64,000 bases of DNA from Streptosporangium album (GTDB lineage Bacteria > Actinomycetota > Actinomycetes > Streptosporangiales > Streptosporangiaceae). The notes beneath the pieces were generated by a model. The model was not told the origin of the DNA and ran no database searches. It saw only the letters and a list, made by a program, of their open reading frames with translations. Both the position numbers and the translations under genes were made by a program. Positions within the stretch are counted from its first letter, which is position 1. Each line of letters opens with the position of its first letter. This document shows, in pieces, positions 1 through 64,000 of the stretch. The stretch is taken from assembly GCF_014203795.1 (NCBI RefSeq), contig NZ_JACHJU010000001.1, positions 2,666,001 through 2,730,000 of the forward strand, given 5' to 3'.

Positions 1-368
1 TGAGGACGGCGGGCGTAGACGTCGATGAGGCGGGCGAGCTTGGACAGGCCGGTGACCTGACCCTTCTCGTTCGGGATGTAGCCGACGTGGGCGACACCGT
101 GGAACGGCACCAGGTGATGCTCACAGGTGGAGTAGACCTCGATGTCGCGGACGAGCACCATCTCGTCGTGATCGACGTCGAAGACCGTGGTCAGCACGTC
201 TTCCGGGGTCTGCCCCAGCCCGGCGAACTGCTCCGCGTAGGCGCGGGCGACGCGGGCCGGGGTTTCCTGCAGGCCGTCCCGGTCCGGATCCTCACCGATC
301 GCGATCAGGATCTCGCGAACGGCCTTCTCGATCCGGGCCGAGTCGACCTCTAACGGCTTCACACTCAC
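1..368 (-). CDS. folE: GTP cyclohydrolase I, 3' part beyond the window
   Basis: Converts GTP to 7,8-dihydroneopterin triphosphate, the first step of folate/pterin synthesis, in the cytoplasm. Read on the minus strand the protein begins [20 protein letters not shown] and contains the family signatures [12 protein letters not shown] and [20 protein letters not shown], in which the Cys and His residues are zinc ligands. About 122 codons are visible; the family is usually about 190-200 residues, so the C-terminus lies off the left edge. The GTG at 366-368 lies two bases after the ftsH stop, with a GGGACGG-like ribosome binding site inside the end of ftsH, so it is likely co-transcribed with and downstream of ftsH, a common actinobacterial arrangement. 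Confidence 0.95.
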
Positions 369-370
369 GC

Positions 371-2341
<1,971 letters not shown>

Positions 2342-2623
2342 CCGATGCGGAACCCCGGCGGGCCCGTCCCTTCCTGACCAAGGCCTGGCACCCCGGGCGA
2401 ACCCGGGGTTCGCGGTATCCCTAACCGCTCCAACTGACTCCCCAGAGATTCCCCTGAAGGTCATCTCTTTGGAGTCCGAAGGTACACCGGCGTGCCGTGC
2501 AGAGTAACTGCCCGGGCGTTACCGGCTTTGCCCTACCAACGTACGTCAAGTAGGCCGGTGTTCCCTGCCGCTATGAGCAATGTCGCCTCCTGCGGACGGC
2601 AGGCTTCGCGCAGGGCGTACTTT
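2342..2623. promoter_or_regulatory. hpt-ftsH intergenic region, probable ftsH promoter
   Basis: About 280 bases between the hpt stop and the preferred ftsH start. It contains no gene I can support on either strand. Because the ftsH frame runs open to 2464, the upstream leader is untranslated DNA or an N-terminal extension I consider unlikely. ftsH transcription could begin here instead of only reading through from hpt; I see no clear -10/-35 pair. Confidence 0.35.
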
Positions 2624-3166
2624 TCAGCCCGCTCCATACACGTGCGGGGCGAGGGTGCCGATGAAAGGAAGGTTGCGGTATCGCTCTGCGTAGTCGAGGC
2701 CGTAACCGATGACGAACTCGTTCGGGATGTCGAAACCGATGTACTTCACATCGATCGGCACCTTGACCGCGTCCGGCTTGCGCAGCGCGGCGCAGATCTC
2801 CACCGAGGCCGGATTCCGCGACTTCAGGTTGTGGACCAGCCACGACAGGGTCAGACCGGAGTCGATGATGTCCTCGACGACCAGCACGTGGCGGCCGGCG
2901 ATGTCGGTGTCCAGGTCCTTCAGAACGCGCACGACACCCGAGGACTTGGTGCCCGCGCCGTAGGACGAGACAGCCATCCAGTCCATCTGAACCGGCACGT
3001 GCAGCGCCCTGGCCAGGTCGGCCATGACCATGACCGCCCCCTTGAGGACCCCCACGATCAGCAGGTCCTTGCCCGCGTAATCCTCATCGATCCGGCTCGC
3101 GATCTCCTTGATCTTGGCCTGGAGCTCTTCCTCCGGGATGAGGACCTTCGAGAGGTCCTTGCCCAT
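2624..3166 (-). CDS. hpt: Hypoxanthine phosphoribosyltransferase
   Basis: Purine salvage enzyme that transfers the phosphoribosyl group of PRPP to hypoxanthine or guanine. The 180-residue protein starting MGKDLSKVLI carries the PRPP-binding loop VLVVEDIIDSGLTLSWL and the C-terminal segment YIGFDIPNEFVIGYGLDYAE typical of HGPRTases. The frame is open 122 codons further upstream, but that part overlaps tilS in another frame and is Arg/Gly-rich, so ATG 3166 is chosen; a GTG 15 bases upstream (3181) is the alternative. It lies 26 bases after the tilS stop, in the standard tilS-hpt-ftsH order. Confidence 0.95.
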   Translation of the reverse strand: MGKDLSKVLIPEEELQAKIKEIASRIDEDYAGKDLLIVGVLKGAVMVMADLARALHVPVQMDWMAVSSYGAGTKSSGVVRVLKDLDTDIAGRHVLVVEDIIDSGLTLSWLVHNLKSRNPASVEICAALRKPDAVKVPIDVKYIGFDIPNEFVIGYGLDYAERYRNLPFIGTLAPHVYGAG

Positions 3167-3192
3167 GTCGGCTGCGTCCACCTGGGATTTCC

Positions 3193-4215
3193 TTACGAGA
3201 CGGGGCTGACTGACTGTCTGGCGAGTATCAGGGTGCCATACCGGCGGACCGCCCCAACCCCCCCGGGGACCTCCACCCGCCGCTGGCCGTGCCAGTCGGT
3301 GACCAGCCGGTCCACCTGGAGAATGTGTGACGCGGCGAGCGTGCCCGGCGGGGCTCCGGCCTCGATCGCCGCCCGCCGCAGCACCCGCCGCCGTACCGCG
3401 GCGGGCAGGTTCTCCAGCTCCGCCACCGCCACCGCCACCGCCCCGATATCGCTTAAAGCTGAATCGGCGACGACCGCCCGCGCGTAGACGGCACCGGCCC
3501 AGCCGTCGAGGGCGTCGGCGTCGTCCCGGCACAGGGCCGCGGTCCGGGCGAGCGCCTCGGCGACCCCGGGACCGAGCTCGTCCTCAAGGGCGGGCAGCAG
3601 CCGATCACGGACCCGGACACGGGTGTACCGGGGGTCGAGGTTGTGCGGGTCGTCCCACGGGGAGAGCCCGAGGGCCGCGCAGGCCGCCACGGTCGTCCTG
3701 CGGCCGAGCTCCAGCAGCGGGCGACGGTAGAGGCCCGCCCGCGCGGGCATCCCCGCCAGCGACCGCGTCCCGCTCCCCCGGGCCAGCCGGAGCAGCACGG
3801 TCTCGGCCTGGTCGTCCCTGGTGTGGCCGAGAAGCACGGCCGCCGCCCCGAGCCTGCCGGCGGCCTCCGACAGCGCTGCGTACCGTGCCTGCCTGGCCGC
3901 CGCCTCAGGTCCGCCGGAGGTCCCCACGGAGACGCTCAGCGGCTCGGCGGGGTCGAGCCCGAGGGCGGGCGCGAGTCCCACGACCTCGGCGGCCTGGCCG
4001 GCGGAGCCCGGCTGGAGACCGTGGTCGACCGTCAGCAGGCCGGCGCGGAGCCCGGCGCGGGGCGCCACGAACCCCAGCGCGGCCGCGAGTGCCAGGGAGT
4101 CGGCACCGCCGCTGCAGGCGACCAGCACGAGGGCGCCGGACTTCACATCGTCCAGGGCGTGCCGTACGGCCCGGCGGACATCGGCGACGGCGGGAGGCGG
4201 ACCCATGCCCGCCAT
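3193..4215 (-). CDS. tilS: tRNA(Ile)-lysidine synthetase
   Basis: Adds lysine to C34 of tRNA-Ile(CAU), changing both its amino-acid identity and its codon specificity; essential in most bacteria. The 340-residue protein has the PP-loop ATP pyrophosphatase signature SGGADS at residues 35-40 and the downstream [17 protein letters not shown] block characteristic of TilS. The length is that of the short actinobacterial form, with no long C-terminal domain. It lies between the DUF2342 metallopeptidase (15 bases upstream) and hpt (26 bases downstream), so all three are probably one transcript. Confidence 0.94.
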
Positions 4216-4230
4216 TGTCCCGCCTCCGCC

Positions 4231-5370
4231 TCAGCCCGTGGTGCCGCCGGCCTCGGTCGCGCTGCCGGCCGCATCGCCGGTCGGGGCCGTGGGAAGGGCC
4301 GGGCCGCCGATCACCCTGCCGATCCAGCGGTCGGGATGGCTGATCTCGTCCTGGATGGGGAGCGTCTCGGGAGAGGCCCAGACCTTGTTGAAGCCGTCCA
4401 TGCCCACGCGGTCGACGACGGTGCGGACGAAGGCGGATCCCTCGGCGTACTGCTTCATCTTGAGGTCGAGGCCGAGCAGCTTGCGGACCGTGCGGTCGAG
4501 GCGGGATCCCCCCTCCCTGCGGTGGTGGAACTTGGCCCGGATGTCGGCGACCGAGGGGACCACCGAGGGGCCGACCGCGTCCATGACGTAGTCGCCGTGG
4601 CCCTCGACCAGGGTCATCACCGCGGTGATCCGGTCTAGGATCTCCCTCTGCTCGGGGGTCTGAATCGCGTCGATCAGGTTGCCCTCGCCGCCCCGGACGG
4701 CGTCGGCGACCGCGTCGGCGGCCGAACGGAGCCGGTCCAGCAGCACCGGCAGGTCCATGTCGGAGGCGAGCAGGAACTCGGTCATCTGGGAGCGGACGTA
4801 GTCGCGCAGCCAGGGGACTCCGGTGAACTGCACACGGTGGGTCTCCTCGTGCAGGCAGACCCAGAGGCGGAAGTCACGCGGATGGACGTTGAGCTCCTGC
4901 TCCGCGTGCACGATGTTGGGCGCGACCAGGGTGAGACGGCCGACGGCCGCCTGGCCCGTGGGATCGGGCGGCAGGAACAGCTCATACTGCCCGAGGACGC
5001 GGGAGGCGAGGAAGGCCAGCACCGCGCCGACCTCGACCCCGGTGATGCGTGCGCCCACCGCGGACACGATCGCCGGCGCCTGGTCCCTGCGCGCGGCCAT
5101 CCGCTCGGTCAGCGGCTCCAGGACCACCCGGAAGCCCTCGATGTTGGCCTTGATCCAGCCGGGCCGGTCGACGATGGTGGCGGGCTCCGGCGCGGTATCG
5201 GTGTCGATCCGGGTGAACTCGCGGACATGCCCTTCGGCCTCGCGGGAGAGCTGTCGCAATTCTGCGACCGCCTGCCGGGCCTCCTCTCGGCTCACTTGCG
5301 GTCCGGGGCGCACCAGGCGCGTTCCGGTCGTTACGGCGAGATCCCAGTCGATCACCTGCATACCGTCCAC
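4231..5370 (-). CDS. Zinc-dependent metallopeptidase, DUF2342 family
   Basis: Belongs to the actinobacterial DUF2342 family, annotated as zinc-dependent metalloprotease or as F420-biosynthesis-associated protein; its physiological substrate is not known to me. Counting from the internal ATG at 5361 the protein is 376 residues with the metal-binding motif HEETH at 171-175, preceded by NVHPRDFRLWVCL. The GTG at 5370 has a properly spaced AAGGAGAG-type ribosome binding site, so I take it as the start (three extra residues); ATG 5361 is the alternative. It sits between dacB and tilS on the same strand, with only short gaps. Confidence 0.88.
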   Translation of the reverse strand: MDGMQVIDWDLAVTTGTRLVRPGPQVSREEARQAVAELRQLSREAEGHVREFTRIDTDTAPEPATIVDRPGWIKANIEGFRVVLEPLTERMAARRDQAPAIVSAVGARITGVEVGAVLAFLASRVLGQYELFLPPDPTGQAAVGRLTLVAPNIVHAEQELNVHPRDFRLWVCLHEETHRVQFTGVPWLRDYVRSQMTEFLLASDMDLPVLLDRLRSAADAVADAVRGGEGNLIDAIQTPEQREILDRITAVMTLVEGHGDYVMDAVGPSVVPSVADIRAKFHHRREGGSRLDRTVRKLLGLDLKMKQYAEGSAFVRTVVDRVGMDGFNKVWASPETLPIQDEISHPDRWIGRVIGGPALPTAPTGDAAGSATEAGGTTG

Positions 5371-5413
5371 CGTACGTGCTCTCCTTCCGAGTCGCGCGCT
5401 CCGAGCGCGCTGA

Positions 5414-6796
5414 TCAACTCGCGGCGACGGCGGCGGCGAGCCTGTCGAGGGCCGCCTCCGCCTTCCCCCAGCCAGGTGGGACGTCATCGGCCATGAAGGC
5501 GAACGTCACCAGCCGGCCGTCCCTCGTGGTCGTCATGCCGGCCAGCGTGCTGACCCCGTTGAGGGTGCCGGTCTTGGCGCGGATCAGGCCGTGGACCGCG
5601 TCGTTCTTGCCGAACCGGTGACCGAGGGTGCCGGTGAACCCGGCGATGGGCATGCCGGTGACGATCGGGTGCAGGCGGGGGTTCGCCGGGGAGGCCGCCA
5701 CCGCCAGCAGGCGGGCCAGGCCCGCAGGGGCGATGCGGTTCTTGGGCGACAGGCCGCTGCCGTCGAAGACCTGCACGCCCTGGGCCGCCTTCAGCCGCGT
5801 CAGCACCTGGCGGACGGCCGCGGCCGCTCCCTCGAAGGAGGCGGGCCTGCCCTCCTTGATGGCCACCTGCCTGGCCAGGGCCTCCGCCATGTCGTTGTCG
5901 CTCAGTGTCAGCGTCCGCTCGGCCAGGGCGTAGACGGGCGCGGATTCGACCCGGGCGATCTCCTGGGCGGTGGCGGGCGCCTTGGACCGGCCGCCGGACT
6001 TGGAGACCGTGACGCCGTACTTCGACAGCAGCGAGACGAAGGCGGTGTACGCGGCGCGGGAGGGGTCGGAGACCCGCTGGCGGCTGCCGGGGGCGACCCT
6101 GCCCTCGTCGACCATGAGCGCCGTGACGGGGGCGGCCTCGCCGTCGGGCACATAGTTGGGCTTCCACGTGGGGGCGATGGACGGCCCGGTGTAGAGGCCG
6201 TCGTCGTAGGACACCGTGACCTTGGTGGTCCCCGCGGCCTTCAGTGCCCTGGCCGTCCGCAGGGCGAGGGAGGCGAGCGAGGCCGGCTGGGGGTAGACGG
6301 GGACCGCGGGCGGCCTGCGGGCCGTCAGGGTGGGGTCACCCCCGCCGACCAGGACGATCGAGCCGGGGGCGGCCCCCCGGACCACGCGGGTGCGGAGCCG
6401 GGCGTCCGGCCCCAGAGAGGCGAGCGAGGCGACCGTGGTGGCGAGTTTCGTGGTGGAGGCCGGGGTGATGCCGTCGTCCGCGCCGCTGCCGAACAGCATG
6501 GCGCCGGTCTCCACGTCGAGGACCGCGGCGCCGACGTGCCCGCCCAGCGCGGGGTCCCCCAACGCCTCGGTGAGCCTCCCCGCCAAAGTACCCTTGGCGG
6601 GGAGAGGTCCGTTTCCCCCTGCGACCAGCACCGGACCCGCGGTGACGACCGGGACGGGAGGCGGCTTCGCGGGAGTGGCCGATCCGGGCGCCTTCTCGAC
6701 CAGCAGATCGCTGGTAAGGAGGTGGGCCCCGGCCGCGACGACGAAAAGTTGCAGCAAGACGAGAGTGACCAAGGCCACCCACCGCTCGCGCAGCAT
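5414..6796 (-). CDS. dacB: D-alanyl-D-alanine carboxypeptidase/endopeptidase (PBP4, peptidase S13)
   Basis: Low-molecular-mass penicillin-binding protein that trims peptidoglycan stem peptides outside the cytoplasmic membrane. It has 460 residues: an N-terminal signal or anchor segment (about 6-27), a Pro-rich linker, then the S13 catalytic domain with the three penicillin-binding motifs in order: STTK at 114-117, SDN within TLSDNDMAEAL, and KTG within RAKTGTLNGVST. Length and motif order are those of intact PBP4 proteins. It is transcribed away from ppa; the 104 bases between them should hold both promoters. Confidence 0.94.
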   Translation of the reverse strand: MLRERWVALVTLVLLQLFVVAAGAHLLTSDLLVEKAPGSATPAKPPPVPVVTAGPVLVAGGNGPLPAKGTLAGRLTEALGDPALGGHVGAAVLDVETGAMLFGSGADDGITPASTTKLATTVASLASLGPDARLRTRVVRGAAPGSIVLVGGGDPTLTARRPPAVPVYPQPASLASLALRTARALKAAGTTKVTVSYDDGLYTGPSIAPTWKPNYVPDGEAAPVTALMVDEGRVAPGSRQRVSDPSRAAYTAFVSLLSKYGVTVSKSGGRSKAPATAQEIARVESAPVYALAERTLTLSDNDMAEALARQVAIKEGRPASFEGAAAAVRQVLTRLKAAQGVQVFDGSGLSPKNRIAPAGLARLLAVAASPANPRLHPIVTGMPIAGFTGTLGHRFGKNDAVHGLIRAKTGTLNGVSTLAGMTTTRDGRLVTFAFMADDVPPGWGKAEAALDRLAAAVAAS

Positions 6797-6900
6797 GACG
6801 TCGCCGACCTCTCATCAATAGGTATTCAACAGGTATTAGCGCTTACGAGACACTAATGCCCAGCCGGGGGTGCCCGGAGGGCTTGAGCGGAGGAACAGCG

Positions 6901-7389
6901 GTGGAGTTCGACGTTCTCGTTGAGATTCCCAAGGGGCAACGGAACAAGTATGAGGTGGACCACGAGAGCGGGCGGATCAGGCTCGACCGGATGCTCTTCA
7001 CCTCCACGCAGTACCCCGCCGACTACGGCTTCATCGAGAACACCCTCGGTGAGGACGGCGACCCCCTCGACGCCCTGGTGCTGCTCCAGGAGCCGACCTT
7101 CCCCGGCTGCCTGATCAAGTGTCGCGCCGTCGGCATGTTCCGCATGACCGACGAGAAGGGCGGCGACGACAAGGTCCTGTGCGTCCCCGCCACGGACCCC
7201 CGGATGGAGCACATCCGCGACATCCACCACGTGCCGGAGTTCGACCGCCTGGAGATCCAGCACTTCTTCGAGGTCTACAAGGACCTGGAGCCCGGCAAGT
7301 CCGTCGAGGGCGCCAACTGGGTGGGCCGGGTCGAGGCCGAGGAGGAGATCGTCCGCTCCGGCGAGCGTGCCAAGGAACACGAGCACTGA
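6901..7389 (+). CDS. ppa: Inorganic pyrophosphatase, family I
   Basis: Hydrolyses pyrophosphate to phosphate in the cytoplasm, pulling biosynthetic reactions forward. With the GTG start at 6901 the protein has 162 residues ([18 protein letters not shown]), the usual size for actinobacterial family I enzymes, and shows the active-site run [10 protein letters not shown] with its metal-binding aspartates. GTG 6901 is favoured over the in-frame ATG at 6856 because GGAGG lies seven bases before it and the protein then begins at the conserved position. It is divergent from dacB and convergent with the NlpC/P60 gene, whose stop is four bases away. Confidence 0.95.
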
Positions 7390-7392
7390 GCA

Positions 7393-8694
7393 TCACACCG
7401 GACGGGTCGCGCCGACGAGGTCTCCGCGCCATATCGGCGCGACCCGCACCACGTCCCCGGTCTGCGGGGCGTGCACCATCAGACCCCTGCCGATGTAGAT
7501 CCCCACGTGGGAGATGTCACCCGGGCTTCGGGCTCCCGTGCCGAAGAACAGCAGGTCGCCGCGGCGGAGCCGGGTGATCTGCACATGCTGCCCGGAGGTC
7601 CACTGGGTGCCCGTCCAGTGGTCGATCCTGACCCCGGCCCGGGCCCACGCCTGCATGGTCAGACCCGAACAGTCGTAGCCGAGTGGGCCGGTGGCCGCCC
7701 ACACGTAGGGCTTGTCGAGCTGGGTGAGCGCCCAGTCGGCGGCGATGTCGCCCCGGGCGGCCTGCCAGGTCGCGTGGAGCGGCCGGACCGATCCGGTCTC
7801 CCCGCGCGCCGCCACGAATCTGGCTCTCTTCCTCGCGACCGCCGCGCTCCGCCGCTTCCCCAGCCGGGCGCGCTGACGGGCGGCCTTGGACCACTTGCGT
7901 ACGGCCTGCCGCCTGGCGACGATCCGGTCGGCGGTGCTCGTGTCCGCCCTCGTCTGCCTTTTCAGCCGCGCCTTCTCCGCCACGATCCGCTCGATCTCCG
8001 CGGTCTGCCCCGCCACGGCCTCCTCGGCCGCCTTCCTGGCCGCGGCCGCCCGTTCCACCGCTTCCCGCTGCGCGCCGTAGGCGATCTCCGCCTGGAGCAG
8101 CCGGGCCTGGAGGTCGCTCACCGCGCTCTGGGCGCTCACCGAGGCGGCCTGCGGGGGGACGACGCCCACCGCCGTCTGGACGGGGCTCATGGCCGCCTCT
8201 CCGCTTTCCTGGAAGGGGGTCACGGCCATCTCGCCGTCCTGGAGGGAGGCGGTACCGGCGGCCTGGACCGGGATCACGGACGCCCTGTCGCCCGGCTGGA
8301 ACGGGATCGCGGCGATGCCTCCGCCCTGGACGGGGAGTGTCACCGCCTGGCGGGCCCCCGCGGCTCCGGCGGCGACGATCGGATCTCTCGCCTTCCGGAG
8401 GAGCTCTTCGGCCCGGGCCGCCTTGATCCGCTCGCGGTTGTACACCTCGACCAGCTTCCTGGCCTCGCCGGACAGTCGCCCGAGTGTGGTCCGCGCCCTC
8501 ACCAGGAGGGCTCTGGTCTCGCCCAACTGTTTACTCCGTTCGACGGCCTTTGACCGGGCTCTGGCGACCTCCTCACGCGAGGGGCCCAGCCGGTCCCGCA
8601 TGGCGACGGCAGGGACGGCCACTCCGGTGACCAGGCAGCAGACCAGACCCGCGACCACCACGCCGGTGCGACCGCATCTTTCAACGGACTGCAT
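7393..8694 (-). CDS. Secreted NlpC/P60 peptidoglycan endopeptidase with coiled-coil region
   Basis: Secreted cysteine endopeptidase that cuts peptidoglycan stem peptides, RipA-like in layout. It has 433 residues: a signal peptide (about 1-32, ending VPAVAM), an alpha-helical coiled-coil region, a low-complexity segment, a second Ala/Arg-rich helical region, and the NlpC/P60 domain at about 310-433. Catalytic Cys in YDCSGLT, His in ISHVGIYIG and the third polar residue in HAPQTGD are present. Between the helices are five or more short degenerate repeats (PVQ, IPFQ, IPVQ, TPFQ, SPVQ) spaced 10-18 residues apart. It is convergent with ppa and likely has its own promoter to the right. Confidence 0.9.
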   Translation of the reverse strand: MQSVERCGRTGVVVAGLVCCLVTGVAVPAVAMRDRLGPSREEVARARSKAVERSKQLGETRALLVRARTTLGRLSGEARKLVEVYNRERIKAARAEELLRKARDPIVAAGAAGARQAVTLPVQGGGIAAIPFQPGDRASVIPVQAAGTASLQDGEMAVTPFQESGEAAMSPVQTAVGVVPPQAASVSAQSAVSDLQARLLQAEIAYGAQREAVERAAAARKAAEEAVAGQTAEIERIVAEKARLKRQTRADTSTADRIVARRQAVRKWSKAARQRARLGKRRSAAVARKRARFVAARGETGSVRPLHATWQAARGDIAADWALTQLDKPYVWAATGPLGYDCSGLTMQAWARAGVRIDHWTGTQWTSGQHVQITRLRRGDLLFFGTGARSPGDISHVGIYIGRGLMVHAPQTGDVVRVAPIWRGDLVGATRPV

Positions 8695-9116
8695 TCCTTT
8701 ACCTCCTGAAACACCACATGTCGTTACATGTCATTCCGTGACGAGTGATCTAACTCAGGATTCCCGTTAGTCACTCTTCGCACACATGTAACTCACATAA
8801 CGTGATCAATACAGGTGGGGGCGCTTTTCGGTCATGTCTCCGGTTCTGGCTGGAGCTGGCCGGGTAACTCCCTGACAACGCGGTCGCCGGCATCGGTCAC
8901 GGACCGTGACGGATGCTCGGTCGAACGGAGCCCCGGCGCGCCGGGCGGCATCCCGTCAAGGCTTCGGCCAAGAGGGATCCCCTGCCGGGCGGAGACGGTG
9001 ACCGCGATGGAGGGGGCGGCCGGTCGCCCTCCGATGACGGGCACGGCCGGCCCGCCGTACGGAACGGATCGGGGCACGGTGACGACGCCTCCGTACGGCA
9101 TGCGCGGGAGGCACGG
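8695..9116. other. Intergenic region without a supported gene
   Basis: 422 bases between the NlpC/P60 start and the end of the lipoprotein gene. Several frames are open but none has family resemblance or a good ribosome binding site. The 80 bases next to the NlpC/P60 start are relatively AT-rich and contain repeated ACATG / GTTACATGT motifs, suitable for its promoter. Confidence 0.4.
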
Positions 9117-9917
9117 TTACGGCCGGACGTCACCGGCCGCGACGGTCTGGCCCCCCCGGTCCTTGGCGAACGGAGGGGTGGTCGGCTTGACCGTACGCGG
9201 CTGGACGACGCCTCCCATGGCCAGTTCCTCGTAGGGGCGGCTGCTCGATCCCCAGGTGCGTGCGACCAGATCGGCCTTGGCGATCTTCTTGGTGTCCGGG
9301 ACGCTCTCGATGTTCATGATGAAGCGGCGTTTGTCACCCACCCGGACGTCGTCCACGAACGTGCTACCGCCGCCGAGCAGCTTGCCGCTCTTGTCCCGCA
9401 GGAGTGCGGTGACCGCGAGGCTGCTGGCCGGCAGCCGGTACGGCGTGCCGACGTATCCGGTGATCAGGTAGCTGTCGGTCTTACGCTCGGTCAGCACGTC
9501 CGAGATGGGGAACGACGTGAAGGCCGAGACGATCCGGCCCGCCAGGCGCCACTCGGCCGGGCGGTACTGGATGCTCACCTTGGCCGGCTTCTCGGTGGCG
9601 ATCACCTGGCCGGTGAAGGAGAGTGATCCGGCGGGCGGCACGGCGTCCAGTGGCTGTTCCAGCCGGACGACCTCCTTGCCCCCGGCGTCCTTGGCGGTCA
9701 CCGTGGCCACCACGTGCTCACCGAAGTGCCACGGGTTGCTGTTGGACAGCACCCCCGCCCAGTTCACCACATATCCGTCATCTCCCTTGAGAATGGAGGA
9801 TGCCTCCTCCACAACCGAGAGCGGCTTGAGCGCGGCGACCCGCTCCTGCTCGGGGCTGGAGCATCCAGCGAGGAGGACCAGGGCGAGGACGCCGACGATT
9901 CGGGTGCTGTACGTCAC
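9117..9917 (-). CDS. Lipoprotein of unknown function
   Basis: A 266-residue protein with a clear lipoprotein signal: hydrophobic segment VGVLALVLLAGCSS with lipobox LLAGC, so it should be anchored by Cys19 to the outer face of the membrane. The mature part has two beta-rich stretches (about 55-115 and 130-225) with alternating hydrophobic residues that recall FxLYD-type or Ig-like extracytoplasmic domains, and a Pro/Thr-rich C-terminal tail. I do not recognise a specific family. It lies just downstream of the ABC-F gene on the same strand with a 63-base gap; co-transcription is possible but not shown. Confidence 0.75.
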   Translation of the reverse strand: MTYSTRIVGVLALVLLAGCSSPEQERVAALKPLSVVEEASSILKGDDGYVVNWAGVLSNSNPWHFGEHVVATVTAKDAGGKEVVRLEQPLDAVPPAGSLSFTGQVIATEKPAKVSIQYRPAEWRLAGRIVSAFTSFPISDVLTERKTDSYLITGYVGTPYRLPASSLAVTALLRDKSGKLLGGGSTFVDDVRVGDKRRFIMNIESVPDTKKIAKADLVARTWGSSSRPYEELAMGGVVQPRTVKPTTPPFAKDRGGQTVAAGDVRP

Positions 9918-9980
9918 CTAGTGGTGATAACCCGGGAACGCGCCCCTCTCCAGCGGACACGCCCAGGTCGGGCGGACTCT

Positions 9981-11591
9981 TTAACGCGGACGGACCACCC
10001 TGGTCTCATCCCAGACCGGTTCGGGCGATTCGTATACTTTTCCATCCGCGCCGAAGACGAGATAGCGGTCGAAGTCGTCGGCGAACCAGCGGTCGTGGGT
10101 GACCGCGACCACGGTGCCGTCGAAGGCGTTGAGCCCCTCCTGCAGCGCTTCGGCGCTGGCCAGGTCGAGGTTGTCGGTCGGCTCGTCCAGCAGGAGCAGC
10201 GTGGTGCCGGACAGTTCGAGCAGCAGGATCTGCAGCCTCGCCTGCTGCCCACCCGACAGCGTCTCGAACCGCTGCTCGGCGATGGTCCCGGCCAGCTCGT
10301 AGCGGGACAGCACCTTCATCGCCTCGTTCTTCAGCCGGGCGTGCTCGGTCATGACGATCTCGCAGGGCGTCCGGCCGACGAGCTCGGGGCGGGCGTGGGT
10401 CTGCGCGAAGTGGCCGGGGACGACCCGGGAACCGAGCCTGGACACGCCGGTGTGCCGGACGTCCTCCCCGGCGACGAGACGCAGGAAGTGTGACTTGCCG
10501 GAGCCGTTGGAGCCCAGCACCGCGACCCGCTCGCCGTACCAGACCTCCAGGTCGAACGGCTTCATGAGGCCGGTGAGCTCCAGCCCCTCGCAGATCACCG
10601 CCCGCTTGGCGGTCCGGCCGCCCTTGAGCCTCATGTTGATGAACTGCTCCTTGGGCGCCGCCTCCGGCGGCCCGGCCTCCTCGAACCTGCGCAGCCTGGT
10701 CTGGGCCGAGTGGTAGGCGGCGGCCATGGTGTCCATGTACTTGGCCTTCTGCTTGAGCATGAGGACCAGACGTTTGATCTTGGCGTGCTCCTCGTCCCAG
10801 CGTTTCTTCAGCTCGTCGAGGCGCTCGTTGCGGTCCCTGCGGGCCTGGGCGTAGGTGGTGAACCCCCCGCCGTGGATCCAGACGTTGCCGGACTCGACGG
10901 TGACGATCCGGTCGGCCGCGTTGGCCAGGAGCTGCCGGTCGTGACTGACCAGCACCACCGTCTTGGGCGTCTCCCGCAGGACCTGCTCCAACCAGAGCTT
11001 GCCCGGCACGTCCAGATAGTTGTCCGGCTCGTCCAGCAGCAGCGTCTGGTCCGGCCCCCGCAGCAGCGCCTCCAGCACCAGCCGCTTCTGCTCACCGCCC
11101 GACAGCGTGGTGACCTCACGGTATTTGCAGTCGTCGTACGGCATGCCGAGCGCGGCCATCGTGCAGGTGTCCCAGAGCACCTCGATGTCGTAGCCGCCCG
11201 CGTCGGAGTAGTCGGTGATGGCCTGCGCGTAGCGCATCTGGGCTCTCTCGTCCTCGCGCTCCATCATCACGAGCTCGGCGGCGTCGAGTCGCTCGGCCGC
11301 CTGCCGTACGCGCTGCGGGGCGACGCTGACCAGCAGGTCGTGCACCGTCCGGCCGTCACGGATGCTCCCGATGAACTGGCGCATGACCCCCAGGCCGCCG
11401 GAGCTGGCGACGCTCCCGTCGACCGGCTGCAGATCCCCCGCGATCAGCCGCATCAACGTCGTCTTGCCCGCTCCGTTGGGCCCGACGAGCGCGGCCTTGA
11501 CCCCCTCGCCGATCCGGAAGGACACGTCGTCCAGCAACGGCCGCCCATCCGGCAGTACATATGTCAGATGCCCGACCTCAACGTGCGCCAC
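9981..11591 (-). CDS. ABC-F family ATPase (ribosome-associated)
   Basis: Soluble protein with two ABC domains and no membrane segments; ABC-F proteins act on the ribosome, as translation factors or antibiotic-resistance factors. With the GTG at 11591 it has 536 residues starting MAHVEVGHLTYVLPDG. The first domain has Walker A GPNGAGKTT, signature LSGGEQKRLVLEALL and Walker B LLLDEPDNYLD; the second has GSNGSGKS, LSGGQQARLQ and LLLDEPTDNLD; a charged Lys/Arg-rich linker (ABC-F signature region) joins them. The start is preceded by GGAGGGG. The frame is open to 11783, but that part is leader and transposase debris. Its promoter and first codons are the template for the repeats found to the right. 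Resistance function is not inferable from sequence alone. Confidence 0.93.
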   Translation of the reverse strand: MAHVEVGHLTYVLPDGRPLLDDVSFRIGEGVKAALVGPNGAGKTTLMRLIAGDLQPVDGSVASSGGLGVMRQFIGSIRDGRTVHDLLVSVAPQRVRQAAERLDAAELVMMEREDERAQMRYAQAITDYSDAGGYDIEVLWDTCTMAALGMPYDDCKYREVTTLSGGEQKRLVLEALLRGPDQTLLLDEPDNYLDVPGKLWLEQVLRETPKTVVLVSHDRQLLANAADRIVTVESGNVWIHGGGFTTYAQARRDRNERLDELKKRWDEEHAKIKRLVLMLKQKAKYMDTMAAAYHSAQTRLRRFEEAGPPEAAPKEQFINMRLKGGRTAKRAVICEGLELTGLMKPFDLEVWYGERVAVLGSNGSGKSHFLRLVAGEDVRHTGVSRLGSRVVPGHFAQTHARPELVGRTPCEIVMTEHARLKNEAMKVLSRYELAGTIAEQRFETLSGGQQARLQILLLELSGTTLLLLDEPTDNLDLASAEALQEGLNAFDGTVVAVTHDRWFADDFDRYLVFGADGKVYESPEPVWDETRVVRPR

Positions 11592-11670
11592 GACGATTCC
11601 CCTCCAAAGGTCCCCGCGCAGCGTACCCGCCGATTTCACCGACGGGCATCCCGATTTCCGCCGGGTACGG
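11569..11670 (-). repeat. ABC-F start repeat, copy 1 (native, in use)
   Basis: The copy attached to the intact ABC-F gene. Read on the minus strand it holds a TACGCT-type -10 element, the ribosome binding site GGAGGGG, the GTG start and the codons for MAHVEVG. Six further copies lie at 14226, 15459, 18034, 19411, 22239 and 23749 in the same orientation. Copy 2 is identical to it over about 73 bases from the coding end, while farther copies differ more. Left of 11569 this copy continues into ABC-F coding sequence, whereas all others switch to a shared GGGGTCATGG-type end. Confidence 0.9.
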
Positions 11671-11793
11671 CAGGTGCAGGGTGAGATGCCCGCGGCCGTG
11701 GCGGGCGACCCGTGCCGGGACGCAGATGAGATGGCGGCGCAGGTCAGCCAGGCGGCGCCTGCGTTGAAGTCCCCGGACGGCATCGGAGGGCAC
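11663..11793 (-). pseudogene. Transposase 3' remnant, IS1380-like
   Basis: The minus strand upstream of the ABC-F promoter encodes LADLRRHLICVPARVARHGR followed by GHLTLHLP, which resembles the C-terminal end of IS1380-family transposases (typically LRxxLIxVPARIAxxARRxxLHLP). Only about 40 codons remain, they run into the ABC-F promoter repeat, and no inverted repeats can be recognised. Identification is from memory of the family, with moderate confidence. It shows that an insertion sequence once sat at the boundary of the array. Confidence 0.5.
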
Positions 11794-11844
11794 CGCCTCG
11801 CGTTTCAGGGCATTCGGATCAGAATCGACTCGGTGGATTCAGGT

Positions 11845-13638
11845 TCAGGGAGTCTTCTGGACGAGTACCGGCGTGTCGCTGCCCTCTTCGGTGACCAGCA
11901 GGTACCTCTGGTGGTCCCGTTGCGCGTTCTCGGGCGTGAGAGCCTCTCTCAACGGGCCGATGGCCTGAGCGACCTGCGCCCCGGCCACGTTCGTCTTGAA
12001 TGTGGCGAGCGCTTCCTTCCGCTCGAATGGCTCGGTTCGGGAGGACACCAGCCAGAGCGTGTAGCCCTTCTGCGGATCCAGGCCCGACACCGCGATTTGC
12101 AACGTGTCCAGCGGGCCCATCGAATTGAGGGAAACCGTCGCGTGTCCCCGGCCTCCTTCCGGGGCTGCCAGGAAGAGGTGACTGGCCTTGCCAGCCCTAC
12201 CCAGCGGCACCAGATTGGACGTACCGGCGCCGGAGGGCACGGCCTGCGGGACGTAAACGAGTGCCTGCGGCTGCTGACCGATGGGAATCGTCGTGAGGAC
12301 CTTGTTCGTGAGCGTGTCGATCGCCGTGACCGCGTCCCGGTTCTCCAGGCCGACGTAGACCCGCGTCCCGTCGCCGGATCCCCAGACGCCGTGGGGCAGG
12401 TCGCCGACGGGGATGGTGGCGACCAGCTTCGGGCTTTCGCCTCGGCGATAGACCTTCACGGTGTTCTCCCCGCCCACCGTCACGTAGGCGAACTTGCCGT
12501 TGACGTTGTCCACGGTGGTGACGTGGTTGGTGATGGGGCCGGTGTCCAGTGTGGCAAGGATGCGGAAGGGCGGCTCGCCGCTCATCACCTGCGTCTTGCC
12601 GGAGTCCTTGAGCGTGAACCACACCTCCGTCCCGTCCCGGCTCACGGCCAGATTCGGCGAGAACGGGCTGGCCTGTGGGACGCGGGCGACGACCTTATAC
12701 GTCCGCGTGTCCACCACGTTCACTTCGGGAGTGAAGCTGGAGGGCACGTAGGCATACCGTCCGTCCGGGTGGAACAGCACCATGCCGGGCCCGTTGGCGG
12801 TCTCCACCCGGCGTGTCTCGCTCATCTTCACCGGATCGATCACGGAGACGTAGTTCTCACCACGGACTGTCGCCCAGACCTCCCTGCCGTCGGGCGTGAA
12901 GAACGCCTCGTGCGGCGAGCGGCCGATGTAGACGACGCCTTTGACGGTGTTGGTCGCCGTGTCGATCAGAGTGACCGAGTTGGACCCGATGGACACCACC
13001 GCCAGGGTCCGGTGGTCGGGTGAGAACCCCATTCCGTGCACGAGCAACTGGCCTTTGTACAACGGGCTCAGCGCGCCGGGCACGATGTCGCCGAGGCGAA
13101 TGACGCCCAGCAGCCTATTCGAGCTGGGATCGATCACGGAAACGGTGTTCGAGGTCTGGTCGGCGGTGTAGACCCGATCCTGGCTGGTGACGGGTATCGG
13201 TTCGGCCGCGCTCCGGGCGGGCGAGGCGGTCGGCTGCGGTGCGGTGGCTTGCGGAGTGCCGGGGGGCGATGCTGTCGATCGCGATACCGCCAGTCGGCGG
13301 CGCATGACATCGATTTCCTGCTGCTGGGTGACGATGATCTCTTGAGCCAGCCGTCGCAGAACCGGGTCGCTACCGTGTATCAGCTCTGCCCTGGCCATGT
13401 CGACGGCGCCCTGATGGTGCGGGATCATCATGGCGGAGAAGTCATGATCGGGATCGCCGGTCATCGCCGCGGCGGTCATGCCGTCGTTCATCCGTTTCAT
13501 GCTCGTGGCCATCTCCCGCGCGAACGCTGACTCCCCATCCACGTGAGACGTGTGCGGCTGCACTCCGCACGCGACCATGCCGAAAGAGCAGAACACCGCT
13601 GTGCCGAGAACGCACAGCCGCTGCAGAATGGTCGCCAT
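11845..13638 (-). CDS. Lipoprotein with DUF305 domain fused to YVTN beta-propeller
   Basis: 597 residues. The signal segment ends FGMVACG, giving a lipobox Cys, so the protein is probably membrane-anchored outside the cell. Residues about 35-115 are a DUF305 domain with the His-rich signature MMIPHHQGAVDMA and a Met/His/Asp-containing helix typical of proteins linked to metal (often copper) handling. After a Pro/Ser/Thr linker comes a seven-bladed-type propeller built from YVTN repeats (NTVSVIDPSSNRLLGVI, NSVTLIDTATNTVKGVV and further copies), then a C-terminal beta domain. It is the only clear intact gene between repeat copies 1 and 2. The fusion is less usual than DUF305 alone. A metal-related role is inferred from the domain only. 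Confidence 0.85.
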   Translation of the reverse strand: MATILQRLCVLGTAVFCSFGMVACGVQPHTSHVDGESAFAREMATSMKRMNDGMTAAAMTGDPDHDFSAMMIPHHQGAVDMARAELIHGSDPVLRRLAQEIIVTQQQEIDVMRRRLAVSRSTASPPGTPQATAPQPTASPARSAAEPIPVTSQDRVYTADQTSNTVSVIDPSSNRLLGVIRLGDIVPGALSPLYKGQLLVHGMGFSPDHRTLAVVSIGSNSVTLIDTATNTVKGVVYIGRSPHEAFFTPDGREVWATVRGENYVSVIDPVKMSETRRVETANGPGMVLFHPDGRYAYVPSSFTPEVNVVDTRTYKVVARVPQASPFSPNLAVSRDGTEVWFTLKDSGKTQVMSGEPPFRILATLDTGPITNHVTTVDNVNGKFAYVTVGGENTVKVYRRGESPKLVATIPVGDLPHGVWGSGDGTRVYVGLENRDAVTAIDTLTNKVLTTIPIGQQPQALVYVPQAVPSGAGTSNLVPLGRAGKASHLFLAAPEGGRGHATVSLNSMGPLDTLQIAVSGLDPQKGYTLWLVSSRTEPFERKEALATFKTNVAGAQVAQAIGPLREALTPENAQRDHQRYLLVTEEGSDTPVLVQKTP

Positions 13639-13675
13639 CTAAACTCCATTTCCATGCGGAGAGCGGTCCTCAGCG

Positions 13676-13890
13676 GTGCTGAAGTGCCCGCCATGCCGTC
13701 TCGGGCGTCAGCGGCATGTCGGTGTGATCGGCGTGGAGGGCGTCGCACGCGGTGTTCAGGACGGCGTGTGGGATGCCGATAAAACCGGTCTCGATCTCGG
13801 CGAGCGGCTTGTCCGGGGCCTCGGCGTCGTCGCCCGAGTTGTATGTGCGGCCGGTGTGCGTCCGATACGCGAGCGCATCATCGGGGATAA
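13676..13890 (-). pseudogene. Possible gene remnant (molybdenum-hydroxylase-like C-terminus)
   Basis: A minus-strand frame without a plausible start encodes PLAEIETGFIGIPHAVLNT followed by ...MPLTPETAWRALQHR and a stop. The pattern of a Gly/Pro-rich stretch, an A/N helix and then LPLTPE near the C-terminus recalls the ends of xanthine-dehydrogenase-type large subunits. Third-position GC is high, as in real genes here. The identification is weak; it may simply be old coding debris between the DUF305 gene and repeat copy 2. Confidence 0.25.
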
Positions 13891-14225
13891 CGGACCCTTC
13901 CGGTGGCCGCGGGCGGCCACAGGGCGATCCATATCAGCGATCACTTACTGAATCATGGTGCTCGTGATCGCCACCATAAGAGCCAGAGATGAGCACGGCG
14001 AGCAGAACGGCTAAGAGGGTGATTAGCCCTCGAATCGACCGTGGATAGATACGGTATATCTACTGTTAAGCCCCATACCACGAAGCTATGTGAAGCCATC
14101 TATCGAGACACTATGGCCGCGTGAAAGCCTTCCTCAAGAACCTACTGAATGCCTACCATCCTCGACCGCCTTGCACCCGCAGCCGAAGACAAGGACCCGG
14201 ATCCAGTCAGCCTGGGCAGGTCATG
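13891..14225. other. AT-richer spacer with palindrome and His-rich peptide frame
   Basis: About 335 bases, visibly less GC-rich than its surroundings. It holds the 17-bp inverted repeat TAGATACGGTATATCTA at 14046-14062. On the minus strand a short frame without a standard start, ITLLAVLLAVLISGSYGG followed by DHEHHDSVSDR and a stop, looks like the end of a small membrane peptide with a His-rich tail. Both lie upstream of the DUF305 gene, and the palindrome could be an operator. I see no complete gene. Confidence 0.35.
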
Positions 14226-14349
14226 GGGGTCATGGCTTGCATGTGGGCTGCCCGACCTCAACGTGCGCCACGACGATTCCCCTCCAAAGGTCCCCGCGCA
14301 GCGTACCCGCCGATTTCACCGACGAGCATCCCGATTTCCGCTGGTACGG
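14226..14349 (-). repeat. ABC-F start repeat, copy 2
   Basis: Near-perfect copy of the ABC-F promoter, GGAGGGG site, GTG start and first seven codons. After MAHVEVG the frame continues QPTCKP and ends at TGA, so it can only make a 13-residue peptide. The left end is the shared signature GGGGTCATGGCTTGCATG. It is identical to copy 1 over the start-codon core, the closest match of all copies. Confidence 0.9.
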
Positions 14350-14361
14350 CGGGCACGGAGA

Positions 14362-14802
14362 TCAGGCGGCTCCCGCGTCTCGGAGCAGTTCGGTCTTGAC
14401 CACGCCCTCAACCGCGTGGCAGAGCTTGGCATCCGTTGTGAGCAGAGGGATCCCCTGATCGAGCGCCAGCTGGGCGAAGACGGCGTCGTACATGCGCAGC
14501 GTCAGACGTACCGCCAGCCCGGCGGCCCGTTCCAGATGGTCTGCGCCGATCGGGTGAACCGTCACGCCGAGATCGTCGATAACACGTACGGCCGCCGCGA
14601 ACTCCTCCGCCGTCAAGCGGCCCGGCAAAAGTCCTTTCTTACGCAGCACCCCGGCCACCTCGATCCGGGCGAAGTCCGCCGTCTCCAGCTCGACGAGGCC
14701 GTCCAGGAACGCTTCCTGCACCTCACGGGCATGCTCGAATCCAGGCTGGTCGACGAACCATCGCAGAAAGACACCGGTGTCGACGACATAGGCATCAGCC
14801 AC
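14362..14802 (-). CDS. vapC: PIN-domain ribonuclease toxin, VapC family
   Basis: Predicted RNA-cleaving toxin of a type II toxin-antitoxin pair. The 146-residue protein starts VADAYVVDTGVFLRWFVDQP and shows the acidic PIN residues: Asp8 in VVDTG, Glu in LVELETAD, Asp in RMYDAVFA and Asp in LLTTDAKL. Its GTG start overlaps the antitoxin stop by eight bases, the usual translational coupling. It lies between repeat copies 2 and 3, only 13 bases from copy 2. A decayed relative of this pair lies at 19766-20093. Confidence 0.87.
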   Translation of the reverse strand: MADAYVVDTGVFLRWFVDQPGFEHAREVQEAFLDGLVELETADFARIEVAGVLRKKGLLPGRLTAEEFAAAVRVIDDLGVTVHPIGADHLERAAGLAVRLTLRMYDAVFAQLALDQGIPLLTTDAKLCHAVEGVVKTELLRDAGAA

Positions 14803-15007
14803 GGGACTCTTCCCGGCGCCGGTCCAGTTCCTCGTCCACTCCCGTCACCCCGCGCATCCTGCCACGGATGCGTTCCAGAGCGACCAATGCCTTCTCTCTC
14901 CGGCGGGACGACGACATGTTCTCCCGGACGAGCGCGAGCACCGGAGGCACCCGATCCTCGGGCAACTGGTCCACCAGCAGATGGAGTTCCTCACGCATTG
15001 CGCTCAT
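14795..15007 (-). CDS. vapB: VapB-type antitoxin
   Basis: Small charged protein of 70 residues (MSAMREELHLLVDQLPEDRV ...) directly upstream of and overlapping vapC by eight bases, so it should be the cognate antitoxin and autoregulator. The central stretch RENMSSSRRREKALVALE is helical and basic, then the C-terminus is acidic/Arg-rich as in antitoxins that wrap the toxin. TACACT lies seven bases before ATG 15007 and no ribosome binding site is visible, which suggests a leaderless transcript. A near-identical but separately evolved copy is at 19890-20093. Confidence 0.75.
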   Translation of the reverse strand: MSAMREELHLLVDQLPEDRVPPVLALVRENMSSSRRREKALVALERIRGRMRGVTGVDEELDRRREESRG

Positions 15008-15088
15008 AACCGCAGTGTACGGCCGTGTGCTGGCCGGACACAGGGTTGCCGTCGCTTCCAGCCGGTGAGGGGGCACCCACATGACGAC

Positions 15089-15372
15089 TTATCCGCCGCC
15101 CTGGCCGGACACGGTACGGGATCGCAGGCGTGCCTTCGCTCCCTGGGTGATCACGCCGGCCGGGTCGGCGTCATCCTGCGTTCCCGGCCGTTCCTCCGCC
15201 CCGGCCCGTGCCGATCCGCCGGTGCAGCGGTCGTACAGGACCGCGGACGCTTCCGGCCCCTCCGTAAGGATGTGCACCGGTCCGTCGTCATACACGTACG
15301 GCAGGCCGAACCGGCCACGCTCGCGGAGATCAGCAGAATCGCAAGCAGCCGGAGAACCCGCGGACGCCTCAT
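15089..15372 (-). pseudogene. Small lipoprotein gene with apparent frameshift
   Basis: On the minus strand ATG 15372 starts a convincing lipoprotein signal, MRRPRVLRLLAILLISASVA followed by GSAC. In that frame the sequence then degrades to Arg/Ser/Thr-rich residues. In the next frame, starting at the same place, a coding-like stretch GLPYVYDDGPVHILTEGPEA continues with high third-position GC to a stop at 15089. The simplest reading is one small secreted protein broken by a single frameshift just after the lipobox; the alternative is two chance frames. Function unknown. It lies between vapB and repeat copy 3. Confidence 0.4.
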
Positions 15373-15458
15373 GATCCGCAAAACAGATGATCGACTGTCC
15401 TGGTTCCCCGGCTCGTTCCCGATTCCCAGAAGCCCCGGATGCAGCAATCACGGTTCAC

Positions 15459-15581
15459 GGAGGTCATAGCGTGCATGTGGGCTGCCCGACCTCAACGTGC
15501 GCCACCGCGATTCCCCTCCAAAGGTCCCCGCGCTGCGTACCCGCCGATTTCGACCAGAGGCATCCTGATTTCTCAGTACGG
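15459..15581 (-). repeat. ABC-F start repeat, copy 3
   Basis: Contains the GGAGGGG site, GTG and MAHVEVG codons, then QPTCTL and TGA. It differs from copy 1 at a few positions around the start codon leader (CACCGCG for CACGACG) and further upstream. The left end reads GGAGGTCATAGCGTGCATG, a variant of the shared signature. Confidence 0.88.
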
Positions 15582-15676
15582 CGGGCTCAGCACCCGGGCA
15601 GACCGGCGACCGCCCAGTCGATTACCAAGAGGAGGCCCGCCAGTGGACGATCTTGAGGCGCGACGAAGGCCAGCCG

Positions 15677-16306
15677 TCACCTCGGGTCCGGGGAAGACGA
15701 CAGGAGGACGCGCATGCCTTCCAAGATCACCGACAGGCCGTGTTCGAAGGTCTCCTCACCCTGCGGGGGACCGCTTTCCGCGAAGGTCTCGAGAAGGCTC
15801 GGGTGACCGGCGAACCACCGATTGGCCTCGTTGAGCTCCTCCTGTGGTTCTCGCACGGGCTTTGCCTGCTCCTCCAGCACGAACCCGCTGACATAGTTGC
15901 TGAGGGTGAACAGGCCCCGCAGCGCCTCACGCGGCAGGAAGCCGGCTCGCCCCAGCGACTCCAGTGCGACCTGGAGGATCGGGAGGGCACTTGGCCCGGG
16001 GCGGGCGCCCACGAAGAGCCGGGCAGCGTCACGGTGGGAGTTCAGCATGCGCCGCTGGTCACGCATGCGTTCGGCGAGCCAGTTTTGCCAGGGCTCACCC
16101 TCGGCCAGGGGCCGCAGCGGAATCTCACGCGACAGCGCATCCGCCATCTCATCCAGCAACTCCTGCTTGTTGGCGAAGTGCCAGTAGAGCGCGGGGGCCT
16201 GCACGCCCAGCTCGGCGGCCAGGCGGCGCAGGGTCAGCCTGTCCAGGCCGACTTCGTCCAGCAGCGCCAGCGCGGTGGTGACGACCTTGGCGCGGTCAAG
16301 TTTCAC
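15677..16306 (-). CDS. TetR family transcriptional regulator
   Basis: A 209-residue repressor starting at GTG 16306 (VKLDRAKVVTTALALLDEVG). The N-terminal helix-turn-helix LRRLAAELGVQAPALYWHFA is typical of TetR/AcrR proteins, and the C-terminal half looks like the tetracycline-repressor ligand-binding type. It is divergent from an FAD monooxygenase gene; the 69-base gap holds two near-identical TTAACG/CGTTAA inverted repeats, so it most likely represses both genes and is released by the monooxygenase substrate. Leftward extension of the frame beyond GTG 16306 is antisense to the monooxygenase and not real. Confidence 0.88.
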   Translation of the reverse strand: MKLDRAKVVTTALALLDEVGLDRLTLRRLAAELGVQAPALYWHFANKQELLDEMADALSREIPLRPLAEGEPWQNWLAERMRDQRRMLNSHRDAARLFVGARPGPSALPILQVALESLGRAGFLPREALRGLFTLSNYVSGFVLEEQAKPVREPQEELNEANRWFAGHPSLLETFAESGPPQGEETFEHGLSVILEGMRVLLSSSPDPR

Positions 16307-16337
16307 GGTTGACAGCTTAACAACGTTCAATACATCC

Positions 16338-16366
16338 TTAACGACGTTAAATATAACGGCGTTAAG
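16338..16366. promoter_or_regulatory. Twin TTAACG palindromes, TetR operator
   Basis: TTAACGACGTTAA at 16338-16350 and the closely matching ATAACGGCGTTAA at 16353-16365 lie 15 bp apart, centre to centre, between the divergent TetR and monooxygenase genes. A further half-site TTAACAACGTT lies at 16317-16327. The spacing of about one and a half helical turns fits two repressor dimers. Confidence 0.65.
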
Positions 16367-16375
16367 GGGATGTTG

Positions 16376-18124
16376 ATGAACCACACCGAGGTGCTGATCG
16401 TCGGTGCCGGACCGACCGGGCTGACCCTGGCCTGTGATCTGACACGCCGGAACATCCCCTGCCGGATCATCGAACGGAACCCGGTTCCGCAGGGCGGTTC
16501 GCGGGGCTTCACCCTCAAACCGCGCAGCTTGGAGGTGTTCGACGATCTCGGCATCGCCGACCGCATCGTGGCCGCTGCCGCGGTTCAGTCCCGGACCCGC
16601 TTTCACCTGGGCGAGCCGTTGCTGTTCGACCTGCGGGTGCCGCCCGCACCGCCCTCGCAGCAGCGGCCTTATCCCAACTCGCTGGCCATTCCCGAGTGGC
16701 GGACCGAGGCCCTCCTGCGCGAGCGGCTGGCCGAACTGGGCGGCGAGGTCGAGTTCGGCCGCCGCCTGGTCGACTTCCACCCCGGCGACAACGGTGTGAC
16801 CGCGACCCTGGAGCGCGACGGCGCCACCGAGACCGTTCGCGCCGCCTACTTGGTCGGCGCGGATGGCGGCCGCAGCTCCGTCCGCCGCCGCCTCGGCCTC
16901 ACTTTCGCCGGCTCCACCGACGAAGACGCGCGGGCGATGCTCGCCGACGCGCATGTGCACGGGCTGGACCACTCCGAGGCGGTGCATTTCTGGATGGCCG
17001 CCGGCGGCCACATCCTCGCGCTCAGACCCACTCCCCACGCCGGCACCTGGCAGGTCGTGGCCTCCGTCGAACCACGCCGCGACGGCAGCTGGCCCGAAGC
17101 GTCGCTGGACTACCTGCAACAGGCGGTGACCGAACGCACCGGTCGCAGCGACATCCGCCTGACCAACCCGACCTGGCTGTCGGTATGGCGCTACAACCTG
17201 CGCATGGTCGACACCTACCGCGTCGGCCGTGTGTTCCTCGCCGGCGACGCCGCTCACGTCCACAGTCCGTTCGGCGGATTCGGCATGAACACCGGCATCC
17301 AGGACGCCTACAACCTCGGCTGGAAGCTGGCACTGGTCCTCCAGGGCGCCGCGAACGCCGCTCTGCTCGACACCTACGGAGCAGAGCGGTTGCCCGTCGC
17401 ACGCGCAGTGCTGGCCGAAAGCGACCGGCGGTTCTCCGCGGCCACACCGCCACGCCTACTGCGGCCGTTGCTGCGCTTCATCCTCAAGCCGTTCTTCGCG
17501 CGGCAGCAGCGCGGTGACCGCAACGACCACCCGGCCTACCGCACCAGCCCGTTGAGCCTGGATCTGGCCGGCCGCAGAAAGCCCGTCCACGCCAGCGATG
17601 TCGCCCCCGACGGCCCCGTCCTGCTCGACGCCGGCGCAACGCACACACGACTGTTCGACCTGTTCCGCGACCCGCACTTCACCATGTTGGCCTTCGGCTC
17701 CCAAGGCGCTCAAGCAGTCGAACACGCCACCGGCGAACTCACAGACCACCTGCACGCCTACACCGTCATCGTGCCCGGACAGCAACCTCCGGCCGGCACC
17801 ACCGCCCTGATCGACACGGAAGGCCTCGTCCGGCGTGCCTACGGCGCCCGCGAAGACACTCTGATCGTCATCCGGCCGGACGGCTACATCGGGCTCATCG
17901 CACACGGTCCCACAGATCACGCAGTGCGTGGCTACCTCGACCGGACCCTTCTACGGTCTACCGGCACAGCGACCCCCCCGCCCGCCCACTTCAGGATGAA
18001 CGGACCGGCCTTCAAGAGCCTGCGGGGATCCAAGAGGTCATGGCTCCCATGTCTGCTGAACCAACCTCAACGTGCGCCACGACGGCATCCCTCCCAAAGG
18101 TTTTCGGGAAGGGCACTCCACTGA
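16376..18124 (+). CDS. FAD-dependent aromatic hydroxylase (PheA/TfdB type), C-terminus replaced by repeat
   Basis: Class A flavoprotein monooxygenase that would hydroxylate an aromatic or polyketide-type substrate with NAD(P)H. ATG 16376 has AAGGGG six bases upstream. Motifs: Rossmann GAGPTGLTLA near the start, the DG motif GADGGRSSVRRRL, and GD motif FLAGDAAHVHSPFGGFGMNT. The C-terminal thioredoxin-like domain follows to about residue 545. The frame does not stop before repeat copy 4 but runs through it, adding a tail (QPQRAPRRHPSQRF...) encoded by the repeat's reverse strand. This suggests the original end was cut off when the repeat was joined. It is paired with the divergent TetR gene. 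Confidence 0.88.
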   Translation: MNHTEVLIVGAGPTGLTLACDLTRRNIPCRIIERNPVPQGGSRGFTLKPRSLEVFDDLGIADRIVAAAAVQSRTRFHLGEPLLFDLRVPPAPPSQQRPYPNSLAIPEWRTEALLRERLAELGGEVEFGRRLVDFHPGDNGVTATLERDGATETVRAAYLVGADGGRSSVRRRLGLTFAGSTDEDARAMLADAHVHGLDHSEAVHFWMAAGGHILALRPTPHAGTWQVVASVEPRRDGSWPEASLDYLQQAVTERTGRSDIRLTNPTWLSVWRYNLRMVDTYRVGRVFLAGDAAHVHSPFGGFGMNTGIQDAYNLGWKLALVLQGAANAALLDTYGAERLPVARAVLAESDRRFSAATPPRLLRPLLRFILKPFFARQQRGDRNDHPAYRTSPLSLDLAGRRKPVHASDVAPDGPVLLDAGATHTRLFDLFRDPHFTMLAFGSQGAQAVEHATGELTDHLHAYTVIVPGQQPPAGTTALIDTEGLVRRAYGAREDTLIVIRPDGYIGLIAHGPTDHAVRGYLDRTLLRSTGTATPPPAHFRMNGPAFKSLRGSKRSWLPCLLNQPQRAPRRHPSQRFSGRALH

Positions 18125-18175
18125 TTCCACCCGCGAACATCTCGTTTTCCACCAGCCCACGCGGCCCGTATGGGG
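18034..18175 (-). repeat. ABC-F start repeat, copy 4 (most diverged)
   Basis: Keeps a GGGAGGG ribosome binding site, GTG start and the codons MAHVEVG, then diverges (SADMGAMTS) with the TGA of the other copies out of frame by one base. The left signature reads AGAGGTCATGGCTCCCATG. The upstream promoter half is only loosely related to the others. Its reverse strand encodes the tail of the monooxygenase. Confidence 0.7.
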
Positions 18176-18188
18176 GTACCGTACAGAC

Positions 18189-18608
18189 ATGAACAGGCTT
18201 AGTTCTTTCAGAACGGTGAGCGACGCCGCCGCTGTAGCGGCCCGGATGCTCGCCGACGGCGAACCGCTGAGCCGCGTGTGGCGTTTCTCCATCGTGCAGA
18301 TGCTGGACGACTACACAAGTGTTCTTCGACATGACGGTGTGACAGCCGCTGGCCAGATGTGGCAGAACGCGCCGTCACCGGTGGGGGACGTCCGGGTGGA
18401 CGCCGCTCTGGCCGCGCTGGCAGAACACCTCGCGCGTAAGGACGGATGGCCGGTGCCGCCTTGGACTCGTGATCCACGGAGGGAGGCACTGCCGTGGTGG
18501 TTCGTCACCGAGCTCCGCGGCCTGCATCCCCGCGCGCTGGTGGAGGCCCCCTCCTCATTTCGCAAGCGCGGCGTGTTCATCACCCGAGGCGCCCTGGAGC
18601 GGGTATGA
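18189..18608 (+). CDS. Hypothetical protein, first gene of nucleotidyltransferase operon
   Basis: A 139-residue, soluble, mostly helical protein starting MNRLSSFRTVSDAAAVAARM. I do not recognise the family. The stop overlaps the next start (ATGA), so it is translationally coupled to the nucleotidyltransferase, and the Trp-rich C-terminal half (PPWTRDPRREALPWWFVTEL) suggests a folded domain. GTACAGAC directly before ATG 18189 and no ribosome binding site suggest a leaderless transcript. Position ahead of a toxin-like nucleotidyltransferase makes an antitoxin or substrate-adaptor role possible, but this is inference. Confidence 0.7.
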   Translation: MNRLSSFRTVSDAAAVAARMLADGEPLSRVWRFSIVQMLDDYTSVLRHDGVTAAGQMWQNAPSPVGDVRVDAALAALAEHLARKDGWPVPPWTRDPRREALPWWFVTELRGLHPRALVEAPSSFRKRGVFITRGALERV

Positions 18609-19171
18609 GCGTCGGACTTGGCCGGGACGAGATCCTCGAGCTTCTGAACGAGCTGAGTACGGAGCTGGCCGCACGCGGCGCCAGAGCAGACCTGTTTCTC
18701 GTAGGAGGCGCGGCGATCGCTGTGGCCTACGACAGTGCGAGATCCACGAGAGACCTCGACGGGGTATTCCTTCCGACCGAGGTGGTCAGACAGGCGACAC
18801 TCGCCGTGGCCGAACGTCGCGGTCTGGCCAAGGACTGGCTCAACGACGCGGTGAAAGGTTTCCTGCCCGGCCCCGACCCCGATGCTCAGCGGTACTACTC
18901 CAGCGACTCTCTGACCGTTGATGTCGCATCGGCACGCTACCTGCTCGCGATGAAACTTTTCTCGTCACGTGTGGAGAACGACGCCGACGACATCATGTTT
19001 CTCTACCGGCAACTTGGTTTCACCACCGTGGAGGAAGGGCTCGACCTGGTCGAGAGCGTCTATCACGGCCGTGCGGTCGAGCCAAAGGTTCAGTTCCTGC
19101 TCAGCGAGATCGTGACGGCACTCCACGACCAGGACGGACCGCCCGCACCACCGGATGAGCCTCAGCCGTGA
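18605..19171 (+). CDS. Nucleotidyltransferase-fold protein (DUF6036/AbiEii-like)
   Basis: A 188-residue protein with the minimal nucleotidyltransferase pattern: FLVGGAAIAVAYDSARSTRD followed by LDGVF, i.e. GG, an A-x-x-x-Y helix and an R-x-T/S-x-D-hydrophobic-D/N motif typical of DUF6036/AbiEii/MenT-related proteins, which often act as toxins that nucleotidylate tRNA or proteins. The second catalytic acidic residue is probably in SLTVDVAS. The start overlaps the upstream gene by four bases (ATGA) and the end overlaps the next gene by four (GTGA), making a tight three-gene operon between repeat copies 4 and 5. A toxin or defence role is inferred from fold and context. Confidence 0.75.
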   Translation: MSVGLGRDEILELLNELSTELAARGARADLFLVGGAAIAVAYDSARSTRDLDGVFLPTEVVRQATLAVAERRGLAKDWLNDAVKGFLPGPDPDAQRYYSSDSLTVDVASARYLLAMKLFSSRVENDADDIMFLYRQLGFTTVEEGLDLVESVYHGRAVEPKVQFLLSEIVTALHDQDGPPAPPDEPQP

Positions 19172-19389
19172 CCCCGTCCGCTGTAGAGGCTCTGGCTGCG
19201 GCTCGGCGGCACGGCGGCGTCTCCGAGCAGGCACGCCTGTCCATGCTGGAGCATGCGAGACAGAGGCGCGCAGCGATCCTGACAGCTCATCTGGAAGGCC
19301 TGTCCATAAGACGCATCGCCGAAGAACTCGGATGCAGCCCCGCCGTCGTCCAATCCGCGATCCGCGCCGCGCGCGAAGACATTTCCTGA
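19168..19389 (+). CDS. Small helix-turn-helix protein
   Basis: A 73-residue protein starting at GTG 19168. Its C-terminal half LSIRRIAEELGCSPAVVQSA is a helix-turn-helix of the sigma-region-4/resolvase type, preceded by a basic Arg/Ala-rich helix. It overlaps the nucleotidyltransferase stop by four bases and is probably the operon's DNA-binding autoregulator or antitoxin. Its stop lies 21 bases before the GGGGTCATGG end of repeat copy 5. Confidence 0.7.
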   Translation: MTPSAVEALAAARRHGGVSEQARLSMLEHARQRRAAILTAHLEGLSIRRIAEELGCSPAVVQSAIRAAREDIS

Positions 19390-19410
19390 CGCACTTCCCG
19401 GCACCGGACA

Positions 19411-19535
19411 GGGGTCATGGCTTGCAGGTGGGCTGTCCGACCTCAACGTGCCCCACGACAATTCCCCTCCAAAGGTCCCCGCGCAGCGTACCCGTCGGTT
19501 TCGCCTACGGGCATCCTGATTTCGCTCCGGTACGG
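19411..19535 (-). repeat. ABC-F start repeat, copy 5
   Basis: GGAGGGG, GTG start, then MGHVEVGQPTCKP and TGA. It starts GGGGTCATGGCTTGCAGG on the left and keeps the TACGCT -10 element and about 50 further upstream bases. It differs from copy 1 at about four positions in the 60-base core. Confidence 0.88.
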
Positions 19536-19765
19536 CCCGGCAACGTGAGCCGAACTGCCCCGCAGCTGATCCGCCCTCGACTCCAAGGAGTTCACACAGG
19601 GCCTCCATGCGAACGGTTAATGCCTAACCGTTCGTATGGAGGAGGAGCGAGAACACTTCGTTTGCCGCCGTCACGGCACCGCGCGTTCACACCAGACCGG
19701 AGCCCGCGGCCGATGAGGCGCCAAAGTTTGCGATCGCTCCAGCCCATGCTCCGCGACCAGCCTCA
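19536..19765. pseudogene. Scar of a lost Fic cassette
   Basis: The DNA after copy 5 matches, with differences, the DNA after copy 6 that leads into the intact Fic gene: the same order of ...AGTTCAC-CAGGG..., then the 15-bp-arm palindrome (here 19605-19639), then a GGAGGAGGAGCGAGAAC leader. Where the Fic start should be the match ends, and instead a second copy of the upstream stretch TTCACACC[A/G]GACCGGAG... (19680 onward) follows. The Fic coding region itself is gone. I see no gene in this stretch. Confidence 0.6.
19605..19639. promoter_or_regulatory. Palindrome shared with the Fic leader
   Basis: Arms CCATGCGAACGGTTA and TAACCGTTCGTATGG around ATGCC, with one mismatch. It matches the perfect palindrome at 22430-22464 upstream of the Fic gene. 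Here no gene follows, so it is a relic operator or hairpin. Confidence 0.7.
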
Positions 19766-19897
19766 GTGATCCGCTGTCTCCAACTCGACGAGATCGTCCA
19801 GGAATGCCTCCTGAACCTCGCGGGCATGCTCGAACCCGGGCTGATCGACGAATCAGCGAAGGAAGACGCCGGTGTCAACGATGTAGGCGTCAGCCAC
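19766..19897 (-). pseudogene. vapC: Decayed vapC toxin gene
   Basis: From GTG 19897 the reading is VADAYIVDTGVFLR, stop, FVDQPGFEHAREVQEAFLDD and LVELETAD, then the match ends. It aligns residue by residue with the intact VapC at 14362-14802, where the stop position is Trp15. Thus it carries a nonsense mutation (TGG to TGA) plus loss of the last two thirds of the gene. The eight-base overlap with its antitoxin is preserved. It cannot make an active PIN nuclease. Confidence 0.85.
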
Positions 19898-20093
19898 GTG
19901 ACTCGTCCCGGAGCCGGTCCAACTCCTCGTCCACTCCGGTCACCCCTCGCATCCGGTCACGGATGCTCTCCAGAGCCGCCGCGGCCCTCTCCCGCCGACG
20001 GGATGACGACACGTTCTCCCTGACGAGCGCGAGCACCGGCAACGCCCGGTCCTCCGGCGACTCGTCCACCAGCGGATGGAGTTCCTCACGCAT
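19890..20093 (-). CDS. Orphan VapB-type antitoxin
   Basis: A 67-residue protein starting MREELHPLVDESPEDRALPV, clearly homologous to the antitoxin at 14795-15007 along its whole length (VLALVRENVSSSRRRER, then IRDRMRGVTGVDEELDRLRD). A GGGGAGGG ribosome binding site precedes ATG 20093. Its toxin partner is a broken fragment, so the antitoxin is now solitary; it could still neutralise the related VapC 5 kb away or be a passive relic. Confidence 0.7.
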   Translation of the reverse strand: MREELHPLVDESPEDRALPVLALVRENVSSSRRRERAAAALESIRDRMRGVTGVDEELDRLRDESRG

Positions 20094-20125
20094 CGCCGGC
20101 CCTCCCCTTGTACTACCGAGCCCCC

Positions 20126-20677
20126 TCAGGAGGAGCGCCCCGCGTAGTAGCGCCGCGACTTGTCGCGGCTGCCGCAGGTGGTCATGCTGCACCACCGGCG
20201 GCGACGATTCTTGCTGACGTCCAGGAACAACCAACAGCACGACGGACACTCACCGAGCCGATCCAGTGGCCCGTGGGTGAGCAGCTCGACCGCCGAAGCC
20301 GCGACCTCCCAGAGCAGGATTCGTACCGTACGCGGCGCCCCCCACGAGAACCGGAAGTTCCCGTCGGCTTCCTCCAGCCGGCCATGAGCAATGCCGTCAC
20401 CGTGCAACGCGACGACGACATCCAGATCCGGCTGTGGCGCCCGGTCCCCCTGCGTAAGCGGCTGGAACACCCGGAACACCGCCTCACGCAGCTCGCGGGC
20501 ATCCGGCAGGGCCGCTGCGAGCCCATCCGGCTCCTCGATCGGATGCCCCGTCGCCGCGGCCCAGGTCACAGCCTCCTCCGGGGTGCCCAGCCAGTCTCGC
20601 CGAGCCACCGGACGGGCGTTGACCGTGTTGGCGAAGTCCAGGCACAGCGCGTTTCCAACCAGCTCGACGGCAGTCAT
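20126..20677 (-). CDS. CGNR zinc-finger regulator with ABATE domain
   Basis: A 183-residue predicted transcription factor. The N-terminal part MTAVELVGNALCLDFANTVN is the ABATE stress-sensing domain; the C-terminal part has the CGNR-type zinc finger, with CPSCCWLFLDVSKNRRRRW followed by CSMTTCGSRDKSRRYY. It is divergent from an MFS exporter gene, with about 95 bases between them. The GATCAAA-containing direct repeats ACCGATCAAA at about 20694 and 20740 are candidate binding sites. ATG 20677 is preferred over 20701. It probably controls the exporter. Confidence 0.87.
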   Translation of the reverse strand: MTAVELVGNALCLDFANTVNARPVARRDWLGTPEEAVTWAAATGHPIEEPDGLAAALPDARELREAVFRVFQPLTQGDRAPQPDLDVVVALHGDGIAHGRLEEADGNFRFSWGAPRTVRILLWEVAASAVELLTHGPLDRLGECPSCCWLFLDVSKNRRRRWCSMTTCGSRDKSRRYYAGRSS

Positions 20678-20693
20678 GACACCGAGTATCTCA

Positions 20694-20748
20694 CCGATCA
20701 AACTCTGTTGACAGGTCAGACAGCACCGGCCACGCTATGACCGATCAA
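20694..20748. promoter_or_regulatory. Promoter and direct repeats between CGNR and MFS genes
   Basis: A TTGACA -35 element lies at about 20708 with a CGCTAT-like -10 about 18 bases on. Two copies of ACCGATCAAA flank it (about 20694 and 20740). The position between divergent regulator and exporter genes fits a regulator-binding site. Confidence 0.45.
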
Positions 20749-20772
20749 ATACATTTGAAAGGTAAGAAACGA

Positions 20773-22017
20773 ATGCGCCTCCTCCCCCTGTCGCTGGGCC
20801 GGCCGTTCAACGCGCTGTGGTTCGGCACTGGTGCCGCGAACCTCGGCGACGGCATGGCGCTGTTCGTCCTGCCACTACTCGCCATCGCCGCCGACGCCTC
20901 ACCCGGCGGAGTGGCGGCCGTGACGGCGGCGCTTACCCTGGCATGGCCGATCTTCGGCCTGCACGCCGGCTGGATCGTCGATCGGGTCGACCGCCGGATG
21001 CTGCTGAGCGGCGTCAACCTGGTCCGCGCGCTGATGCTGTCCGGCCTCACCGTCAGCCACTTCACCGGCACCCTGTCGCTGCCGCTACTCCTCACCGTGG
21101 CGGTGCTGCTCGGCGCGGCCGAGACGTTGGTCGACACCGCGCTGACCTCGACCATCCCCATGGTCGTCGAACCCGCCGGTCGCAACAGAGCCAACGCACG
21201 CATCGAGGCGACCATCAACGTCACCAACCAACTCGCCGGCCCACCGCTCGCGGGTCTACTGGCAGGCCTCGCCCTCGCCCTGGCCACCGGCGCGAGTGCG
21301 GCCCTCTACGCCCTGGCCGTCGCCGGGATCGCCATGATGGCCCTGCGCCGGGCGCCCGCCGAGGCTCGAACCGCAGGGGGCAGCGACGTGGTCGCCGGCT
21401 TCCGGTACCTGTGGCGACAGCCGGTGGTGCGAACGCTGACCCTCTTCACCGCCATGATGAACATCCCCTGGGCGGTCGCGACGGCCCTGCTCGTCGTGTA
21501 CGCCGTCAGCCCCGGCCCGCTCGATCTCACCACAACCCAGTACGGCCTGGTGCTGACGGCGATGGCCGTGGGCGGACTGCTCGCGGCGGCGGTGGTGGAG
21601 CCGTTGCAGCGCCGGTTCGGGGTGACCAGGCTGCTGATCGTCGACGCCGCCGGGACCGTTCTGCTGGTGGCGCCTGTGGCGCTGGACGGGCCGGTCTGGA
21701 CCGTGGTCGCAGGGGCAGTGATCGCTGGGGCCGGGTCGAGCATCTGGCGCATCCTGGTGGCCACGATCCGGCAGAACCTGTCGCCGCCGGAGTTGCTGGG
21801 GCGTATCTACGCCGCGTCTCGGATGCTCAGTTGGGGCGTGATTCCCGCCAGCGCGGCGCTGGCTGGAGTCGCGGCGGAGCTATGGGGCGTACGGGCGGTG
21901 TTCGTCCTGGCCACGGGGCTCGCCGTCGTCGTGCTGGGCGTCTTCGTGCCATACGCGCTCCGTACGGATCTGTCCGCGGCCATCGAGCCGAAAGTGGACC
22001 ATCAGCCCGTCGCGTGA
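20773..22017 (+). CDS. MFS transporter, MFS_3/EntS-like exporter
   Basis: A 414-residue membrane protein starting MRLLPLSLGRPFNALWFGTG, with about 12 hydrophobic segments and the MFS motif A region GWIVDRVDRRMLL between helices 2 and 3. It resembles MFS_3-type drug or siderophore exporters that extrude small hydrophobic compounds. ATG 20773 has a GAAAGG site eight bases upstream; an ATG at 20737 is possible but lacks one. It is divergent from the CGNR regulator. Substrate unknown. Confidence 0.88.
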   Translation: MRLLPLSLGRPFNALWFGTGAANLGDGMALFVLPLLAIAADASPGGVAAVTAALTLAWPIFGLHAGWIVDRVDRRMLLSGVNLVRALMLSGLTVSHFTGTLSLPLLLTVAVLLGAAETLVDTALTSTIPMVVEPAGRNRANARIEATINVTNQLAGPPLAGLLAGLALALATGASAALYALAVAGIAMMALRRAPAEARTAGGSDVVAGFRYLWRQPVVRTLTLFTAMMNIPWAVATALLVVYAVSPGPLDLTTTQYGLVLTAMAVGGLLAAAVVEPLQRRFGVTRLLIVDAAGTVLLVAPVALDGPVWTVVAGAVIAGAGSSIWRILVATIRQNLSPPELLGRIYAASRMLSWGVIPASAALAGVAAELWGVRAVFVLATGLAVVVLGVFVPYALRTDLSAAIEPKVDHQPVA

Positions 22018-22085
22018 GCGCGGCCGACGGCACGTGGCGCAGGCTCCCTCCAACTGAAGGTGTGACGGCTGATCCCTTTCCAGGC

Positions 22086-22220
22086 ATGCGAGTCCGCGCC
22101 AACACCCCGGTCACCGCCGAGCACACCAACCGTCAGCGCCAGCGCCAGGAGTCCAAGACCAACGATGCGATCCGGGAAAGCGCCCATGACCCGGAGACGT
22201 TCAACTCCGAAGACTGGTGA
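22086..22220 (+). CDS. Small hydrophilic hypothetical protein
   Basis: A 44-codon frame starting MRVRANTPVTAEHTNRQRQR and ending FNSEDW. Third codon positions are almost all G or C, as in real genes here, which the reverse-strand frame does not show. There is no strong ribosome binding site. Its stop lies 18 bases before the GGGGTCATGG end of repeat copy 6. Function unknown. Confidence 0.45.
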   Translation: MRVRANTPVTAEHTNRQRQRQESKTNDAIRESAHDPETFNSEDW

Positions 22221-22238
22221 TCAAACTCAGAGTTCATG

Positions 22239-22362
22239 GGGGTCATGGCTTGCATGTGGGCTGCCCGACCTCAACGTGCGCCACCGCGATTCCCCTCCAA
22301 AGGTCCTCGCGCAGCGTACCCGCCGGCCGGCCTCTCGGACATTTCGATTTCCGCTGTCCCGG
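22239..22362 (-). repeat. ABC-F start repeat, copy 6
   Basis: GGAGGGG, GTG start, MAHVEVGQPTCKP and TGA as in copy 2; the leader has CACCGCG like copy 3. Left signature GGGGTCATGGCTTGCATG. The upstream 30 bases diverge from the other copies. Confidence 0.88.
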
Positions 22363-22429
22363 CGCCGCATGTTCACACCGGACCGGAGCCCGCGGCCGAT
22401 CTCGAATCCAGAGAGTTCACCCAGGGCGT

Positions 22430-22464
22430 CCATACGAACGGTTAACATCTAACCGTTCGTATGG
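22430..22464. promoter_or_regulatory. Perfect 15-bp-arm palindrome upstream of Fic gene
   Basis: CCATACGAACGGTTA, spacer ACATC, TAACCGTTCGTATGG. It ends 19 bases before the Fic start codon and would overlap the promoter or 5' leader, so it may be an operator for autoregulation by the Fic protein's own helix-turn-helix domain, or an RNA hairpin. A relic copy is at 19605-19639. Confidence 0.75.
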
Positions 22465-22483
22465 ATGGAGGGGGAGAACGCTT

Positions 22484-23749
22484 ATGGCTGAGTACATCGC
22501 CATGTCCTGGCCGGGCACTCCGGGCGGTGCCACGCGAGCGGAACGCCAACCGTGCCACTACAAGGCGTACGTTCCCGATCCTCTGCTCGGCCGCCCCTTA
22601 AACCTGACGGCACAACGCGCGGCGGATGTGAGCGACGTCGAGCGCCGGCTCGTGAAGTTGAACGCATCCCCGCGAGCCCTGATCAGTCTTGAAGCGCTGG
22701 CCAGGCTTCTCCTAAGAGCCGAAGCTGTGGCGAGTTCGTTCATCGAAGGCCTGCAGATCAACGTTCGGCGTCTCGCCAAAGCCGATGTGGCATCACGTAC
22801 CGGCATAGATGCACACGATGACACGGCGCACGCGGTCCTCGGGAACGTCCGGGCGATGGAATCGGCTCTCGAACTCGCGGACGCACCGGCCGTATATGTC
22901 ACTGACATCCTGGAAGTCCACCGAAGGCTTCTCAACGGGACTCGGGACGCACGCTTCGGCGGCCTGATCAGAACCGAGCAGAACTGGGTCGGCGGAACCG
23001 GCATGTCACCATGCGGCGCCGACTTCGTCCCCCCGCCGCCCGACAGAGTTCACCCGCTCCTCGAAGACCTGTGCGCGTACATGTCAGGAGACGACCACCC
23101 CGCTCTGGTCCAGGCGGCCATCGCACACGCACAGTTCGAGACGATCCATCCATTCATTGACGGCAACGGCCGTACGGGACGGGCACTCATCCACCTGATC
23201 CTCCGGCGTCGAGGATTGGCACCCCGCTTCGCCCCGCCGATCAGTCTCATCCTGGCGTCACACGCCGATGCCTACATCTCCGCACTCACCGCATACCGTT
23301 ACGAGGGAGCCTCCGACTCTCCGCAAGCCCAGGAGGGCATGGGCGCCTGCCTCGATCGATTCGTCGCGGACACCGCCCGCGCCAGTATCGACACGGATCG
23401 TTTCGGCGCGACACTCGACACCCTCGAAAGGGAATGGCGAGGAAAGCTGGGGAGAGTGCGCGCGGGGTCCTCCGTCGATCTTCTACTGCGAGTGCTTCCC
23501 TCTGCTCCCGTGCTCACGGCCACCACCGCCGCCGACCTGATCGGGCGATCCGCCCAGCGAGCCAACGACGCGGTCAACCAGCTCGCGGCAGCAGGCGTGC
23601 TCAAACAGACCACCATCGGCAGACGTAATCGCGCATTCGAGGTCCCCGACCTCATCAACGCCCTCACTGGATTCGAAAGAGCACTCGCCAGTCCGCTGGG
23701 TGACACCCGCCAGGCAGCCCCCGCACGGCCAGTCCCTTACCGACCATAG
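22484..23749 (+). CDS. Fic family protein (AMPylator or related) with self-inhibitory motif
   Basis: A 421-residue Fic protein that would transfer a nucleotide monophosphate to target proteins. The catalytic motif IHPFIDGNGRTGRALIH contains the His and the anion-binding GNGR. An N-terminal class II inhibitory helix is present as AVASSFIEGLQ, matching S/T-x-x-x-E-G. The C-terminal part (about 345-400) is a winged-helix DNA-binding domain (AADLIGRSAQRANDAVNQLA). ATG 22484 has GGAGGGGGAG upstream. Its TAG stop overlaps the first base of repeat copy 7. Such Fic proteins may be autoregulators, consistent with the palindrome just upstream. Confidence 0.9.
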   Translation: MAEYIAMSWPGTPGGATRAERQPCHYKAYVPDPLLGRPLNLTAQRAADVSDVERRLVKLNASPRALISLEALARLLLRAEAVASSFIEGLQINVRRLAKADVASRTGIDAHDDTAHAVLGNVRAMESALELADAPAVYVTDILEVHRRLLNGTRDARFGGLIRTEQNWVGGTGMSPCGADFVPPPPDRVHPLLEDLCAYMSGDDHPALVQAAIAHAQFETIHPFIDGNGRTGRALIHLILRRRGLAPRFAPPISLILASHADAYISALTAYRYEGASDSPQAQEGMGACLDRFVADTARASIDTDRFGATLDTLEREWRGKLGRVRAGSSVDLLLRVLPSAPVLTATTAADLIGRSAQRANDAVNQLAAAGVLKQTTIGRRNRAFEVPDLINALTGFERALASPLGDTRQAAPARPVPYRP

Positions 23750-23871
23750 GGGTCATCGCCTGTACGTGAGCTGCCCGACCTCAACGTGCGCCACGACGAT
23801 TCCCCTCCAAAGGGCCTCGCGCAGGCCACCCGCCGGTTTCGGAGTCGGCATCCGATTGTCCTCCGGTACGG
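23749..23871 (-). repeat. ABC-F start repeat, copy 7 (outermost)
   Basis: GGAGGGG, GTG, then MAHVEVGQLTYRR and TGA. The residues QLTY match the native ABC-F HLTY better than any other copy, so it is clearly derived from an ABC-F 5' end. The left end reads GGGGTCATCGCCTGTACG and abuts the Fic stop codon. No copy is found further right in the window. Confidence 0.85.
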
Positions 23872-24056
23872 CGGTGCTGATCGCATAGAAGCGTTGTGAA
23901 TCACCCTTCCTGCGTCGAGGTGCACGGCCCGATGATCCGGTTACCACAGCCCTGGGCCCGGCTCAGCGTCTCCCTACTCAACACCCCGGGGTCATAGGCA
24001 CCGCCCTCCTCGCCTGGCGCCGAGTTCTACTTGTTGTACGACTTCCATCGCACGTG

Positions 24057-24090
24057 CTATTAATTCACCAACTGGTTGGTGAATTAATAG
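24057..24090. promoter_or_regulatory. 34-bp palindromic operator
   Basis: CTATTAATTCACCAAC, spacer TG, GTTGGTGAATTAATAG: 16-bp perfect arms just upstream of the TetR start. It contains the ACCAAC/GTTGGT core often seen in TetR-family operators and is AT-rich enough to overlap the promoter. Strong candidate for autoregulation of the two-gene operon. Confidence 0.85.
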
Positions 24091-24098
24091 TGGGAGCC

Positions 24099-24659
24099 GT
24101 GGAAACCAAGCGAAGAGGACGTCCGCCCATGGGGCCGGAACGCAGACAGGCCCTCGTACTGGCCGCCTACGACCGGATCGCCCGGCATGGCTTCGATGGG
24201 CTACGCCTGCGCGACGTGGCGACGGACGTGGGCATCGATCACTCGACGATCCACCACCACTTCCCGACCAAGCAGGACCTGATCACGGCCGTCGTCGATC
24301 ACGCCACGGGCCAGTTCAGATCGACTACGCCCCGCGAGGGCACGGCAGCCGACCGGCTCAGAGCCCACCTCGGCGCGCTGGTGAAGATGATCGAGGAACG
24401 ACCCGAACTGCATGCCGTACTCCGCGAACTTGACGTCCGCGCCACCCGCGACCCCAGCCTGCGTGTGGTCGTCGCCGAGCGAGAGCAGGGCTGGCGTGCC
24501 GCTCTCACCGAGGTGTTCCGCCAGGAGGACGCCTGGGTGGCCGGGCTGACCCCGTCGGCGGGAGCGGAACTGGTGATCGCCACCGTCAAGGGCGCGAGCC
24601 TGCGACCAGAGACCGCCAGGCTCATCTTGCACCACCTTGAGGAGCTGATCATCAGATGA
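24099..24659 (+). CDS. TetR family transcriptional regulator
   Basis: A 186-residue TetR-type repressor starting at GTG 24099 (VETKRRGRPPMG) with GGGAG just upstream. The helix-turn-helix LRDVATDVGIDHSTIHHHFP is canonical. Its stop overlaps the next start (ATGA), so it is co-transcribed with the flavin monooxygenase and probably represses that operon by binding the 34-bp palindrome nine bases before its start codon. Confidence 0.88.
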   Translation: METKRRGRPPMGPERRQALVLAAYDRIARHGFDGLRLRDVATDVGIDHSTIHHHFPTKQDLITAVVDHATGQFRSTTPREGTAADRLRAHLGALVKMIEERPELHAVLRELDVRATRDPSLRVVVAEREQGWRAALTEVFRQEDAWVAGLTPSAGAELVIATVKGASLRPETARLILHHLEELIIR

Positions 24660-25897
24660 TCCACGTCATCGTGGCCGGAGGCGGCATCGGTGGCCTTTGC
24701 CTGGCCCAGGGTCTGCGCCGATCCGGAGTGAGCGTTACGGTTTACGAGCGTGACAACACCCCGGACGCGCGACTTCAGGGATACCGTCTCAACATCGAAC
24801 CGGTGGGAAGCGCAGCACTCCACGAGTGCCTGCCCGCCGAGTTATGGGAAACGCTGATGCTCACCGGCGGTGACCCCGGGCCGGGGATGGGTGTGCTCGA
24901 CGAGCACCTCAACGAGCTGATGCTCGAACGCGGCGCGCAGGCAGCCGATCCCGCCGACAGCACCCACTCTCTCAGCAGGGCCACGCTCCGCGCCGTACTA
25001 CTGACCGGGCTGGACGTGCGCTTCGGCAAGGAGCTCGTCCGCTACGAACGGACCGCCGCAGGAAAGGTGGTCGCCCATTTCGCCGACGGGGACACCGCGA
25101 TCGGCGACGTGCTGGTGGGGGCCGACGGCGTCAGGTCACGCGTGCGCCGCCAGTTGCTGCCGCACGCGGAGACGGCGGCTGCCCCCGGCGTGGGCATCGG
25201 CGGCAGGCTGCCGCTCACCGAAGAGACCGAGAGATGGTTGGATCCACGGCTCGCCACCCGCAAGAACCTTGTCCTGCCCGTACGCGACTTCCTGTTCACC
25301 GCTGTCTTCCGCCGCAGGAACAAGCCGCACGAGGCCGAGGCCCGGATCGCCGGGCTGGGGCTCGATCCCGAGCTGTTAACGCGCGGTGCCGCCGACCAGG
25401 ACTATGTCATGTGGGCCTTCGTCGCCCACCGCCGCCACTACGCCGGGGAACCGCGCGCGTTCGTCGAGCAGCGCATCGCGGACTGGCACCCGGTCCTGCG
25501 CAGACTCGTACGCGAGTCCGAGGCGGTCGAGCGGTTTGATTTCACCGCGATGGCGAAGGTACGGCCCTGGCCCAGCACCAACGTCACCCTGCTCGGCGAC
25601 GCGATTCACGCGATGCCTCCCGTGGGCGGCATGGGCGGAAACGCCGCCCTGCACGACGCTCGCCTCCTGTGCAGAGCACTGACCGACGTCGACCAAGGCA
25701 GAGCCGAACTTGTGCCGGCGATCGCAGCCTACGAGTCCGAGATGCTCAAGGCGGGTTTCGCCGCTGTCAGCGAGTCGATGCGCTACCTCTGGCTGGCGAT
25801 CCTGCCAAGCCGGAGCGTACGCGCGATCGCCAGGTGCTTCTTCCGTCTCTGCGGTCTGGTGCCTCCCCTGCGCAGGGCGGTCTTCCAGGACGAGTGA
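24656..25897 (+). CDS. FAD-dependent monooxygenase
   Basis: A 413-residue flavoprotein of the PHBH/TetX-like group that would hydroxylate a small molecule. Motifs: GGGIGGLCLAQGLRRSG at the N-terminus (FAD ADP binding), GADGVRSRVRRQL (DG motif) and LLGDAIHAMPPVGGMGGNAA (GD motif). It is translationally coupled to the TetR gene (four-base overlap). It differs clearly from the other monooxygenase at 16376. Substrate unknown; xenobiotic or antibiotic inactivation is plausible by family only. Confidence 0.88.
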   Translation: MIHVIVAGGGIGGLCLAQGLRRSGVSVTVYERDNTPDARLQGYRLNIEPVGSAALHECLPAELWETLMLTGGDPGPGMGVLDEHLNELMLERGAQAADPADSTHSLSRATLRAVLLTGLDVRFGKELVRYERTAAGKVVAHFADGDTAIGDVLVGADGVRSRVRRQLLPHAETAAAPGVGIGGRLPLTEETERWLDPRLATRKNLVLPVRDFLFTAVFRRRNKPHEAEARIAGLGLDPELLTRGAADQDYVMWAFVAHRRHYAGEPRAFVEQRIADWHPVLRRLVRESEAVERFDFTAMAKVRPWPSTNVTLLGDAIHAMPPVGGMGGNAALHDARLLCRALTDVDQGRAELVPAIAAYESEMLKAGFAAVSESMRYLWLAILPSRSVRAIARCFFRLCGLVPPLRRAVFQDE

Positions 25898-26041
25898 TCC
25901 TAGGCGCAGGAATGATCGACATGTCCGCGGCAGCCAGGCCGTCCGCGTCGGCACCGATCAGATGAATCGGCCTGCGCGGCCGATCTCAACGGGCCGTCGT
26001 CCAGGGTGAGATACGTCTGCCTGAACCGGGTGTTCCGGAGT

Positions 26042-26584
26042 TCAGGTGAGGTCGTAGACGAGGAGGCCGTCGTCACGGAGACGGGCGCCGGCTGTCGGCT
26101 CGTGTCGGGTGAGCCGCCCGTCGTGCCCCAGGTGAAGAACGGGGACATGGTGGACGAGAACGGCGTAGTCGGCGATGATCCTCCGATGGCAGCGCCACCA
26201 CAGGGCCTCGCTGCACATGATCGCGGTGCGTGCGGCTGCGGCCTGGCGCAACAGCTCGTCCATGGCTGCCAGGAACTCCGGCCGGCGGGTGTACCCGGCG
26301 TATCCGCGGAAGGAGGCATTGCGCCAGAAGGTGTCAGGCGAGTCCGGAGCCGCCCGGCGGAAGCCGCCCAGGCGTTTCTCCCACCGGTACGTGATCTCTT
26401 CGGCCGGCATCCACTCACTCAGCGCGTCCCTGCCCACGTCCGGGACATGTCGGCTGCCCGGAGCGGTGCGGATGTCGACCACGGCTTCAACGCCGGCACC
26501 GTGGAGCAGAGCGGTCAGCTGCGCACGGGTCGCGGTGCTGTGTCCGAAGGTGAACAACGCGGGCGGAGCATGGCCCGGACGCAC
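26042..26584 (-). CDS. DUF488 family protein
   Basis: A 180-residue protein starting at GTG 26584 (VRPGHAPPALFTFGHSTATR). It has the DUF488 N-terminal TFGHS motif, the DIRTAPGS segment and the C-terminal CSEALWWRCHRRIIAD block with conserved Cys and CHR. The family is widespread but poorly characterised. It stands apart from neighbours on the same strand as the broken cupin gene. Confidence 0.85.
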   Translation of the reverse strand: MRPGHAPPALFTFGHSTATRAQLTALLHGAGVEAVVDIRTAPGSRHVPDVGRDALSEWMPAEEITYRWEKRLGGFRRAAPDSPDTFWRNASFRGYAGYTRRPEFLAAMDELLRQAAAARTAIMCSEALWWRCHRRIIADYAVLVHHVPVLHLGHDGRLTRHEPTAGARLRDDGLLVYDLT

Positions 26585-26595
26585 GTAAGGGGCCG

Positions 26596-26808
26596 TCAGC
26601 GCGGTTTGGCGACGGACAGGAGGAAAACGGACAGGAGGAAAGCGGTGTCTTTCAGCGCCTCCACGCTGTGGCGCGCCTGCGGTATGACGAGCAGGTCGCC
26701 GGTACACCCCTCCCAGGAGGTGCCGCCGCTGCGTCCGGTGGAAGCGGCTGCGGCGCGTTCGAGGCGCTCACGTGCCAGGGCGTCCAGCGAGAGTTTCCTC
26801 ATGATCAT
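26596..26808 (-). pseudogene. Cupin-like gene with internal deletion
   Basis: A 70-codon frame starting MIMRKLSLDALARERLERAA. The N-terminus and the C-terminus (SWEGCTGDLLVIPQARHSVE, then FLLSV...AK) match the two ends of the roughly 110-residue actinobacterial cupins of this type, but the middle (about 40-45 residues, holding the metal-binding cupin motif 1) is missing after TGRSGGT. In addition the last part carries a perfect 15-base tandem duplication that repeats FLLSV. The frame is still open, but the barrel cannot form normally. Confidence 0.6.
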
Positions 26809-26996
26809 CAGTGTGCCATCGGATGGTGGCCTGCGGCGGTTGCCACGCGACCACGCTCGGCAGCGGGCGCCGGCACCGCAGAAGGTCCCCGGGCCTCTGC
26901 GGGATCGGCCGTTCTCTCCCTCGACCGCGCAGGAGGCGGTGCCCGGCGACGGCGCGGACCTAGCGCCGGCGGCACTGGAGAGACGATGATGATCGG

Positions 26997-28460
26997 GTGC
27001 CAGAGACCCCCCGCTCTGCCCGGCGTCCCGTCGCCGCGATCGCCCTGGTCACGCTCGCCACGCTGCTGGCCGTCAGCCCCGGCTACGGCTACCACCGTGA
27101 CGAGCTGTACTTCCGCCTGCTGGGCGAACACCCGGCCTTCGGATACTTCGACACCCCGCCGCTGACCCCGCTGATCGCGCGGGCCTCGGTCACCCTGTTC
27201 GGTGACAGTGTGGTCGCCCTGCGCGTCGTCCCCGCGCTCATCGCGGCGGTCGTGGTCGTCCTGGCCGCCCTGCTGGCGCGGGAGCTCGGTGGCGCCCGAG
27301 GCGCCCAGATCCTCGCCGCGGCAGGCGTCGCCACCACGAGCCTGGTCCTGATCGGCGGGCATGCCCTGCTGACGTTCGGCGTCGACCTGCCGCTCTGGGT
27401 CGCGGCGATCCTGTTCGCCGTACGGGCGCTGCGCGGCGACGGGCGCTGGTGGCTCGCGCTGGGCGCCGTCGCGGGTGTCGCGACCTACAACCGGCAGCTC
27501 ATCGTGCTGCTCCTGGTCAGCATGGGCGTCGGTGTGCTGGCGGCGGGCCCGCGCGAGGTGCTGCGGGAGCGCAGGCTCTGGCTCGGCGCGCTCCTGGCAT
27601 TGGTGATCGCCGCGCCCAACCTGGTCTACCAGGCGACCCATGACTGGCCGCAGCTGCAGATGGCCGGGGCGCTGGAGGCCGCCGACGGCGCCGACAACCG
27701 CCTCATGTTCGTGCCGCTGCAGATCCTGCTGCTCGGCCTGCCGCAGGCTGCCGTCCAGGTGGCCGGCGCCGTACGGCTCTGGCGGGAACCCCGCCTGCGC
27801 TGCCTGGTCCTGGCCTATCTGGTGGCCTGCGCGCTGACGCTCTACTCCGGCGGGCGCGCCGACTACGTCGGAGGCCTGCTCGTGCTGCTCTTCGCGGCGG
27901 GCTGCGGGCCGGCCGTCCGGTGGATGTCCACCACGGGGCGGCGCGCACTGCTGGTCGGCCTACTGGCGATCAACGCGGTCGGGTCGATCGTCCTCGCGCT
28001 CCCGGTGATCCCGCCCGCCGAGCTGGAGGGCACCCCGGTCACCGCGATGAACGAGGTGGCGCGCGAGTCGGTCGGCTGGCCCGAGTTCGCCGCCCAGGTC
28101 GCCGCCGTGGTCCGCGACCTGCCGCCGCAGGACCGCGCGCAGGCCGTCCTGCTCACCGACAACTACGGCGAGGCCGGCGTGCTGGACCGCTACGCCGGGC
28201 AGTACGGCCTGCCCGGGGTCTACAGCGGTCACAACGAGCTCTACTGGCGCGGCCCGCCGCCGCCGTCGGCCCGGGTCGCCGTGGTCGTGACCGACAACCC
28301 GGACGGCTACGCGACCCTGTTCGCCGCGTGCGAGCGGCGCGGCCGGATCGACAACGGCGTGGGCCTGTCCAACGAGGAGCAGCACCTGCCCATCCTCGTC
28401 TGCCGCGATCCGCTCCGCCCCTGGGACGGGCTCTGGCCCGACATGCTCCACTACAGCTGA
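26997..28460 (+). CDS. Glycosyltransferase family 39-like membrane protein
   Basis: A 487-residue polytopic membrane protein (about ten hydrophobic segments) of the ArnT/PMT-like group that transfers sugars from lipid-linked donors on the outer face. The N-terminal extracytoplasmic loop has HRDELYFRLLGEHPAFGYFD followed by TPPLTPL, with the acidic DE and the DxPP motif typical of GT39/GT83 enzymes; a soluble C-terminal domain follows. The start is GTG 26997. It is convergent with the MarR gene and overlaps its 3' end by ten bases. Confidence 0.85.
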   Translation: MPETPRSARRPVAAIALVTLATLLAVSPGYGYHRDELYFRLLGEHPAFGYFDTPPLTPLIARASVTLFGDSVVALRVVPALIAAVVVVLAALLARELGGARGAQILAAAGVATTSLVLIGGHALLTFGVDLPLWVAAILFAVRALRGDGRWWLALGAVAGVATYNRQLIVLLLVSMGVGVLAAGPREVLRERRLWLGALLALVIAAPNLVYQATHDWPQLQMAGALEAADGADNRLMFVPLQILLLGLPQAAVQVAGAVRLWREPRLRCLVLAYLVACALTLYSGGRADYVGGLLVLLFAAGCGPAVRWMSTTGRRALLVGLLAINAVGSIVLALPVIPPAELEGTPVTAMNEVARESVGWPEFAAQVAAVVRDLPPQDRAQAVLLTDNYGEAGVLDRYAGQYGLPGVYSGHNELYWRGPPPPSARVAVVVTDNPDGYATLFAACERRGRIDNGVGLSNEEQHLPILVCRDPLRPWDGLWPDMLHYS

Positions 28461-28927
28461 CGCCCCCGGTCATCCGTCAACGGCCCGGCGGGCCGGCCCA
28501 GCGCTCCGACGAAGGCCGTGAGCAGGCGGGCGAACTCCCGCTGATCGCGCTCCGGCCAGCCGCGCATCGCCGCGCCGAAGACCTCCCGCCGGAACCGGTG
28601 GACCTGGTCGGTCTGCTCGGAGCCGTGGCCGGTGAGCTCCAGGATGCTGCGGCGGCCGTCCGCGGGGTCGGCCACCCGGCGTAGCAGGCCGGCCTCGACG
28701 GCCCTGGCCACCAGCCGGCTGGCGCGGGGCTGGTCGATGCCCATCCGGTCGGCGACCGCGCTCACCGTCGCCGCGCCGGGGCCTTCCTCCACGGCGTCGA
28801 TCACCGCGAACAGCGCGGGGTCCAGCTGGGTGTCGCCCGCGAGGCGCTGGATGGCGCGGCGGCTCTGGCTGCGCCGGATCGCCACCATCGCCCGCTCGAC
28901 GGCGGCGACCGCCTGGGATTCTTCCAT
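28451..28927 (-). CDS. MarR family regulator
   Basis: A 158-residue MarR protein starting MEESQAVAAVERAMVAIRRS. Winged-helix motif VSAVADRMGIDQPRASRLVA and the wing RVADPADGRRSILELT are typical. It is divergent from another MarR-type gene; the 69-base AT-rich gap contains TACATGTA and related ATACATGTTA sequences, candidate binding sites for one or both. Confidence 0.88.
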   Translation of the reverse strand: MEESQAVAAVERAMVAIRRSQSRRAIQRLAGDTQLDPALFAVIDAVEEGPGAATVSAVADRMGIDQPRASRLVARAVEAGLLRRVADPADGRRSILELTGHGSEQTDQVHRFRREVFGAAMRGWPERDQREFARLLTAFVGALGRPAGPLTDDRGRQL

Positions 28928-28996
28928 TCCACCAGTTTACATGTACAAATACATGTTATTGTCATAAGACATGGAAATTTCACGAAAGGCGGCACC
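28928..28996. promoter_or_regulatory. AT-rich divergent promoter with TACATGTA motifs
   Basis: The gap between the two MarR genes is far less GC-rich than its surroundings and has two overlapping ACATGTA/TACATGT-type motifs (28938 to about 28958). This is typical of a shared operator for divergent MarR genes. Confidence 0.6.
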
Positions 28997-29425
28997 ATGG
29001 AAGTCTCCGAGATCACCGGTCAGCGACGTCCCATCGGCTACTGGGTCAAGCACCTCCACGAGCTGACCGAGTCCTCTTTCGAAGATCTCCTCGCCGAGAA
29101 GCACCTCACCCGCCGCCACTGGCAGGTGATGAACGTCGTCGTCGGGGAGCCCACCACGGTCGAGGCCGTCGACACCGAGCTCAGCCCCTTCCTCACCGCC
29201 GAGCAGCCGTCCCTGCGCCCCCTCGTCGAGAACCTGCGCGGGCGCGGCTGGCTCGACGGCGACGAGACGCTCTCCCTCACCGAGGCGGGGCGCCGCGCAC
29301 ACGCGGACCTGCTGGAGAAGGTGACCGCCACCCGCGCCCGGCTCACCGACGGCATCAGCGTCGAGGAGTATCAGGCCACGATCGACGTGCTGAGCCGGAT
29401 GTCGGCGAACATGCGCGGCCAGTAG
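28997..29425 (+). CDS. MarR-like winged-helix regulator
   Basis: A 142-residue winged-helix protein (MEVSEITGQRRPIGYWVKHL) with helices and wing of MarR type, including LVENLRGRGWLDGDETLSLT. The motif is less canonical than in its divergent neighbour. It probably regulates itself or its neighbours; ligand unknown. Confidence 0.78.
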   Translation: MEVSEITGQRRPIGYWVKHLHELTESSFEDLLAEKHLTRRHWQVMNVVVGEPTTVEAVDTELSPFLTAEQPSLRPLVENLRGRGWLDGDETLSLTEAGRRAHADLLEKVTATRARLTDGISVEEYQATIDVLSRMSANMRGQ

Positions 29426-29450
29426 AGCGTGTCAGCGCGGGCGGTGGCCG

Positions 29451-30155
29451 CTAGACCGCCGGTGAAGAACCGGGCCGGGCGGCGCGCTCCCTGCTCTCCA
29501 GCCGCCTGCGCACCGTCGCCGCGTCGGCGGGGTTGAGCGCGTCGCCGGCGTCGAGCACCCGCGGCAGCAGGTCGGGCTCCGCCGTCAGCGCGCGGAAGAG
29601 GAACTCGACCGTCACCCCGTGGTCCGGCCGGGAGACGACCTCGATGCCGTCGCCCGCCCGGATCTCCCCCGGTTCGATGACGCGGAGGTAGGCGCCGGGC
29701 CGCGCGGCCTGCGTGAACCGCTTGACCCACCCCTTCTCGCCCAGCCAGCCCGCGAAGGTGCGGCACGGAATGCGCGCGGAGGTGACTTCGAGGACCAGGC
29801 TCTCCCCGATCCGCCACCGCTCACCGATCAACGCGCCGTTGACGTCGAGACCGGAGGTGGTGAGGTTCTCGCCGAACACACCGTTGGGCAGCTCACGCCC
29901 GAGCTCCTTCTCCCACGCGGTGAGGTCCTTGCGCGCGAAGGCGTACACCGCCTGGTGGTCGCCGCCGTGGTCCCGGAGGTCGCCCACCGTGTCTCCCGCG
30001 ACCCCGCTGCCCGCCGTCCCCCTCGGGCCGGGGGCGGCCACGGCGACCGAACCGTCCGCGGGGCGCTTGTCGATCCCGGTGAGATCGGCGGCGGTGTAGT
30101 CGGCGGCGTGCGGGTGGGCGAGGTTCACCGTGAGGAGCTGAGACACGATTTTCAC
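29451..30155 (-). CDS. MOSC domain protein (YiiM-like)
   Basis: A 234-residue MOSC-domain protein, related to molybdenum-cofactor sulfurase C-terminal domains and to YiiM, which detoxifies N-hydroxylated bases. The signature RIPCRTFAGWLGEKGW contains the conserved Cys; the segment GVFGENLTTSGLDV is also characteristic. It stands alone between the MarR gene and the kinase. Confidence 0.87.
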   Translation of the reverse strand: MKIVSQLLTVNLAHPHAADYTAADLTGIDKRPADGSVAVAAPGPRGTAGSGVAGDTVGDLRDHGGDHQAVYAFARKDLTAWEKELGRELPNGVFGENLTTSGLDVNGALIGERWRIGESLVLEVTSARIPCRTFAGWLGEKGWVKRFTQAARPGAYLRVIEPGEIRAGDGIEVVSRPDHGVTVEFLFRALTAEPDLLPRVLDAGDALNPADAATVRRRLESRERAARPGSSPAV

Positions 30156-30258
30156 CTTATATGGGGATAGACCAAGCCTCCCTTCTGGTGATTCGGTGCC
30201 GACGACGAGACGGCTCCGATCCCGCGTCCGGTCGTTCCACGGATGCCTGGCCGGGCCC

Positions 30259-30277
30259 TGTGCCGGATGTCAGGCGA
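30259..30277. repeat. 19-bp direct repeat, left copy
   Basis: TGTGCCGGATGTCAGGCGA, identical to 31833-31851. The two copies bracket the Ser/Thr kinase gene, and the right copy covers the stop codon of an amidohydrolase remnant. Confidence 0.75.
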
Positions 30278-30295
30278 CAACGGTGCCCGTCTCGG

Positions 30296-31726
30296 TCACC
30301 AGTCCTTGTCCGGGCCGCAGATGGTCACCGAGACGCTTTTCTGGATGTTCACGGGAGTGATCACACGGAAGGTCACCTTGTGCGAGCCGGCCGTCTTGAG
30401 ATGCGGGGCAGGGAACACGGCCTTGGCCGGCGTGTCGGCCACGGTCCTGCCCAGGTTCTGGCTGTCGAACAGCCACCGGTAGGTGAACTGCGTGCGTTTG
30501 CCGCTTCCCGGCACGACGCCGTAGAAGTTCACGTCGTCACGCCAGCAATCTCCCAGGTTCTCGCCCTCCACGAGTATCTTCACCGAACCCATGCCGCCGC
30601 CGGTCGTGGTCGGCCTGGCACTGGACGTCGGCCTGGCGGTGGAACCCGGTGTCGGCTCCGCGTCGCCGGTGTCCTTTCCGCGGCCCGGCCGGCTCTGCGT
30701 GCGCGCTGGTTTCGGGGACTGCTCCGTCTCCGTCCCGGCCGTGGCGGTGATGGGAGCCGTACCGGTGGCGGGACCGCTGGAGGAGGGGCCGGCCAGCCCG
30801 CCGGTGATCCCCGAGCCGGGCATGGAAGGCAGCCAGACCACGGCGGCCGCGACCACAAGGGAGGACACGGCCAGCGACCCACCGGCGAGGAGCACGGCTC
30901 TCCGCCGTCCTCGGGGCGGCGCCGTCCCCCTCGGAGACAGTGGTGCGGTGCCGCCGATGAGCTGGAAGAGCACGTCCTGCATGGTCGGGCGGAGCATGGG
31001 GTCCTTGGCCAGGCAGCCGTACACGATCGAGCGCAGCGGCTCCGGCAGGTCACCGAGCCACGGCTCGTCGTGCAGGATTCTCTTGATCACCGCGGGCATC
31101 GAGTCGTTGCCGAACGGCGGCGCGCCCGTGGCGGCGGACACGATGACCGACGCCCAGGCGAACACGTCTGCCGCGTACCCGATGTCCACGCCCGCCAGCT
31201 GCTCCGGAGCCATGTAGGCGGGGGTGCCGACGACGCTGCTGGTGACGGTGAGCGCGGCGTCGACGGTGCGGGCGATGCCGAAGTCGATGACCCGCGGGCC
31301 GTCCCGGCCCAGCAGCACGTTGGCGGGTTTGAAGTCCCGGTGGACGACACCCGCCCGGTGGATGGCGGCCAGGGCCGTGGCGGTGGCGACGGCCAGCCGC
31401 TGCAGGTCCGCCCCCGTATGCCGCCCCGTCTGCTGCAGCGACGGCCCCTCGACGTACTCGGTCACGATGTACGGCCGGCCGCCGAGCGACGCGTCGAGCA
31501 CCTGGGCGATGCAGAACGGCTCCACCCGGCGCGCGGCGGCGACCTCCTTCGCGAACCGGTCATCGCCGACCAGCCCGTCGCGCAGCACCTTCACCGCGAC
31601 CAGCCTGCCGTCGGGGGCCTGGCCGAGGTACACGACGCCCTGGCCGCCCGCGCCCAGCCGTCCGATGAGCCGGTACGGCCCTACCGCCGCCGGGTCGCCT
31701 TCATGGACTGGTTCGACCTTCGGCAT
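30296..31726 (-). CDS. Membrane Ser/Thr protein kinase (PknB-like)
   Basis: A 476-residue eukaryotic-type kinase starting MPKVEPVHEGDPAAVGPYRL. Kinase domain at about 15-270: glycine loop GRLGAGGQGVVYLG, catalytic loop HRDFKPANVLL, DFGIAR and APEQL. A membrane segment (AVLLAGGSLAVSSLVVAAAV) follows, then a Ser/Thr/Pro-rich linker and an extracytoplasmic C-terminal domain with two cysteines. ATG 31726 is preferred over 31765. It should sense an outside signal and phosphorylate cytosolic targets. It lies within a segment bounded by 19-bp direct repeats. Confidence 0.88.
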   Translation of the reverse strand: MPKVEPVHEGDPAAVGPYRLIGRLGAGGQGVVYLGQAPDGRLVAVKVLRDGLVGDDRFAKEVAAARRVEPFCIAQVLDASLGGRPYIVTEYVEGPSLQQTGRHTGADLQRLAVATATALAAIHRAGVVHRDFKPANVLLGRDGPRVIDFGIARTVDAALTVTSSVVGTPAYMAPEQLAGVDIGYAADVFAWASVIVSAATGAPPFGNDSMPAVIKRILHDEPWLGDLPEPLRSIVYGCLAKDPMLRPTMQDVLFQLIGGTAPLSPRGTAPPRGRRRAVLLAGGSLAVSSLVVAAAVVWLPSMPGSGITGGLAGPSSSGPATGTAPITATAGTETEQSPKPARTQSRPGRGKDTGDAEPTPGSTARPTSSARPTTTGGGMGSVKILVEGENLGDCWRDDVNFYGVVPGSGKRTQFTYRWLFDSQNLGRTVADTPAKAVFPAPHLKTAGSHKVTFRVITPVNIQKSVSVTICGPDKDW

Positions 31727-31832
31727 GGAGGAGTGACTCCTGAGGCGGGTGGGAGTGAATCTCAAGCACCATAGCGGGATAAGTGGTGACTTGCTTGGCG
31801 GTTGGGTTGAGCGGTCGCGGGAGAGCGGCCGG

Positions 31833-31851
31833 TGTGCCGGATGTCAGGCGA
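31833..31851. repeat. 19-bp direct repeat, right copy
   Basis: Same sequence as 30259-30277. It covers the final codons and the stop of the amidohydrolase remnant at 31844. Confidence 0.75.
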
Positions 31852-31960
31852 TGACACGGCCACGCAAGATGATGCGGCTGGGGTGGGCCAGGGCCGAGGC
31901 GTCCAGGGTCGGGTCGGTGTCGTAGACGACCAGATCGGCGAGGAGACCTCAACGACGCGT
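31844..31960 (-). pseudogene. Amidohydrolase 3' remnant
   Basis: The minus strand encodes LLADLVVYDTDPTLDASALA followed by HPSRIILRGRVIA and a stop, the typical C-terminal end of imidazolonepropionase-like or aminoacylase-type amidohydrolases. Only about 38 codons remain, and upstream the frame is cut before the end of the rph gene. This suggests the kinase segment or a deletion removed the rest. Confidence 0.65.
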
Positions 31961-31980
31961 GCCCGGAGGCGCTGCCGCGA

Positions 31981-34626
31981 TCAGGGCTCCGGGAGCACCT
32001 CCACATACCCCTCGGATCCGTTCACCCGGATGAGCTGGCCGTCCCGGATACGTTTGGTGGCCCCCTCCGCCCCGACGACCGCGGGAAGCCCGTACTCCCG
32101 CGCGATCACGGCGCCGTGGGTCATCACTCCGCCGACCTCCATCACGACGCCCTTCACCGAGACGAACAGCACGGACCAGCTGGGGTCGGTGAAGACCGTG
32201 ACGAGGATGTCGCCCTCCTCCACATCGGCGTCCTCCATGTTCAGGACGATCCGTGCACGGCCCTCGACGACACCCGACGACACCGCGACACCGGCCAAGG
32301 CTCCCTCCGGCAGGGTCCCGGTGTCGTACTCCCCGGAGATCACCTCACCCTCCGAGGTCATCACCCGCGGCGGCGTCAGCTTCTGGTACTCCTCGAACGC
32401 GTCCCGTCGCTCGCTGATGACGGTGTGGTCCAGCCGCCCGGTGTTCACGACCTCTCTGAACTCCTCCAGGGACAGGAAGTACATGTCCTCCGGAGACTTG
32501 AACACTCCCCGGCCGACCAGCTTCCGGGCCTCCTCACGCAGCGCCTGCTTGTACAGCCCGTATCGCTGCAGGCACGCGTGCTTGGAGTACTCCCGGTAGC
32601 CGATGAAGTGGCGCAGCAGGCTCATGGTCCGCGCCGCCTTCCTCGCCTTCCGCGCGCCCCCGGGCAGCTTCCTCAGGCGGCTTTCGAGATCCTTCATCGT
32701 GCGCTCGGCCTCGGCGCGTCCCCGCTCCAGTTTGACCTTGCTCGCCCCCGGCGGGAAGTTCTTGATGTTGCCGAGGATGAGCGGGACGAGCAGCGTCGGG
32801 TCCTCGCTCCACCGCGTCCTGGAGATGTCGATGTCCCCCGAGCAGTGCATGCCGTACCTGTGCAGGTATTCCTCGACGGCATGACGGACGACGTCGCCGC
32901 CGTCCAGCCCGGCGAATCCGGCGAAGAACGTGTCGCGCTCGGCCCTCGCGAGATACTCGATGACGGCGGGGTACCGCCGGACCACGTCGGCGACGTCCAG
33001 CAGGTCGAGTCCCATCGCGGCCACCACGTTGTGGTCGGCGGACTGGGCGACGGTATCCGCGGCGTTCTTCTCACCCAGCCAGGCCTCCACGTGCTTGTTG
33101 ACCCAGTTCGCCGACTGGATGCCCAGGAACGCCGAGGCCACGCTCCGCGGCTCGAACATGATGTCGGTCAGCTCACGGTGGTCCTCGATGATGAACCCGA
33201 ACAGCTCGTCCCCGGACTTGCCGGCGATGTCCCGCCGGAGTCTCTCGACCGACCTCTCGTTCTGCGCGATGAGCTCCGGGACGACACGGGGGTCGTCCTC
33301 CCGGGAGAGCTTGAGATACTGGCGGACCATCGGCAGCGGCCCCCCTTTGCCGAAGTTCATCACCGACGTCTTGCCGCGCGCGAGCGACCGGACGAACTCC
33401 TTCCTGCTCACCGCGGTGCGCAGAGCGTTGGCCATCAGCACGTCGACCTGGTTCAGGCTCTTGAGCGTGACCGCCCTGGCCCACGGGGACGCGAGCTCGT
33501 GGGACATGTCCTTGTAGAACCGGCCCCCGGCCACGCTCATCGCCGGACGGCCCAGCCACTCGTCCAGCAGCAGGAAGAACGACAGGCCGAGAGGGGCGAA
33601 GGCATCGGTCATCATCTGCCGGTGCCCGTACGACATGTACACGTGGTTCCTGCCGTCGTGGGCGGCCGGAACGGGATACAGCGTGGTGATGGGACGGCTC
33701 TGGAGCACGTGGAACACGCCATCGTACAGACCCCACTCGATGTCCTGGGGAGAGCCGAAGTGGGCCTCGATCCGCCGCCCCAGGCTTTCGAGCTGGAGGA
33801 TCTGCTCGTCGCTCAGGGTCTGCGCGTTCTGCCGCGCGGGCTCGACCGCTCGCTCCTCGGTGCCACCGCCCGGTGAGGCACGCAGCTCCTGGGTCTGGGT
33901 GGAGACCTTCCTCTCGACGATGTGACCCGCCCTCACCCGGTAGGTGTCGGCGTTGACCAGGCCGGAGACCAGCGCCTCACCCAGACCGAAGCCGGCGTCG
34001 ATCGAGACCACCTTCCGGTTGGACGTGACGGGGTCGGCGGTGAACATGATGCCCGCGGCCTCGGGGAAGACCATCCGCTGGACGACCACCGACACCCGGA
34101 CCGCACGGTGGTCGAAACCGCTCCGGATGCGATACGCCACGGCGCGGTCGGTGAAAAGGGACGCCCAGCACCGTCTGACGCCGTCGACCACCGACGCCGG
34201 TCCCCGGACGTTCAGGTAGGTGTCCTGCTGTCCCGCGAAGGAGCTCGACGGCAGGTCCTCGGCGGTGGCGCTGGACCGTACGGCACAGGCCACATCGTCG
34301 CCGCCGAGCTTCGCGAGGTGCCGGACGATGTCCTGCTCGATCTCGTCCGGCACGGGCAGGCTCTCGATGGCGGCGCGGAGGCGCGCGCAGGCGTCGGCGA
34401 TCTCCGCCCGGTCGTCGGCCCGCAGGCCGGACAGCCCGTCGATCAGCGGGCCGATCGTGGGAGCGCGCTCCACCACCGCCCGGTAGGCCTCCGTGGTGAC
34501 GCAGAATCCGTCCGGCACGCGGACCCCGTCGACCCTGGACAGCTCGCCGAGATTGGCGCCCTTCCCGCCGACCAGGGCGAGCTGGGTTCTGTCGATTCCG
34601 TGGAAACCGAGTACGTAGGCGCTCAT
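31981..34626 (-). CDS. rph: Rifamycin-inactivating phosphotransferase
   Basis: An 881-residue PEP-synthase-like enzyme that uses ATP to phosphorylate rifamycins on the ansa bridge, giving resistance. The N-terminus MSAYVLGFHGIDRTQLALVG then GKGANLGEL matches Rph proteins, as does the length. ATP-grasp domain at about 1-315 (FAGQQDTYLN), central rifampin-binding domain at about 325-780, and a C-terminal phosphohistidine domain with catalytic His in MTHGAVIAREYGLPAV. General PEP synthases are similar but usually shorter (about 790 residues) and have a C-terminal PEP domain, which is absent. I did not find a convincing rifamycin-associated element upstream. Confidence 0.85.
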   Translation of the reverse strand: MSAYVLGFHGIDRTQLALVGGKGANLGELSRVDGVRVPDGFCVTTEAYRAVVERAPTIGPLIDGLSGLRADDRAEIADACARLRAAIESLPVPDEIEQDIVRHLAKLGGDDVACAVRSSATAEDLPSSSFAGQQDTYLNVRGPASVVDGVRRCWASLFTDRAVAYRIRSGFDHRAVRVSVVVQRMVFPEAAGIMFTADPVTSNRKVVSIDAGFGLGEALVSGLVNADTYRVRAGHIVERKVSTQTQELRASPGGGTEERAVEPARQNAQTLSDEQILQLESLGRRIEAHFGSPQDIEWGLYDGVFHVLQSRPITTLYPVPAAHDGRNHVYMSYGHRQMMTDAFAPLGLSFFLLLDEWLGRPAMSVAGGRFYKDMSHELASPWARAVTLKSLNQVDVLMANALRTAVSRKEFVRSLARGKTSVMNFGKGGPLPMVRQYLKLSREDDPRVVPELIAQNERSVERLRRDIAGKSGDELFGFIIEDHRELTDIMFEPRSVASAFLGIQSANWVNKHVEAWLGEKNAADTVAQSADHNVVAAMGLDLLDVADVVRRYPAVIEYLARAERDTFFAGFAGLDGGDVVRHAVEEYLHRYGMHCSGDIDISRTRWSEDPTLLVPLILGNIKNFPPGASKVKLERGRAEAERTMKDLESRLRKLPGGARKARKAARTMSLLRHFIGYREYSKHACLQRYGLYKQALREEARKLVGRGVFKSPEDMYFLSLEEFREVVNTGRLDHTVISERRDAFEEYQKLTPPRVMTSEGEVISGEYDTGTLPEGALAGVAVSSGVVEGRARIVLNMEDADVEEGDILVTVFTDPSWSVLFVSVKGVVMEVGGVMTHGAVIAREYGLPAVVGAEGATKRIRDGQLIRVNGSEGYVEVLPEP

Positions 34627-34694
34627 GGCTGAAACCCGTCTGTCTCTTGTGTGGTGACTGATCTGCCCGGAACCCGGCAGGGACGGCTGAGCTG

Positions 34695-35510
34695 CTACTT
34701 CGTTACGATCTTGTCGAATGCCCGGTCCGGCAGGAGCCTGTTGAGCAGCAGCATGAGCCTGGCCAGATAGCCGACGGCGTAGCGCGGCTTCGGGGCGGCC
34801 GATTCGACGATGGTCCGGATGCTCCTCGCGACCACGCCTGGGTCGGACGCCCTGCTCCTGGGGCCGAAAGCCTCCTCGCTCCGGACGGCCATCGCCTCGG
34901 CGACGTCCCGGTACGCCCCGTGCCCGGAGGTCGCGCGCAGCTCCCGCGCCGTCGCCTTCTCGAACTCGGTCTTGATGATGCCGGGCTGGACGACCACGAC
35001 GTCGATTCCGAACCGCCGCACTTCCTGGCGGAGCGTGTCGGAGTACGCCTCGAGCGCGTGCTTCGACGCGTAGTACCAGGCGGCGAGGGGTGTGGCCAGT
35101 TCGCCGCCGATCGAGGAGACGTTGACGATCACCCCGGAACGCCGCTCACGCATGTGCGGCAGGACGAGCCGGGTCAGCCGGGCCGGTCCGAACAGGTTGA
35201 CCTCGAAGAGGCGACGTGCCTCCTCGACCGGGACGTCCTCGACGGCGCCGTGGAGCCCGCTCCCGGCGTTGTTCACCAGGACGTCGATCCGTCCTTGCTC
35301 GTCGAGGATCGTGCGCACGACCCGTTCGAGGTCGGCGCCGTCGGTGATGTCCATGGGGAGGGCGTGGCCGCCGGCCGCGCGGAGGTCGTCCATCTTGTCC
35401 ACGCGTCGCGCGGCGCCGTAGACGGTGTGGCCGGCACGGAGCAGCTCGAGTGCGGCGGCGTGGCCGATCCCGGACGAGGCGCCGGTGATGAGGCAGGTTC
35501 TGGCTGTCAT
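34695..35510 (-). CDS. Short-chain dehydrogenase/reductase
   Basis: A 271-residue classical SDR oxidoreductase using NAD(P)H. Motifs: TGASSGIG near the N-terminus, NNAG in VLVNNAGSG, the catalytic Ser in NVSSIGG and the catalytic pair in WYYASKHALEAYS (Tyr and Lys). It is divergent from a TetR-type gene, which may regulate it, with an AT-rich gap containing GATACGATACAATACAG. Substrate unknown. Confidence 0.88.
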   Translation of the reverse strand: MTARTCLITGASSGIGHAAALELLRAGHTVYGAARRVDKMDDLRAAGGHALPMDITDGADLERVVRTILDEQGRIDVLVNNAGSGLHGAVEDVPVEEARRLFEVNLFGPARLTRLVLPHMRERRSGVIVNVSSIGGELATPLAAWYYASKHALEAYSDTLRQEVRRFGIDVVVVQPGIIKTEFEKATARELRATSGHGAYRDVAEAMAVRSEEAFGPRSRASDPGVVARSIRTIVESAAPKPRYAVGYLARLMLLLNRLLPDRAFDKIVTK

Positions 35511-35688
35511 GGGACGGCTTTCATCGATGCGGCGGAGCGGACGGCCGACCTCGCTCGGCTCGTATCCGGTCGAGGACCGGCAGCGTCGAGGACATATCCG
35601 CCTCCTTGGCTAGATACGATACAATACAGTCCTGCATTTTAATAGCGGAGACAGAACCGGCTTGAACGGCTGTGAGGGTGGTCACTGC

Positions 35689-36063
35689 ATGACCGAGAGG
35701 GCGGCTCCCGCGCGGCGACCCGGTCGGCCCCGCAGCCGGGAAGCGGACACGGCCATCCTCGGTGCGGCGCTGGATCTCCTGCTCGAACGCGGGGCCGCGC
35801 AGACCAGCATCGAGCAGGTCGCACAGCGCGCCGGAGTGACCCGGGCAACGGTCTATCGCAGGTTCGCCGACAAGACCGCGCTGCTGGTCCAGGCGATCGA
35901 GTCATCACACACCGACCACGAGCCGAGCGCGCTGGACTGGCCGGACGTCGAGCGGATGCTCACGGACTGGACGGGCTACCTCAGCCGGCCCCGAAACCGC
36001 AGAATGCTGCGTCGCCTGCACGGCGCCGCGGACGACTACCCCGAGCTGATCCGAAGATCATGA
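35689..36063 (+). CDS. TetR family regulator, C-terminally short
   Basis: A 124-residue protein beginning MTERAAPARRPGRPRSREAD with a standard TetR helix-turn-helix (IEQVAQRAGVTRATVYRRFA). The family is usually about 190-210 residues; here the ligand-binding domain stops after about 75 residues (PELIRRS), so the gene is probably truncated or frameshifted. Its stop lies at the start of an untidy region before the methyltransferase. ATG 35689 is chosen over a TTG at 35662. It is divergent from the SDR gene. Confidence 0.7.
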   Translation: MTERAAPARRPGRPRSREADTAILGAALDLLLERGAAQTSIEQVAQRAGVTRATVYRRFADKTALLVQAIESSHTDHEPSALDWPDVERMLTDWTGYLSRPRNRRMLRRLHGAADDYPELIRRS

Positions 36064-36269
36064 AGCCCCGGCTCGTGATGATCGGAGGGCACCGGCGCTC
36101 CTCGCTCCTGTGCGTCCGGGCGCCGGTAACGGAGGAGGACGGCCCCGTCACCGAAGATCCAGGTCTCGGTCTTCTGGCCGGACCCGCCCTCCCGGACGGC
36201 TCAGACTCCGTGGAGGACAGCGCGGACCGCGTCGGCCTTTCTGTCGGTGCCGGCTGGCACGCTCCGCTC

Positions 36270-36926
36270 ATGCCGGAATCAGACATCGCATCGATCTCGT
36301 CCTACTGGGACGCCGCCGCCCCTTCCTTCGACGAAGAGGCCGACCACGGTCTCCGTGACCCCCTGGTCAGAGCCGCGTGGGCGGAGCGGCTGCGCTCGTG
36401 GATGCCGCACTCGCCGGCCGATGTCCTGGATCTGGGATGCGGCACCGGGTCCTTGTCACTCCTCCTCGCCGAGCAGGGACACCGGCCGGTCGGGGTGGAC
36501 CTGTCCTCCCTCATGGTCGAGCAGGCCCGCCGCAAACTCGCCGCGGCGGGCTTCGACTGCACGATGATGACGGGCGACGCGAGCGACCCCCCGGCAGAGG
36601 CGGGGCACTCCTTCGACGTGATCCTCGTCCGCCACCTGCTGTGGACCCTGCCGGACCCCGAAGGCGCCCTCCGCCGCTGGATCGGACTGCTGCGCCCGGG
36701 CGGACGGCTGGTGCTCGTCGAAGGGCGCTGGCAGGTCCCCGAAAGCGGTCAGACCTACGCGGCCGGCTCCGCGTCCCTGCCCTGGCTCGGCGGGGTGAGT
36801 GCCGAGCGTCTTCTCCTGGCCCTGCGACCACTCGCGGCGGAGCTGCGCACCGAACCGCTCACCGACCCCGATCTGTGGGGCCGGCCGATCCACGACGAGA
36901 GATACGCCGTCATCGCCCGCCCGTAG
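36270..36926 (+). CDS. Class I SAM-dependent methyltransferase
   Basis: A 218-residue methyltransferase starting MPESDIASISSYWDAAAPSF. Motif I VLDLGCGTGSLSLLLAEQG, the acidic end of strand 2 (GVDLSSLMVEQA), and the post-motif LRPGGRLVLVEGRW define a class I Rossmann-fold enzyme of the UbiE/Coq5-like type. The frame is open to 36060, but the extra 70 residues are low-complexity and overlap the TetR end, so ATG 36270 is preferred. Acceptor unknown. Confidence 0.8.
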   Translation: MPESDIASISSYWDAAAPSFDEEADHGLRDPLVRAAWAERLRSWMPHSPADVLDLGCGTGSLSLLLAEQGHRPVGVDLSSLMVEQARRKLAAAGFDCTMMTGDASDPPAEAGHSFDVILVRHLLWTLPDPEGALRRWIGLLRPGGRLVLVEGRWQVPESGQTYAAGSASLPWLGGVSAERLLLALRPLAAELRTEPLTDPDLWGRPIHDERYAVIARP

Positions 36927-37164
36927 CCGGGCGGGAGCCCAGGACCTGCATGCGCCGGGAACTCTAGGACGATCACGTACGCAGAAGGTTCGACCCGCCA
37001 CCCGGAGTTCGAGCCGGCCCGCTATGCCGCGGCGCGGCTGACGCCGGACGAGCGGGCGGCGACGGCCGGTTTCGGCGGGCAGCGACGGAGATCGCCATCG
37101 CGACCCGGTCCGCGGGTGCCGGCACCGGCACCCGTGAACCATCGGAAAGGTGTGAAAACACGCC
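36927..37164. other. Gap with coding debris
   Basis: About 240 bases. One plus-strand frame (about 36970-37090) reads TYAEGSTRHPEFEPARYAAA with high third-position GC but has no start and no stop that makes sense, so it may be leftover coding sequence. No intact gene. Confidence 0.3.
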
Positions 37165-37854
37165 CTAGTCCGCGCCGTGTCCGGATGACGGGCGGGAAGC
37201 GGCGATCCGGTCCTCAAGGCCGTCGAGGATGGTCTTGAGGCCGAACTCGAAGCTGTTGTCGGGCACTGCGGCGTAGTCGGATGCGGCTGCCGTGCCGATG
37301 CGTGAACGTAGCCGCGGGAACTGCATGGCGACTTCGCCGGCCTGTGCGACGGTGTCGCGCAGTAGCTCCTCGGCATTACCGCCGTCACGGCCGAGCCGCC
37401 TGGTCAACGAGATGGTGGCGGAGGCGGCGAGGGCGCTGCCGAGCACGAATATGAAGACCGTGGCGGCCGCCTGGTCGGCCTCGGCTCCGGCGAACCCTGC
37501 CATTTCGTATATGGCGAGGCTGTGGTCGTCGTGGCGGGCCTTGCCAGGACCGTAGAAGAGATGGCTGGCAAACGCCTGTCCGAGCCACGGATGTCTGGTG
37601 AGCATCGTGTGCAGGCCGGTGGCCATCGTCGTGGCGGCCGTTCGCCAGTCGAGCGCGTCGAGGTCCGGCAGCTCGATCTCGTTCCAGACCTCGTCACCGG
37701 CGAGCCGGATCAGGTTGTCCTTGTTCTTGACGTGCCAGTAGACCGCCGTGGCGGCCGATTCGAGTCGTTTGCCGAGGCTGCGCATGTTGAGGCCGTCCAG
37801 GCCCTCGGCATCCAGCAGTTCGATGGCGGTACGGATGATCTGCTCGGCGGTCAG
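37165..37854 (-). pseudogene. TetR family regulator missing its start
   Basis: The minus strand encodes LTAEQIIRTAIELLDAEGLD followed by GLNMRSLGKRLESAATAVYW, a normal TetR DNA-binding region, and a complete TetR_C-like ligand domain to the stop at 37165. Upstream of LTAEQ the frame stays open but has no ATG, GTG or TTG before it meets the 3' end of an unrelated plus-strand gene fragment. The internal ATG at 37785 would delete the first helix. The 5' end has probably been replaced by recombination; a CTG start at 37854 is the only way to read it as intact. Confidence 0.55.
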
Positions 37855-37862
37855 CGTGTCTC

Positions 37863-37922
37863 GCCGCCCGGTCCGCGAAGGCCTACTTCCGCAAGGACGA
37901 GCAGGGCCCGAAGCGCCGATAG
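37863..37922 (+). pseudogene. 3' fragment of an unknown gene
   Basis: Plus-strand codons AARSAKAYFRKDEQGPKRR and a stop have the look of a real C-terminus (high third-position GC, charged tail). They are fused directly to the 5' side of the TetR remnant, so both are recombination debris beside the IS copy. Confidence 0.35.
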
Positions 37923-37964
37923 CTCCCGCCCTCCACTTCAGACTGCCCTTGACGGGAGATACTC

Positions 37965-37999
37965 ATGAGTAACGACCAGAAGCCGGCGATCGTGGCCAC
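37965..37999 (+). pseudogene. Gene start interrupted by IS copy A
   Basis: GACGGGAGAT followed by ATG starts a frame MSNDQKPAIVAT that is cut after about 12 codons by the insertion sequence at 38000. The continuation is not found on the other side of the element, so the insertion was followed by deletion or rearrangement. Confidence 0.4.
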
Positions 38000-39003
38000 T
38001 GAGTCATTGTCAGCAACCGGCGTTCACGCTGGGTGACAGCTGCTTGTGAGCTTGCTCCCGGTGGAAGAGGACGAGCGCCGCGGCGACGATACCGCCGATC
38101 TTCCAAGGGCACTTGCTGACGTTCCGCAGTGCCTTGAACCGCATCTTGAGCTGGGCGTTCGCTCGTTCGGCGAGGGCTCGGAGCGCACCGTGGACCTTGT
38201 TGTACTGGATCTGATCGTCGGTGAGTGTGCCACCCCGAGACCTCTTGTACGGCAGGCGAAACCCCATACCCGCATCGACGTAGCCGAGGTCGGCCAACGT
38301 GATCAGCCCGTCCTCGGCGGCCTTGGCCAGCAGGTCGAGGAGGCCGTGCAGGCGGGCACAGGTGAGATCGTGTTCACGGCCGGGCCGTACCTCAGAAGTC
38401 CACAGCGGGTCGCCGCCGGGGCTGGACAGGACCTGAATGTTGCCGCCGTGCTGCTTGTGTTTTCCACTCCACCACAGGTCGGCGCCGTTCGGGCCCAGGG
38501 CGCGGCAGCGGTCGGTTTCGATCAGCGTGCCATCCAGATGCAGGTGGGTGTAGCCGGCGGCCTTCGCCGCCGTGAGCGCCTCCTGTAGCGTCGGCGCCTG
38601 GGCCTTCAATACGGTGACCCCTTCTTCGACGTACCGATCACAGGTCGCGTGCGAGATGGCGTTATCGGCGGCCGGCCGGGCGATCCGAGCGCCGTCCACC
38701 AGCCAGCGGATGATCAGAACGGCCTGCTTGAACTCGCCCAGCGCCCGAGTGCCCGCGCGGGTGCGGCGCCGTACCCGCTCGGCGCGCAACAGCCCGGCCA
38801 GAAACAGCACAACCTCGCGCGGCATGTCCAACTCGGCTGTGTAGGTGATACTGGAGGTCACGTGAAGCCCTTGTGTGCGGTGCGGTGGATCCTTCGACAA
38901 GACCCACCCCTACCAGGGGCTTCACGCTTTTCTCTACTTGATCACTCCCACGCCCGCCGTGATCGGCTACACACGGTCATCGACCGTTGCTGACAACGTC
39001 TCA
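38000..39003 (-). mobile_element. IS5-type insertion sequence, copy A
   Basis: A 1004-bp element whose sequence shows no difference from 58563-59566 in the stretches compared. Ends TGAGTCATTGTCAGCAAC and (reverse) TGAGACGTTGTCAGCAAC form imperfect inverted repeats. One transposase gene fills it. No target duplication is visible at either copy, which suggests rearrangement after insertion. Lack of visible differences implies recent movement. Confidence 0.92.
38010..38900 (-). CDS. IS5 family transposase (DDE_Tnp_4 type), copy A
   Basis: A 296-residue transposase with an N-terminal helix-turn-helix region (AISHATCDRYVEEGVTVLKA) and DDE-type catalytic residues in HLDGTLIETDR, LADLGYVDAG and the later C-terminal helix with Glu near RALAERANAQ. 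It looks intact and is encoded identically in copy B. The start ATG at 38900 has a plausible leader inside the element. Confidence 0.9.
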   Translation of the reverse strand: MSKDPPHRTQGLHVTSSITYTAELDMPREVVLFLAGLLRAERVRRRTRAGTRALGEFKQAVLIIRWLVDGARIARPAADNAISHATCDRYVEEGVTVLKAQAPTLQEALTAAKAAGYTHLHLDGTLIETDRCRALGPNGADLWWSGKHKQHGGNIQVLSSPGGDPLWTSEVRPGREHDLTCARLHGLLDLLAKAAEDGLITLADLGYVDAGMGFRLPYKRSRGGTLTDDQIQYNKVHGALRALAERANAQLKMRFKALRNVSKCPWKIGGIVAAALVLFHREQAHKQLSPSVNAGC

Positions 39004-39084
39004 GTCAACAGGTAAACATTTCCTGATTCAGTCGCTCGCCCCGGCGGATCACGTGGCGCCTGCCGTACTCCCGCCCGGCGAGGG

Positions 39085-39765
39085 TCAGCTACCGGGCGGC
39101 GGGTATGCCTCGGGGTTCGTCCTGGGGTCGGGCATCTTGCTCCAGGACGGGTCGTCGACGACTTTGCAGGGCTTGACCGGACCGGTGACGAGGTAGCCGC
39201 TGAACTGCCACAGGGCTCTGGGCTTCTCCGGGCCCGAGGTCTGGTCCTCGTTCTCGGTGAACTCCATGACGGCTGTCTGCCCCGGCTTGATGTGCTGCGG
39301 ACTGATCCGCACCTCGCCACCGCCCATCCTGAACGCCTTGCCGTTCGGCGAGTTGTCGATCGCTTCCCTGATCCTCTTCCGGACCTCGGGATCCCTGCTG
39401 TTGATCTCCTCCTTGGAGAACGAGGGGCCGACGTCGGTGTGGCCACGGTCGGGGGCACATCGGGTGCCGGGCTTGACGTAGGAGACGTCGGCGGTCAGGC
39501 CGAGTGCCGCCAGGTCCTTCTCCACCTGGTCGGGGTCCCTGAACTCGTTGATCTTCAGGGTGATCGTGCCGTCGGTGTTTTTGGTGACCGCGTAGGCCGG
39601 GGTCCCCGACCCGTTCAGGAACGGCACCGCGACGGCCGCCGCCGCCGCGATCCCGGCCACCGCCGCTCCGGCGAGCAGGCGCCGCCTGACGAGCAGGCGT
39701 CGAGCCTTGTTCCGGGCGACGATCTCGGCTTTGAGTTCCATCAGCACGTGCTCCTTGAATTTCAT
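39085..39765 (-). CDS. Membrane-anchored partner of ECF sigma factor (CU044_5270-like)
   Basis: A 226-residue protein with an N-terminal basic cytosolic region (about 1-30), one membrane segment (LLAGAAVAGIAAAAAVAVPF) and an extracytoplasmic domain with two cysteines. Its start overlaps the ECF sigma stop by four bases, the standard layout for an anti-sigma-like or sensor partner. It ends about 80 bases from IS copy A. I infer that it senses an outside signal and controls the sigma factor. Confidence 0.8.
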   Translation of the reverse strand: MKFKEHVLMELKAEIVARNKARRLLVRRRLLAGAAVAGIAAAAAVAVPFLNGSGTPAYAVTKNTDGTITLKINEFRDPDQVEKDLAALGLTADVSYVKPGTRCAPDRGHTDVGPSFSKEEINSRDPEVRKRIREAIDNSPNGKAFRMGGGEVRISPQHIKPGQTAVMEFTENEDQTSGPEKPRALWQFSGYLVTGPVKPCKVVDDPSWSKMPDPRTNPEAYPPPGS

Positions 39766-40322
39766 CGCATTCCTTCCATGACGAAGGGAGCTATCCCCGG
39801 CACGTTCCTGAGCGTGCGGCGGGCGCGGTGCAGCCTGGCCCTGGCGGCCCCCTGCCGGATGCCCAGAGCGGTGGCCGCCTCGCTGATCGTGAGCTGGTCG
39901 ATGACGACCAGTTCGAGCATCGCGCGATCACCGTCTGGTAGTCCGGCCATGGCCTGGAAGGCCCGCCTGGCCACGCTCTCCGCGTCGATCCGCTCTTCGA
40001 GCTGGGCGACGTCGTCGGAGTCGAGCGGCCTTCGTCCGCCTACGCGATCGGCCAGTTTCGTCTCCTTGAACGCCCGCCGCCGCTCGGCCGAGAGAGTGTT
40101 GCGAGCCACGCCGTACAACCACGCGATCTCGCTACCGAGTCCGGGCCGGTAGGTGTGGGCGGAGTCGAGCACCGCGACGAAAACCTCCGCCACTAGGTCG
40201 GCGACCGTGTTCGGATCATCGACCCTGCGGGCGAGGAACCACGTGATCGCGTCGACGTGGCGCCGGTAGAAGGCTTCGAAAGCCTCCAGGTTCGTAGCGA
40301 TGTCCGCCTGTCTGCGACGCAC
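39762..40322 (-). CDS. ECF RNA polymerase sigma factor
   Basis: A 186-residue sigma-70 family factor. Region 2 is at about 15-85 (NTVADLVAEVFVAVLDSAHT) and region 4 at about 115-170, with the helix-turn-helix LTISEAATALGIRQGAARAR. No zinc-finger anti-sigma is seen; the coupled gene downstream is its likely partner. It probably directs its own operon. Upstream of 40322 are about 550 bases without a gene. Confidence 0.88.
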   Translation of the reverse strand: MRRRQADIATNLEAFEAFYRRHVDAITWFLARRVDDPNTVADLVAEVFVAVLDSAHTYRPGLGSEIAWLYGVARNTLSAERRRAFKETKLADRVGGRRPLDSDDVAQLEERIDAESVARRAFQAMAGLPDGDRAMLELVVIDQLTISEAATALGIRQGAARARLHRARRTLRNVPGIAPFVMEGMR

Positions 40323-40878
40323 CGGCCGTGCTCCCTTCGTCGATTACACCCCTTCTTGGTCAGCGGCCGGGAAAACGTTATGAGAGTGAACAGATGGGGC
40401 CAAATGTTTCCGCTGGGAGGCGGTCGCGCGGGCTGACCACGGAAATCGAGTCGCAGGCCGGTCAGCTGGGAATCAGGTCACGATCGGCATGCGGGGCAGT
40501 GGTTCCCAAGGAGCGCTCGATTACGCCGGTGGCGGTCACCACGGCGTCCGCTGACCTCGTACTTTTCAGGCGCGACAATCCCTGTCGCCCACTGGGAACT
40601 GGCACATAGGGTCCCGACTCTGCCTGACGTGCGGCTGTGGTCGGCATTGCCGTCAGCCACACCGGCTCGCCCGGTGGCAAGGCCTGAGGAACGAAGACCG
40701 CGGCAGCCGATCGCCCTGGCAACGTATGGTGAGAACCGAAGTGAGCGATCGTCACGGCCTTAAGTAGCGACTTCTGCCGGGCCCCTCGGGCGCGCGGGGC
40801 GCTGCGTGCCCGGACCGGCCGCAGAGCCGCCGGGCACGCTTGCCGACCGGCGCGCCCGGCGGACCGCGCAGCGGGCCG
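40323..40878. other. Long intergenic region left of group II intron
   Basis: About 555 bases. Open frames on both strands lack starts, ribosome binding sites or family patterns. The part from 40760 to 40878 is a very GC-rich stretch with several long inverted arms (for example around GCCGGGC/GCCCGGC), a strong RNA-structure candidate, which would lie just downstream of the intron 3' end on the minus strand. Confidence 0.4.
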
Positions 40879-40941
40879 GTTGAGTCGGCCTGGGGCGCGG
40901 TGTCGAAGTTGCCTTCGGTCCGTTTCCCCAGGCCGCTCGCC

Positions 40942-40975
40942 GAACCCGGCGTGCGACTTTCATCGCACCGGGCTC
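40942..40975 (-). ncRNA. Group II intron domain V (outer intron)
   Basis: A 34-nt hairpin with GAGCCCGG at the 5' strand, a GAAA-type tetraloop region ATGAAAGT and CCGGGTTC at the 3' strand. This is the catalytic core signature of group II introns. Confidence 0.85.
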
Positions 40976-40991
40976 TCCACGGTCTTTGCCG

Positions 40992-41572
40992 TTAGGTGTG
41001 GGCAGGAGTCCAGGGGTTGGGGATCTTGTTGCCTCGGTAGCGGTACCGGGTGATCGGTATTGCCGCGACTCGTTTCAATTCGGTCCCGCCCGCCGTGATG
41101 GGTAGCCACTGCCCAATGGGTGTGGTGTATCGACGGCGGATGTCGCTCCACGTCCAGCGGTGTCGTTTCCAGAGCATCCTGATCACTCTGCACCAGGTGA
41201 AGTGGTCCAGACTGTCGAAGGTGCGTTGGGCGACGGCGTGCTTGAAGTAGGAGGCCCACCCGTGGGTGATCGCGTTGAGTCTCCTCAACACTGATTGCAG
41301 GTCCTGCTGCGACGTTCTGGGCGTGAGGGCACGGATCTTCGCTCTGACCGTCCGGATGGCCTGGTGGGAGACGAAGGTGTAGACGTACCACTTGTTGGTG
41401 CCTTGCTTGCGACGCCACTGGAGGCGGAATCCCAAGAAGTCGAACGCCTCGCTCATGTGCACGATCCTGGTTTTGGCTGGTGAGAGCCGTAGTCCCAGGA
41501 AGGCGAGCACGTGGGTGATTTCCTCGTGTAGGGCCTGGACGTCCTCGCGGGCGCCGAAAACGAGTACGACGA
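40992..41572 (-). pseudogene. C-terminal half of outer intron reverse transcriptase/maturase
   Basis: Begins within the RT domain just after the catalytic YADD: FVVLVFGAREDVQALHEEIT, then LGLRLSPAKTRIVHMSEAFD and FLGFRLQW (RT domains 6-7) and a GIIM/maturase X domain to the stop at 40992 (RVIRMLWKRHRWTWSDIRRR). It is the missing second half of the protein started at 44407. It can be joined only if the inner intron is spliced out. Confidence 0.85.
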
Positions 41573-41612
41573 GGAGAGTAGGCCGGGGGAATCGCACCCC
41601 CGGCCTCTCGCA

Positions 41613-41646
41613 GAACCGGACTTAAACCTCTCGGCTTATCCGGCTC
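41613..41646 (-). ncRNA. Group II intron domain V (inner intron)
   Basis: A 34-nt hairpin GAGCCGGA...TCCGGTTC with a GAGA-type loop; overlaps the stop codon of the RT gene. This is the standard domain V pattern. Confidence 0.88.
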
Positions 41647-42919
41647 CCATCGCCCAGCCGTCAGGACGAGCGCCGAGACGCCAGTGCGCGAACAGGCGGG
41701 GAGATCGCCGGGCGATCTCGGCCAGCCAGGCCATCGCGCGCCGTTCCCGGCGTTTGAGCCGTTTGTATTTCCGGCACGCCCAGCCCACCAGGAGCTTGTT
41801 GAGATGCCGGAGGAAGGAGAGCAACCGGGACCGGTAGAAGCGCCCGTAATAGTTGATCCACCCCTGCACGATGCTGTTGAACATGCGGGCAAGGTCGTCC
41901 AGAGACTTGTCACTGCGCCGGGACAGATGCCAGGAGCGGATCACCGCTCCCATCGCCTTCATCGCCTGCGTGCTGACCGCGGGCAAGAACGACACGAAGT
42001 GCTTGCCGTGCTTGTTCTTGGCCAGCCGGGGCCGGAACTCATAGCCCAAGAACGTGAACCGGGTGTGCTCGTGCGAGCCCGTCCGGTCGGCGTCCTTGCA
42101 GTAGATGATGCATGTCTTGTCCGGATGCAACTCCAGGCCGACCTGCGCCAGACGCATTGCAATCGCGTCTCGCACGTATTCGGCCTGCCGGCGGCTGCCG
42201 CAGTGCACCACCGCGTCATCGCAGTAACGCTCGAAACCAAGCGCCGGAAATTCCCGGGCCAGCCAGGCGTCGAACGCGTAATGCATGAACAGGTTAGCCA
42301 GCAAAGGTGAAATCGCCGACCCCTGCGGGGTCCCGCGATCTCGGGCGACCAGGGTGCCATCCTGCCGTTGCATCGGAGCGGTCAACCACCGCTGGACATA
42401 CAACAGGATCCACCGCTGATCCGGTGAAAGGTGCTTGGCGACGGCCTTGAGCACCAGGTCATGCGGCACGGTGTCGAAGAAGGCCCGGATGTCCATGTCG
42501 ATCACCCAATCCTTCCGCCAGCACCGCACCCGGCACGCCCCAACCGCATCCAGCGCCGACTTGCCCGGCCGATAGCCGTAGGAATCCGGATGGAAGATCG
42601 GTTCGACCTTCGGCTCCAGATACATCCGCACCACCGTCTGGGCCACCCGGTCGGCCACGGTCGGCACGCCCAGCACCCGCACCCCTCGCCCTTGCGGCTT
42701 GGGGATCTCCACCGCTTTCACCGGCGGCGGGAAGTACGAGCCTGAGGACAACCGGTTCCAGATCCGATACAGATTCCGGTCCCGATCGGCCTCGAACTGC
42801 GCGATCGACTCCTCATCGACCCCCGCCGCCCCCTTGTTGGCCTTGACTCTCTGAAACGCTTCCCAGACCTTCCACTTGTCGATCTGAAACGGCTTGTCCT
42901 GCTGCCTGAGTTCGCTCAC
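41636..42919 (-). CDS. ltrA: Group II intron reverse transcriptase/maturase (inner intron)
   Basis: A 427-residue intron-encoded protein starting at GTG 42919 with GGGAGGAG upstream. RT motifs: the N-terminal NKGAAGVDEESI, YRPGKSALDAVGA, DIRAFFDTVPHDLVLKAV, GTPQGSAISPLLANLF and the catalytic RYCDDAVVHC (YCDD variant common in some bacterial classes). The maturase X domain at about 300-380 follows. No HNH endonuclease domain is present. It would support splicing and mobility of the inner intron. Confidence 0.9.
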   Translation of the reverse strand: MSELRQQDKPFQIDKWKVWEAFQRVKANKGAAGVDEESIAQFEADRDRNLYRIWNRLSSGSYFPPPVKAVEIPKPQGRGVRVLGVPTVADRVAQTVVRMYLEPKVEPIFHPDSYGYRPGKSALDAVGACRVRCWRKDWVIDMDIRAFFDTVPHDLVLKAVAKHLSPDQRWILLYVQRWLTAPMQRQDGTLVARDRGTPQGSAISPLLANLFMHYAFDAWLAREFPALGFERYCDDAVVHCGSRRQAEYVRDAIAMRLAQVGLELHPDKTCIIYCKDADRTGSHEHTRFTFLGYEFRPRLAKNKHGKHFVSFLPAVSTQAMKAMGAVIRSWHLSRRSDKSLDDLARMFNSIVQGWINYYGRFYRSRLLSFLRHLNKLLVGWACRKYKRLKRRERRAMAWLAEIARRSPRLFAHWRLGARPDGWAMGAG

Positions 42920-43518
42920 CTGGCTCCTCCCGGCCCGATCGGATGACCAGCCGGTTGACCACCAAGCGACTCCGGGCGACCCGGCCCCTTCGCTCCACGC
43001 CCATTACGGCGCTTCTGCACTACTACGAGCCGGTCCGTCCCTCCGCCTCGCCCCGGTACTCGGCCCCTTGCAGTGTCCGCTGCTTGGGGTACTCCCTTCG
43101 GCCGGACGCTCCAACACGCGCCCGACACCGCTGAGACGGCAGGTTCCCACGTTCCGTACTGGCGCCCAAGCCGAACTCGCGCCACCTTGACGCCGGTCAC
43201 CACCTGGCCAGCAAGCAGGCACCCGCCAGGCTCATCCCGGGGCAACAACTGGACCCCGGTTTCGATGACGCCGCTACGCTTTCGACGTTTCATCAGTGGT
43301 TCACTCTCGTTCGCCTTCTCGGCTCACACCTGACGCATCTCGTGCGCCTTTTCCGCGACGCTCACCACCACGGCCATTGAGCCGCAGCAACTCGCGGTGG
43401 TTTGGGACCTCCCCCTGCGTGAGCGATCCCGGAGGACCTACCTCCATCACCAGCACAGCACCGCATCCGAAGCTCGCGATCTTCTACATCACAACCTCCA
43501 TCAGCGTTCGTGGCGCAC

Positions 43519-44407
43519 AGTCGTCCGCGTAGCGGACGAGACGCCAGTTCGGCATGGCATGGCGACGACGGTAGGCCCGTCGGCCAAGGGTGCTCATCGT
43601 CCCGCCGTCTTTCCAAGGACCGTGCAGGTGCTCATCGAGCGCCGACATGGCGATGTTGAAGATCAGCGGTGAGAGGATGCCCCCTTGCGGGGTGCCGGTC
43701 GGGGTGTCCCTGTGTTCGCCGAGTTCGGTCAAAATCCCGGCTTTGAGGAACGCCTTGACCAGCGCCAGTACGCGTTTGTCCTTCACGCGGGCGCGTATCC
43801 GGTCCATCACCGGTGGATGCGCGACGTTGTCGAAGGCCGCCTCGATGTCCGCGTCCAGCACCCAGCGGTAGCCGCGGGTGCCGAAGTAGTGGATCTCAGC
43901 GATCGCGTCCTGCGCGCGTCGCCGGGGCCGAAACCCGTAGGAGACCGGCAAGAAGCCGGCCTCGAAGATGGGTTCCAGCACCAACTTCAGCGCGGCCTGG
44001 ACGACCCGGTCGGCCACCGTGGGAATCCCCAGACGGCGGAGTTTTCCAGCTCCACCGGGCTTGGGGATCAGACGTTCCCGTACCGGTAGCGGACGGAACG
44101 TGCCCGTCTTGAGTTGAGCACGCAGGTCATCCAGGAACCCGGAAACTCCGATGTACTCCTCGACCTGGGCGACCGTCAGGCCATCCACGCCGGGAGTGCG
44201 GGCTCCCATGTTGCCCGCGACCCGCTCGAACGCCATCAGCAGCGTCGCCGGGTCGTGCACGAGGTTGAACAGATCGTCGAAACGGCGGCCAGAATCGGCC
44301 GTTGCCCAACGGTGAAGCTTGGCCTGCATCTCCGATACCTGCCGTCGGGGCCCCTTGGGGACCTCATCCGGCCAGGCACCACCATTCGGCGGTGCGTCTT
44401 TCGGCAT
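43519..44407 (-). pseudogene. N-terminal half of outer intron reverse transcriptase
   Basis: Starts MPKDAPPNGGAWPDEVPKGP at ATG 44407 (GGAGG upstream) and carries RT motifs ARTPGVDGLTVAQVEEY, SYGFRPRRRAQDAIAEI, DIEAAFDNVAHPPVMDR, GTPQGGILSPLIFNIAM and RLVRYADD. The next base is the T of an interrupted codon, after which the inner intron begins (GTGCGCC). Without splicing the frame reads into the intron and ends within about 12 codons (43484). Confidence 0.87.
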
Positions 44408-45053
44408 TACAGCCTCCATCCCTTCACAAAACCGCTGCCGTCCTTCGCCATGTGACCGGCTCTCCCGGCCTCGGACTACTACGACGGCTCCGCCCCGCCC
44501 GGCCCGTTCGACGGTCGGTGCATCTATCCCGATAGGCGGACTGGCTGTCTGCCCTTCGGGAGTCGCGACCAGGCGGTTCCCGTGTTCACACCGATTCGTT
44601 GGGTGGAGGAGGAGCCCGACTCTGTCCCAGCGGCCTCGTCATGGGTACGCCGCAGTCCTTCCCCATGACCTCCCGGGACTGGTTAAGGATCCCTTCCCGG
44701 AAGTTCCCGCCGCTCAAGCAGACGACGGGACGCACCGCGCCCGGCCCATATCCACCAGATTTGAGCCGGTACTACGTGTTGAAGGACGTAAAGACGCCGG
44801 TTCCTCGCGTACTCCTTTCCACCTCGCTCGCCGGACCCGCACCATCTGGCAGTACTGGCACGTCCCGGCTTTGTCAGGGCTGCTCCCGCCCTCCCCGGCA
44901 CCACCCGGGTCAGACTGCCCTCAGCTACCCCACCCTGCTACGACAGGACGAAGGAGAGGGTCTTTCACCTCCTCGCGAACCGATGCGCCGCACGGCGCAC
45001 CCTTTAAAGACGTAGAGAAAGTTCTCATCCGGAGTGGGCGGACTCCGTGTCCT

Positions 45054-45129
45054 GCTTCGGTTGATGCTTGACAGTGCGGCTTCGGGTGATGCTTTACACC
45101 CCTTCGGCTGGTCTGCTTTGGGTGATGCG
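45054..45129. repeat. Tandem-like GCTTCGGGTGATGCT repeats
   Basis: Three copies (45054 GCTTCGGTTGATGCT, 45079 GCTTCGGGTGATGCT, 45115 GCTTTGGGTGATGCG) follow one another at 25- and 36-base spacing, just left of the hypothetical gene's stop. A fourth, ACTTCGGTTGATGCT, lies at 46138 on the far side of the same gene. Their function is unknown; they bracket that gene. Confidence 0.6.
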
Positions 45130-45135
45130 TGGCCG

Positions 45136-46047
45136 TCACGTCAGGTGCACATGCCAGGAGTGGGATGAGGGATCGAGCAGGTAGAGGGCGTGTGCCCTGC
45201 CGACGACCCCATAGCGGCTGAGTGGCTTGCCACCTGGCATGGTGAGGGTTGCCTCCTCCTCCAAGAGGACGGCGTCATCGGTCAGGCGACATCGGTGTAA
45301 GCGGTCTTGATGTCCCCTGCTGGCGAGGAAGGTGACCTGGTCGCCATGTACGGCGAGCCCGTGCGCTCCCTTCACGGGTGTGCCGCGGACCGTCAGCCGG
45401 CCGCCGGTATGGATTTCAAGCATGGAGAACGCCTGGTAGTAGTAGGCCCATGCGACGCCGTCGGTGACGTTGAGCGCGTAGCAGTCGGCAATGTGCTCTT
45501 CTCCTGGGGGAGGCTGATACGCCCACTGCTGGTTGCCGCCGGTGTCCCAGCGGACAAGGCCGGGTGCGCTGATGGGGTCGGTGTAGATGGCCTGGTCGAA
45601 GTAGCCGGTCCACACGTTGTGGCGCTGATCGGCAAGGAGGTGTCCGACCTGGCCGATCGGGAAGCTACGGCGTGGCCGCCCGTCGCGGCCGTAGATCTGG
45701 GCGTTGGCAGCCGCTGAAGCGGGCGGGCGGTGCCAAGCCGCAGTGCCGGTCAGCAGGAAGCGGCCGTTGGGCAGGGCGTCGAGCTTGCTGACCAGCAGAT
45801 GGACGTCATGGAGGACGAGTTCGCGCGCGGTGCCGTTCTTGTCCATGACGAGCAGAGCATCGTAGGGCTGCTTTCGGGGCGGCGTGGTGAGCCTTCCGCT
45901 CCCGGAGAGGTCATCCGGTAACGCGTCCGGGCTGTCGGACAGCAGCCACAGTGCCCGGCCGTACGCGTCGACCGTGCTGGCCAGCACTTCCAGACCGCGA
46001 TATTCACGTGGCAGCCGAGCGTACGGCTGCAGGGCCACCTCTTTCAA
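45136..46047 (-). CDS. Hypothetical protein, beta-propeller-like
   Basis: A protein of about 300 residues with repeated YGRALWLLSD, NGRFLLTGTA, NVWTGYFDQA and DGVAWAYYYQAF-type strands that suggest a propeller fold. No signal peptide or catalytic motif is seen, and I do not recognise the family. The start is uncertain: TTG 46047 has GAGGTGG upstream; GTG 46038 is the alternative. It is flanked on both sides by the CTTCGG(T/G)TGATGC repeats. Confidence 0.65.
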   Translation of the reverse strand: MKEVALQPYARLPREYRGLEVLASTVDAYGRALWLLSDSPDALPDDLSGSGRLTTPPRKQPYDALLVMDKNGTARELVLHDVHLLVSKLDALPNGRFLLTGTAAWHRPPASAAANAQIYGRDGRPRRSFPIGQVGHLLADQRHNVWTGYFDQAIYTDPISAPGLVRWDTGGNQQWAYQPPPGEEHIADCYALNVTDGVAWAYYYQAFSMLEIHTGGRLTVRGTPVKGAHGLAVHGDQVTFLASRGHQDRLHRCRLTDDAVLLEEEATLTMPGGKPLSRYGVVGRAHALYLLDPSSHSWHVHLT

Positions 46048-46246
46048 TGTGCCACCTCGGAGACGAGAAGCAGTGAGTCGCGGTGAGCCCCGCACAGCAC
46101 ACCTGCTCGGCGGTTGCAGGGTTGACCTGACTGTTCTACTTCGGTTGATGCTTCACAGACAATCCCACGCCTCATCCCATTCACCCGGCGCCCGGACAGG
46201 GACGAGCGAAGCGAACCGATCGACCGGAAGCCGACGTCTACGAACT

Positions 46247-47173
46247 GTGAAACTTTCCATTTCGATTGGTCTCGGCCTCGCGGCGGCCGGGGTGTGCCTG
46301 GCGGCCGTGGTGCTCTCCGGAGCGGTCAGCGAGTCACCGCCGGTACCGGCCACCTGTCCGCAACGCTGGGGCGGTAACGACATCGGCGGCTGGGTGCCCG
46401 CCGCCGCCGACATCGGCGGTGTGGAGGAGTCACTTGTCCCTGACTCCCCGGTGAAGGCCCTCATCTGCGCCTACCCCGGGGACAACGCGCATCCGGGTGG
46501 GGAGCGGCTGGCCGGTTCGCGAACGCTGACGGACCAGGCGGTGGCGATGGCCCGTGACCTCGCCTACCTCCCGGTGACCACCGCCCCCATAGGCCATCCA
46601 TGCACGCTGATGGGGGGACCGATGACCAACTACCTCATCCGGTTCGCCTACCCCGACGGCCGCGCCCTGTGGGTGGGCAGCGCCGAGGAGGTCAACCACT
46701 GCGTGAGAACCACCAACGGCACGGCTAGCAGCAACTCGTACACCGGACCCGCCATCACCACCGCCTACAAGGATGGAATCTGGCGGCCCGTACCACCGGA
46801 GGACCCCTGCCGGGGTCCCGGCGACCGCCGGGGCCAGGACGAGTTGATGGTTCCGGGACGGCCCGGTCGGCTCATCGTGTGCAGGGACGCCACGTACGTG
46901 AGGCCGCCCTACCGGAAACGGCATGGCAGGGACATCGCCCGCGCGCTGGCCGCGACACTGAACTCTCTGGACACCGTACCGAGCGAGAACACCTGCCAAG
47001 GGCTCGGAGGCGCTAACAAACGCGGTGTCCGACTCATATTCGACTATCCACAAGGACCCGCCGCCGCGGTGAACATCTCGATGAACTGCGCCCCCGCTAT
47101 CAACAACGGCCTGCTCCAAGCCGACCTGGACGACCACGTCCGCGACCAGATCCTCCGCCTCGCCCCCTCGTGA
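46247..47173 (+). CDS. Secreted or membrane-anchored hypothetical protein
   Basis: A 308-residue protein starting at GTG 46247 (VKLSISIGLGLAAAGVCLAA) with an N-terminal membrane or signal segment and a long extracytoplasmic part with about eight cysteines (LICAYPG, HPCTLMG, NHCVRTT, DPCRGPG, VCRDA, NTCQGL, MNCAPA), probably disulfide-bonded. No family recognised. It is followed by a remnant-rich gap and a terminator. Confidence 0.7.
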   Translation: MKLSISIGLGLAAAGVCLAAVVLSGAVSESPPVPATCPQRWGGNDIGGWVPAAADIGGVEESLVPDSPVKALICAYPGDNAHPGGERLAGSRTLTDQAVAMARDLAYLPVTTAPIGHPCTLMGGPMTNYLIRFAYPDGRALWVGSAEEVNHCVRTTNGTASSNSYTGPAITTAYKDGIWRPVPPEDPCRGPGDRRGQDELMVPGRPGRLIVCRDATYVRPPYRKRHGRDIARALAATLNSLDTVPSENTCQGLGGANKRGVRLIFDYPQGPAAAVNISMNCAPAINNGLLQADLDDHVRDQILRLAPS

Positions 47174-47491
47174 CATGGAACAAGTAGGCGAACTCCGATG
47201 ATCTTGAACGCATAGCGACTGTCATGATGCTCTCACCTGGTGCTTCACAGGTTGTCGCTGAGCGGGCCGCCGTGGTCACGGGTCAAACCGACGAATACCA
47301 GGGCTACTTCGATCTCACCGATACGCCGGGGATCCAGGCCCCATCTGATCGAGCTGGCGTGTGCGCAACAGCGTGATCCGGGCGGCGGAAACCTCGGCCG
47401 CCGACGTCTTCGCCAAGGCGATGGGCGAATAGCGGTAACGCGCTGTACCGCCGGCAGCATCGACGGCCAACGCATCAGATCAAGACACTGA
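47174..47491. other. Gap with coding fragments
   Basis: About 315 bases. A plus-strand frame TDEYQGYFDLTDTPGIQAPS ends in a stop and is followed in another frame by VRNSVIRAAETSAADVFAKA then MGE and a stop. These look like two pieces of a lost gene but do not join, and no family is recognised. Confidence 0.3.
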
Positions 47492-47527
47492 AAAGCCCCT
47501 GAGACGGCGTGCCCGTCCAGGGGCTTT
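47492..47527. terminator. Intrinsic terminator hairpin
   Basis: AAAGCCCCTG, a 16-base loop, CAGGGGCTTT: strong stem with A/T-rich flanks, lying between converging transcripts (the secreted protein region and the DUF6461 gene). Confidence 0.75.
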
Positions 47528-47549
47528 CCACTGAGGCGGGACGCTGTCC

Positions 47550-48296
47550 TCAGCCGTTGCGCCGATCGCGGATCACGTAGCGGGTGTGGGCCCCGTCCAT
47601 CCACTCCCTGTCGATCTCCCTGCCCGTCACCCTGCCGACAAGTGCCAGGGCCGACGTGAGGCAGGTCGCCATGGGCGGGCTGTATCCGTTATGGACAAGC
47701 CCGATGAAGTCCCCCCACTCGTCGGGGATGTCCTCCTCCCCGTAGTCCTGTCCGCTCTCCGTCCGGGCCTCCTCCCACGCGCAGTACTCCAGCCACCCCG
47801 CCGGCAGTTCGGGATCGCTCTCCCAACCGGAGTCGCCCAGGTCGAAATGCAACCCCTGCGCGTGGGAGTCGAGCGCCTGAGGATCACTTCCCCAGCGCTT
47901 TCCGGGGACGGTGACGCTGAGGTCCGTCACGTAGTGACCGTTGACCGCGTATTCGAGATCACGCGGCCCATTGATGTCCCAGCGCATCAGCAGCGCCCGC
48001 CCGCCGTACGAGAGCTCCCGCAGAGCCCCGTCGCAGTCGAAGCCCCGCACCTGGATGATCTGCGTCCAGTCCGCCGTCAGCCGACCGGCCCAGACGACCC
48101 CCGCCTCACCGTCGGAAGGCCGCCCGCGCAGGACATCCGTCCAGGTGCACTCGACTGAGTCGTCCACGTCCGCGACCGACACCCCCATGCGCCGGGCGAC
48201 TTCCCACACCTCCAGACCCTCCACCCACGCGGCCATGAACCACTCACCCATGCCGTAGGACCGGACGAGGTGCCAAAGACACTCCGACTGCCGCAT
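47550..48296 (-). CDS. DUF6461-like hypothetical protein
   Basis: A 248-residue soluble protein (MRQSECLWHLVRSYGMGEWF). The segment WAGRLTADWTQIIQVRGFDC and the acidic C-terminal half with EIDREWMDGAHTRYVI resemble the actinobacterial DUF6461 family, of unknown function. The two halves have different composition, suggesting two domains. It lies alone. Confidence 0.65.
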   Translation of the reverse strand: MRQSECLWHLVRSYGMGEWFMAAWVEGLEVWEVARRMGVSVADVDDSVECTWTDVLRGRPSDGEAGVVWAGRLTADWTQIIQVRGFDCDGALRELSYGGRALLMRWDINGPRDLEYAVNGHYVTDLSVTVPGKRWGSDPQALDSHAQGLHFDLGDSGWESDPELPAGWLEYCAWEEARTESGQDYGEEDIPDEWGDFIGLVHNGYSPPMATCLTSALALVGRVTGREIDREWMDGAHTRYVIRDRRNG

Positions 48297-48512
48297 TCCC
48301 GCTCCCCGCTCGTTCAGCGCTCGTTCCCGGGGTGACTCAAGCAGACATCCCCGACAGTTCCGTGATCAACGCCATGCCGCGGTTCTCGCGACCGAGTGCG
48401 TGCCGGGACGGCCGGTCGGTTCGGCTCCATCATGAGGGAAGGCATCGCAAGAGCGGTGGGAGCCACCCTGTTAGCAAGGGTGTTAGCAAGAACCCTGGAC
48501 GATTAAGAAAAG

Positions 48513-48555
48513 AAGAAGGCCCCTGAGCGGATAATCCCTGCTCAGGGGCCTTCTT
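48513..48555. terminator. Terminator of tRNA-Arg
   Basis: AAGAAGGCCCCTGAGC, an 11-base loop, GCTCAGGGGCCTTCTT: perfect 16-bp stem immediately downstream of the tRNA on the minus strand. Confidence 0.85.
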
Positions 48556-48562
48556 GCATCTG

Positions 48563-48635
48563 TGCGGCCGGAGGTACTCGAAACCCCAACCTTCTGATCC
48601 GTAGTCAGATGCTCTATCCATTGAGCTACGGCCGC
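48563..48635 (-). tRNA. tRNA-Arg (anticodon ACG)
   Basis: 73 nt on the minus strand. Acceptor GCGGCCG pairs with CGGCCGC; D-arm AGCTCAATGGATAGAGCA, anticodon arm TCTGACTACGGATCAGA with ACG in the loop, and T-arm with TTCGAGT are all present. CCA is not encoded. Confidence 0.93.
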
Positions 48636-48757
48636 TCGCTGCGTAAGTAATCATAGCGGGTCTCAAGCCGTGCCTCGAACCAGTTAACGGATCTCTCCCC
48701 AACCGGCCCCTGAAGCAGGGACTGTCCTGGCGTACGGGCACGGAAGGCCTGCCGAGC

Positions 48758-49303
48758 TCACTCCGGCGACGTGGCGACCTTCTTCGGAAACAGGGTGTAG
48801 CTCACCGGCCAGAGCGCCGCGATCAGTGGGACCTTGAGCAGGCCGCCCATGAAGGCGGTCAGGGCGGCCGTCCGTGAGGGATCGTCGACGATCCAGATCA
48901 GACCGAACAGCAGAGCGCAGGCGATGCCGTACGCGAGGACGATCCGGAGCCAGATGCCCCATTCGTACCAGGCCCTGGCCATGCCTCCCGCCGGGGGCTT
49001 CCATGGTTCCGGGCCGCCGGCGAAGCGGTGAGCGAACGTGGCGTCGGCCCATTTGACGGTGCGGTGGCCGAAGACGACCGAGTAGGCGAGGTAAGCGGCG
49101 GCCAGGCCATGGTGCCAGGCCGCCTGCGCTCCACCGCGCATGTCGATGACGGCGGCGGCGAGCAGGATCACATCGAGCAGTGGCACCGAGATCAGCAGGG
49201 CCGTGCTGAGCCGCCGCATGCCCCACAGGTAGCGTGAGGCGAGACCCAGGCCGAGGAGCACCCAGAAACCGATCTCGCAACCGATGACAACCGCCAGAAT
49301 CAT
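48758..49303 (-). CDS. Polytopic membrane protein of unknown function
   Basis: A 181-residue membrane protein starting MILAVVIGCEIGFWVLLGLG with five or six hydrophobic segments, a basic loop and a Lys-rich C-terminus. I do not recognise a named function. It is divergent from the histidine kinase gene, so it may be under that two-component system. ATG 49303 is chosen over 49339. Confidence 0.75.
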   Translation of the reverse strand: MILAVVIGCEIGFWVLLGLGLASRYLWGMRRLSTALLISVPLLDVILLAAAVIDMRGGAQAAWHHGLAAAYLAYSVVFGHRTVKWADATFAHRFAGGPEPWKPPAGGMARAWYEWGIWLRIVLAYGIACALLFGLIWIVDDPSRTAALTAFMGGLLKVPLIAALWPVSYTLFPKKVATSPE

Positions 49304-49434
49304 GGTCCCAGGATCGCCGGGAGACCGGCGGTGGGGCATCGTCGGCGGTGATGAACCGGTCTACATCCTTGTGTGTACCGCGGACCCGTCTATGGCCGGA
49401 CCAGCGGACTCTCCCGGGATGATGGGATGAAGGC

Positions 49435-50565
49435 ATGAGACGGGACGACGCGCTGTGGGCCGTGGCGTCCTTCGCCGGTGGCCTCGCCCTGCTCGCCGCC
49501 GGCGCCTACCAGCACCGCTGGGCGCCCGCCCCGCTGTTCGTCGGACCGCTGGCGATCTCGTGCGCGGGTGTCGCGGTACGGCGGAGCAGGCCGTTGCTCT
49601 CGCTCGGGCTCGGCGTCGTGGCGTTCCTCGGCGACTTCGCCATGGGCCCGTCACTGGGCACCGTACTGATCGTCACCGACAACCTCTACGCCGCGGTCAG
49701 GTACGGCCCCCGCGCGCTGGGCCGGTGGATGCTCGGCATCACCTCGGTCGTCGCCGTCATCATGGGTGTGACGGCCGGGATCTTTCTCCGGCATGTGGGA
49801 GTCGCCGCTGTCTTCTTCGTCCAGGCGGCCCTGGTCGGGGTGACACCGGTCTTCACCGGCATGATCATGAGGCAGTTGGAGGATCAGGCGGCGTCCGAAC
49901 GGACCAGGGCCGAGCAGGTGGCGCGGCTGGCGGAGCTGGACCGGGTGGCGGCCGTGCAGGCTGAGCGGGCCCGGATGGCCAGGGAACTGCACGACATGAT
50001 CGCCAATCACTTCAGCGCGATCGCCATCCAGTCCACGGCCGTGCTGTCCCGCAAGGACCTGAGCGCGCAGACCGTACGGGACGTGCTGGAGTCCATCCGG
50101 GAGAACAGCGTCCAGGGCATGGCCGAGATGCGTGCCATGATCGGGCTGCTCCGGCAGGACGGCGAGGATGCCGAGGCGACCCGCCGGCGGGTGGCCGAGG
50201 TGGAGGAGTTGGCGGATCGGGCGCGGGAGGCGGGGCTGGAGGTACGGCTGCACGTGGACGGCGACGCCCGCGAGCTGCCCGCCTCGGTGGACCTCGCCGG
50301 TTACCGGATCGTCCAGGAGTCGCTGACCAACGCTCTCAAACACGGTGGCGAGGCCGCCGACCTGGTGATCGGCTACCGTCCCGGCCTGGTCACGCTGACC
50401 GTGGACAATCCGATCCACGATGCCGGACGGGAGCTTCCCGGCGCGGGCGCGGGGATCATCGGCATGCGAGAACGGGCGGCGCTGGTCGGCGGCGTCTTCG
50501 AGGCCGGGCCACACGACCGGGGCTGGCGGGTCCACGCCGAGCTGCCCACCGGGGAGACACCGTGA
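49435..50565 (+). CDS. Sensor histidine kinase, HisKA_3 type
   Basis: A 376-residue kinase of the DesK/NarX-like group. Four or five membrane segments lie at about 8-140; the dimerisation H-box is RELHDMIANHFSAI with the phospho-accepting His; the ATPase domain ends with GAGIIGMRERAALVGGVFEA. It starts at ATG 49435. The response regulator follows 49 bases downstream, so they form a two-component pair. Signal unknown. Confidence 0.9.
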   Translation: MRRDDALWAVASFAGGLALLAAGAYQHRWAPAPLFVGPLAISCAGVAVRRSRPLLSLGLGVVAFLGDFAMGPSLGTVLIVTDNLYAAVRYGPRALGRWMLGITSVVAVIMGVTAGIFLRHVGVAAVFFVQAALVGVTPVFTGMIMRQLEDQAASERTRAEQVARLAELDRVAAVQAERARMARELHDMIANHFSAIAIQSTAVLSRKDLSAQTVRDVLESIRENSVQGMAEMRAMIGLLRQDGEDAEATRRRVAEVEELADRAREAGLEVRLHVDGDARELPASVDLAGYRIVQESLTNALKHGGEAADLVIGYRPGLVTLTVDNPIHDAGRELPGAGAGIIGMRERAALVGGVFEAGPHDRGWRVHAELPTGETP

Positions 50566-50614
50566 CGTCCTCTCCGGGTCCGGGGCCCGAGGTCTCCACG
50601 TCTAGGGAGATGCG

Positions 50615-51259
50615 ATGACCATCCGTGTCCTGGTCGCCGACGATCACGCGGCGGTCCGCGCCGGAATCGTCCTGATCCTCGAAGGTCAGGAGGACATCGA
50701 GGTCGTCGGCCAGGCCTCGGACGGGGCGCAGGCCATCGCCCTGGCCCTTGAGCTACGGCCCGACGTGGTGCTGATGGACATCCGGATGCCGAAGCTGGAC
50801 GGGATCTCCGCGACGCGCGAACTGAGCGGGGTCGCCGACGTGTTGATCCTGACGACGTTCGACATCGACGAGTACATCTTCGGCGCGCTACGGGCGGGGG
50901 CCGCCGGTTTCCTCCTCAAGAACACCGACGCCGACGCGTTGGTGGAGGCGGTACGAGTGGTTTCCCGGGGCGACGGACTCATCTCCCCGTCGGTCACCCG
51001 GCGGCTGATCTCGGCCTTCGGGGCGGCCGTCCCGGAGCGCAGGCCGCAGGCGGCCGGCAACCTGACCCCGCGCGAGCGCCAGGTGCTGGCGTGCATCGGG
51101 CGGGGCCTGTCCAATGCGGAGATCTCCGCCGAACTGGACATGGCGGAGGCGACCACGAAGACCCACGTCAGCCGGTTGCTGAACAAACTGGGCCTCCGCA
51201 GCCGCGTCCAGGCGGCGATCCTGGCTCAGGAACTGCCCCCGGGATCGTCCGGAATGTAG
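50615..51259 (+). CDS. Response regulator, NarL/LuxR family
   Basis: A 214-residue regulator: receiver domain at about 1-120 with phosphoacceptor Asp in VLMDIRMPKLDGI, and C-terminal LuxR-type helix-turn-helix LTPRERQVLACIGRGLSNAE. ATG 50615 has CTAGGGAGATGCG upstream. It pairs with the adjacent kinase and could regulate the divergent membrane protein. Confidence 0.92.
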   Translation: MTIRVLVADDHAAVRAGIVLILEGQEDIEVVGQASDGAQAIALALELRPDVVLMDIRMPKLDGISATRELSGVADVLILTTFDIDEYIFGALRAGAAGFLLKNTDADALVEAVRVVSRGDGLISPSVTRRLISAFGAAVPERRPQAAGNLTPRERQVLACIGRGLSNAEISAELDMAEATTKTHVSRLLNKLGLRSRVQAAILAQELPPGSSGM

Positions 51260-51283
51260 AACCCCGGACCCGGGAGGGGTCGC

Positions 51284-51748
51284 TCAGGAGCTCTCGGCGG
51301 GGACGTAGAGCGAGAGGGTCTCCGCGATGCACGCGGGCCTCTTCTGGCCCTCGACCTCGACGGTCAGGCGCGTGTTCGACAGGTAGCCCGAGGGGGTCCC
51401 TTTGAGGTCGACAAGCTCCGCACCGGCCCGGATCCGCGCGCCGACCGGGACCGGCGCGGGGAAGCGGACCTTGTTGAGGCCGTAGTTGATGCCCATCGCC
51501 AAGCCGCCCACCCGCACCAGCTCGGCCATGAACGACGGGAGCAGCGCCAGGCTCAGGTAGCCGTGGGCGATGGTCCCCCCGAACGGGCCCTCCTTGGCCT
51601 TGTCGACGTCCACGTGGATCCACTGGTGGTCGTCGGTCGCGTCGGCGAACAGATTGACCTGCTCCTGGGTGACCTGCCGCCATTCCGTGTGGCCGAGATG
51701 CTCGCCGACGGCGGCCTTGAGCTCCCGGACATCGCTGAAGATCCTCAT
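51284..51748 (-). CDS. MaoC family dehydratase
   Basis: A 154-residue hot-dog-fold (R)-specific enoyl hydratase-like protein. The conserved motif DDHQWIHVDVDKAKEGPFGG with catalytic Asp and His and the following TIAHGYLSLALLP are typical of NodN/MaoC proteins. It converges on the response regulator gene and lies ten bases after the sigma-partner gene. Substrate unknown, probably acyl-CoA. Confidence 0.9.
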   Translation of the reverse strand: MRIFSDVRELKAAVGEHLGHTEWRQVTQEQVNLFADATDDHQWIHVDVDKAKEGPFGGTIAHGYLSLALLPSFMAELVRVGGLAMGINYGLNKVRFPAPVPVGARIRAGAELVDLKGTPSGYLSNTRLTVEVEGQKRPACIAETLSLYVPAESS

Positions 51749-51758
51749 ATCTGGAACT

Positions 51759-53186
51759 TTATTCCGCCGGAGGGACGGCGAGAAGGTTCACGACCGTGAA
51801 CTTCTTGCCACCGCCCTTCTGGGTCGTCGAGCACATCTCGGTCTTCCCGGTGGGGGTGGGCTCTCCCGACGGGCGGGGGGCGGAGGCGGCGTCGACCATC
51901 TTGCACTCCTGCACCTGCCGCTGGTCCTCGTCCCAGTAGATGATCGAGGGGGGCGAGGAGGAGACACCGGTTCCGATGCTCCCTCCGCCGGACCGGTCCC
52001 GCTTGCCGACCCCGGCCGTGGTACCGGTGGCCGGGTCGTACACCGCCGCCAGGGGCGCGTCGCCGTCCTCGACCTCCTCGCCTCGCGCGTCCCGGCCCAC
52101 GACCCCGGGCACGCTGAAGAATCCGAACCCGCCGGCGAGAGAAGTGGTGCCCATGCCGCCGGTGTACAGCTCCGGGGGCATGGGCTTGCGCTCCGAGCCG
52201 TCCACCCGTTGCACCACTCCGCCGCCGAAGCACCAGGCCGGGCCACAGCGCAGGCCCTGTGTTCCGTCCGGCACGTGCACTTCGGCCGTCTGCCCCGTCT
52301 CGAGGTTGACCAGTTTGGTCTGGTTCTTGTCCTGGTCCTCCCCACCTCTTCCCTGGGCGACGTCTACCGCCCAGGGCCAGGACAGCAGGTGGAGCCCGTC
52401 CGTTCCCTCGATCTGCTCGGGGGTCCCGCCGTTCAGCGGGATGCGGTGGATCCCTCCGCCGCCCACCGACCAGACGACGGAGTCGGCGGTGACGCCGATC
52501 CGCTCCACATCCGCGAGGTCCCCGGTGACCTGTCCGATCTGCCTCGCCGTGCCACCGGCCCGGGGCACGACCCAGAAGTCGGCCCACTTGTCGGAGTTGT
52601 TAGGAGTCTCGCCCCACCATGCGATGGATTCGGCCCCCACCTCGACGTCCTGCGCGAAGTAGCCCTTCACGCCCTCCGGGGCGGGCATGTCGGCGAGCAC
52701 GGTGCTCTTGCCGGTCACGGTGTCGTATGACTCCAGCCGGCCCGCCTTCTCGAACGACGACTCGGCCGAGAGCAGCAGCTCCGTGGCGCTCAGTCCGGTG
52801 ATCGGACGGTATTTCCAGCCGTCTGCGGCTTTGGCGGGGATTGTGGACACGGCCGACGGCCAGACCTCCGCGGCGGGCCGGATGTCGACCTTCAGCTTTT
52901 CCGCCTTCCTCGTGTTCTCACCGGCCGAGGACTGCGTGGCCGTCACCTTCGCGAGCGCGGCTCCCTCTCCGCCCCTGTGGGAGAAGGAACCCCTGGCCAC
53001 CGCCGTACCGCCGCCGATCACCGCCATCACCCCGACCACCGCGAGCGCCGACTGCGCCCGCCTGCGCACCCGCCGCCTGCGCCGGCCCCCGATTGCCGTG
53101 AGGAGGTCCCCGTCCGGCCCGGGCGCGGTGTCCGCCGCCCTGTTCAGCGCGCGGACCAACTCCGCCTCGCTCCTGTCGTTGTTCAT
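51759..53186 (-). CDS. Membrane-anchored propeller-like partner of SigE-family sigma factor
   Basis: A 475-residue protein with a short cytosolic N-terminus containing ELVRALNRAAD, a basic stretch, one membrane segment (ALAVVGVMAVIGGGTAVA) and a large extracytoplasmic domain of repeated beta strands (ESIAWWGETPNNSDKWADFW, ADSVVWSVGGGGI) like a beta-propeller. Its start overlaps the sigma factor stop by four bases, so it is probably the anti-sigma-like sensor of that sigma factor, as in many actinobacterial SigE-type pairs. Confidence 0.82.
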   Translation of the reverse strand: MNNDRSEAELVRALNRAADTAPGPDGDLLTAIGGRRRRRVRRRAQSALAVVGVMAVIGGGTAVARGSFSHRGGEGAALAKVTATQSSAGENTRKAEKLKVDIRPAAEVWPSAVSTIPAKAADGWKYRPITGLSATELLLSAESSFEKAGRLESYDTVTGKSTVLADMPAPEGVKGYFAQDVEVGAESIAWWGETPNNSDKWADFWVVPRAGGTARQIGQVTGDLADVERIGVTADSVVWSVGGGGIHRIPLNGGTPEQIEGTDGLHLLSWPWAVDVAQGRGGEDQDKNQTKLVNLETGQTAEVHVPDGTQGLRCGPAWCFGGGVVQRVDGSERKPMPPELYTGGMGTTSLAGGFGFFSVPGVVGRDARGEEVEDGDAPLAAVYDPATGTTAGVGKRDRSGGGSIGTGVSSSPPSIIYWDEDQRQVQECKMVDAASAPRPSGEPTPTGKTEMCSTTQKGGGKKFTVVNLLAVPPAE

Positions 53187-53662
53187 CCCACTCGTCCCGT
53201 ATCCAGAGCGGCCACCCGGATTCTGAGCTTGTCCAGCGCGCGGGCCGCCTGATTGCGCACCGTGCCGCGTGAGATGCCGAGAAGTTCGGCGATCTCATGA
53301 TCTGAGAGGTCCTCGTAGTACCGCAGGACCAGTACGGCCCGCTGCCTGGGCGGCAGGCCCTTGAGTTCGTTCCACAGCCCGATGTCGCCATCGAGGCGAT
53401 CATCGATATAGGGCGCCTCGGGGACCGCCGCGACCAGCCTCTCCCCGCGCAGTCGCCGCCAGACGCTGATGTGCAGGCGTGTCATGGTCGTGCGGACGTA
53501 CCCCTCCGGGTCATCTCTCTTGCGGATTCTGGACCAGGCGTCTCCCAGGCGCATCAGGGCCTCCTGGGTCAGGTCGGCCGCGTCCTCGGCATTACCGGTG
53601 AGCACGTAGCCATACCGGTAGAGCGCACTTCCCCGTGCGGCGACGAAATCGGTGAACTCCAC
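53183..53662 (-). CDS. SigE family ECF sigma factor
   Basis: A 159-residue sigma factor of the SigE/Sig-like group: MEFTDFVAARGSALYRYGYV start, region 2 with DAADLTQEALMRLGDAWSRI and region 4 with DHEIAELLGISRGTVRNQAA. It starts at ATG 53662. It is coupled to the membrane partner. Similar SigE-type genes occur at 62187. Confidence 0.9.
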   Translation of the reverse strand: MEFTDFVAARGSALYRYGYVLTGNAEDAADLTQEALMRLGDAWSRIRKRDDPEGYVRTTMTRLHISVWRRLRGERLVAAVPEAPYIDDRLDGDIGLWNELKGLPPRQRAVLVLRYYEDLSDHEIAELLGISRGTVRNQAARALDKLRIRVAALDTGRVG

Positions 53663-53805
53663 ACCTCCAGGGACGCGGGGAGCCGCCGTTCTGTTGCATC
53701 CCTCCCCGGCCCCGTCTCCCGCCCCCTGCCCCTCCGCCCGATTTTTCGCTGTACCGACTACGGCACAACATCAGCCGTTCATGCGGGTTTCCTAACGTGC
53801 CCGCC

Positions 53806-54990
53806 ATGAGAAGACCTATGACGATCGCAGTCGGCGCAGCCGTACTGGCACTGGCGATGATCACACCCGCGATGGCCGACCCAGGGCACTCGGAGTTCGG
53901 CCAGGCCACGCTGACCGGGTTCGCCTCCCTGCCGGCCCAGACGTTTGTGCCCAACAGCGAGCCGTCGGGCTCCCAGCTCGGCACGGCCCCGATCAACGGT
54001 GTCACCCCGCCGTTCGCCGGGCAGCCGGTACAGGGCTTCAGCGGCGTCGTGCGTCGGGGCGACGGCACCTTCGACGTGCTGTCCGACAACGGCTTCGGCT
54101 CCAAGGCCAACAGCGCCGACTACCTGCTCCGCGTGCACCGGGTCAGGCCCGACTTTCGGCAGGGCAAGGTCGAGGTGCTGGGCGGGTTCGGCCTGAGCGA
54201 CCCCGACGGCCTCGTGACCTGGCCGCTGATCCGGGCCGACCGGAAGCTGACCGGCGCCGACTTCGATGTGGAGTCGATCGTCCGGGCCTTCGACGGCACC
54301 TACTGGATCGGCGACGAGTTCGGTCCGTTCCTGCTGCACTTCTCGCCCACGGGCAAGCTGCTGGAGGCTCCCGTCTCGCTGCCCGGTGTGAAGGCGCCGG
54401 AGAACCCGTTCCTCAACGGCGAACAGCCCAACCTGGGTGGCAGCAAGGGTTTCGAGGGCATGGCCCGCTCGGTCGACGGCCGCAGGCTCTATCCCCTGCT
54501 GGAGGGCACCGTGGCCGGTGACCCGGCCGGGTCGCTGCGGATGAACGAATTCGACCTGCGCAAGCATGCCTACACCGGCAAGCGCTGGATCTACAAGCTC
54601 GACGATCCCGGCAACTCGATCGGCGACATGACCGCGATCGACCGGAACCGGTTCCTGGTCATCGAGCGCGACAACCTCCAGGGGGACGCGGCCAAGACCA
54701 AGCGCGTCTACCTGATCGACACCCGCGACAAGGACCTGCGCAAGACCCTCGTCGCCGACCTGCTCAACCTGGCCAACCCCCGAGGCCTGGGCGGATTCGG
54801 GAAGACCTTCCGCTTCCCGTTCCAGACCATCGAGGACATCGCGATCCTCGACGACCGGACCCTGGCCATCCTGGACGACAACAACTTCCCGTCCTCCTCC
54901 GGCCGTACCCCGGGCAAGCCCGACGACAACGAGTTCATCACCGTACGGCTGTCGCACCCGCTCCAGGCCGACCCCCGCGTCTACAAGTGA
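53806..54990 (+). CDS. Secreted esterase-like phytase family protein
   Basis: A 394-residue secreted protein of the esterase-like activity of phytase family (PF13449-type propeller). Signal peptide MRRPMTIAVGAAVLALAMIT ending PAMA; mature part with FSGVVRRGDGTFDVLSDNGF, DVESIVRAFDGTYWIGDEFG, KGFEGMARSVDGRRLYPLLE and IEDIAILDDRTLAILDDNNF motifs. ATG 53806 is preferred over GTG 53797. A terminator follows. Biochemical substrate not certain. Confidence 0.88.
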   Translation: MRRPMTIAVGAAVLALAMITPAMADPGHSEFGQATLTGFASLPAQTFVPNSEPSGSQLGTAPINGVTPPFAGQPVQGFSGVVRRGDGTFDVLSDNGFGSKANSADYLLRVHRVRPDFRQGKVEVLGGFGLSDPDGLVTWPLIRADRKLTGADFDVESIVRAFDGTYWIGDEFGPFLLHFSPTGKLLEAPVSLPGVKAPENPFLNGEQPNLGGSKGFEGMARSVDGRRLYPLLEGTVAGDPAGSLRMNEFDLRKHAYTGKRWIYKLDDPGNSIGDMTAIDRNRFLVIERDNLQGDAAKTKRVYLIDTRDKDLRKTLVADLLNLANPRGLGGFGKTFRFPFQTIEDIAILDDRTLAILDDNNFPSSSGRTPGKPDDNEFITVRLSHPLQADPRVYK

Positions 54991-54997
54991 CGGGCCG

Positions 54998-55028
54998 AGG
55001 GACTCTCCTCATCCGGTGGAGAGTCCCT
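54998..55028. terminator. Intrinsic terminator
   Basis: AGGGACTCTCC, nine-base loop, GGAGAGTCCCT: perfect 11-bp stem eight bases after the phytase-like gene. Confidence 0.8.
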
Positions 55029-55322
55029 GGCCTCACCAGGCGCCACGGTGGAGACGTCGGCCGCGGACGCCACAGGGGCGGCGCGGTGGCCGGTGGACGG
55101 TGAATATCCCCCAAGAACTCTCATCGCCAATCGATTCCATCAAATTCCACAATTCACATCGAAAGTGCAATGCCTCATGGGAGGCGAGCGCATTTTCCCA
55201 TCACCGTGTCGTCCATTTAACTTTTATTAGCCGAATAAATGTGCCGTCATTCCGATCACTGGGTATCTTTCCGCTGTCGCCGCCACAGCGGTTCACATAA
55301 CCCCGGTTCACCGGAATGACAG
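55029..55322. other. AT-rich intergenic region
   Basis: About 295 bases, of which the last 200 are strikingly AT-rich for this genome (ATCGATTCCATCAAATTCC, TTAACTTTTATTAGCC). No gene is seen. It likely holds the promoter of the collagen-repeat gene and may reflect foreign DNA. Confidence 0.45.
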
Positions 55323-56033
55323 ATGATATGGAATGAAATGACCTCTAACGGCAGCATGGGGGTTCCAGGTCCGCGGCGCGTCGAGCGGATCCAGGCCTGG
55401 ATCGTCGCGACGACAGTAATCGGCACATTTCTGACGGGAACGGCTCAGGCGCCGGCCAGTGCGGCCATCGGTGAATCCGATGCCGTCCGGCCGCCCCTGA
55501 GCTTCTACAGCGGCGAGGGGACTCTTCCCCACCGTTTCGGCGGCACTTCCACCAGGCCGGCGACCGGCGACCGAGAGGGCTGCAAGAACGGTTCCAGGCA
55601 GTCGAAATGCCTGCGCGGACCGCAGGGCCTCCCCGGAGCCCGAGGACCGCAGGGACTCCCCGGCGTGCCAGGATCGCAGGGACCTCAAGGGATGCAGGGA
55701 CCGCGTGGCCCGCAGGGCCTGGGGGCGAGCATCGCCATGGCATTCCAGGGCAGCCTCACGTTCATCGGAGCCGTCAGTGATGACGGAGCGACGTTCATCC
55801 GGGACCTGCGGACGTCACCCCGCTGGTCCGACATCTCCTCCCTGCCCAACTATCCCGGCGGCGTGGCCTCCGTGGCCCTGGCCAGCATGGGCAACGACAT
55901 CCACGTCACGGTGCGGAGCGCGGGTGAGATCGCCTACACGAGATGCACCGTCCAGCCCACCCCGGGGACGCCCGGAAACCCGGCGTGGCCGGGAAACTGT
56001 ACGGCCTTCGTCAACCTGACCCCGCCGAACTGA
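55323..56033 (+). CDS. Secreted protein with collagen-like Gly-X-Y repeats
   Basis: A 236-residue protein with an N-terminal membrane or signal segment (WIVATTVIGTFLTGTAQAPA), a variable region with Cys, then about a dozen Gly-X-Y triplets (GPQGLPGARGPQGLPGVPG and following) and a C-terminal beta domain ending in Cys-containing TPGNPAWPGNCTAFV. Collagen-like stalks in bacteria usually support surface or spore proteins. The start may be ATG 55323 or 55338. No family name for the C-terminal domain. Confidence 0.78.
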   Translation: MIWNEMTSNGSMGVPGPRRVERIQAWIVATTVIGTFLTGTAQAPASAAIGESDAVRPPLSFYSGEGTLPHRFGGTSTRPATGDREGCKNGSRQSKCLRGPQGLPGARGPQGLPGVPGSQGPQGMQGPRGPQGLGASIAMAFQGSLTFIGAVSDDGATFIRDLRTSPRWSDISSLPNYPGGVASVALASMGNDIHVTVRSAGEIAYTRCTVQPTPGTPGNPAWPGNCTAFVNLTPPN

Positions 56034-56121
56034 GTCCCACCGGCCCGGCAGGCGGCTTCCGAAAGGAATTCCGTCACCGCCGTGCGCGGTCTGACACCGC
56101 TCCAGGATATGGTGCCGATCC

Positions 56122-56763
56122 GTGGACGTTCTCAGTTCGATCCTTTCGTTCGCCGTCGTCGTGGGGCTGCTGACGCTCACGCCCGGGCTGGACACCGCCC
56201 TCGTTCTACGCACGTCGCTGCTTTCCGGCAGAAGGTCGGCCTGGGGCGTGGTGCTCGGTATCCAGGCCGGAACACTGCTCTGGGGCGCCCTGACCGCTGC
56301 CGGCCTCTCCGCTCTCCTTGCGGCCTCCCACCTCGCCTACGAGGTCCTGCGCTGGGCGGGTGCGGCCTATCTCGTATGGATGGGCGCCCAGATGCTCTGG
56401 CGCAGCCGTAAAGGTAAAGGTGACGCGGATGAGGCCGCGGCGTCCGGAGAGCCCGGAAACGGTGAATGGTGGTCCGCGTTCCGCCGTGGCCTGCTGACCA
56501 ATCTGCTCAACCCCAAGGTGGGCGTCTTCTACGTAGCGATGCTCCCCCAGTTCATGCCGGATGGTGTGCCCCATGTCGTGATGGGGCTCCTGTTGGCGGG
56601 CGTCCATGTCTGTGAGGGGGCGTTGTGGTGCGCCCTGCTCATCGGGTTCACCGGCCTGGTGCGCGACTGGTTGCGCAGACCGTCCGTCAGACGCGGCCTG
56701 GACCGGCTCACGGGCCTCATCGTGATCGGATTCGGCCTACGGCTGGCAGCGCAACAGCAGTGA
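56122..56763 (+). CDS. LysE/RhtB family exporter
   Basis: A 213-residue membrane protein with about six hydrophobic segments of the LysE/RhtB amino-acid exporter family; the N-terminal TPGLDTALVLRTSLLSGRRS and the GAAYLVWMGAQMLWRSRKG segment are typical. The start is GTG 56122. It stands alone before a TetR gene. Substrate unknown. Confidence 0.87.
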   Translation: MDVLSSILSFAVVVGLLTLTPGLDTALVLRTSLLSGRRSAWGVVLGIQAGTLLWGALTAAGLSALLAASHLAYEVLRWAGAAYLVWMGAQMLWRSRKGKGDADEAAASGEPGNGEWWSAFRRGLLTNLLNPKVGVFYVAMLPQFMPDGVPHVVMGLLLAGVHVCEGALWCALLIGFTGLVRDWLRRPSVRRGLDRLTGLIVIGFGLRLAAQQQ

Positions 56764-56927
56764 ATCACCCGGACCGTACGCCCTTTCGACGCGAGATGCC
56801 GAAGCGCTGAGGCGTCGTTCTCCGGAGCGATGGAGAGCTGCGACCCGGCGGTATCCGGAGAGGGAGCTCCCAGGTCACGATGGCCCGGTAATGTCAGCGG
56901 GGATAGCCCCGTTTGGCAAGGAGCACC

Positions 56928-57521
56928 ATGACGTCGCCCGGCGCCGACCTCCCACCGCGCGCCCGGCCGGAGCGTCCCCGCCGAGCGGACGCGCAACGCA
57001 ACTACGAGTCGCTGCTGGCCTCGGCCAAGAGGGTCTTCGACGAGCAGGGCGTCGACGCGCCCCTCGACGACGTCGCCCGCCGGGCAGGGGTCGGTAACGC
57101 CACCATGTACCGCCACTTCCCGACCCGACGTGAGTTGATCATCGCCGTCTACGCCGACGAGGTGACGGAACTCTGTGCCCGGGGCGAGACCCTGCTCGGA
57201 GAGGAACCACCCGGTGACGCGCTCTTCACCTGGCTGAGAACATTCATCGCGCACGTCGCCACCAAACGGGAACTGGCGCTGGCGCTCGCCGACGATCACG
57301 GTGGACAACGCTCGACGCTGTTCCACCGCTGGCACGCGGCGATGCACGCGTCCGCGTCCGCGCTGCTCACCCGGGCGCAACGGGCCGGCGCCGTCCGCGC
57401 CGACCTCGACACGTCCGACCTTCTCGCACTGGCCAACGGCATCGCGCTGACCGGCGCGGACAGCGATCAGGCCGAGCGGCTCCTCCTCCTCATCCGGCAC
57501 GGTACGGATATCGGCCGATGA
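56928..57521 (+). CDS. TetR family regulator
   Basis: A 197-residue TetR protein starting MTSPGADLPPRARPERPRRA at ATG 56928, with AAGGAG seven bases upstream. The helix-turn-helix LDDVARRAGVGNATMYRHFP is canonical, and the C-terminal domain resembles SCO-type TetR proteins. Target not evident; the upstream LysE exporter is a candidate. Confidence 0.88.
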   Translation: MTSPGADLPPRARPERPRRADAQRNYESLLASAKRVFDEQGVDAPLDDVARRAGVGNATMYRHFPTRRELIIAVYADEVTELCARGETLLGEEPPGDALFTWLRTFIAHVATKRELALALADDHGGQRSTLFHRWHAAMHASASALLTRAQRAGAVRADLDTSDLLALANGIALTGADSDQAERLLLLIRHGTDIGR

Positions 57522-57619
57522 GGAGGGTCGACGGTCACCCGTCCCCGCGCTGACCGGCGGGATCGACTGTCCGGCTCCACGGACAGCGCTCGGTGGGGCC
57601 CCTCGGCCCGCGCGGGCCG

Positions 57620-58366
57620 CTACGAGACGGCCGCCAGGTCGAGCAGCGGCTTCTCCAAGGTTTCGACGATCCCCGAATCGGTCTCGCGCAGCTCCCTCAG
57701 GAGTGCCCGCGTCGCCGCACCGAGGGCGCGGGAGAGCTCGCCGGCATCGAGCGTGTGGACGAGCGCTTCCCGGACGGGTCCGGTGACGTCGTGAGGCAGG
57801 CGGTCCGCGCCCTTGGCGTGAGCCGTGGGGTGGCCCAGGCGGAGACAGGCAAGGGCCAGGATGTGGTCGCGGATGCCGCTGATCCAGTATTCCGCCTGCC
57901 ACAGAGCTCCGCGCTCGATGGAGATCCGGGCATGGAGAACATGGTGCCAGGCGAGGCCGATCAGGTGTCCCGGGGCGGTCTCTCCCTGTCGCCGCTCCAC
58001 CGCGTCACCGAAGACGACCCGGAAGCCTCCGCTGCCGAGCGGGCCGAACGCGGCGGCGGGGGTGAACCCCAGGTCGATCTCCAGCAGCTCACCGAGAAGG
58101 AAGGCACGGTAGGTCGCGGGACCGGCGTGAAGGTCGAAGTGGTGGATCGCGCCGAGCTCTCGGTACGCGAACGCGCTCCAGTCGCTCAGCGCTTCCTCTA
58201 CCGTGACTCCGTCCGCCACTCCGAAGAAGAGGTCCACATCGGACCAGCGGTCCTCGGCGTCTCGTGCGGCAGACCCGGTGAGCGCGGCCCCGACGATCCT
58301 CTCGTCCTCGCGGGCCCGTTCGAGCAGCCGCGTCCGCACGTGCCGGCGTCGATCAACGGTGAACAT
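57620..58366 (-). CDS. Nucleotidyltransferase domain protein
   Basis: A 248-residue protein with the nucleotidyltransferase signature GSAARDAEDRWSDVDLFF (GS, then D-x-D after about nine residues). The helical C-terminal half (residues about 100-248) resembles aminoglycoside-nucleotidyltransferase-like or kanamycin nucleotidyltransferase proteins, but a resistance role is not established. ATG 58366 is chosen; upstream the frame continues to IS copy B without a good start. Confidence 0.8.
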   Translation of the reverse strand: MFTVDRRRHVRTRLLERAREDERIVGAALTGSAARDAEDRWSDVDLFFGVADGVTVEEALSDWSAFAYRELGAIHHFDLHAGPATYRAFLLGELLEIDLGFTPAAAFGPLGSGGFRVVFGDAVERRQGETAPGHLIGLAWHHVLHARISIERGALWQAEYWISGIRDHILALACLRLGHPTAHAKGADRLPHDVTGPVREALVHTLDAGELSRALGAATRALLRELRETDSGIVETLEKPLLDLAAVS

Positions 58367-58562
58367 GATCTCGACCCTACCGGGCGGCACCTCTCGCACC
58401 CGCTGCGCTGTTCCGCCGGGCCAAGACCCCCTGGCTCTCCCCCTGTGTCTCCATGGCGGAGCCACGATTGTCTCCCTGAACCCATACATGTCCATCCGAG
58501 ACAGTGAGAGGTCCGAACTCGACGCGGGACGCGGGCGCGTTGAGCAGGTAGGGCTCATCCAG

Positions 58563-59566
58563 TGAGTCATTGTCAGCAACCGGCGTTCACGCTGGGTGAC
58601 AGCTGCTTGTGAGCTTGCTCCCGGTGGAAGAGGACGAGCGCCGCGGCGACGATACCGCCGATCTTCCAAGGGCACTTGCTGACGTTCCGCAGTGCCTTGA
58701 ACCGCATCTTGAGCTGGGCGTTCGCTCGTTCGGCGAGGGCTCGGAGCGCACCGTGGACCTTGTTGTACTGGATCTGATCGTCGGTGAGTGTGCCACCCCG
58801 AGACCTCTTGTACGGCAGGCGAAACCCCATACCCGCATCGACGTAGCCGAGGTCGGCCAACGTGATCAGCCCGTCCTCGGCGGCCTTGGCCAGCAGGTCG
58901 AGGAGGCCGTGCAGGCGGGCACAGGTGAGATCGTGTTCACGGCCGGGCCGTACCTCAGAAGTCCACAGCGGGTCGCCGCCGGGGCTGGACAGGACCTGAA
59001 TGTTGCCGCCGTGCTGCTTGTGTTTTCCACTCCACCACAGGTCGGCGCCGTTCGGGCCCAGGGCGCGGCAGCGGTCGGTTTCGATCAGCGTGCCATCCAG
59101 ATGCAGGTGGGTGTAGCCGGCGGCCTTCGCCGCCGTGAGCGCCTCCTGTAGCGTCGGCGCCTGGGCCTTCAATACGGTGACCCCTTCTTCGACGTACCGA
59201 TCACAGGTCGCGTGCGAGATGGCGTTATCGGCGGCCGGCCGGGCGATCCGAGCGCCGTCCACCAGCCAGCGGATGATCAGAACGGCCTGCTTGAACTCGC
59301 CCAGCGCCCGAGTGCCCGCGCGGGTGCGGCGCCGTACCCGCTCGGCGCGCAACAGCCCGGCCAGAAACAGCACAACCTCGCGCGGCATGTCCAACTCGGC
59401 TGTGTAGGTGATACTGGAGGTCACGTGAAGCCCTTGTGTGCGGTGCGGTGGATCCTTCGACAAGACCCACCCCTACCAGGGGCTTCACGCTTTTCTCTAC
59501 TTGATCACTCCCACGCCCGCCGTGATCGGCTACACACGGTCATCGACCGTTGCTGACAACGTCTCA
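58563..59566 (-). mobile_element. IS5-type insertion sequence, copy B
   Basis: Same 1004-bp element as copy A, same orientation, with no difference found in the stretches compared. It lies between the nucleotidyltransferase gene and the integrase remnant, whose 5' part is missing. No target duplication is visible. Confidence 0.92.
58573..59463 (-). CDS. IS5 family transposase, copy B
   Basis: Identical protein to the one at 38010-38900. Two identical copies of an intact gene suggest an active or recently active element. Confidence 0.9.
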   Translation of the reverse strand: MSKDPPHRTQGLHVTSSITYTAELDMPREVVLFLAGLLRAERVRRRTRAGTRALGEFKQAVLIIRWLVDGARIARPAADNAISHATCDRYVEEGVTVLKAQAPTLQEALTAAKAAGYTHLHLDGTLIETDRCRALGPNGADLWWSGKHKQHGGNIQVLSSPGGDPLWTSEVRPGREHDLTCARLHGLLDLLAKAAEDGLITLADLGYVDAGMGFRLPYKRSRGGTLTDDQIQYNKVHGALRALAERANAQLKMRFKALRNVSKCPWKIGGIVAAALVLFHREQAHKQLSPSVNAGC

Positions 59567-59746
59567 CTGGCCAGCGAATCGAGCTGGCATACGTCCGAGT
59601 CCGCGGCACCGATGATGGCCCAGGTATCAGCACGCTGGTTGCATGGGTCCGCTGCCTGTAAGTCAACGCGCCTCCGGCGGGGGCGCTCCGGCTCCGGGAT
59701 GATCGCAACAGGCGTGCTCGTGGGTTGCGGCGTCGTAGAGGGCTGA

Positions 59747-60418
59747 GGTGGAAGCCTGATCATCCCGCCCACCATCGACCCGGGACAAGCAGAGCGGGCC
59801 AGGGTCACGGGGTCAGACCCTCACAAGTGCGGCGAGAAGTGGCACCGCTGGCCCTGCAAGAAGAAGTGCAGGGATCACGGACACAACTCCGGCTGTAAGG
59901 CGGACTGCAAGAAGCAGGGGCACACCTGCTACAAGCAGGTCTGTCTCAAGGACTGCACGAGCCACGCCGATAGGTGCCCAAAACGCACGGGCGGAGGCGT
60001 CGTCTTCCGGCAGCGCAAGGGCAAGAGCAAGCTCACCCTCCAGTGCCCACCCGAACTCCTGGCGCTCCTCAAGGCACACCGCAAGGTCCAGGCCGCGGAA
60101 CGCCTCAAGGCGGGGGACCGCTGGGAGGACCACGACCTCGTGTTCGCCACCCCGCACGGTAGCCCGATCGAACGCACCGAGGATTGGAAGGTGTGGAAGG
60201 TGATTCTCAAGCAGGCCGGAGTACGGGACGTCAGGGTGCACGACGCTCGTCACACGGCTGCGACGCTCCTCATCGAGCAGGGTGTGAACATCCGCGTCGT
60301 TCAGGAAGTCCTCGGCCACACGAGAGTGACCACGACCGAGCGGTACACGCACGTTTCCACACCACTCATGCGTGACGCCGGGGAGCGGCTGGCCTTGGCA
60401 CTCTGGGGAAAACCGTGA
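59747..60418 (+). pseudogene. int: Tyrosine recombinase (integrase), C-terminal remnant
   Basis: The frame opens after a stop at 59744 and has no N-terminal domain. It encodes a Cys/His-rich segment (HKCGEKWHRWPCKKKCRDHG) as in actinomycete integrases, then LQCPPELLALLKAHRKVQ and the catalytic C-terminal part: HDARHTAATLLIEQGVNIRV with the HxxR box and LGHTRVTTTERYTH with the final catalytic Tyr. An Arg of the N-terminal half of the catalytic domain is missing. It ends 86 bases from tRNA-Ser, the usual place for an integrase of an element inserted in a tRNA gene. Confidence 0.85.
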
Positions 60419-60465
60419 GCCGTTGCAACTAGGACTGCAACTATGACGCCCCTGAAGATCAAAAA

Positions 60466-60496
60466 GGCCCTCTCCCAAAATCTGGGAGAGGGCCTC
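60466..60496. terminator. Intrinsic terminator between integrase and tRNA-Ser
   Basis: AGGCCCTCTCCCA, five-base loop, TGGGAGAGGGCCT: perfect 13-bp stem serving both directions. Confidence 0.85.
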
Positions 60497-60503
60497 TGAA
60501 CTG

Positions 60504-60592
60504 CGGAGGCTGGGAGATTTGAACTCCCGATGGCATTGCTGCCAAACCGCATTAGCAGTGCGGCGCCATAGACCGGACTAGGCGAAGCCTCC
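60504..60592 (-). tRNA. tRNA-Ser (anticodon GCT)
   Basis: 89 nt on the minus strand; long variable arm typical of Ser tRNAs, acceptor GGAGGCT/AGCCTCC, anticodon loop CTGCTAA with GCT, T-arm TTCAAAT. CCA not encoded. A likely integration site for the element whose integrase remnant is adjacent. Confidence 0.93.
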
Positions 60593-60684
60593 TGGTTGCC
60601 TTCTGGCTCAGCACAGAGTACCGGCCATTCGCCAAGGCGGCAAAGCGGTTGGCGTCCGCGTCGTCGAGAACCGAGCCGGGCAAG

Positions 60685-60727
60685 TTATCCACCGTCTGTG
60701 GATAACATTGCCCACCCCTGTGGATAG
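60685..60727. promoter_or_regulatory. Cluster of three DnaA-box-like sites
   Basis: TTATCCACC (60685), TGTGGATAA (60697) and TGTGGATAG (60719) occur within 43 bases in the gap between tRNA-Ser and the YceI gene, which otherwise holds no gene. These match DnaA boxes (TTATCCACA consensus). Not a chromosomal origin by itself; it could regulate or titrate DnaA. Confidence 0.6.
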
Positions 60728-60869
60728 AGTCAAGGTTACCCAGGTGGGAAGGGTGGGATGCCTGGGGATTCTCATAGTGAAAGACGGGATGTCTCACCCT
60801 GAGGACACCTGAGGACTCCCTCCCCACCCACGGGCATCGTGAGGAAGGAGTCTGGGCAGATCGTGGAGA

Positions 60870-61430
60870 TCAGGCGGGGTTGGCTTCGCCCTCGATCTCG
60901 ATCTTGATCTTCTTGCCGACCAGGACGCCGCCGGTCTCCAGGGCCTGGTTCCAGGTCAGGCCGAACTCCTCACGGTCGATCTCGGTCGTGATGGAGAAAC
61001 CCCAGACATCCTGGCCCCAGGGGTTGGTGCCGGCGCCGCCGTACTCGACGGTGAGCTCGACCTGCTTGGTGAGGTCGCGGATGGTGAGGTCACCCAGGAG
61101 GGTGAACTCGTCGCCGGAGTGGCCGGTCACGCGGGTGCTGCGGAAGGTGATCTCAGGAAACTTCTCCGTCGAGAGGAAGTCGTCGCTGCGCAGGTGCCCG
61201 TCACGGTCGGCGATACCGGTGTTGATGCTCCCGGCCTTGATCGAGAGCTGGGCGGAGGAGTCGAGAGGGTTCTCGGCGACCGTGACCGTCCCGGCGAAAT
61301 CGGTGAAGCTTCCACGGACCTTGCTCACCATCATGTGCTTGACGGTGAAGCCGATGTGGGTGTGGGCGGCGTCAAGGGCGAAGGTGCCGGCGGTGGGGAG
61401 CTGAAGGTCTTCCCAGGTCCGAGTGGTCAT
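60870..61430 (-). CDS. YceI family protein
   Basis: A 186-residue cytosolic lipocalin-like protein that binds polyisoprenoids or amphiphiles in characterised members. N-terminal AGTFALDAAHTHIGFTVKHM and the later FPEITFRSTRV are typical. It has no signal peptide. It is divergent from a MarR gene, a common pairing for YceI genes under MarR control. Confidence 0.92.
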   Translation of the reverse strand: MTTRTWEDLQLPTAGTFALDAAHTHIGFTVKHMMVSKVRGSFTDFAGTVTVAENPLDSSAQLSIKAGSINTGIADRDGHLRSDDFLSTEKFPEITFRSTRVTGHSGDEFTLLGDLTIRDLTKQVELTVEYGGAGTNPWGQDVWGFSITTEIDREEFGLTWNQALETGGVLVGKKIKIEIEGEANPA

Positions 61431-61531
61431 GTCTACTCCCGAAGAGGTGCTTGCTGTGCAGATGATTGCGACAACAGATTTCTACACGAGGAATATTCCG
61501 TCCGTCAACTATCGTCGGATACAGTGTGAAC

Positions 61532-62032
61532 GTGATCCCCTTTGACGATTCCCGGCTGACCGCGATGGGCCTCCTTGCCGAGGCCTACAGCGGTCTGCTG
61601 GCGAAGACGCACCTGTCCTTCTCGGCCGGGGGGCTCTCGGACATCGACTTCGAGGCCCTGATCCGGCTGGCACGCTCGCCGGGCCAGAGCCTGCGCATGA
61701 GCGACCTGGCCGCGCAGACCGGACTGTCCACCAGTGGGGTGACCAGAGTCGTGGACCGGCTGGAGCGCGAGGGGCTGGTCATGAGGCAGCCATGTTCCAC
61801 TGACCGCCGAGCCTCCTACGCGGCCATCACCGACGCGGGCGTCGACCGGCTCGGCGTCGTGCTCCCCCAACACCTGACCGATGTCGAAACCTGGTTCACC
61901 GGCCTGCTCTCTCCCGAGCAGCTCAGCACCTTCCTGGACACGCTCAGAATCATCCGCGACGCCGTACGGCCATGTGCCACGGCGGGGGCGGAACGGGGGG
62001 CGGCGGAGGGTGAGCTCGCACCGTCCGACTGA
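61532..62032 (+). CDS. MarR family regulator
   Basis: A 166-residue MarR protein. TACAGT lies seven bases before GTG 61532 with no ribosome binding site between, so the transcript may be leaderless; GTG 61526 or the longer ATG 61466 are alternatives. The winged helix SDLAAQTGLSTSGVTRVVDR with wing STDRRASYAAITDAG is canonical. Probably controls the divergent YceI gene. Confidence 0.87.
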   Translation: MIPFDDSRLTAMGLLAEAYSGLLAKTHLSFSAGGLSDIDFEALIRLARSPGQSLRMSDLAAQTGLSTSGVTRVVDRLEREGLVMRQPCSTDRRASYAAITDAGVDRLGVVLPQHLTDVETWFTGLLSPEQLSTFLDTLRIIRDAVRPCATAGAERGAAEGELAPSD

Positions 62033-62186
62033 TATCGGACCCGCGGCCGCCGACGGGCGCGGCACGAGGACCAGGACCGGTTCTCCTTCAAGGCCCGCCG
62101 CCCTCCGTACCGGGTGACCTTGATCGAGACGATGGCGAGGCTCCTAAGCCCGCTCAGCGCCGGGCGGCGGCTGAACCGGCCACCTG

Positions 62187-62702
62187 TCAGGCGCTGGTCC
62201 GCGATTCCAGCCGCCGCTGCTCCGGGATGGTGAGATCGCCGCGGAGCTTGGCCATGGCCCGCGAGACGGTGCTCTTCACCGTGCCGACGCTGATCCCCAA
62301 TGCCTTGGCGATCTCCGGTTCGGTCATGTCCTCGTAGTAGCGCAGCATGACGGCGGCCCGCATGCGGGTGGGAAGCCGGTCGAGGGCCTGCTCCACCTGC
62401 TCGGGCAGGTAGACATGACCACCGGCGAGGGCCGGCTCGGGGATCTCCTCCGAGGGATATTCCTCCAGCTTGCGCCGTCGCCACCAGGAGATGTTGATGT
62501 TGACCATCGCCCGGCGCACGTAGGCGTCCAGGGCCGCGCGGTCCTGAATGCGGTCCCAGGCGAGGTAGGTCTTGACCAGCGCCGTCTGGAGCAGGTCCTC
62601 GGCGTCGTTGGGATGGCCGGTGAGCTGGTGGGCGGCGCGCAGCAGAGCGGGTCCGCGAGCAACGACGTACTCGCGGAACTCCTCATGGGTTCCGCCGGTC
62701 AC
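62187..62702 (-). CDS. SigE family ECF sigma factor
   Basis: A sigma-70 factor of 171 residues from GTG 62702 (VTGGTHEEFREYVVARGPAL); the frame is open to 62852, but those residues are not family-like. Region 2 with DAEDLLQTALVKTYLAWDRI, region 4 with EPEIAKALGISVGTVKSTVS. No coupled anti-sigma gene is seen, unlike 53183. The next gene to the left is beyond a 150-base gap. Confidence 0.85.
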   Translation of the reverse strand: MTGGTHEEFREYVVARGPALLRAAHQLTGHPNDAEDLLQTALVKTYLAWDRIQDRAALDAYVRRAMVNINISWWRRRKLEEYPSEEIPEPALAGGHVYLPEQVEQALDRLPTRMRAAVMLRYYEDMTEPEIAKALGISVGTVKSTVSRAMAKLRGDLTIPEQRRLESRTSA

Positions 62703-63010
62703 CGCGATCACCAACCCGTGGTCAGGATCCGTCTCGTGGCCAGAATCGCAGCCGCAGCCTCTAATTCGGCTGAACCGGAATCTATATTTCATCCCCTTAA
62801 TGGCAAAAACGGAACCGGTTATGTGATCACAGGCCTGAGAAGTATGAGCCACGGGTTCGCCACGAGACGGATGACAAGGTGTTGTACCGGGGATGGGAAT
62901 TCTGATACGCGGTCGGACACCTGCCCGATCTATCGGCGCAAGCGGAGGGCGAGGTTCCTGTGGGCGTGTGACGCTATCGGGAAAACCTCGGCAAGATATG
63001 GGGAGTGACC

Positions 63011-63961
63011 ATGCCGTACCACAGCGTTGACCGCCGCCGCGTTCTGGCGGCGGCCGCGCTTGGCCGGGCCCTCGACGAGCCGGGAGCAGTCGCCGACGAC
63101 GGCGAGCTTTTCCAGGCCGTCACCGGCGAGATCCTGGACGTCAGTCCACACCTGATCGTGGTTGAAACCCTTGAGGGCCGGGAGGAACGGCTCGTCATCG
63201 CCCCATGGGCGACGGCCTGGCGTGGTGAGGCCCTCGCACCGGCCGACCTGCCCGTGGGGGCCCATGTGATCATCAGAGCACTCCGGTCCGGCCGGGTGGT
63301 GGACCGGATCTGGGCGGACATAACGCGGATCACCGGGGTGATCCAGAGTGTCGATTCCGCTCCCAAGGACTGGATCGTTGAGCTGTACTGCGGGCCGCAT
63401 CGGGGACGGCGCACGATCGTCATCCCCTATCGCGCCTCCGGGCGGTTGCGGGTCCGGCATCCGCAGTTCGAGTCCGGCTACCTGTTCGACGCCATCGGGG
63501 TCCGCGAGGGTGGCATGGCCCACGCCCGGCTGCCTGCGACATCGCAACCGCCCTACCGATGGACTGCCGTCCCCGGGCCACCCGCCGGCTACAACAGCGT
63601 GCAGTCGCGGATCTCGGGCACCGCCACCTGGTCGGACGCCTTGGACTGCGATGAGCGGGGGGCGGCATATCCCATGTTGGAGCGTTCCGATGCCGAATGC
63701 GAGGATGCCGGGGTCTCCTGCACCGGCCTGCCCTATCTCGCTCTGGGCTCGATGCTCAACGTGCGCAACGTGTGCGCCGGACGCACCTCGATCCTGCCGA
63801 TCGTGGCATGCGGCTGCCTGGCCGGCCGGTTCTGCGACCGATGCCTGGAGTGCGGCACTTCCCCGCGGGGCCGGATCGTGGAGTTGTCGGCGGCCGCGTT
63901 CGTGGAGCTCGGCGGGGACCTGACCAAAGGGTGTTTCAATGCCAGGGTCGGATTGGGGTGA
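63011..63961 (+). CDS. Hypothetical protein with Cys-rich C-terminus
   Basis: A 316-residue protein starting MPYHSVDRRRVLAAAALGRA at ATG 63011, with GGGGAG five bases before. The N-terminal half is beta-rich with a repeated VETLEGREERLVIAPW-type pattern; the C-terminal part has four Cys in VACGCLAGRFCDRCLECGTS that could bind zinc or form disulfides. I do not recognise the family. It overlaps or nearly abuts a further gene start at 63967, so it is probably the first gene of an operon that continues off the window. Confidence 0.65.
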   Translation: MPYHSVDRRRVLAAAALGRALDEPGAVADDGELFQAVTGEILDVSPHLIVVETLEGREERLVIAPWATAWRGEALAPADLPVGAHVIIRALRSGRVVDRIWADITRITGVIQSVDSAPKDWIVELYCGPHRGRRTIVIPYRASGRLRVRHPQFESGYLFDAIGVREGGMAHARLPATSQPPYRWTAVPGPPAGYNSVQSRISGTATWSDALDCDERGAAYPMLERSDAECEDAGVSCTGLPYLALGSMLNVRNVCAGRTSILPIVACGCLAGRFCDRCLECGTSPRGRIVELSAAAFVELGGDLTKGCFNARVGLG

Positions 63962-63966
63962 CAGCG

Positions 63967-64000
63967 ATGTTGACGACGATCGCCGCCGCGCAGCTACCCG
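63967..64000 (+). CDS. Start of an unidentified gene, cut by window edge
   Basis: ATG 63967 follows the previous stop by five bases and begins MLTTIAAAQLP. Too short for identification; included because the spacing suggests translational coupling. Confidence 0.4.
   Translation, partial: MLTTIAAAQLP

Follow-up and report, generated by a model that had tools for sequence, protein, structure and literature searches.

In staphylococci, SCC elements stand as tandem units at a conserved gene, orfX/rlmH, where serine recombinases act, and some of the units have no recombinase of their own. They lie at the 3' end of that gene, usually with ccr genes in the array, and are much larger than the units described below. 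Accretion of CIMEs, in extracts of PMC5704250 (with Pavlovic 2004 as cited there), likewise joins a decayed ICE or IME and a newcomer at one att site; the units have no integrase, follow one another as direct tandems at a single conserved gene, and newcomers are placed at the gene end. In Dehalococcoides, extracts of PMC3146451 describe a row of ssrA islands split by direct repeats of the host gene end, a CcrB-like serine recombinase and 15 islands without integration module. Among 144 AICEs, 19 were counted with a serine integrase, and one group of these sits inside protein genes (PMC3218068, in extract).

The window, that is the whole stretch of 64,000 nucleotides analysed from the Streptosporangium album genome, contained at 11569-23871 the start region of an ABC-F gene in seven direct copies, all in the same orientation. 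The gene itself (9981-11591, minus strand, 536 amino acids, two stretches matching Pfam ABC_tran) is the sole full copy here. The GTG starts of the copies are located on the minus strand at 11591, 14271, 15505, 18080, 19456, 22284 and 23794, with copy-to-copy spacings of 2680, 1234, 2575, 1376, 2828 and 1510 bp. Searching the whole genome (9.0 Mb), we obtained seven start-region matches (E 4e-56 to 1e-12), all within this locus, which excludes chance as the origin of the copies. An earlier note on this DNA had reported the seven copies in one orientation and tied them to this ABC-F gene; both points were borne out, no further copies being found genome-wide, and the one exception seen was a stray start-region copy in genome G002, 646 kb away from ABC-F. 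The HVE start motif was present in 62 of the 66 named orthologues with a located start (80 orthologues in total, 14 without located start).

Copy 1 (11569-11690, minus strand) comprises the upstream stretch, the ribosome site, the GTG and eight codons, and continues into ABC-F; it is the only copy to do so, in agreement with the note's statement that only the copy beside the intact gene is in frame with it. Codons 1-8 of ABC-F make up B, the left half-site for insertion, and copy 1 corresponds to B-B', the intact attB. The earlier note had limited the repeat to the promoter, the GGAGGGG site, the GTG and seven codons, which is too short, as copies 2-7 share a second block of 23 bp beyond codons 7-8 that is absent from copy 1. 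This arm, GCCCACATGCAAGCCATGACCCC in copies 2 and 6, is a predicted large-serine-integrase P' (attP-type) half-site. Every internal junction here joins the B half (the host ABC-F start) to the conserved arm and reads B-P'; the gene junction reads B-B'.

The arms were ranked out of 127,956 in the window with a matrix built from the two half-sites of the Microbispora siamensis element described below. Copy 2 (minus strand, as are all the others) has its P' half-site at 14226-14248, rank 1, and its B half, with the ABC-F upstream stretch and start, at 14249-14345, 98% identical to copy 1 over -72..+21. Copy 3 (15460-15580; P' 15460-15482) ranked 3-4, copy 5 (19411-19530; P' 19411-19433), in which codon 2 is altered, ranked 5, copy 6 (22239-22360; P' 22239-22261) ranked 1, and the outermost copy 7 (23749-23871; P' 23749-23771) ranked 4-5. 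Copy 4 (18034-18150; P' 18034-18056) is degenerate (GGGAGGGA, the core with one extra base), with a P' rank of only 24-30 and 72% identity to copy 1. Over the start region (-72..+21), copies 2-7 match copy 1 with identities of 0.98, 0.88, 0.72, 0.88, 0.81 and 0.84. Copy 2 is near-identical, as had been claimed, but the supposed rise of divergence with distance is not monotonic. The start region of copy 6 is nearest to other genomes of the same genus (0.87 to L117/L118 vs 0.81 to copy 1).

Six cassettes lie between the copies, with one to three genes per interval by ORFs and Pfam, as had been stated. Cassette A (11691-14225) carries a gene for a DUF305 and YncE-like beta-propeller protein (11845-13638, minus strand). 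Cassette B (14346-15459) contains a PIN-domain toxin-like gene (14362-14802, minus strand), upstream of it a small ORF (14795-15082, minus strand) that is antitoxin-like by position alone and showed no Pfam match for its part 14798-15007, and a gene relic (15089-15451); homologues of this cassette are present in L058, L117, L118 and L158. Cassette C (15581-18033) encodes a TetR regulator (15677-16312, minus strand) and a FAD monooxygenase (16370-18124, plus strand), and the reading frame of the latter ends within copy 4. Cassette D (18151-19410) has three plus-strand genes: an ORF without Pfam match (18189-18608), a DUF6036 nucleotidyltransferase (18605-19171) and a sigma-70-region-4-like HTH protein (19168-19389). 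Cassette E (19531-22238) encodes a CGNR regulator (20126-20701, minus strand) and an MFS exporter (20737-22017, plus strand); a similar exporter and regulator were recognised by eye upstream of ABC-F in L044, the exporter also by Pfam. A cassette-B-like fragment, 92% identical to L118, lies inside cassette E at 19770-20096. Cassette F (22361-23748) encodes a Fic protein (22484-23749, plus strand; Pfam Fic and Fic_N), whose stop codon shares one base with the P' half-site of copy 7. The inverted repeats listed for the window sit inside cassettes, genes or flank, and none of those listed at the junctions.

The assignment of the arm comes from M. siamensis, where the ABC-F start is replaced at the core by an AICE, with ends B-P' and P-B' on two contigs. 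Its genes encode a large serine integrase (Resolvase/Recombinase/Zn-ribbon), RepSA, FtsK and GntR by Pfam, so that Rep, FtsK-type Tra and integrase place it among the AICEs by gene content. The two attP half-sites of this element form an inverted repeat, agreeing at 21 of 30 positions at register 0 and at no more than nine at six neighbouring registers. Anchored at the core, the arm and the M. siamensis P' agree at 17 of 24 positions, the best of 4,981 CA-anchored 24-mers (next best 14). With the two-site matrix, five of the six window arms ranked 1-5 and the sixth, copy 4, ranked 30; among the other 13 hosts, 11 of 15 arms ranked fifth or better at their locus. The matrix, made from the M. 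siamensis half-sites alone, thus gives a rank of 1-5 within the locus to 16 of the 21 cassette arms, which shows that the arm matches a serine-integrase P' half-site. The five arms that failed were copy 4 here (30), L072 (62) and L160 (15), and from L116 two arms out of its three (905 and 175); the weak named case L103 fails the matrix outright.

Cassettes directly upstream of ABC-F were found in at least 14 of 297 family genomes (own included) among the matches listed, and no cassette appeared among those matches for the remaining genomes. As a tight arm pattern matched this genome only, a sequence model was used for this family search; weak model matches in G083, G254 and G019 were discarded, since another model hit these genomes even with the arm left out. 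The 14 hosts contain 21 cassettes of 0.45-4.0 kb each: six here, three in G004 and one in each of twelve others. The check proposed earlier, that cassette number should vary among relatives, was positive, with 0 to 6 between species. In S. pseudovulgare (G001) the site at ABC-F looks empty, and a flank gene with a PMT_2 domain (26997-28460, plus strand, in the window) lies there about 1 kb from the ABC-F start. Cassette types with PIN toxin, nucleotidyltransferase-like protein, MFS exporter and sigma factor recurred across genera, and the earlier view that the cassettes carry accessory genes and that the start region is the insertion point was supported.

Several comparisons between hosts bear on mobility. 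The sigma cassette of S. amethystogenes and M. glauca is 93.4% identical and their ABC-F 85.4%, which we count as support for cassette mobility; some cassette segment exceeded ABC-F in identity in only five of 18 host pairs among those listed, and clearly in one. Between the window and G003, the ABC-F coding part is 96.5% identical, the upstream part 73% and the flanking DNA 89-90%. The contrast of coding and upstream parts is counted as support for a swap of the start region, a test weakened by upstream identities of 50-80% in many of the best 40 of 104 pairs, including pairs without known cassette. Cassette B, 85% identical to that of G003 vs 89-90% for the flanking DNA, may have been inherited vertically from a common ancestor.

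The note had seen no recombinase. None was detected in the array (tblastn with 60 integrase ORFs, and Pfam), though an integrase-like stretch does lie elsewhere in the window, at 59813-60412. The 21 cassettes likewise gave no integrase or resolvase match. The M. siamensis integrase subfamily (E <=1e-90) was present in four of 345 genomes of the order and was not found in this genome or the 15 other genus members searched. For the suggested co-occurrence of repeat and recombinase there is thus one positive case, M. glauca, which has both a cassette and an integrase of this subfamily, on different contigs. The nearest Phage_integrase (about 39-75 kb from ABC-F) and Resolvase matches (at least 55 kb) in G000, G002, G003 and G004 were not counted because of this distance and of their frequency (52 and 27 matches in G000). 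In L042 a tyrosine integrase gene lies at a distance of about 3-4 kb from ABC-F, but it is part of another AICE, beside a tRNA-Arg gene. Site searches gave no phage match, the exact pattern had no match in viral contigs, and five weak plasmid matches were discounted. Planotetraspora ABC-F genes with an unusual start were suspected of a fossil P-B' end, and no AICE gene was found beside them.

Since five of the six arms match those of the M. siamensis element, the site of that element was probably the route by which the cassettes accumulated, one after another. The array would probably be best explained as six small cassettes at a serine-integrase-type site in the first eight codons of ABC-F, added singly beside the gene, the newest supplying the start region in use. 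The placing of the newest cassette next to the gene, also proposed earlier, agrees with the geometry and with how nearly identical copy 2 is to copy 1, but decay with distance is irregular. A cassette would travel as a circle closed by a single B-P' site, and recombination of this site with the chromosomal B-B' would leave B-P' outside and B-B' at the gene. The B-B' left there would restore the ABC-F start and again offer a site where a further cassette could insert, and each arriving cassette is predicted to give ABC-F a fresh working start. Least certain are the steps in which the integrase of a visiting AICE would recognise the P' arm and start the exchange, and RecA-type recombination over the duplicated start region would contribute.

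Several points count against this explanation: the absence of a P-B' junction, the non-standard B-P' x B-B' pairing, the lack of a cognate integrase found in the genome, the five arms that fail the matrix and the few host pairs in which a cassette segment exceeds ABC-F in identity. Start regions of outer and inner copies are also frequently alike inside one host, as homologous exchange would produce, and at the first L116 junction gene sequence is retained past the core. Inner junctions were B-B' in 13 of 13 aligned hosts and, from translation, in the 14th, G073, and the P-B' junction expected from normal attP insertion was seen in none of them. Recombination of B-P' with B-B' is outside the standard reactions of serine integrases. 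A phiJoe attP plasmid integrated, inefficiently, in vivo at S. coelicolor attL and attR, which suggests that hybrid sites can serve in vivo, and in vitro no recombination of phiJoe attP with attL or attR was detectable (PMC5311408, in extract).

Homologous recombination alone, in which circles or incoming DNA exchange through the duplicated ABC-F start and the P' arm merely survives, as a passive fossil, from a single former AICE insertion, is a possible but less favoured account. That no cognate integrase was found in the genome speaks for it, as do the many units whose outer and inner copies have 57-150 bp of start region in common, a length greater than an integrase requires; L158 has 57 identical bp and L066 about 110. 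These start regions are often host-specific and mosaic. The arm, however, lies outside the homology and is common to unrelated cassettes, yet over 13 hosts it is more conserved (75%) than the upstream stretch (57%), with 50%, the random level, in the 30 bp past it. Moreover, the outer copies in L072, L161 and the third L116 site keep only about 14-40 bp of start region. It is improbable that every cassette derives by shrinkage from an AICE of its own, inserted by attP x attB, with integrase and transfer genes lost and P-B' repaired to B-B' by recombination with an intact allele. An AICE does occupy the same site in M. siamensis, and extracts of PMC5704250 describe how elements decay to CIMEs and then undergo accretion, but tblastn with the M. 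siamensis element proteins and the 60 integrase ORFs found no rep, tra or integrase fragment in the 21 cassettes, and the inner end would need separate repair for each of the six cassettes here.

The likeness to an integron stands for the outcome, small gene packages including a toxin-like gene at one insertion point. Insertion by an IntI integrase at attI/attC is nevertheless hardly conceivable, as the junctions are serine-integrase-type half-sites and none of 35 TIGR02249 matches in the whole genome passed the curated cut-off. A tandem duplication, dispersed repeat or assembly artefact, for which the stray copy in G002 might speak, is very unlikely given that all seven copies of this genome are at one locus, that cassette contents differ and that cassettes also occur in one- or two-contig assemblies (G002, G003, G004).

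Going beyond the accretion of single cassettes at the ABC-F start, we might tentatively speculate that Streptosporangiaceae have a recombinase-free, integron-like capture site. Its cassette site would be the hybrid B-P', borrowed from an AICE serine integrase and recombining with B-B' outside the attP x attB rule, and every capture would rebuild gene start and site, repeatable without limit. An unexplained row of small cassettes is now tied to a named recombination chemistry, with the prediction of a hybrid site, part host and part element, open to repeated capture. If this link is right, AICEs can leave behind a hot spot in actinobacteria at which genes for toxins, exporters and regulators are captured, and the host gene keeps its start throughout cassette gain. 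The replacement of a conserved gene's start region with its coding part left in place would be accounted for as well. Among open-licence papers we found no account of an ABC-F-start array or of this site in Streptosporangiaceae.

The earlier opinion that no comparable system is described needs correction: with an attP-type half-site of a large serine integrase as second repeat block, the closest kinds are CIMEs, SCC arrays and Dehalococcoides ssrA islands, not integrons. As in CIME accretion, the units have no integrase or transfer genes and stand in tandem at one site in numbers variable among relatives. They differ from the CIMEs in extracts of PMC5704250 in their size of 0.45-4 kb, in having no ICE remnants found and in their ends, since attL-type B-P' is present and the inner end is B-B' (13 aligned hosts and G073) instead of attR. 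Unlike CIMEs, these units target a 5' end, and each therefore comes with a start region of its own. Compared with SCC, the target is ABC-F instead of rlmH/orfX, and no ccr or other serine recombinase match was found in the array. The Dehalococcoides repeat is 20 bp from the 3' end of the tmRNA gene (extracts of PMC3146451), whereas here it comprises the start codon, up to about 100 bp upstream and the P' half-site. The M. siamensis element at the ABC-F site qualifies as an AICE, and the cassettes have no detected gene of that element. The phiJoe/SCO2603 elements of Streptomyces are alike in using a serine-integrase attB with elements of varying content, and in hybrid sites that are inefficient in vivo, but those described have integrase and RDF genes and are inserted close to the 3' end of a different gene (PMC5311408, in extract). 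The dif modules of Acinetobacter are also small and have their recombinase supplied from outside, but use XerCD sites and lie on plasmids. On the junction sequences, the array is an accretion at a predicted serine-integrase attB, not an integron. It is not wholly unprecedented, and what is unusual is the very small size of the cassettes, the 5'-end target and the inner B-B' in place of the expected P-B'.

The ABC-F start region occurred in seven copies on the minus strand at 11569-23871 of the window, with GTG codons aligned at 11591, 14271, 15505, 18080, 19456, 22284 and 23794 (copies 1-7) and 1.2-2.8 kb between copies. With one copy as query against the whole genome (9.0 Mb, 14 contigs), exactly these seven places were found (E values 4e-56 to 1e-12), and copy 1 alone is continuous with the ABC-F gene. 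The earlier note had taken the repeat as an upstream stretch plus the first codons; both were present, but the alignment showed a greater extent, as copies 2-7 share a further 23 bases beyond the codons, which in copies 2 and 6 read GCCCACATGCAAGCCATGACCCC. Downstream of this block the identity among copies drops on average to the random level. The repeat is composed of two halves: B, comprising the upstream stretch, ribosome site, GTG and eight ABC-F codons, and an arm that is absent from the gene. The suggested divergence with distance was not steady, identity to copy 1 being 0.98, 0.88, 0.72, 0.88, 0.81 and 0.84 for copies 2-7. The start region of copy 6 was 0.87 identical to those of two relatives (G002 and G003) versus 0.81 to copy 1, as expected if cassettes bring their own start region.

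Counted outward from the gene, the intervals encode a DUF305/beta-propeller protein (cassette A), a PIN-domain protein with a small upstream ORF (B), TetR and an FAD monooxygenase (C), a DUF6036 nucleotidyltransferase flanked by two small ORFs, one of them sigma-region-4-like (D), a CGNR regulator and an MFS exporter (E), and a Fic protein (F). These assignments are from Pfam (in B, for the PIN protein), which revealed no recombinase among the genes of cassettes A-F. One base is shared between the Fic stop codon and the copy 7 arm, and the reading frame of the monooxygenase terminates within copy 4. A palindromic, operator-like sequence (CGAACGGTTA...TAACCGTTCG) was seen near copies 5 and 6 (19571-19658 and 22396-22483); at copy 5 no gene of its own was seen, pointing to possibly fused or decayed cassettes. 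Elsewhere in the window, an apparently truncated tyrosine-integrase-like sequence (59813-60412) showed 91.5% identity to an integrase ORF of G002 (L219), and ORFs at 40992-44419 resembled group II intron reverse transcriptases by sequence reading alone.

In Microbispora siamensis (G224; locus L100, identical to L186), ABC-F is immediately preceded by a gene for a large serine integrase, and beyond this are RepSA, FtsK and GntR genes (Pfam); judged by gene content, this element is an AICE. The ABC-F gene there begins ATGCTAAATGTCAGC joined to CATCTGACG, so the usual start is replaced where the window copies switch from B to the arm. At the opposite end, on a separate contig of the same assembly (G224:C83), the host start is followed by GCCGACTGTCAAGCTATAACCCAC, and we infer that both ends belong to one element. 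Its two halves, P and P', form an inverted repeat, matching at 21 of 30 positions in register 0 against 9 or fewer in the six neighbouring registers; serine-integrase attP sites are imperfect inverted repeats, as described for phiJoe (PMC5311408). Of 4,981 core-anchored 24-mers, the arm is the one closest to P', with 17 of 24 positions identical. Near the outer end of the element, a pterin-binding (dihydropteroate synthase-like) gene was seen in a foreign-looking stretch (L157, 12685-13593).

A matrix built from the two M. siamensis half-sites alone placed the arms of copies 2, 6, 3, 5 and 7 at ranks 1, 1, 4, 5 and 5 among 127,956 window positions and that of copy 4 at rank 30; of 300 matrices with shuffled columns, two brought any of the six arms into the top ten. 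The other 13 hosts have 15 arms, of which 11 fell in the top five of their own locus (1, 1, 1, 1, 1, 1, 2, 2, 3, 4 and 5, of about 36,000-43,000 positions each), and the rest ranked 15 (L160), 62 (L072), and 175 and 905 (both L116). The arm of L103 failed this matrix outright. Ranks were similar with a less independent, enlarged matrix, to which we added three half-sites of 55-61% identical integrases in a register that we picked from a shared G-rich hexamer; these three alone ranked the window arms worse (12, 12, 5, 24, 78 and 273). Relatives of the M. siamensis integrase (55-61%) were seen at L255 (G179), L256 (G298) and L254 (M. glauca); the former two adjoin another ABC ATPase gene, into whose Walker A region they seem to have inserted, and in M. 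glauca the locus stops at the arm. The Planotetraspora ABC-F genes (L068, L069 and L080, around 9975-10000) are without the usual MGHVEVG start; that of L069 reads GTGCAAGTGAGC joined to CATCTG, similar to the M. siamensis P-B' end (B' being the continuation of the gene), and could represent the fixed relic of an old insertion.

From 80 named genomes (the best of 572 confirmed), the ABC-F orthologue was extracted with flanks of up to 10 kb; seven of these loci (L038, L039, L047, L058, L066, L072 and L090) carried a clear outer copy with the arm and an eighth, L103, a weak one. A sequence model from 19 outer copies, run on 297 genomes of the family, matched through most of the arm in at least 18 genomes among the matches listed. 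G083, G254 and G019 were dropped as cassette carriers since a second model matched them without the arm, leaving at least 15. Cassettes lie directly upstream of ABC-F in at least 14 of the 297 (again among the matches listed), the fifteenth genome being M. siamensis with its AICE. These 14 hosts hold 21 cassettes of 0.45 to 4.0 kb: six in the window genome, three in G004 and one each in G002, G003, G008, G029, G048, G073 (about 1.2 kb, from coordinates), G078, G167, G189, G208, G289 and G322. No integrase or resolvase match was found in any of the 21 (60 query ORFs); insertion-sequence transposases occurred in the middle cassette of G004 (L116) and in that of M. glauca (L047). In S. pseudovulgare (G001) the counterpart of the gene at 26997-28460 lies about 1.0 kb from the ABC-F start, versus 15.3 kb here, which marks the array as an insertion between this gene and ABC-F. 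A lone B-P' copy with the arm was seen in the single-contig genome of G002 (L119, 9090-9188), 646 kb from ABC-F, with restriction-modification-like genes on one side and a kinase-like gene on the other by sequence reading; its arm ranked 4 in its locus with the two-site matrix, and off-target insertion and relocation would look alike.

Several cassette types recur between hosts. PIN-type cassettes were found in the window and L158 (Pfam) and in L058, L117 and L118 (DNA identity), a sigma-factor cassette in L039 and L161, an AAA/DUF4143 gene in the L072 cassette, and an exporter resembling that of cassette E in L044. Cassettes of L038, L066, L090 and L116 pair an HTH/nucleotidyltransferase-like gene with a second ORF, and L103 has this partner alone; Pfam gave a weak Polbeta match for the gene (21.5 bits in L038, below cut-off) and no match for the partner. 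The same nucleotidyltransferase-like gene immediately precedes ABC-F in L036, L043, L046 and L091 (about 8.7-9.9 kb), where no outer copy was found; older cassettes may thus have lost their outer site. The sigma cassettes of S. amethystogenes and M. glauca are 93.4% identical over 1,647 bp, against 85.4% for their ABC-F genes, a clear case of transfer between genera. Among the rows listed, some cassette segment exceeded ABC-F identity in at least 5 of the 18 host pairs for which the latter was computed, this pair included. Transfer is only hinted at in the other four: L066-L090 (86.3% over 437 bp versus 81.3%; another segment 77.2%), L072-L116 (84.7% versus 82.9%), L038-L066 (84.5% over 233 bp versus 83.7%; another 80.3%) and L118-window (92.4% over 327 bp and 93.6% over 234 bp versus 91.6%; another 85.2%).

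Start regions were also compared between close ABC-F genes (1,500 bp of coding sequence against positions -72 to +3). The window and G003 share 96.5% in the coding part, 73% upstream and 89-90% in flanking DNA; S. canum and S. minutum share 98.8% and 79%. Upstream identity was 88-95% in further close pairs (L083-L082, L053-L050, L065-L063 and L121-L120), and many intermediate pairs have 50-80% (among the 40 closest of 104 pairs listed), so the comparison supports, and does not prove, that start regions have been exchanged more often than coding parts.

The geometry of the junctions can be read from the sequences. In M. siamensis they are B-P' outside and P-B' at the gene, the normal products of integrase insertion; in the cassette hosts they are B-P' outside and an intact attB, B-B', at the gene (13 aligned, the fourteenth from its translation). 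A circle carrying B-P' could recombine with chromosomal B-B' to give this arrangement, and the same circle would be released from between the outer and inner sites. Each cycle would renew the ABC-F start and the insertion site, so that cassettes would pile up with the newest adjoining the gene. We infer the cassette circle, the direction of insertion and the enzyme.

An integrase acting alone is disfavoured: recombination of hybrid sites with attP was undetectable in the in vitro assays described for phiJoe (PMC5311408), the window genome and the 15 further members of the genus that were searched yielded no M. siamensis-subfamily integrase, and start regions are alike within hosts. Homologous recombination as the only mover of cassettes would account for this likeness, but the arm is conserved between hosts and some outer copies retain very little start region. 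With one outer copy per host (13 hosts; G073 omitted, G004 by its second copy), mean pairwise identity was 0.80 for the 23 coding bases, 0.75 for the arm, 0.62 for the ribosome-site stretch and 0.57 above it, falling to 0.50 in the 30 bases past the arm, equal to random 30-mers (0.50). Copies 2-7 of the window genome likewise had 0.81 in the arm versus 0.69 in the upstream stretch, and this better preservation speaks against a passive fossil. Set against the objections to an integrase alone, the conserved arm and the reduced outer copies lead us to favour a mechanism in which an integrase initiates capture and homologous exchange contributes. As a whole, the array is rather probably a product of cassette accretion at a serine-integrase site; the arms that the matrix misses and the inefficient integration of a phiJoe plasmid at hybrid sites in S. 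coelicolor (PMC5311408) pull in opposite directions and leave this estimate unchanged.

In the literature searched, we found no report of this site or array. Staphylococcal cassette (SCC) arrays include integrase-less elements accreted in tandem. Tandem accretion of integrase-less elements is also described for CIMEs (PMC5704250) and for the Dehalococcoides ssrA islands, with a CcrB-like recombinase (PMC3146451), and AICEs with serine integrases inside protein genes are known (PMC3218068). The array does not belong among integrons, SCC or AICEs, and differs from the CIME definition in one tested point, the inner end being without attR. By its proposed working principle, it would belong near CIMEs, ssrA islands, SCC arrays and serine-integrase AICEs.
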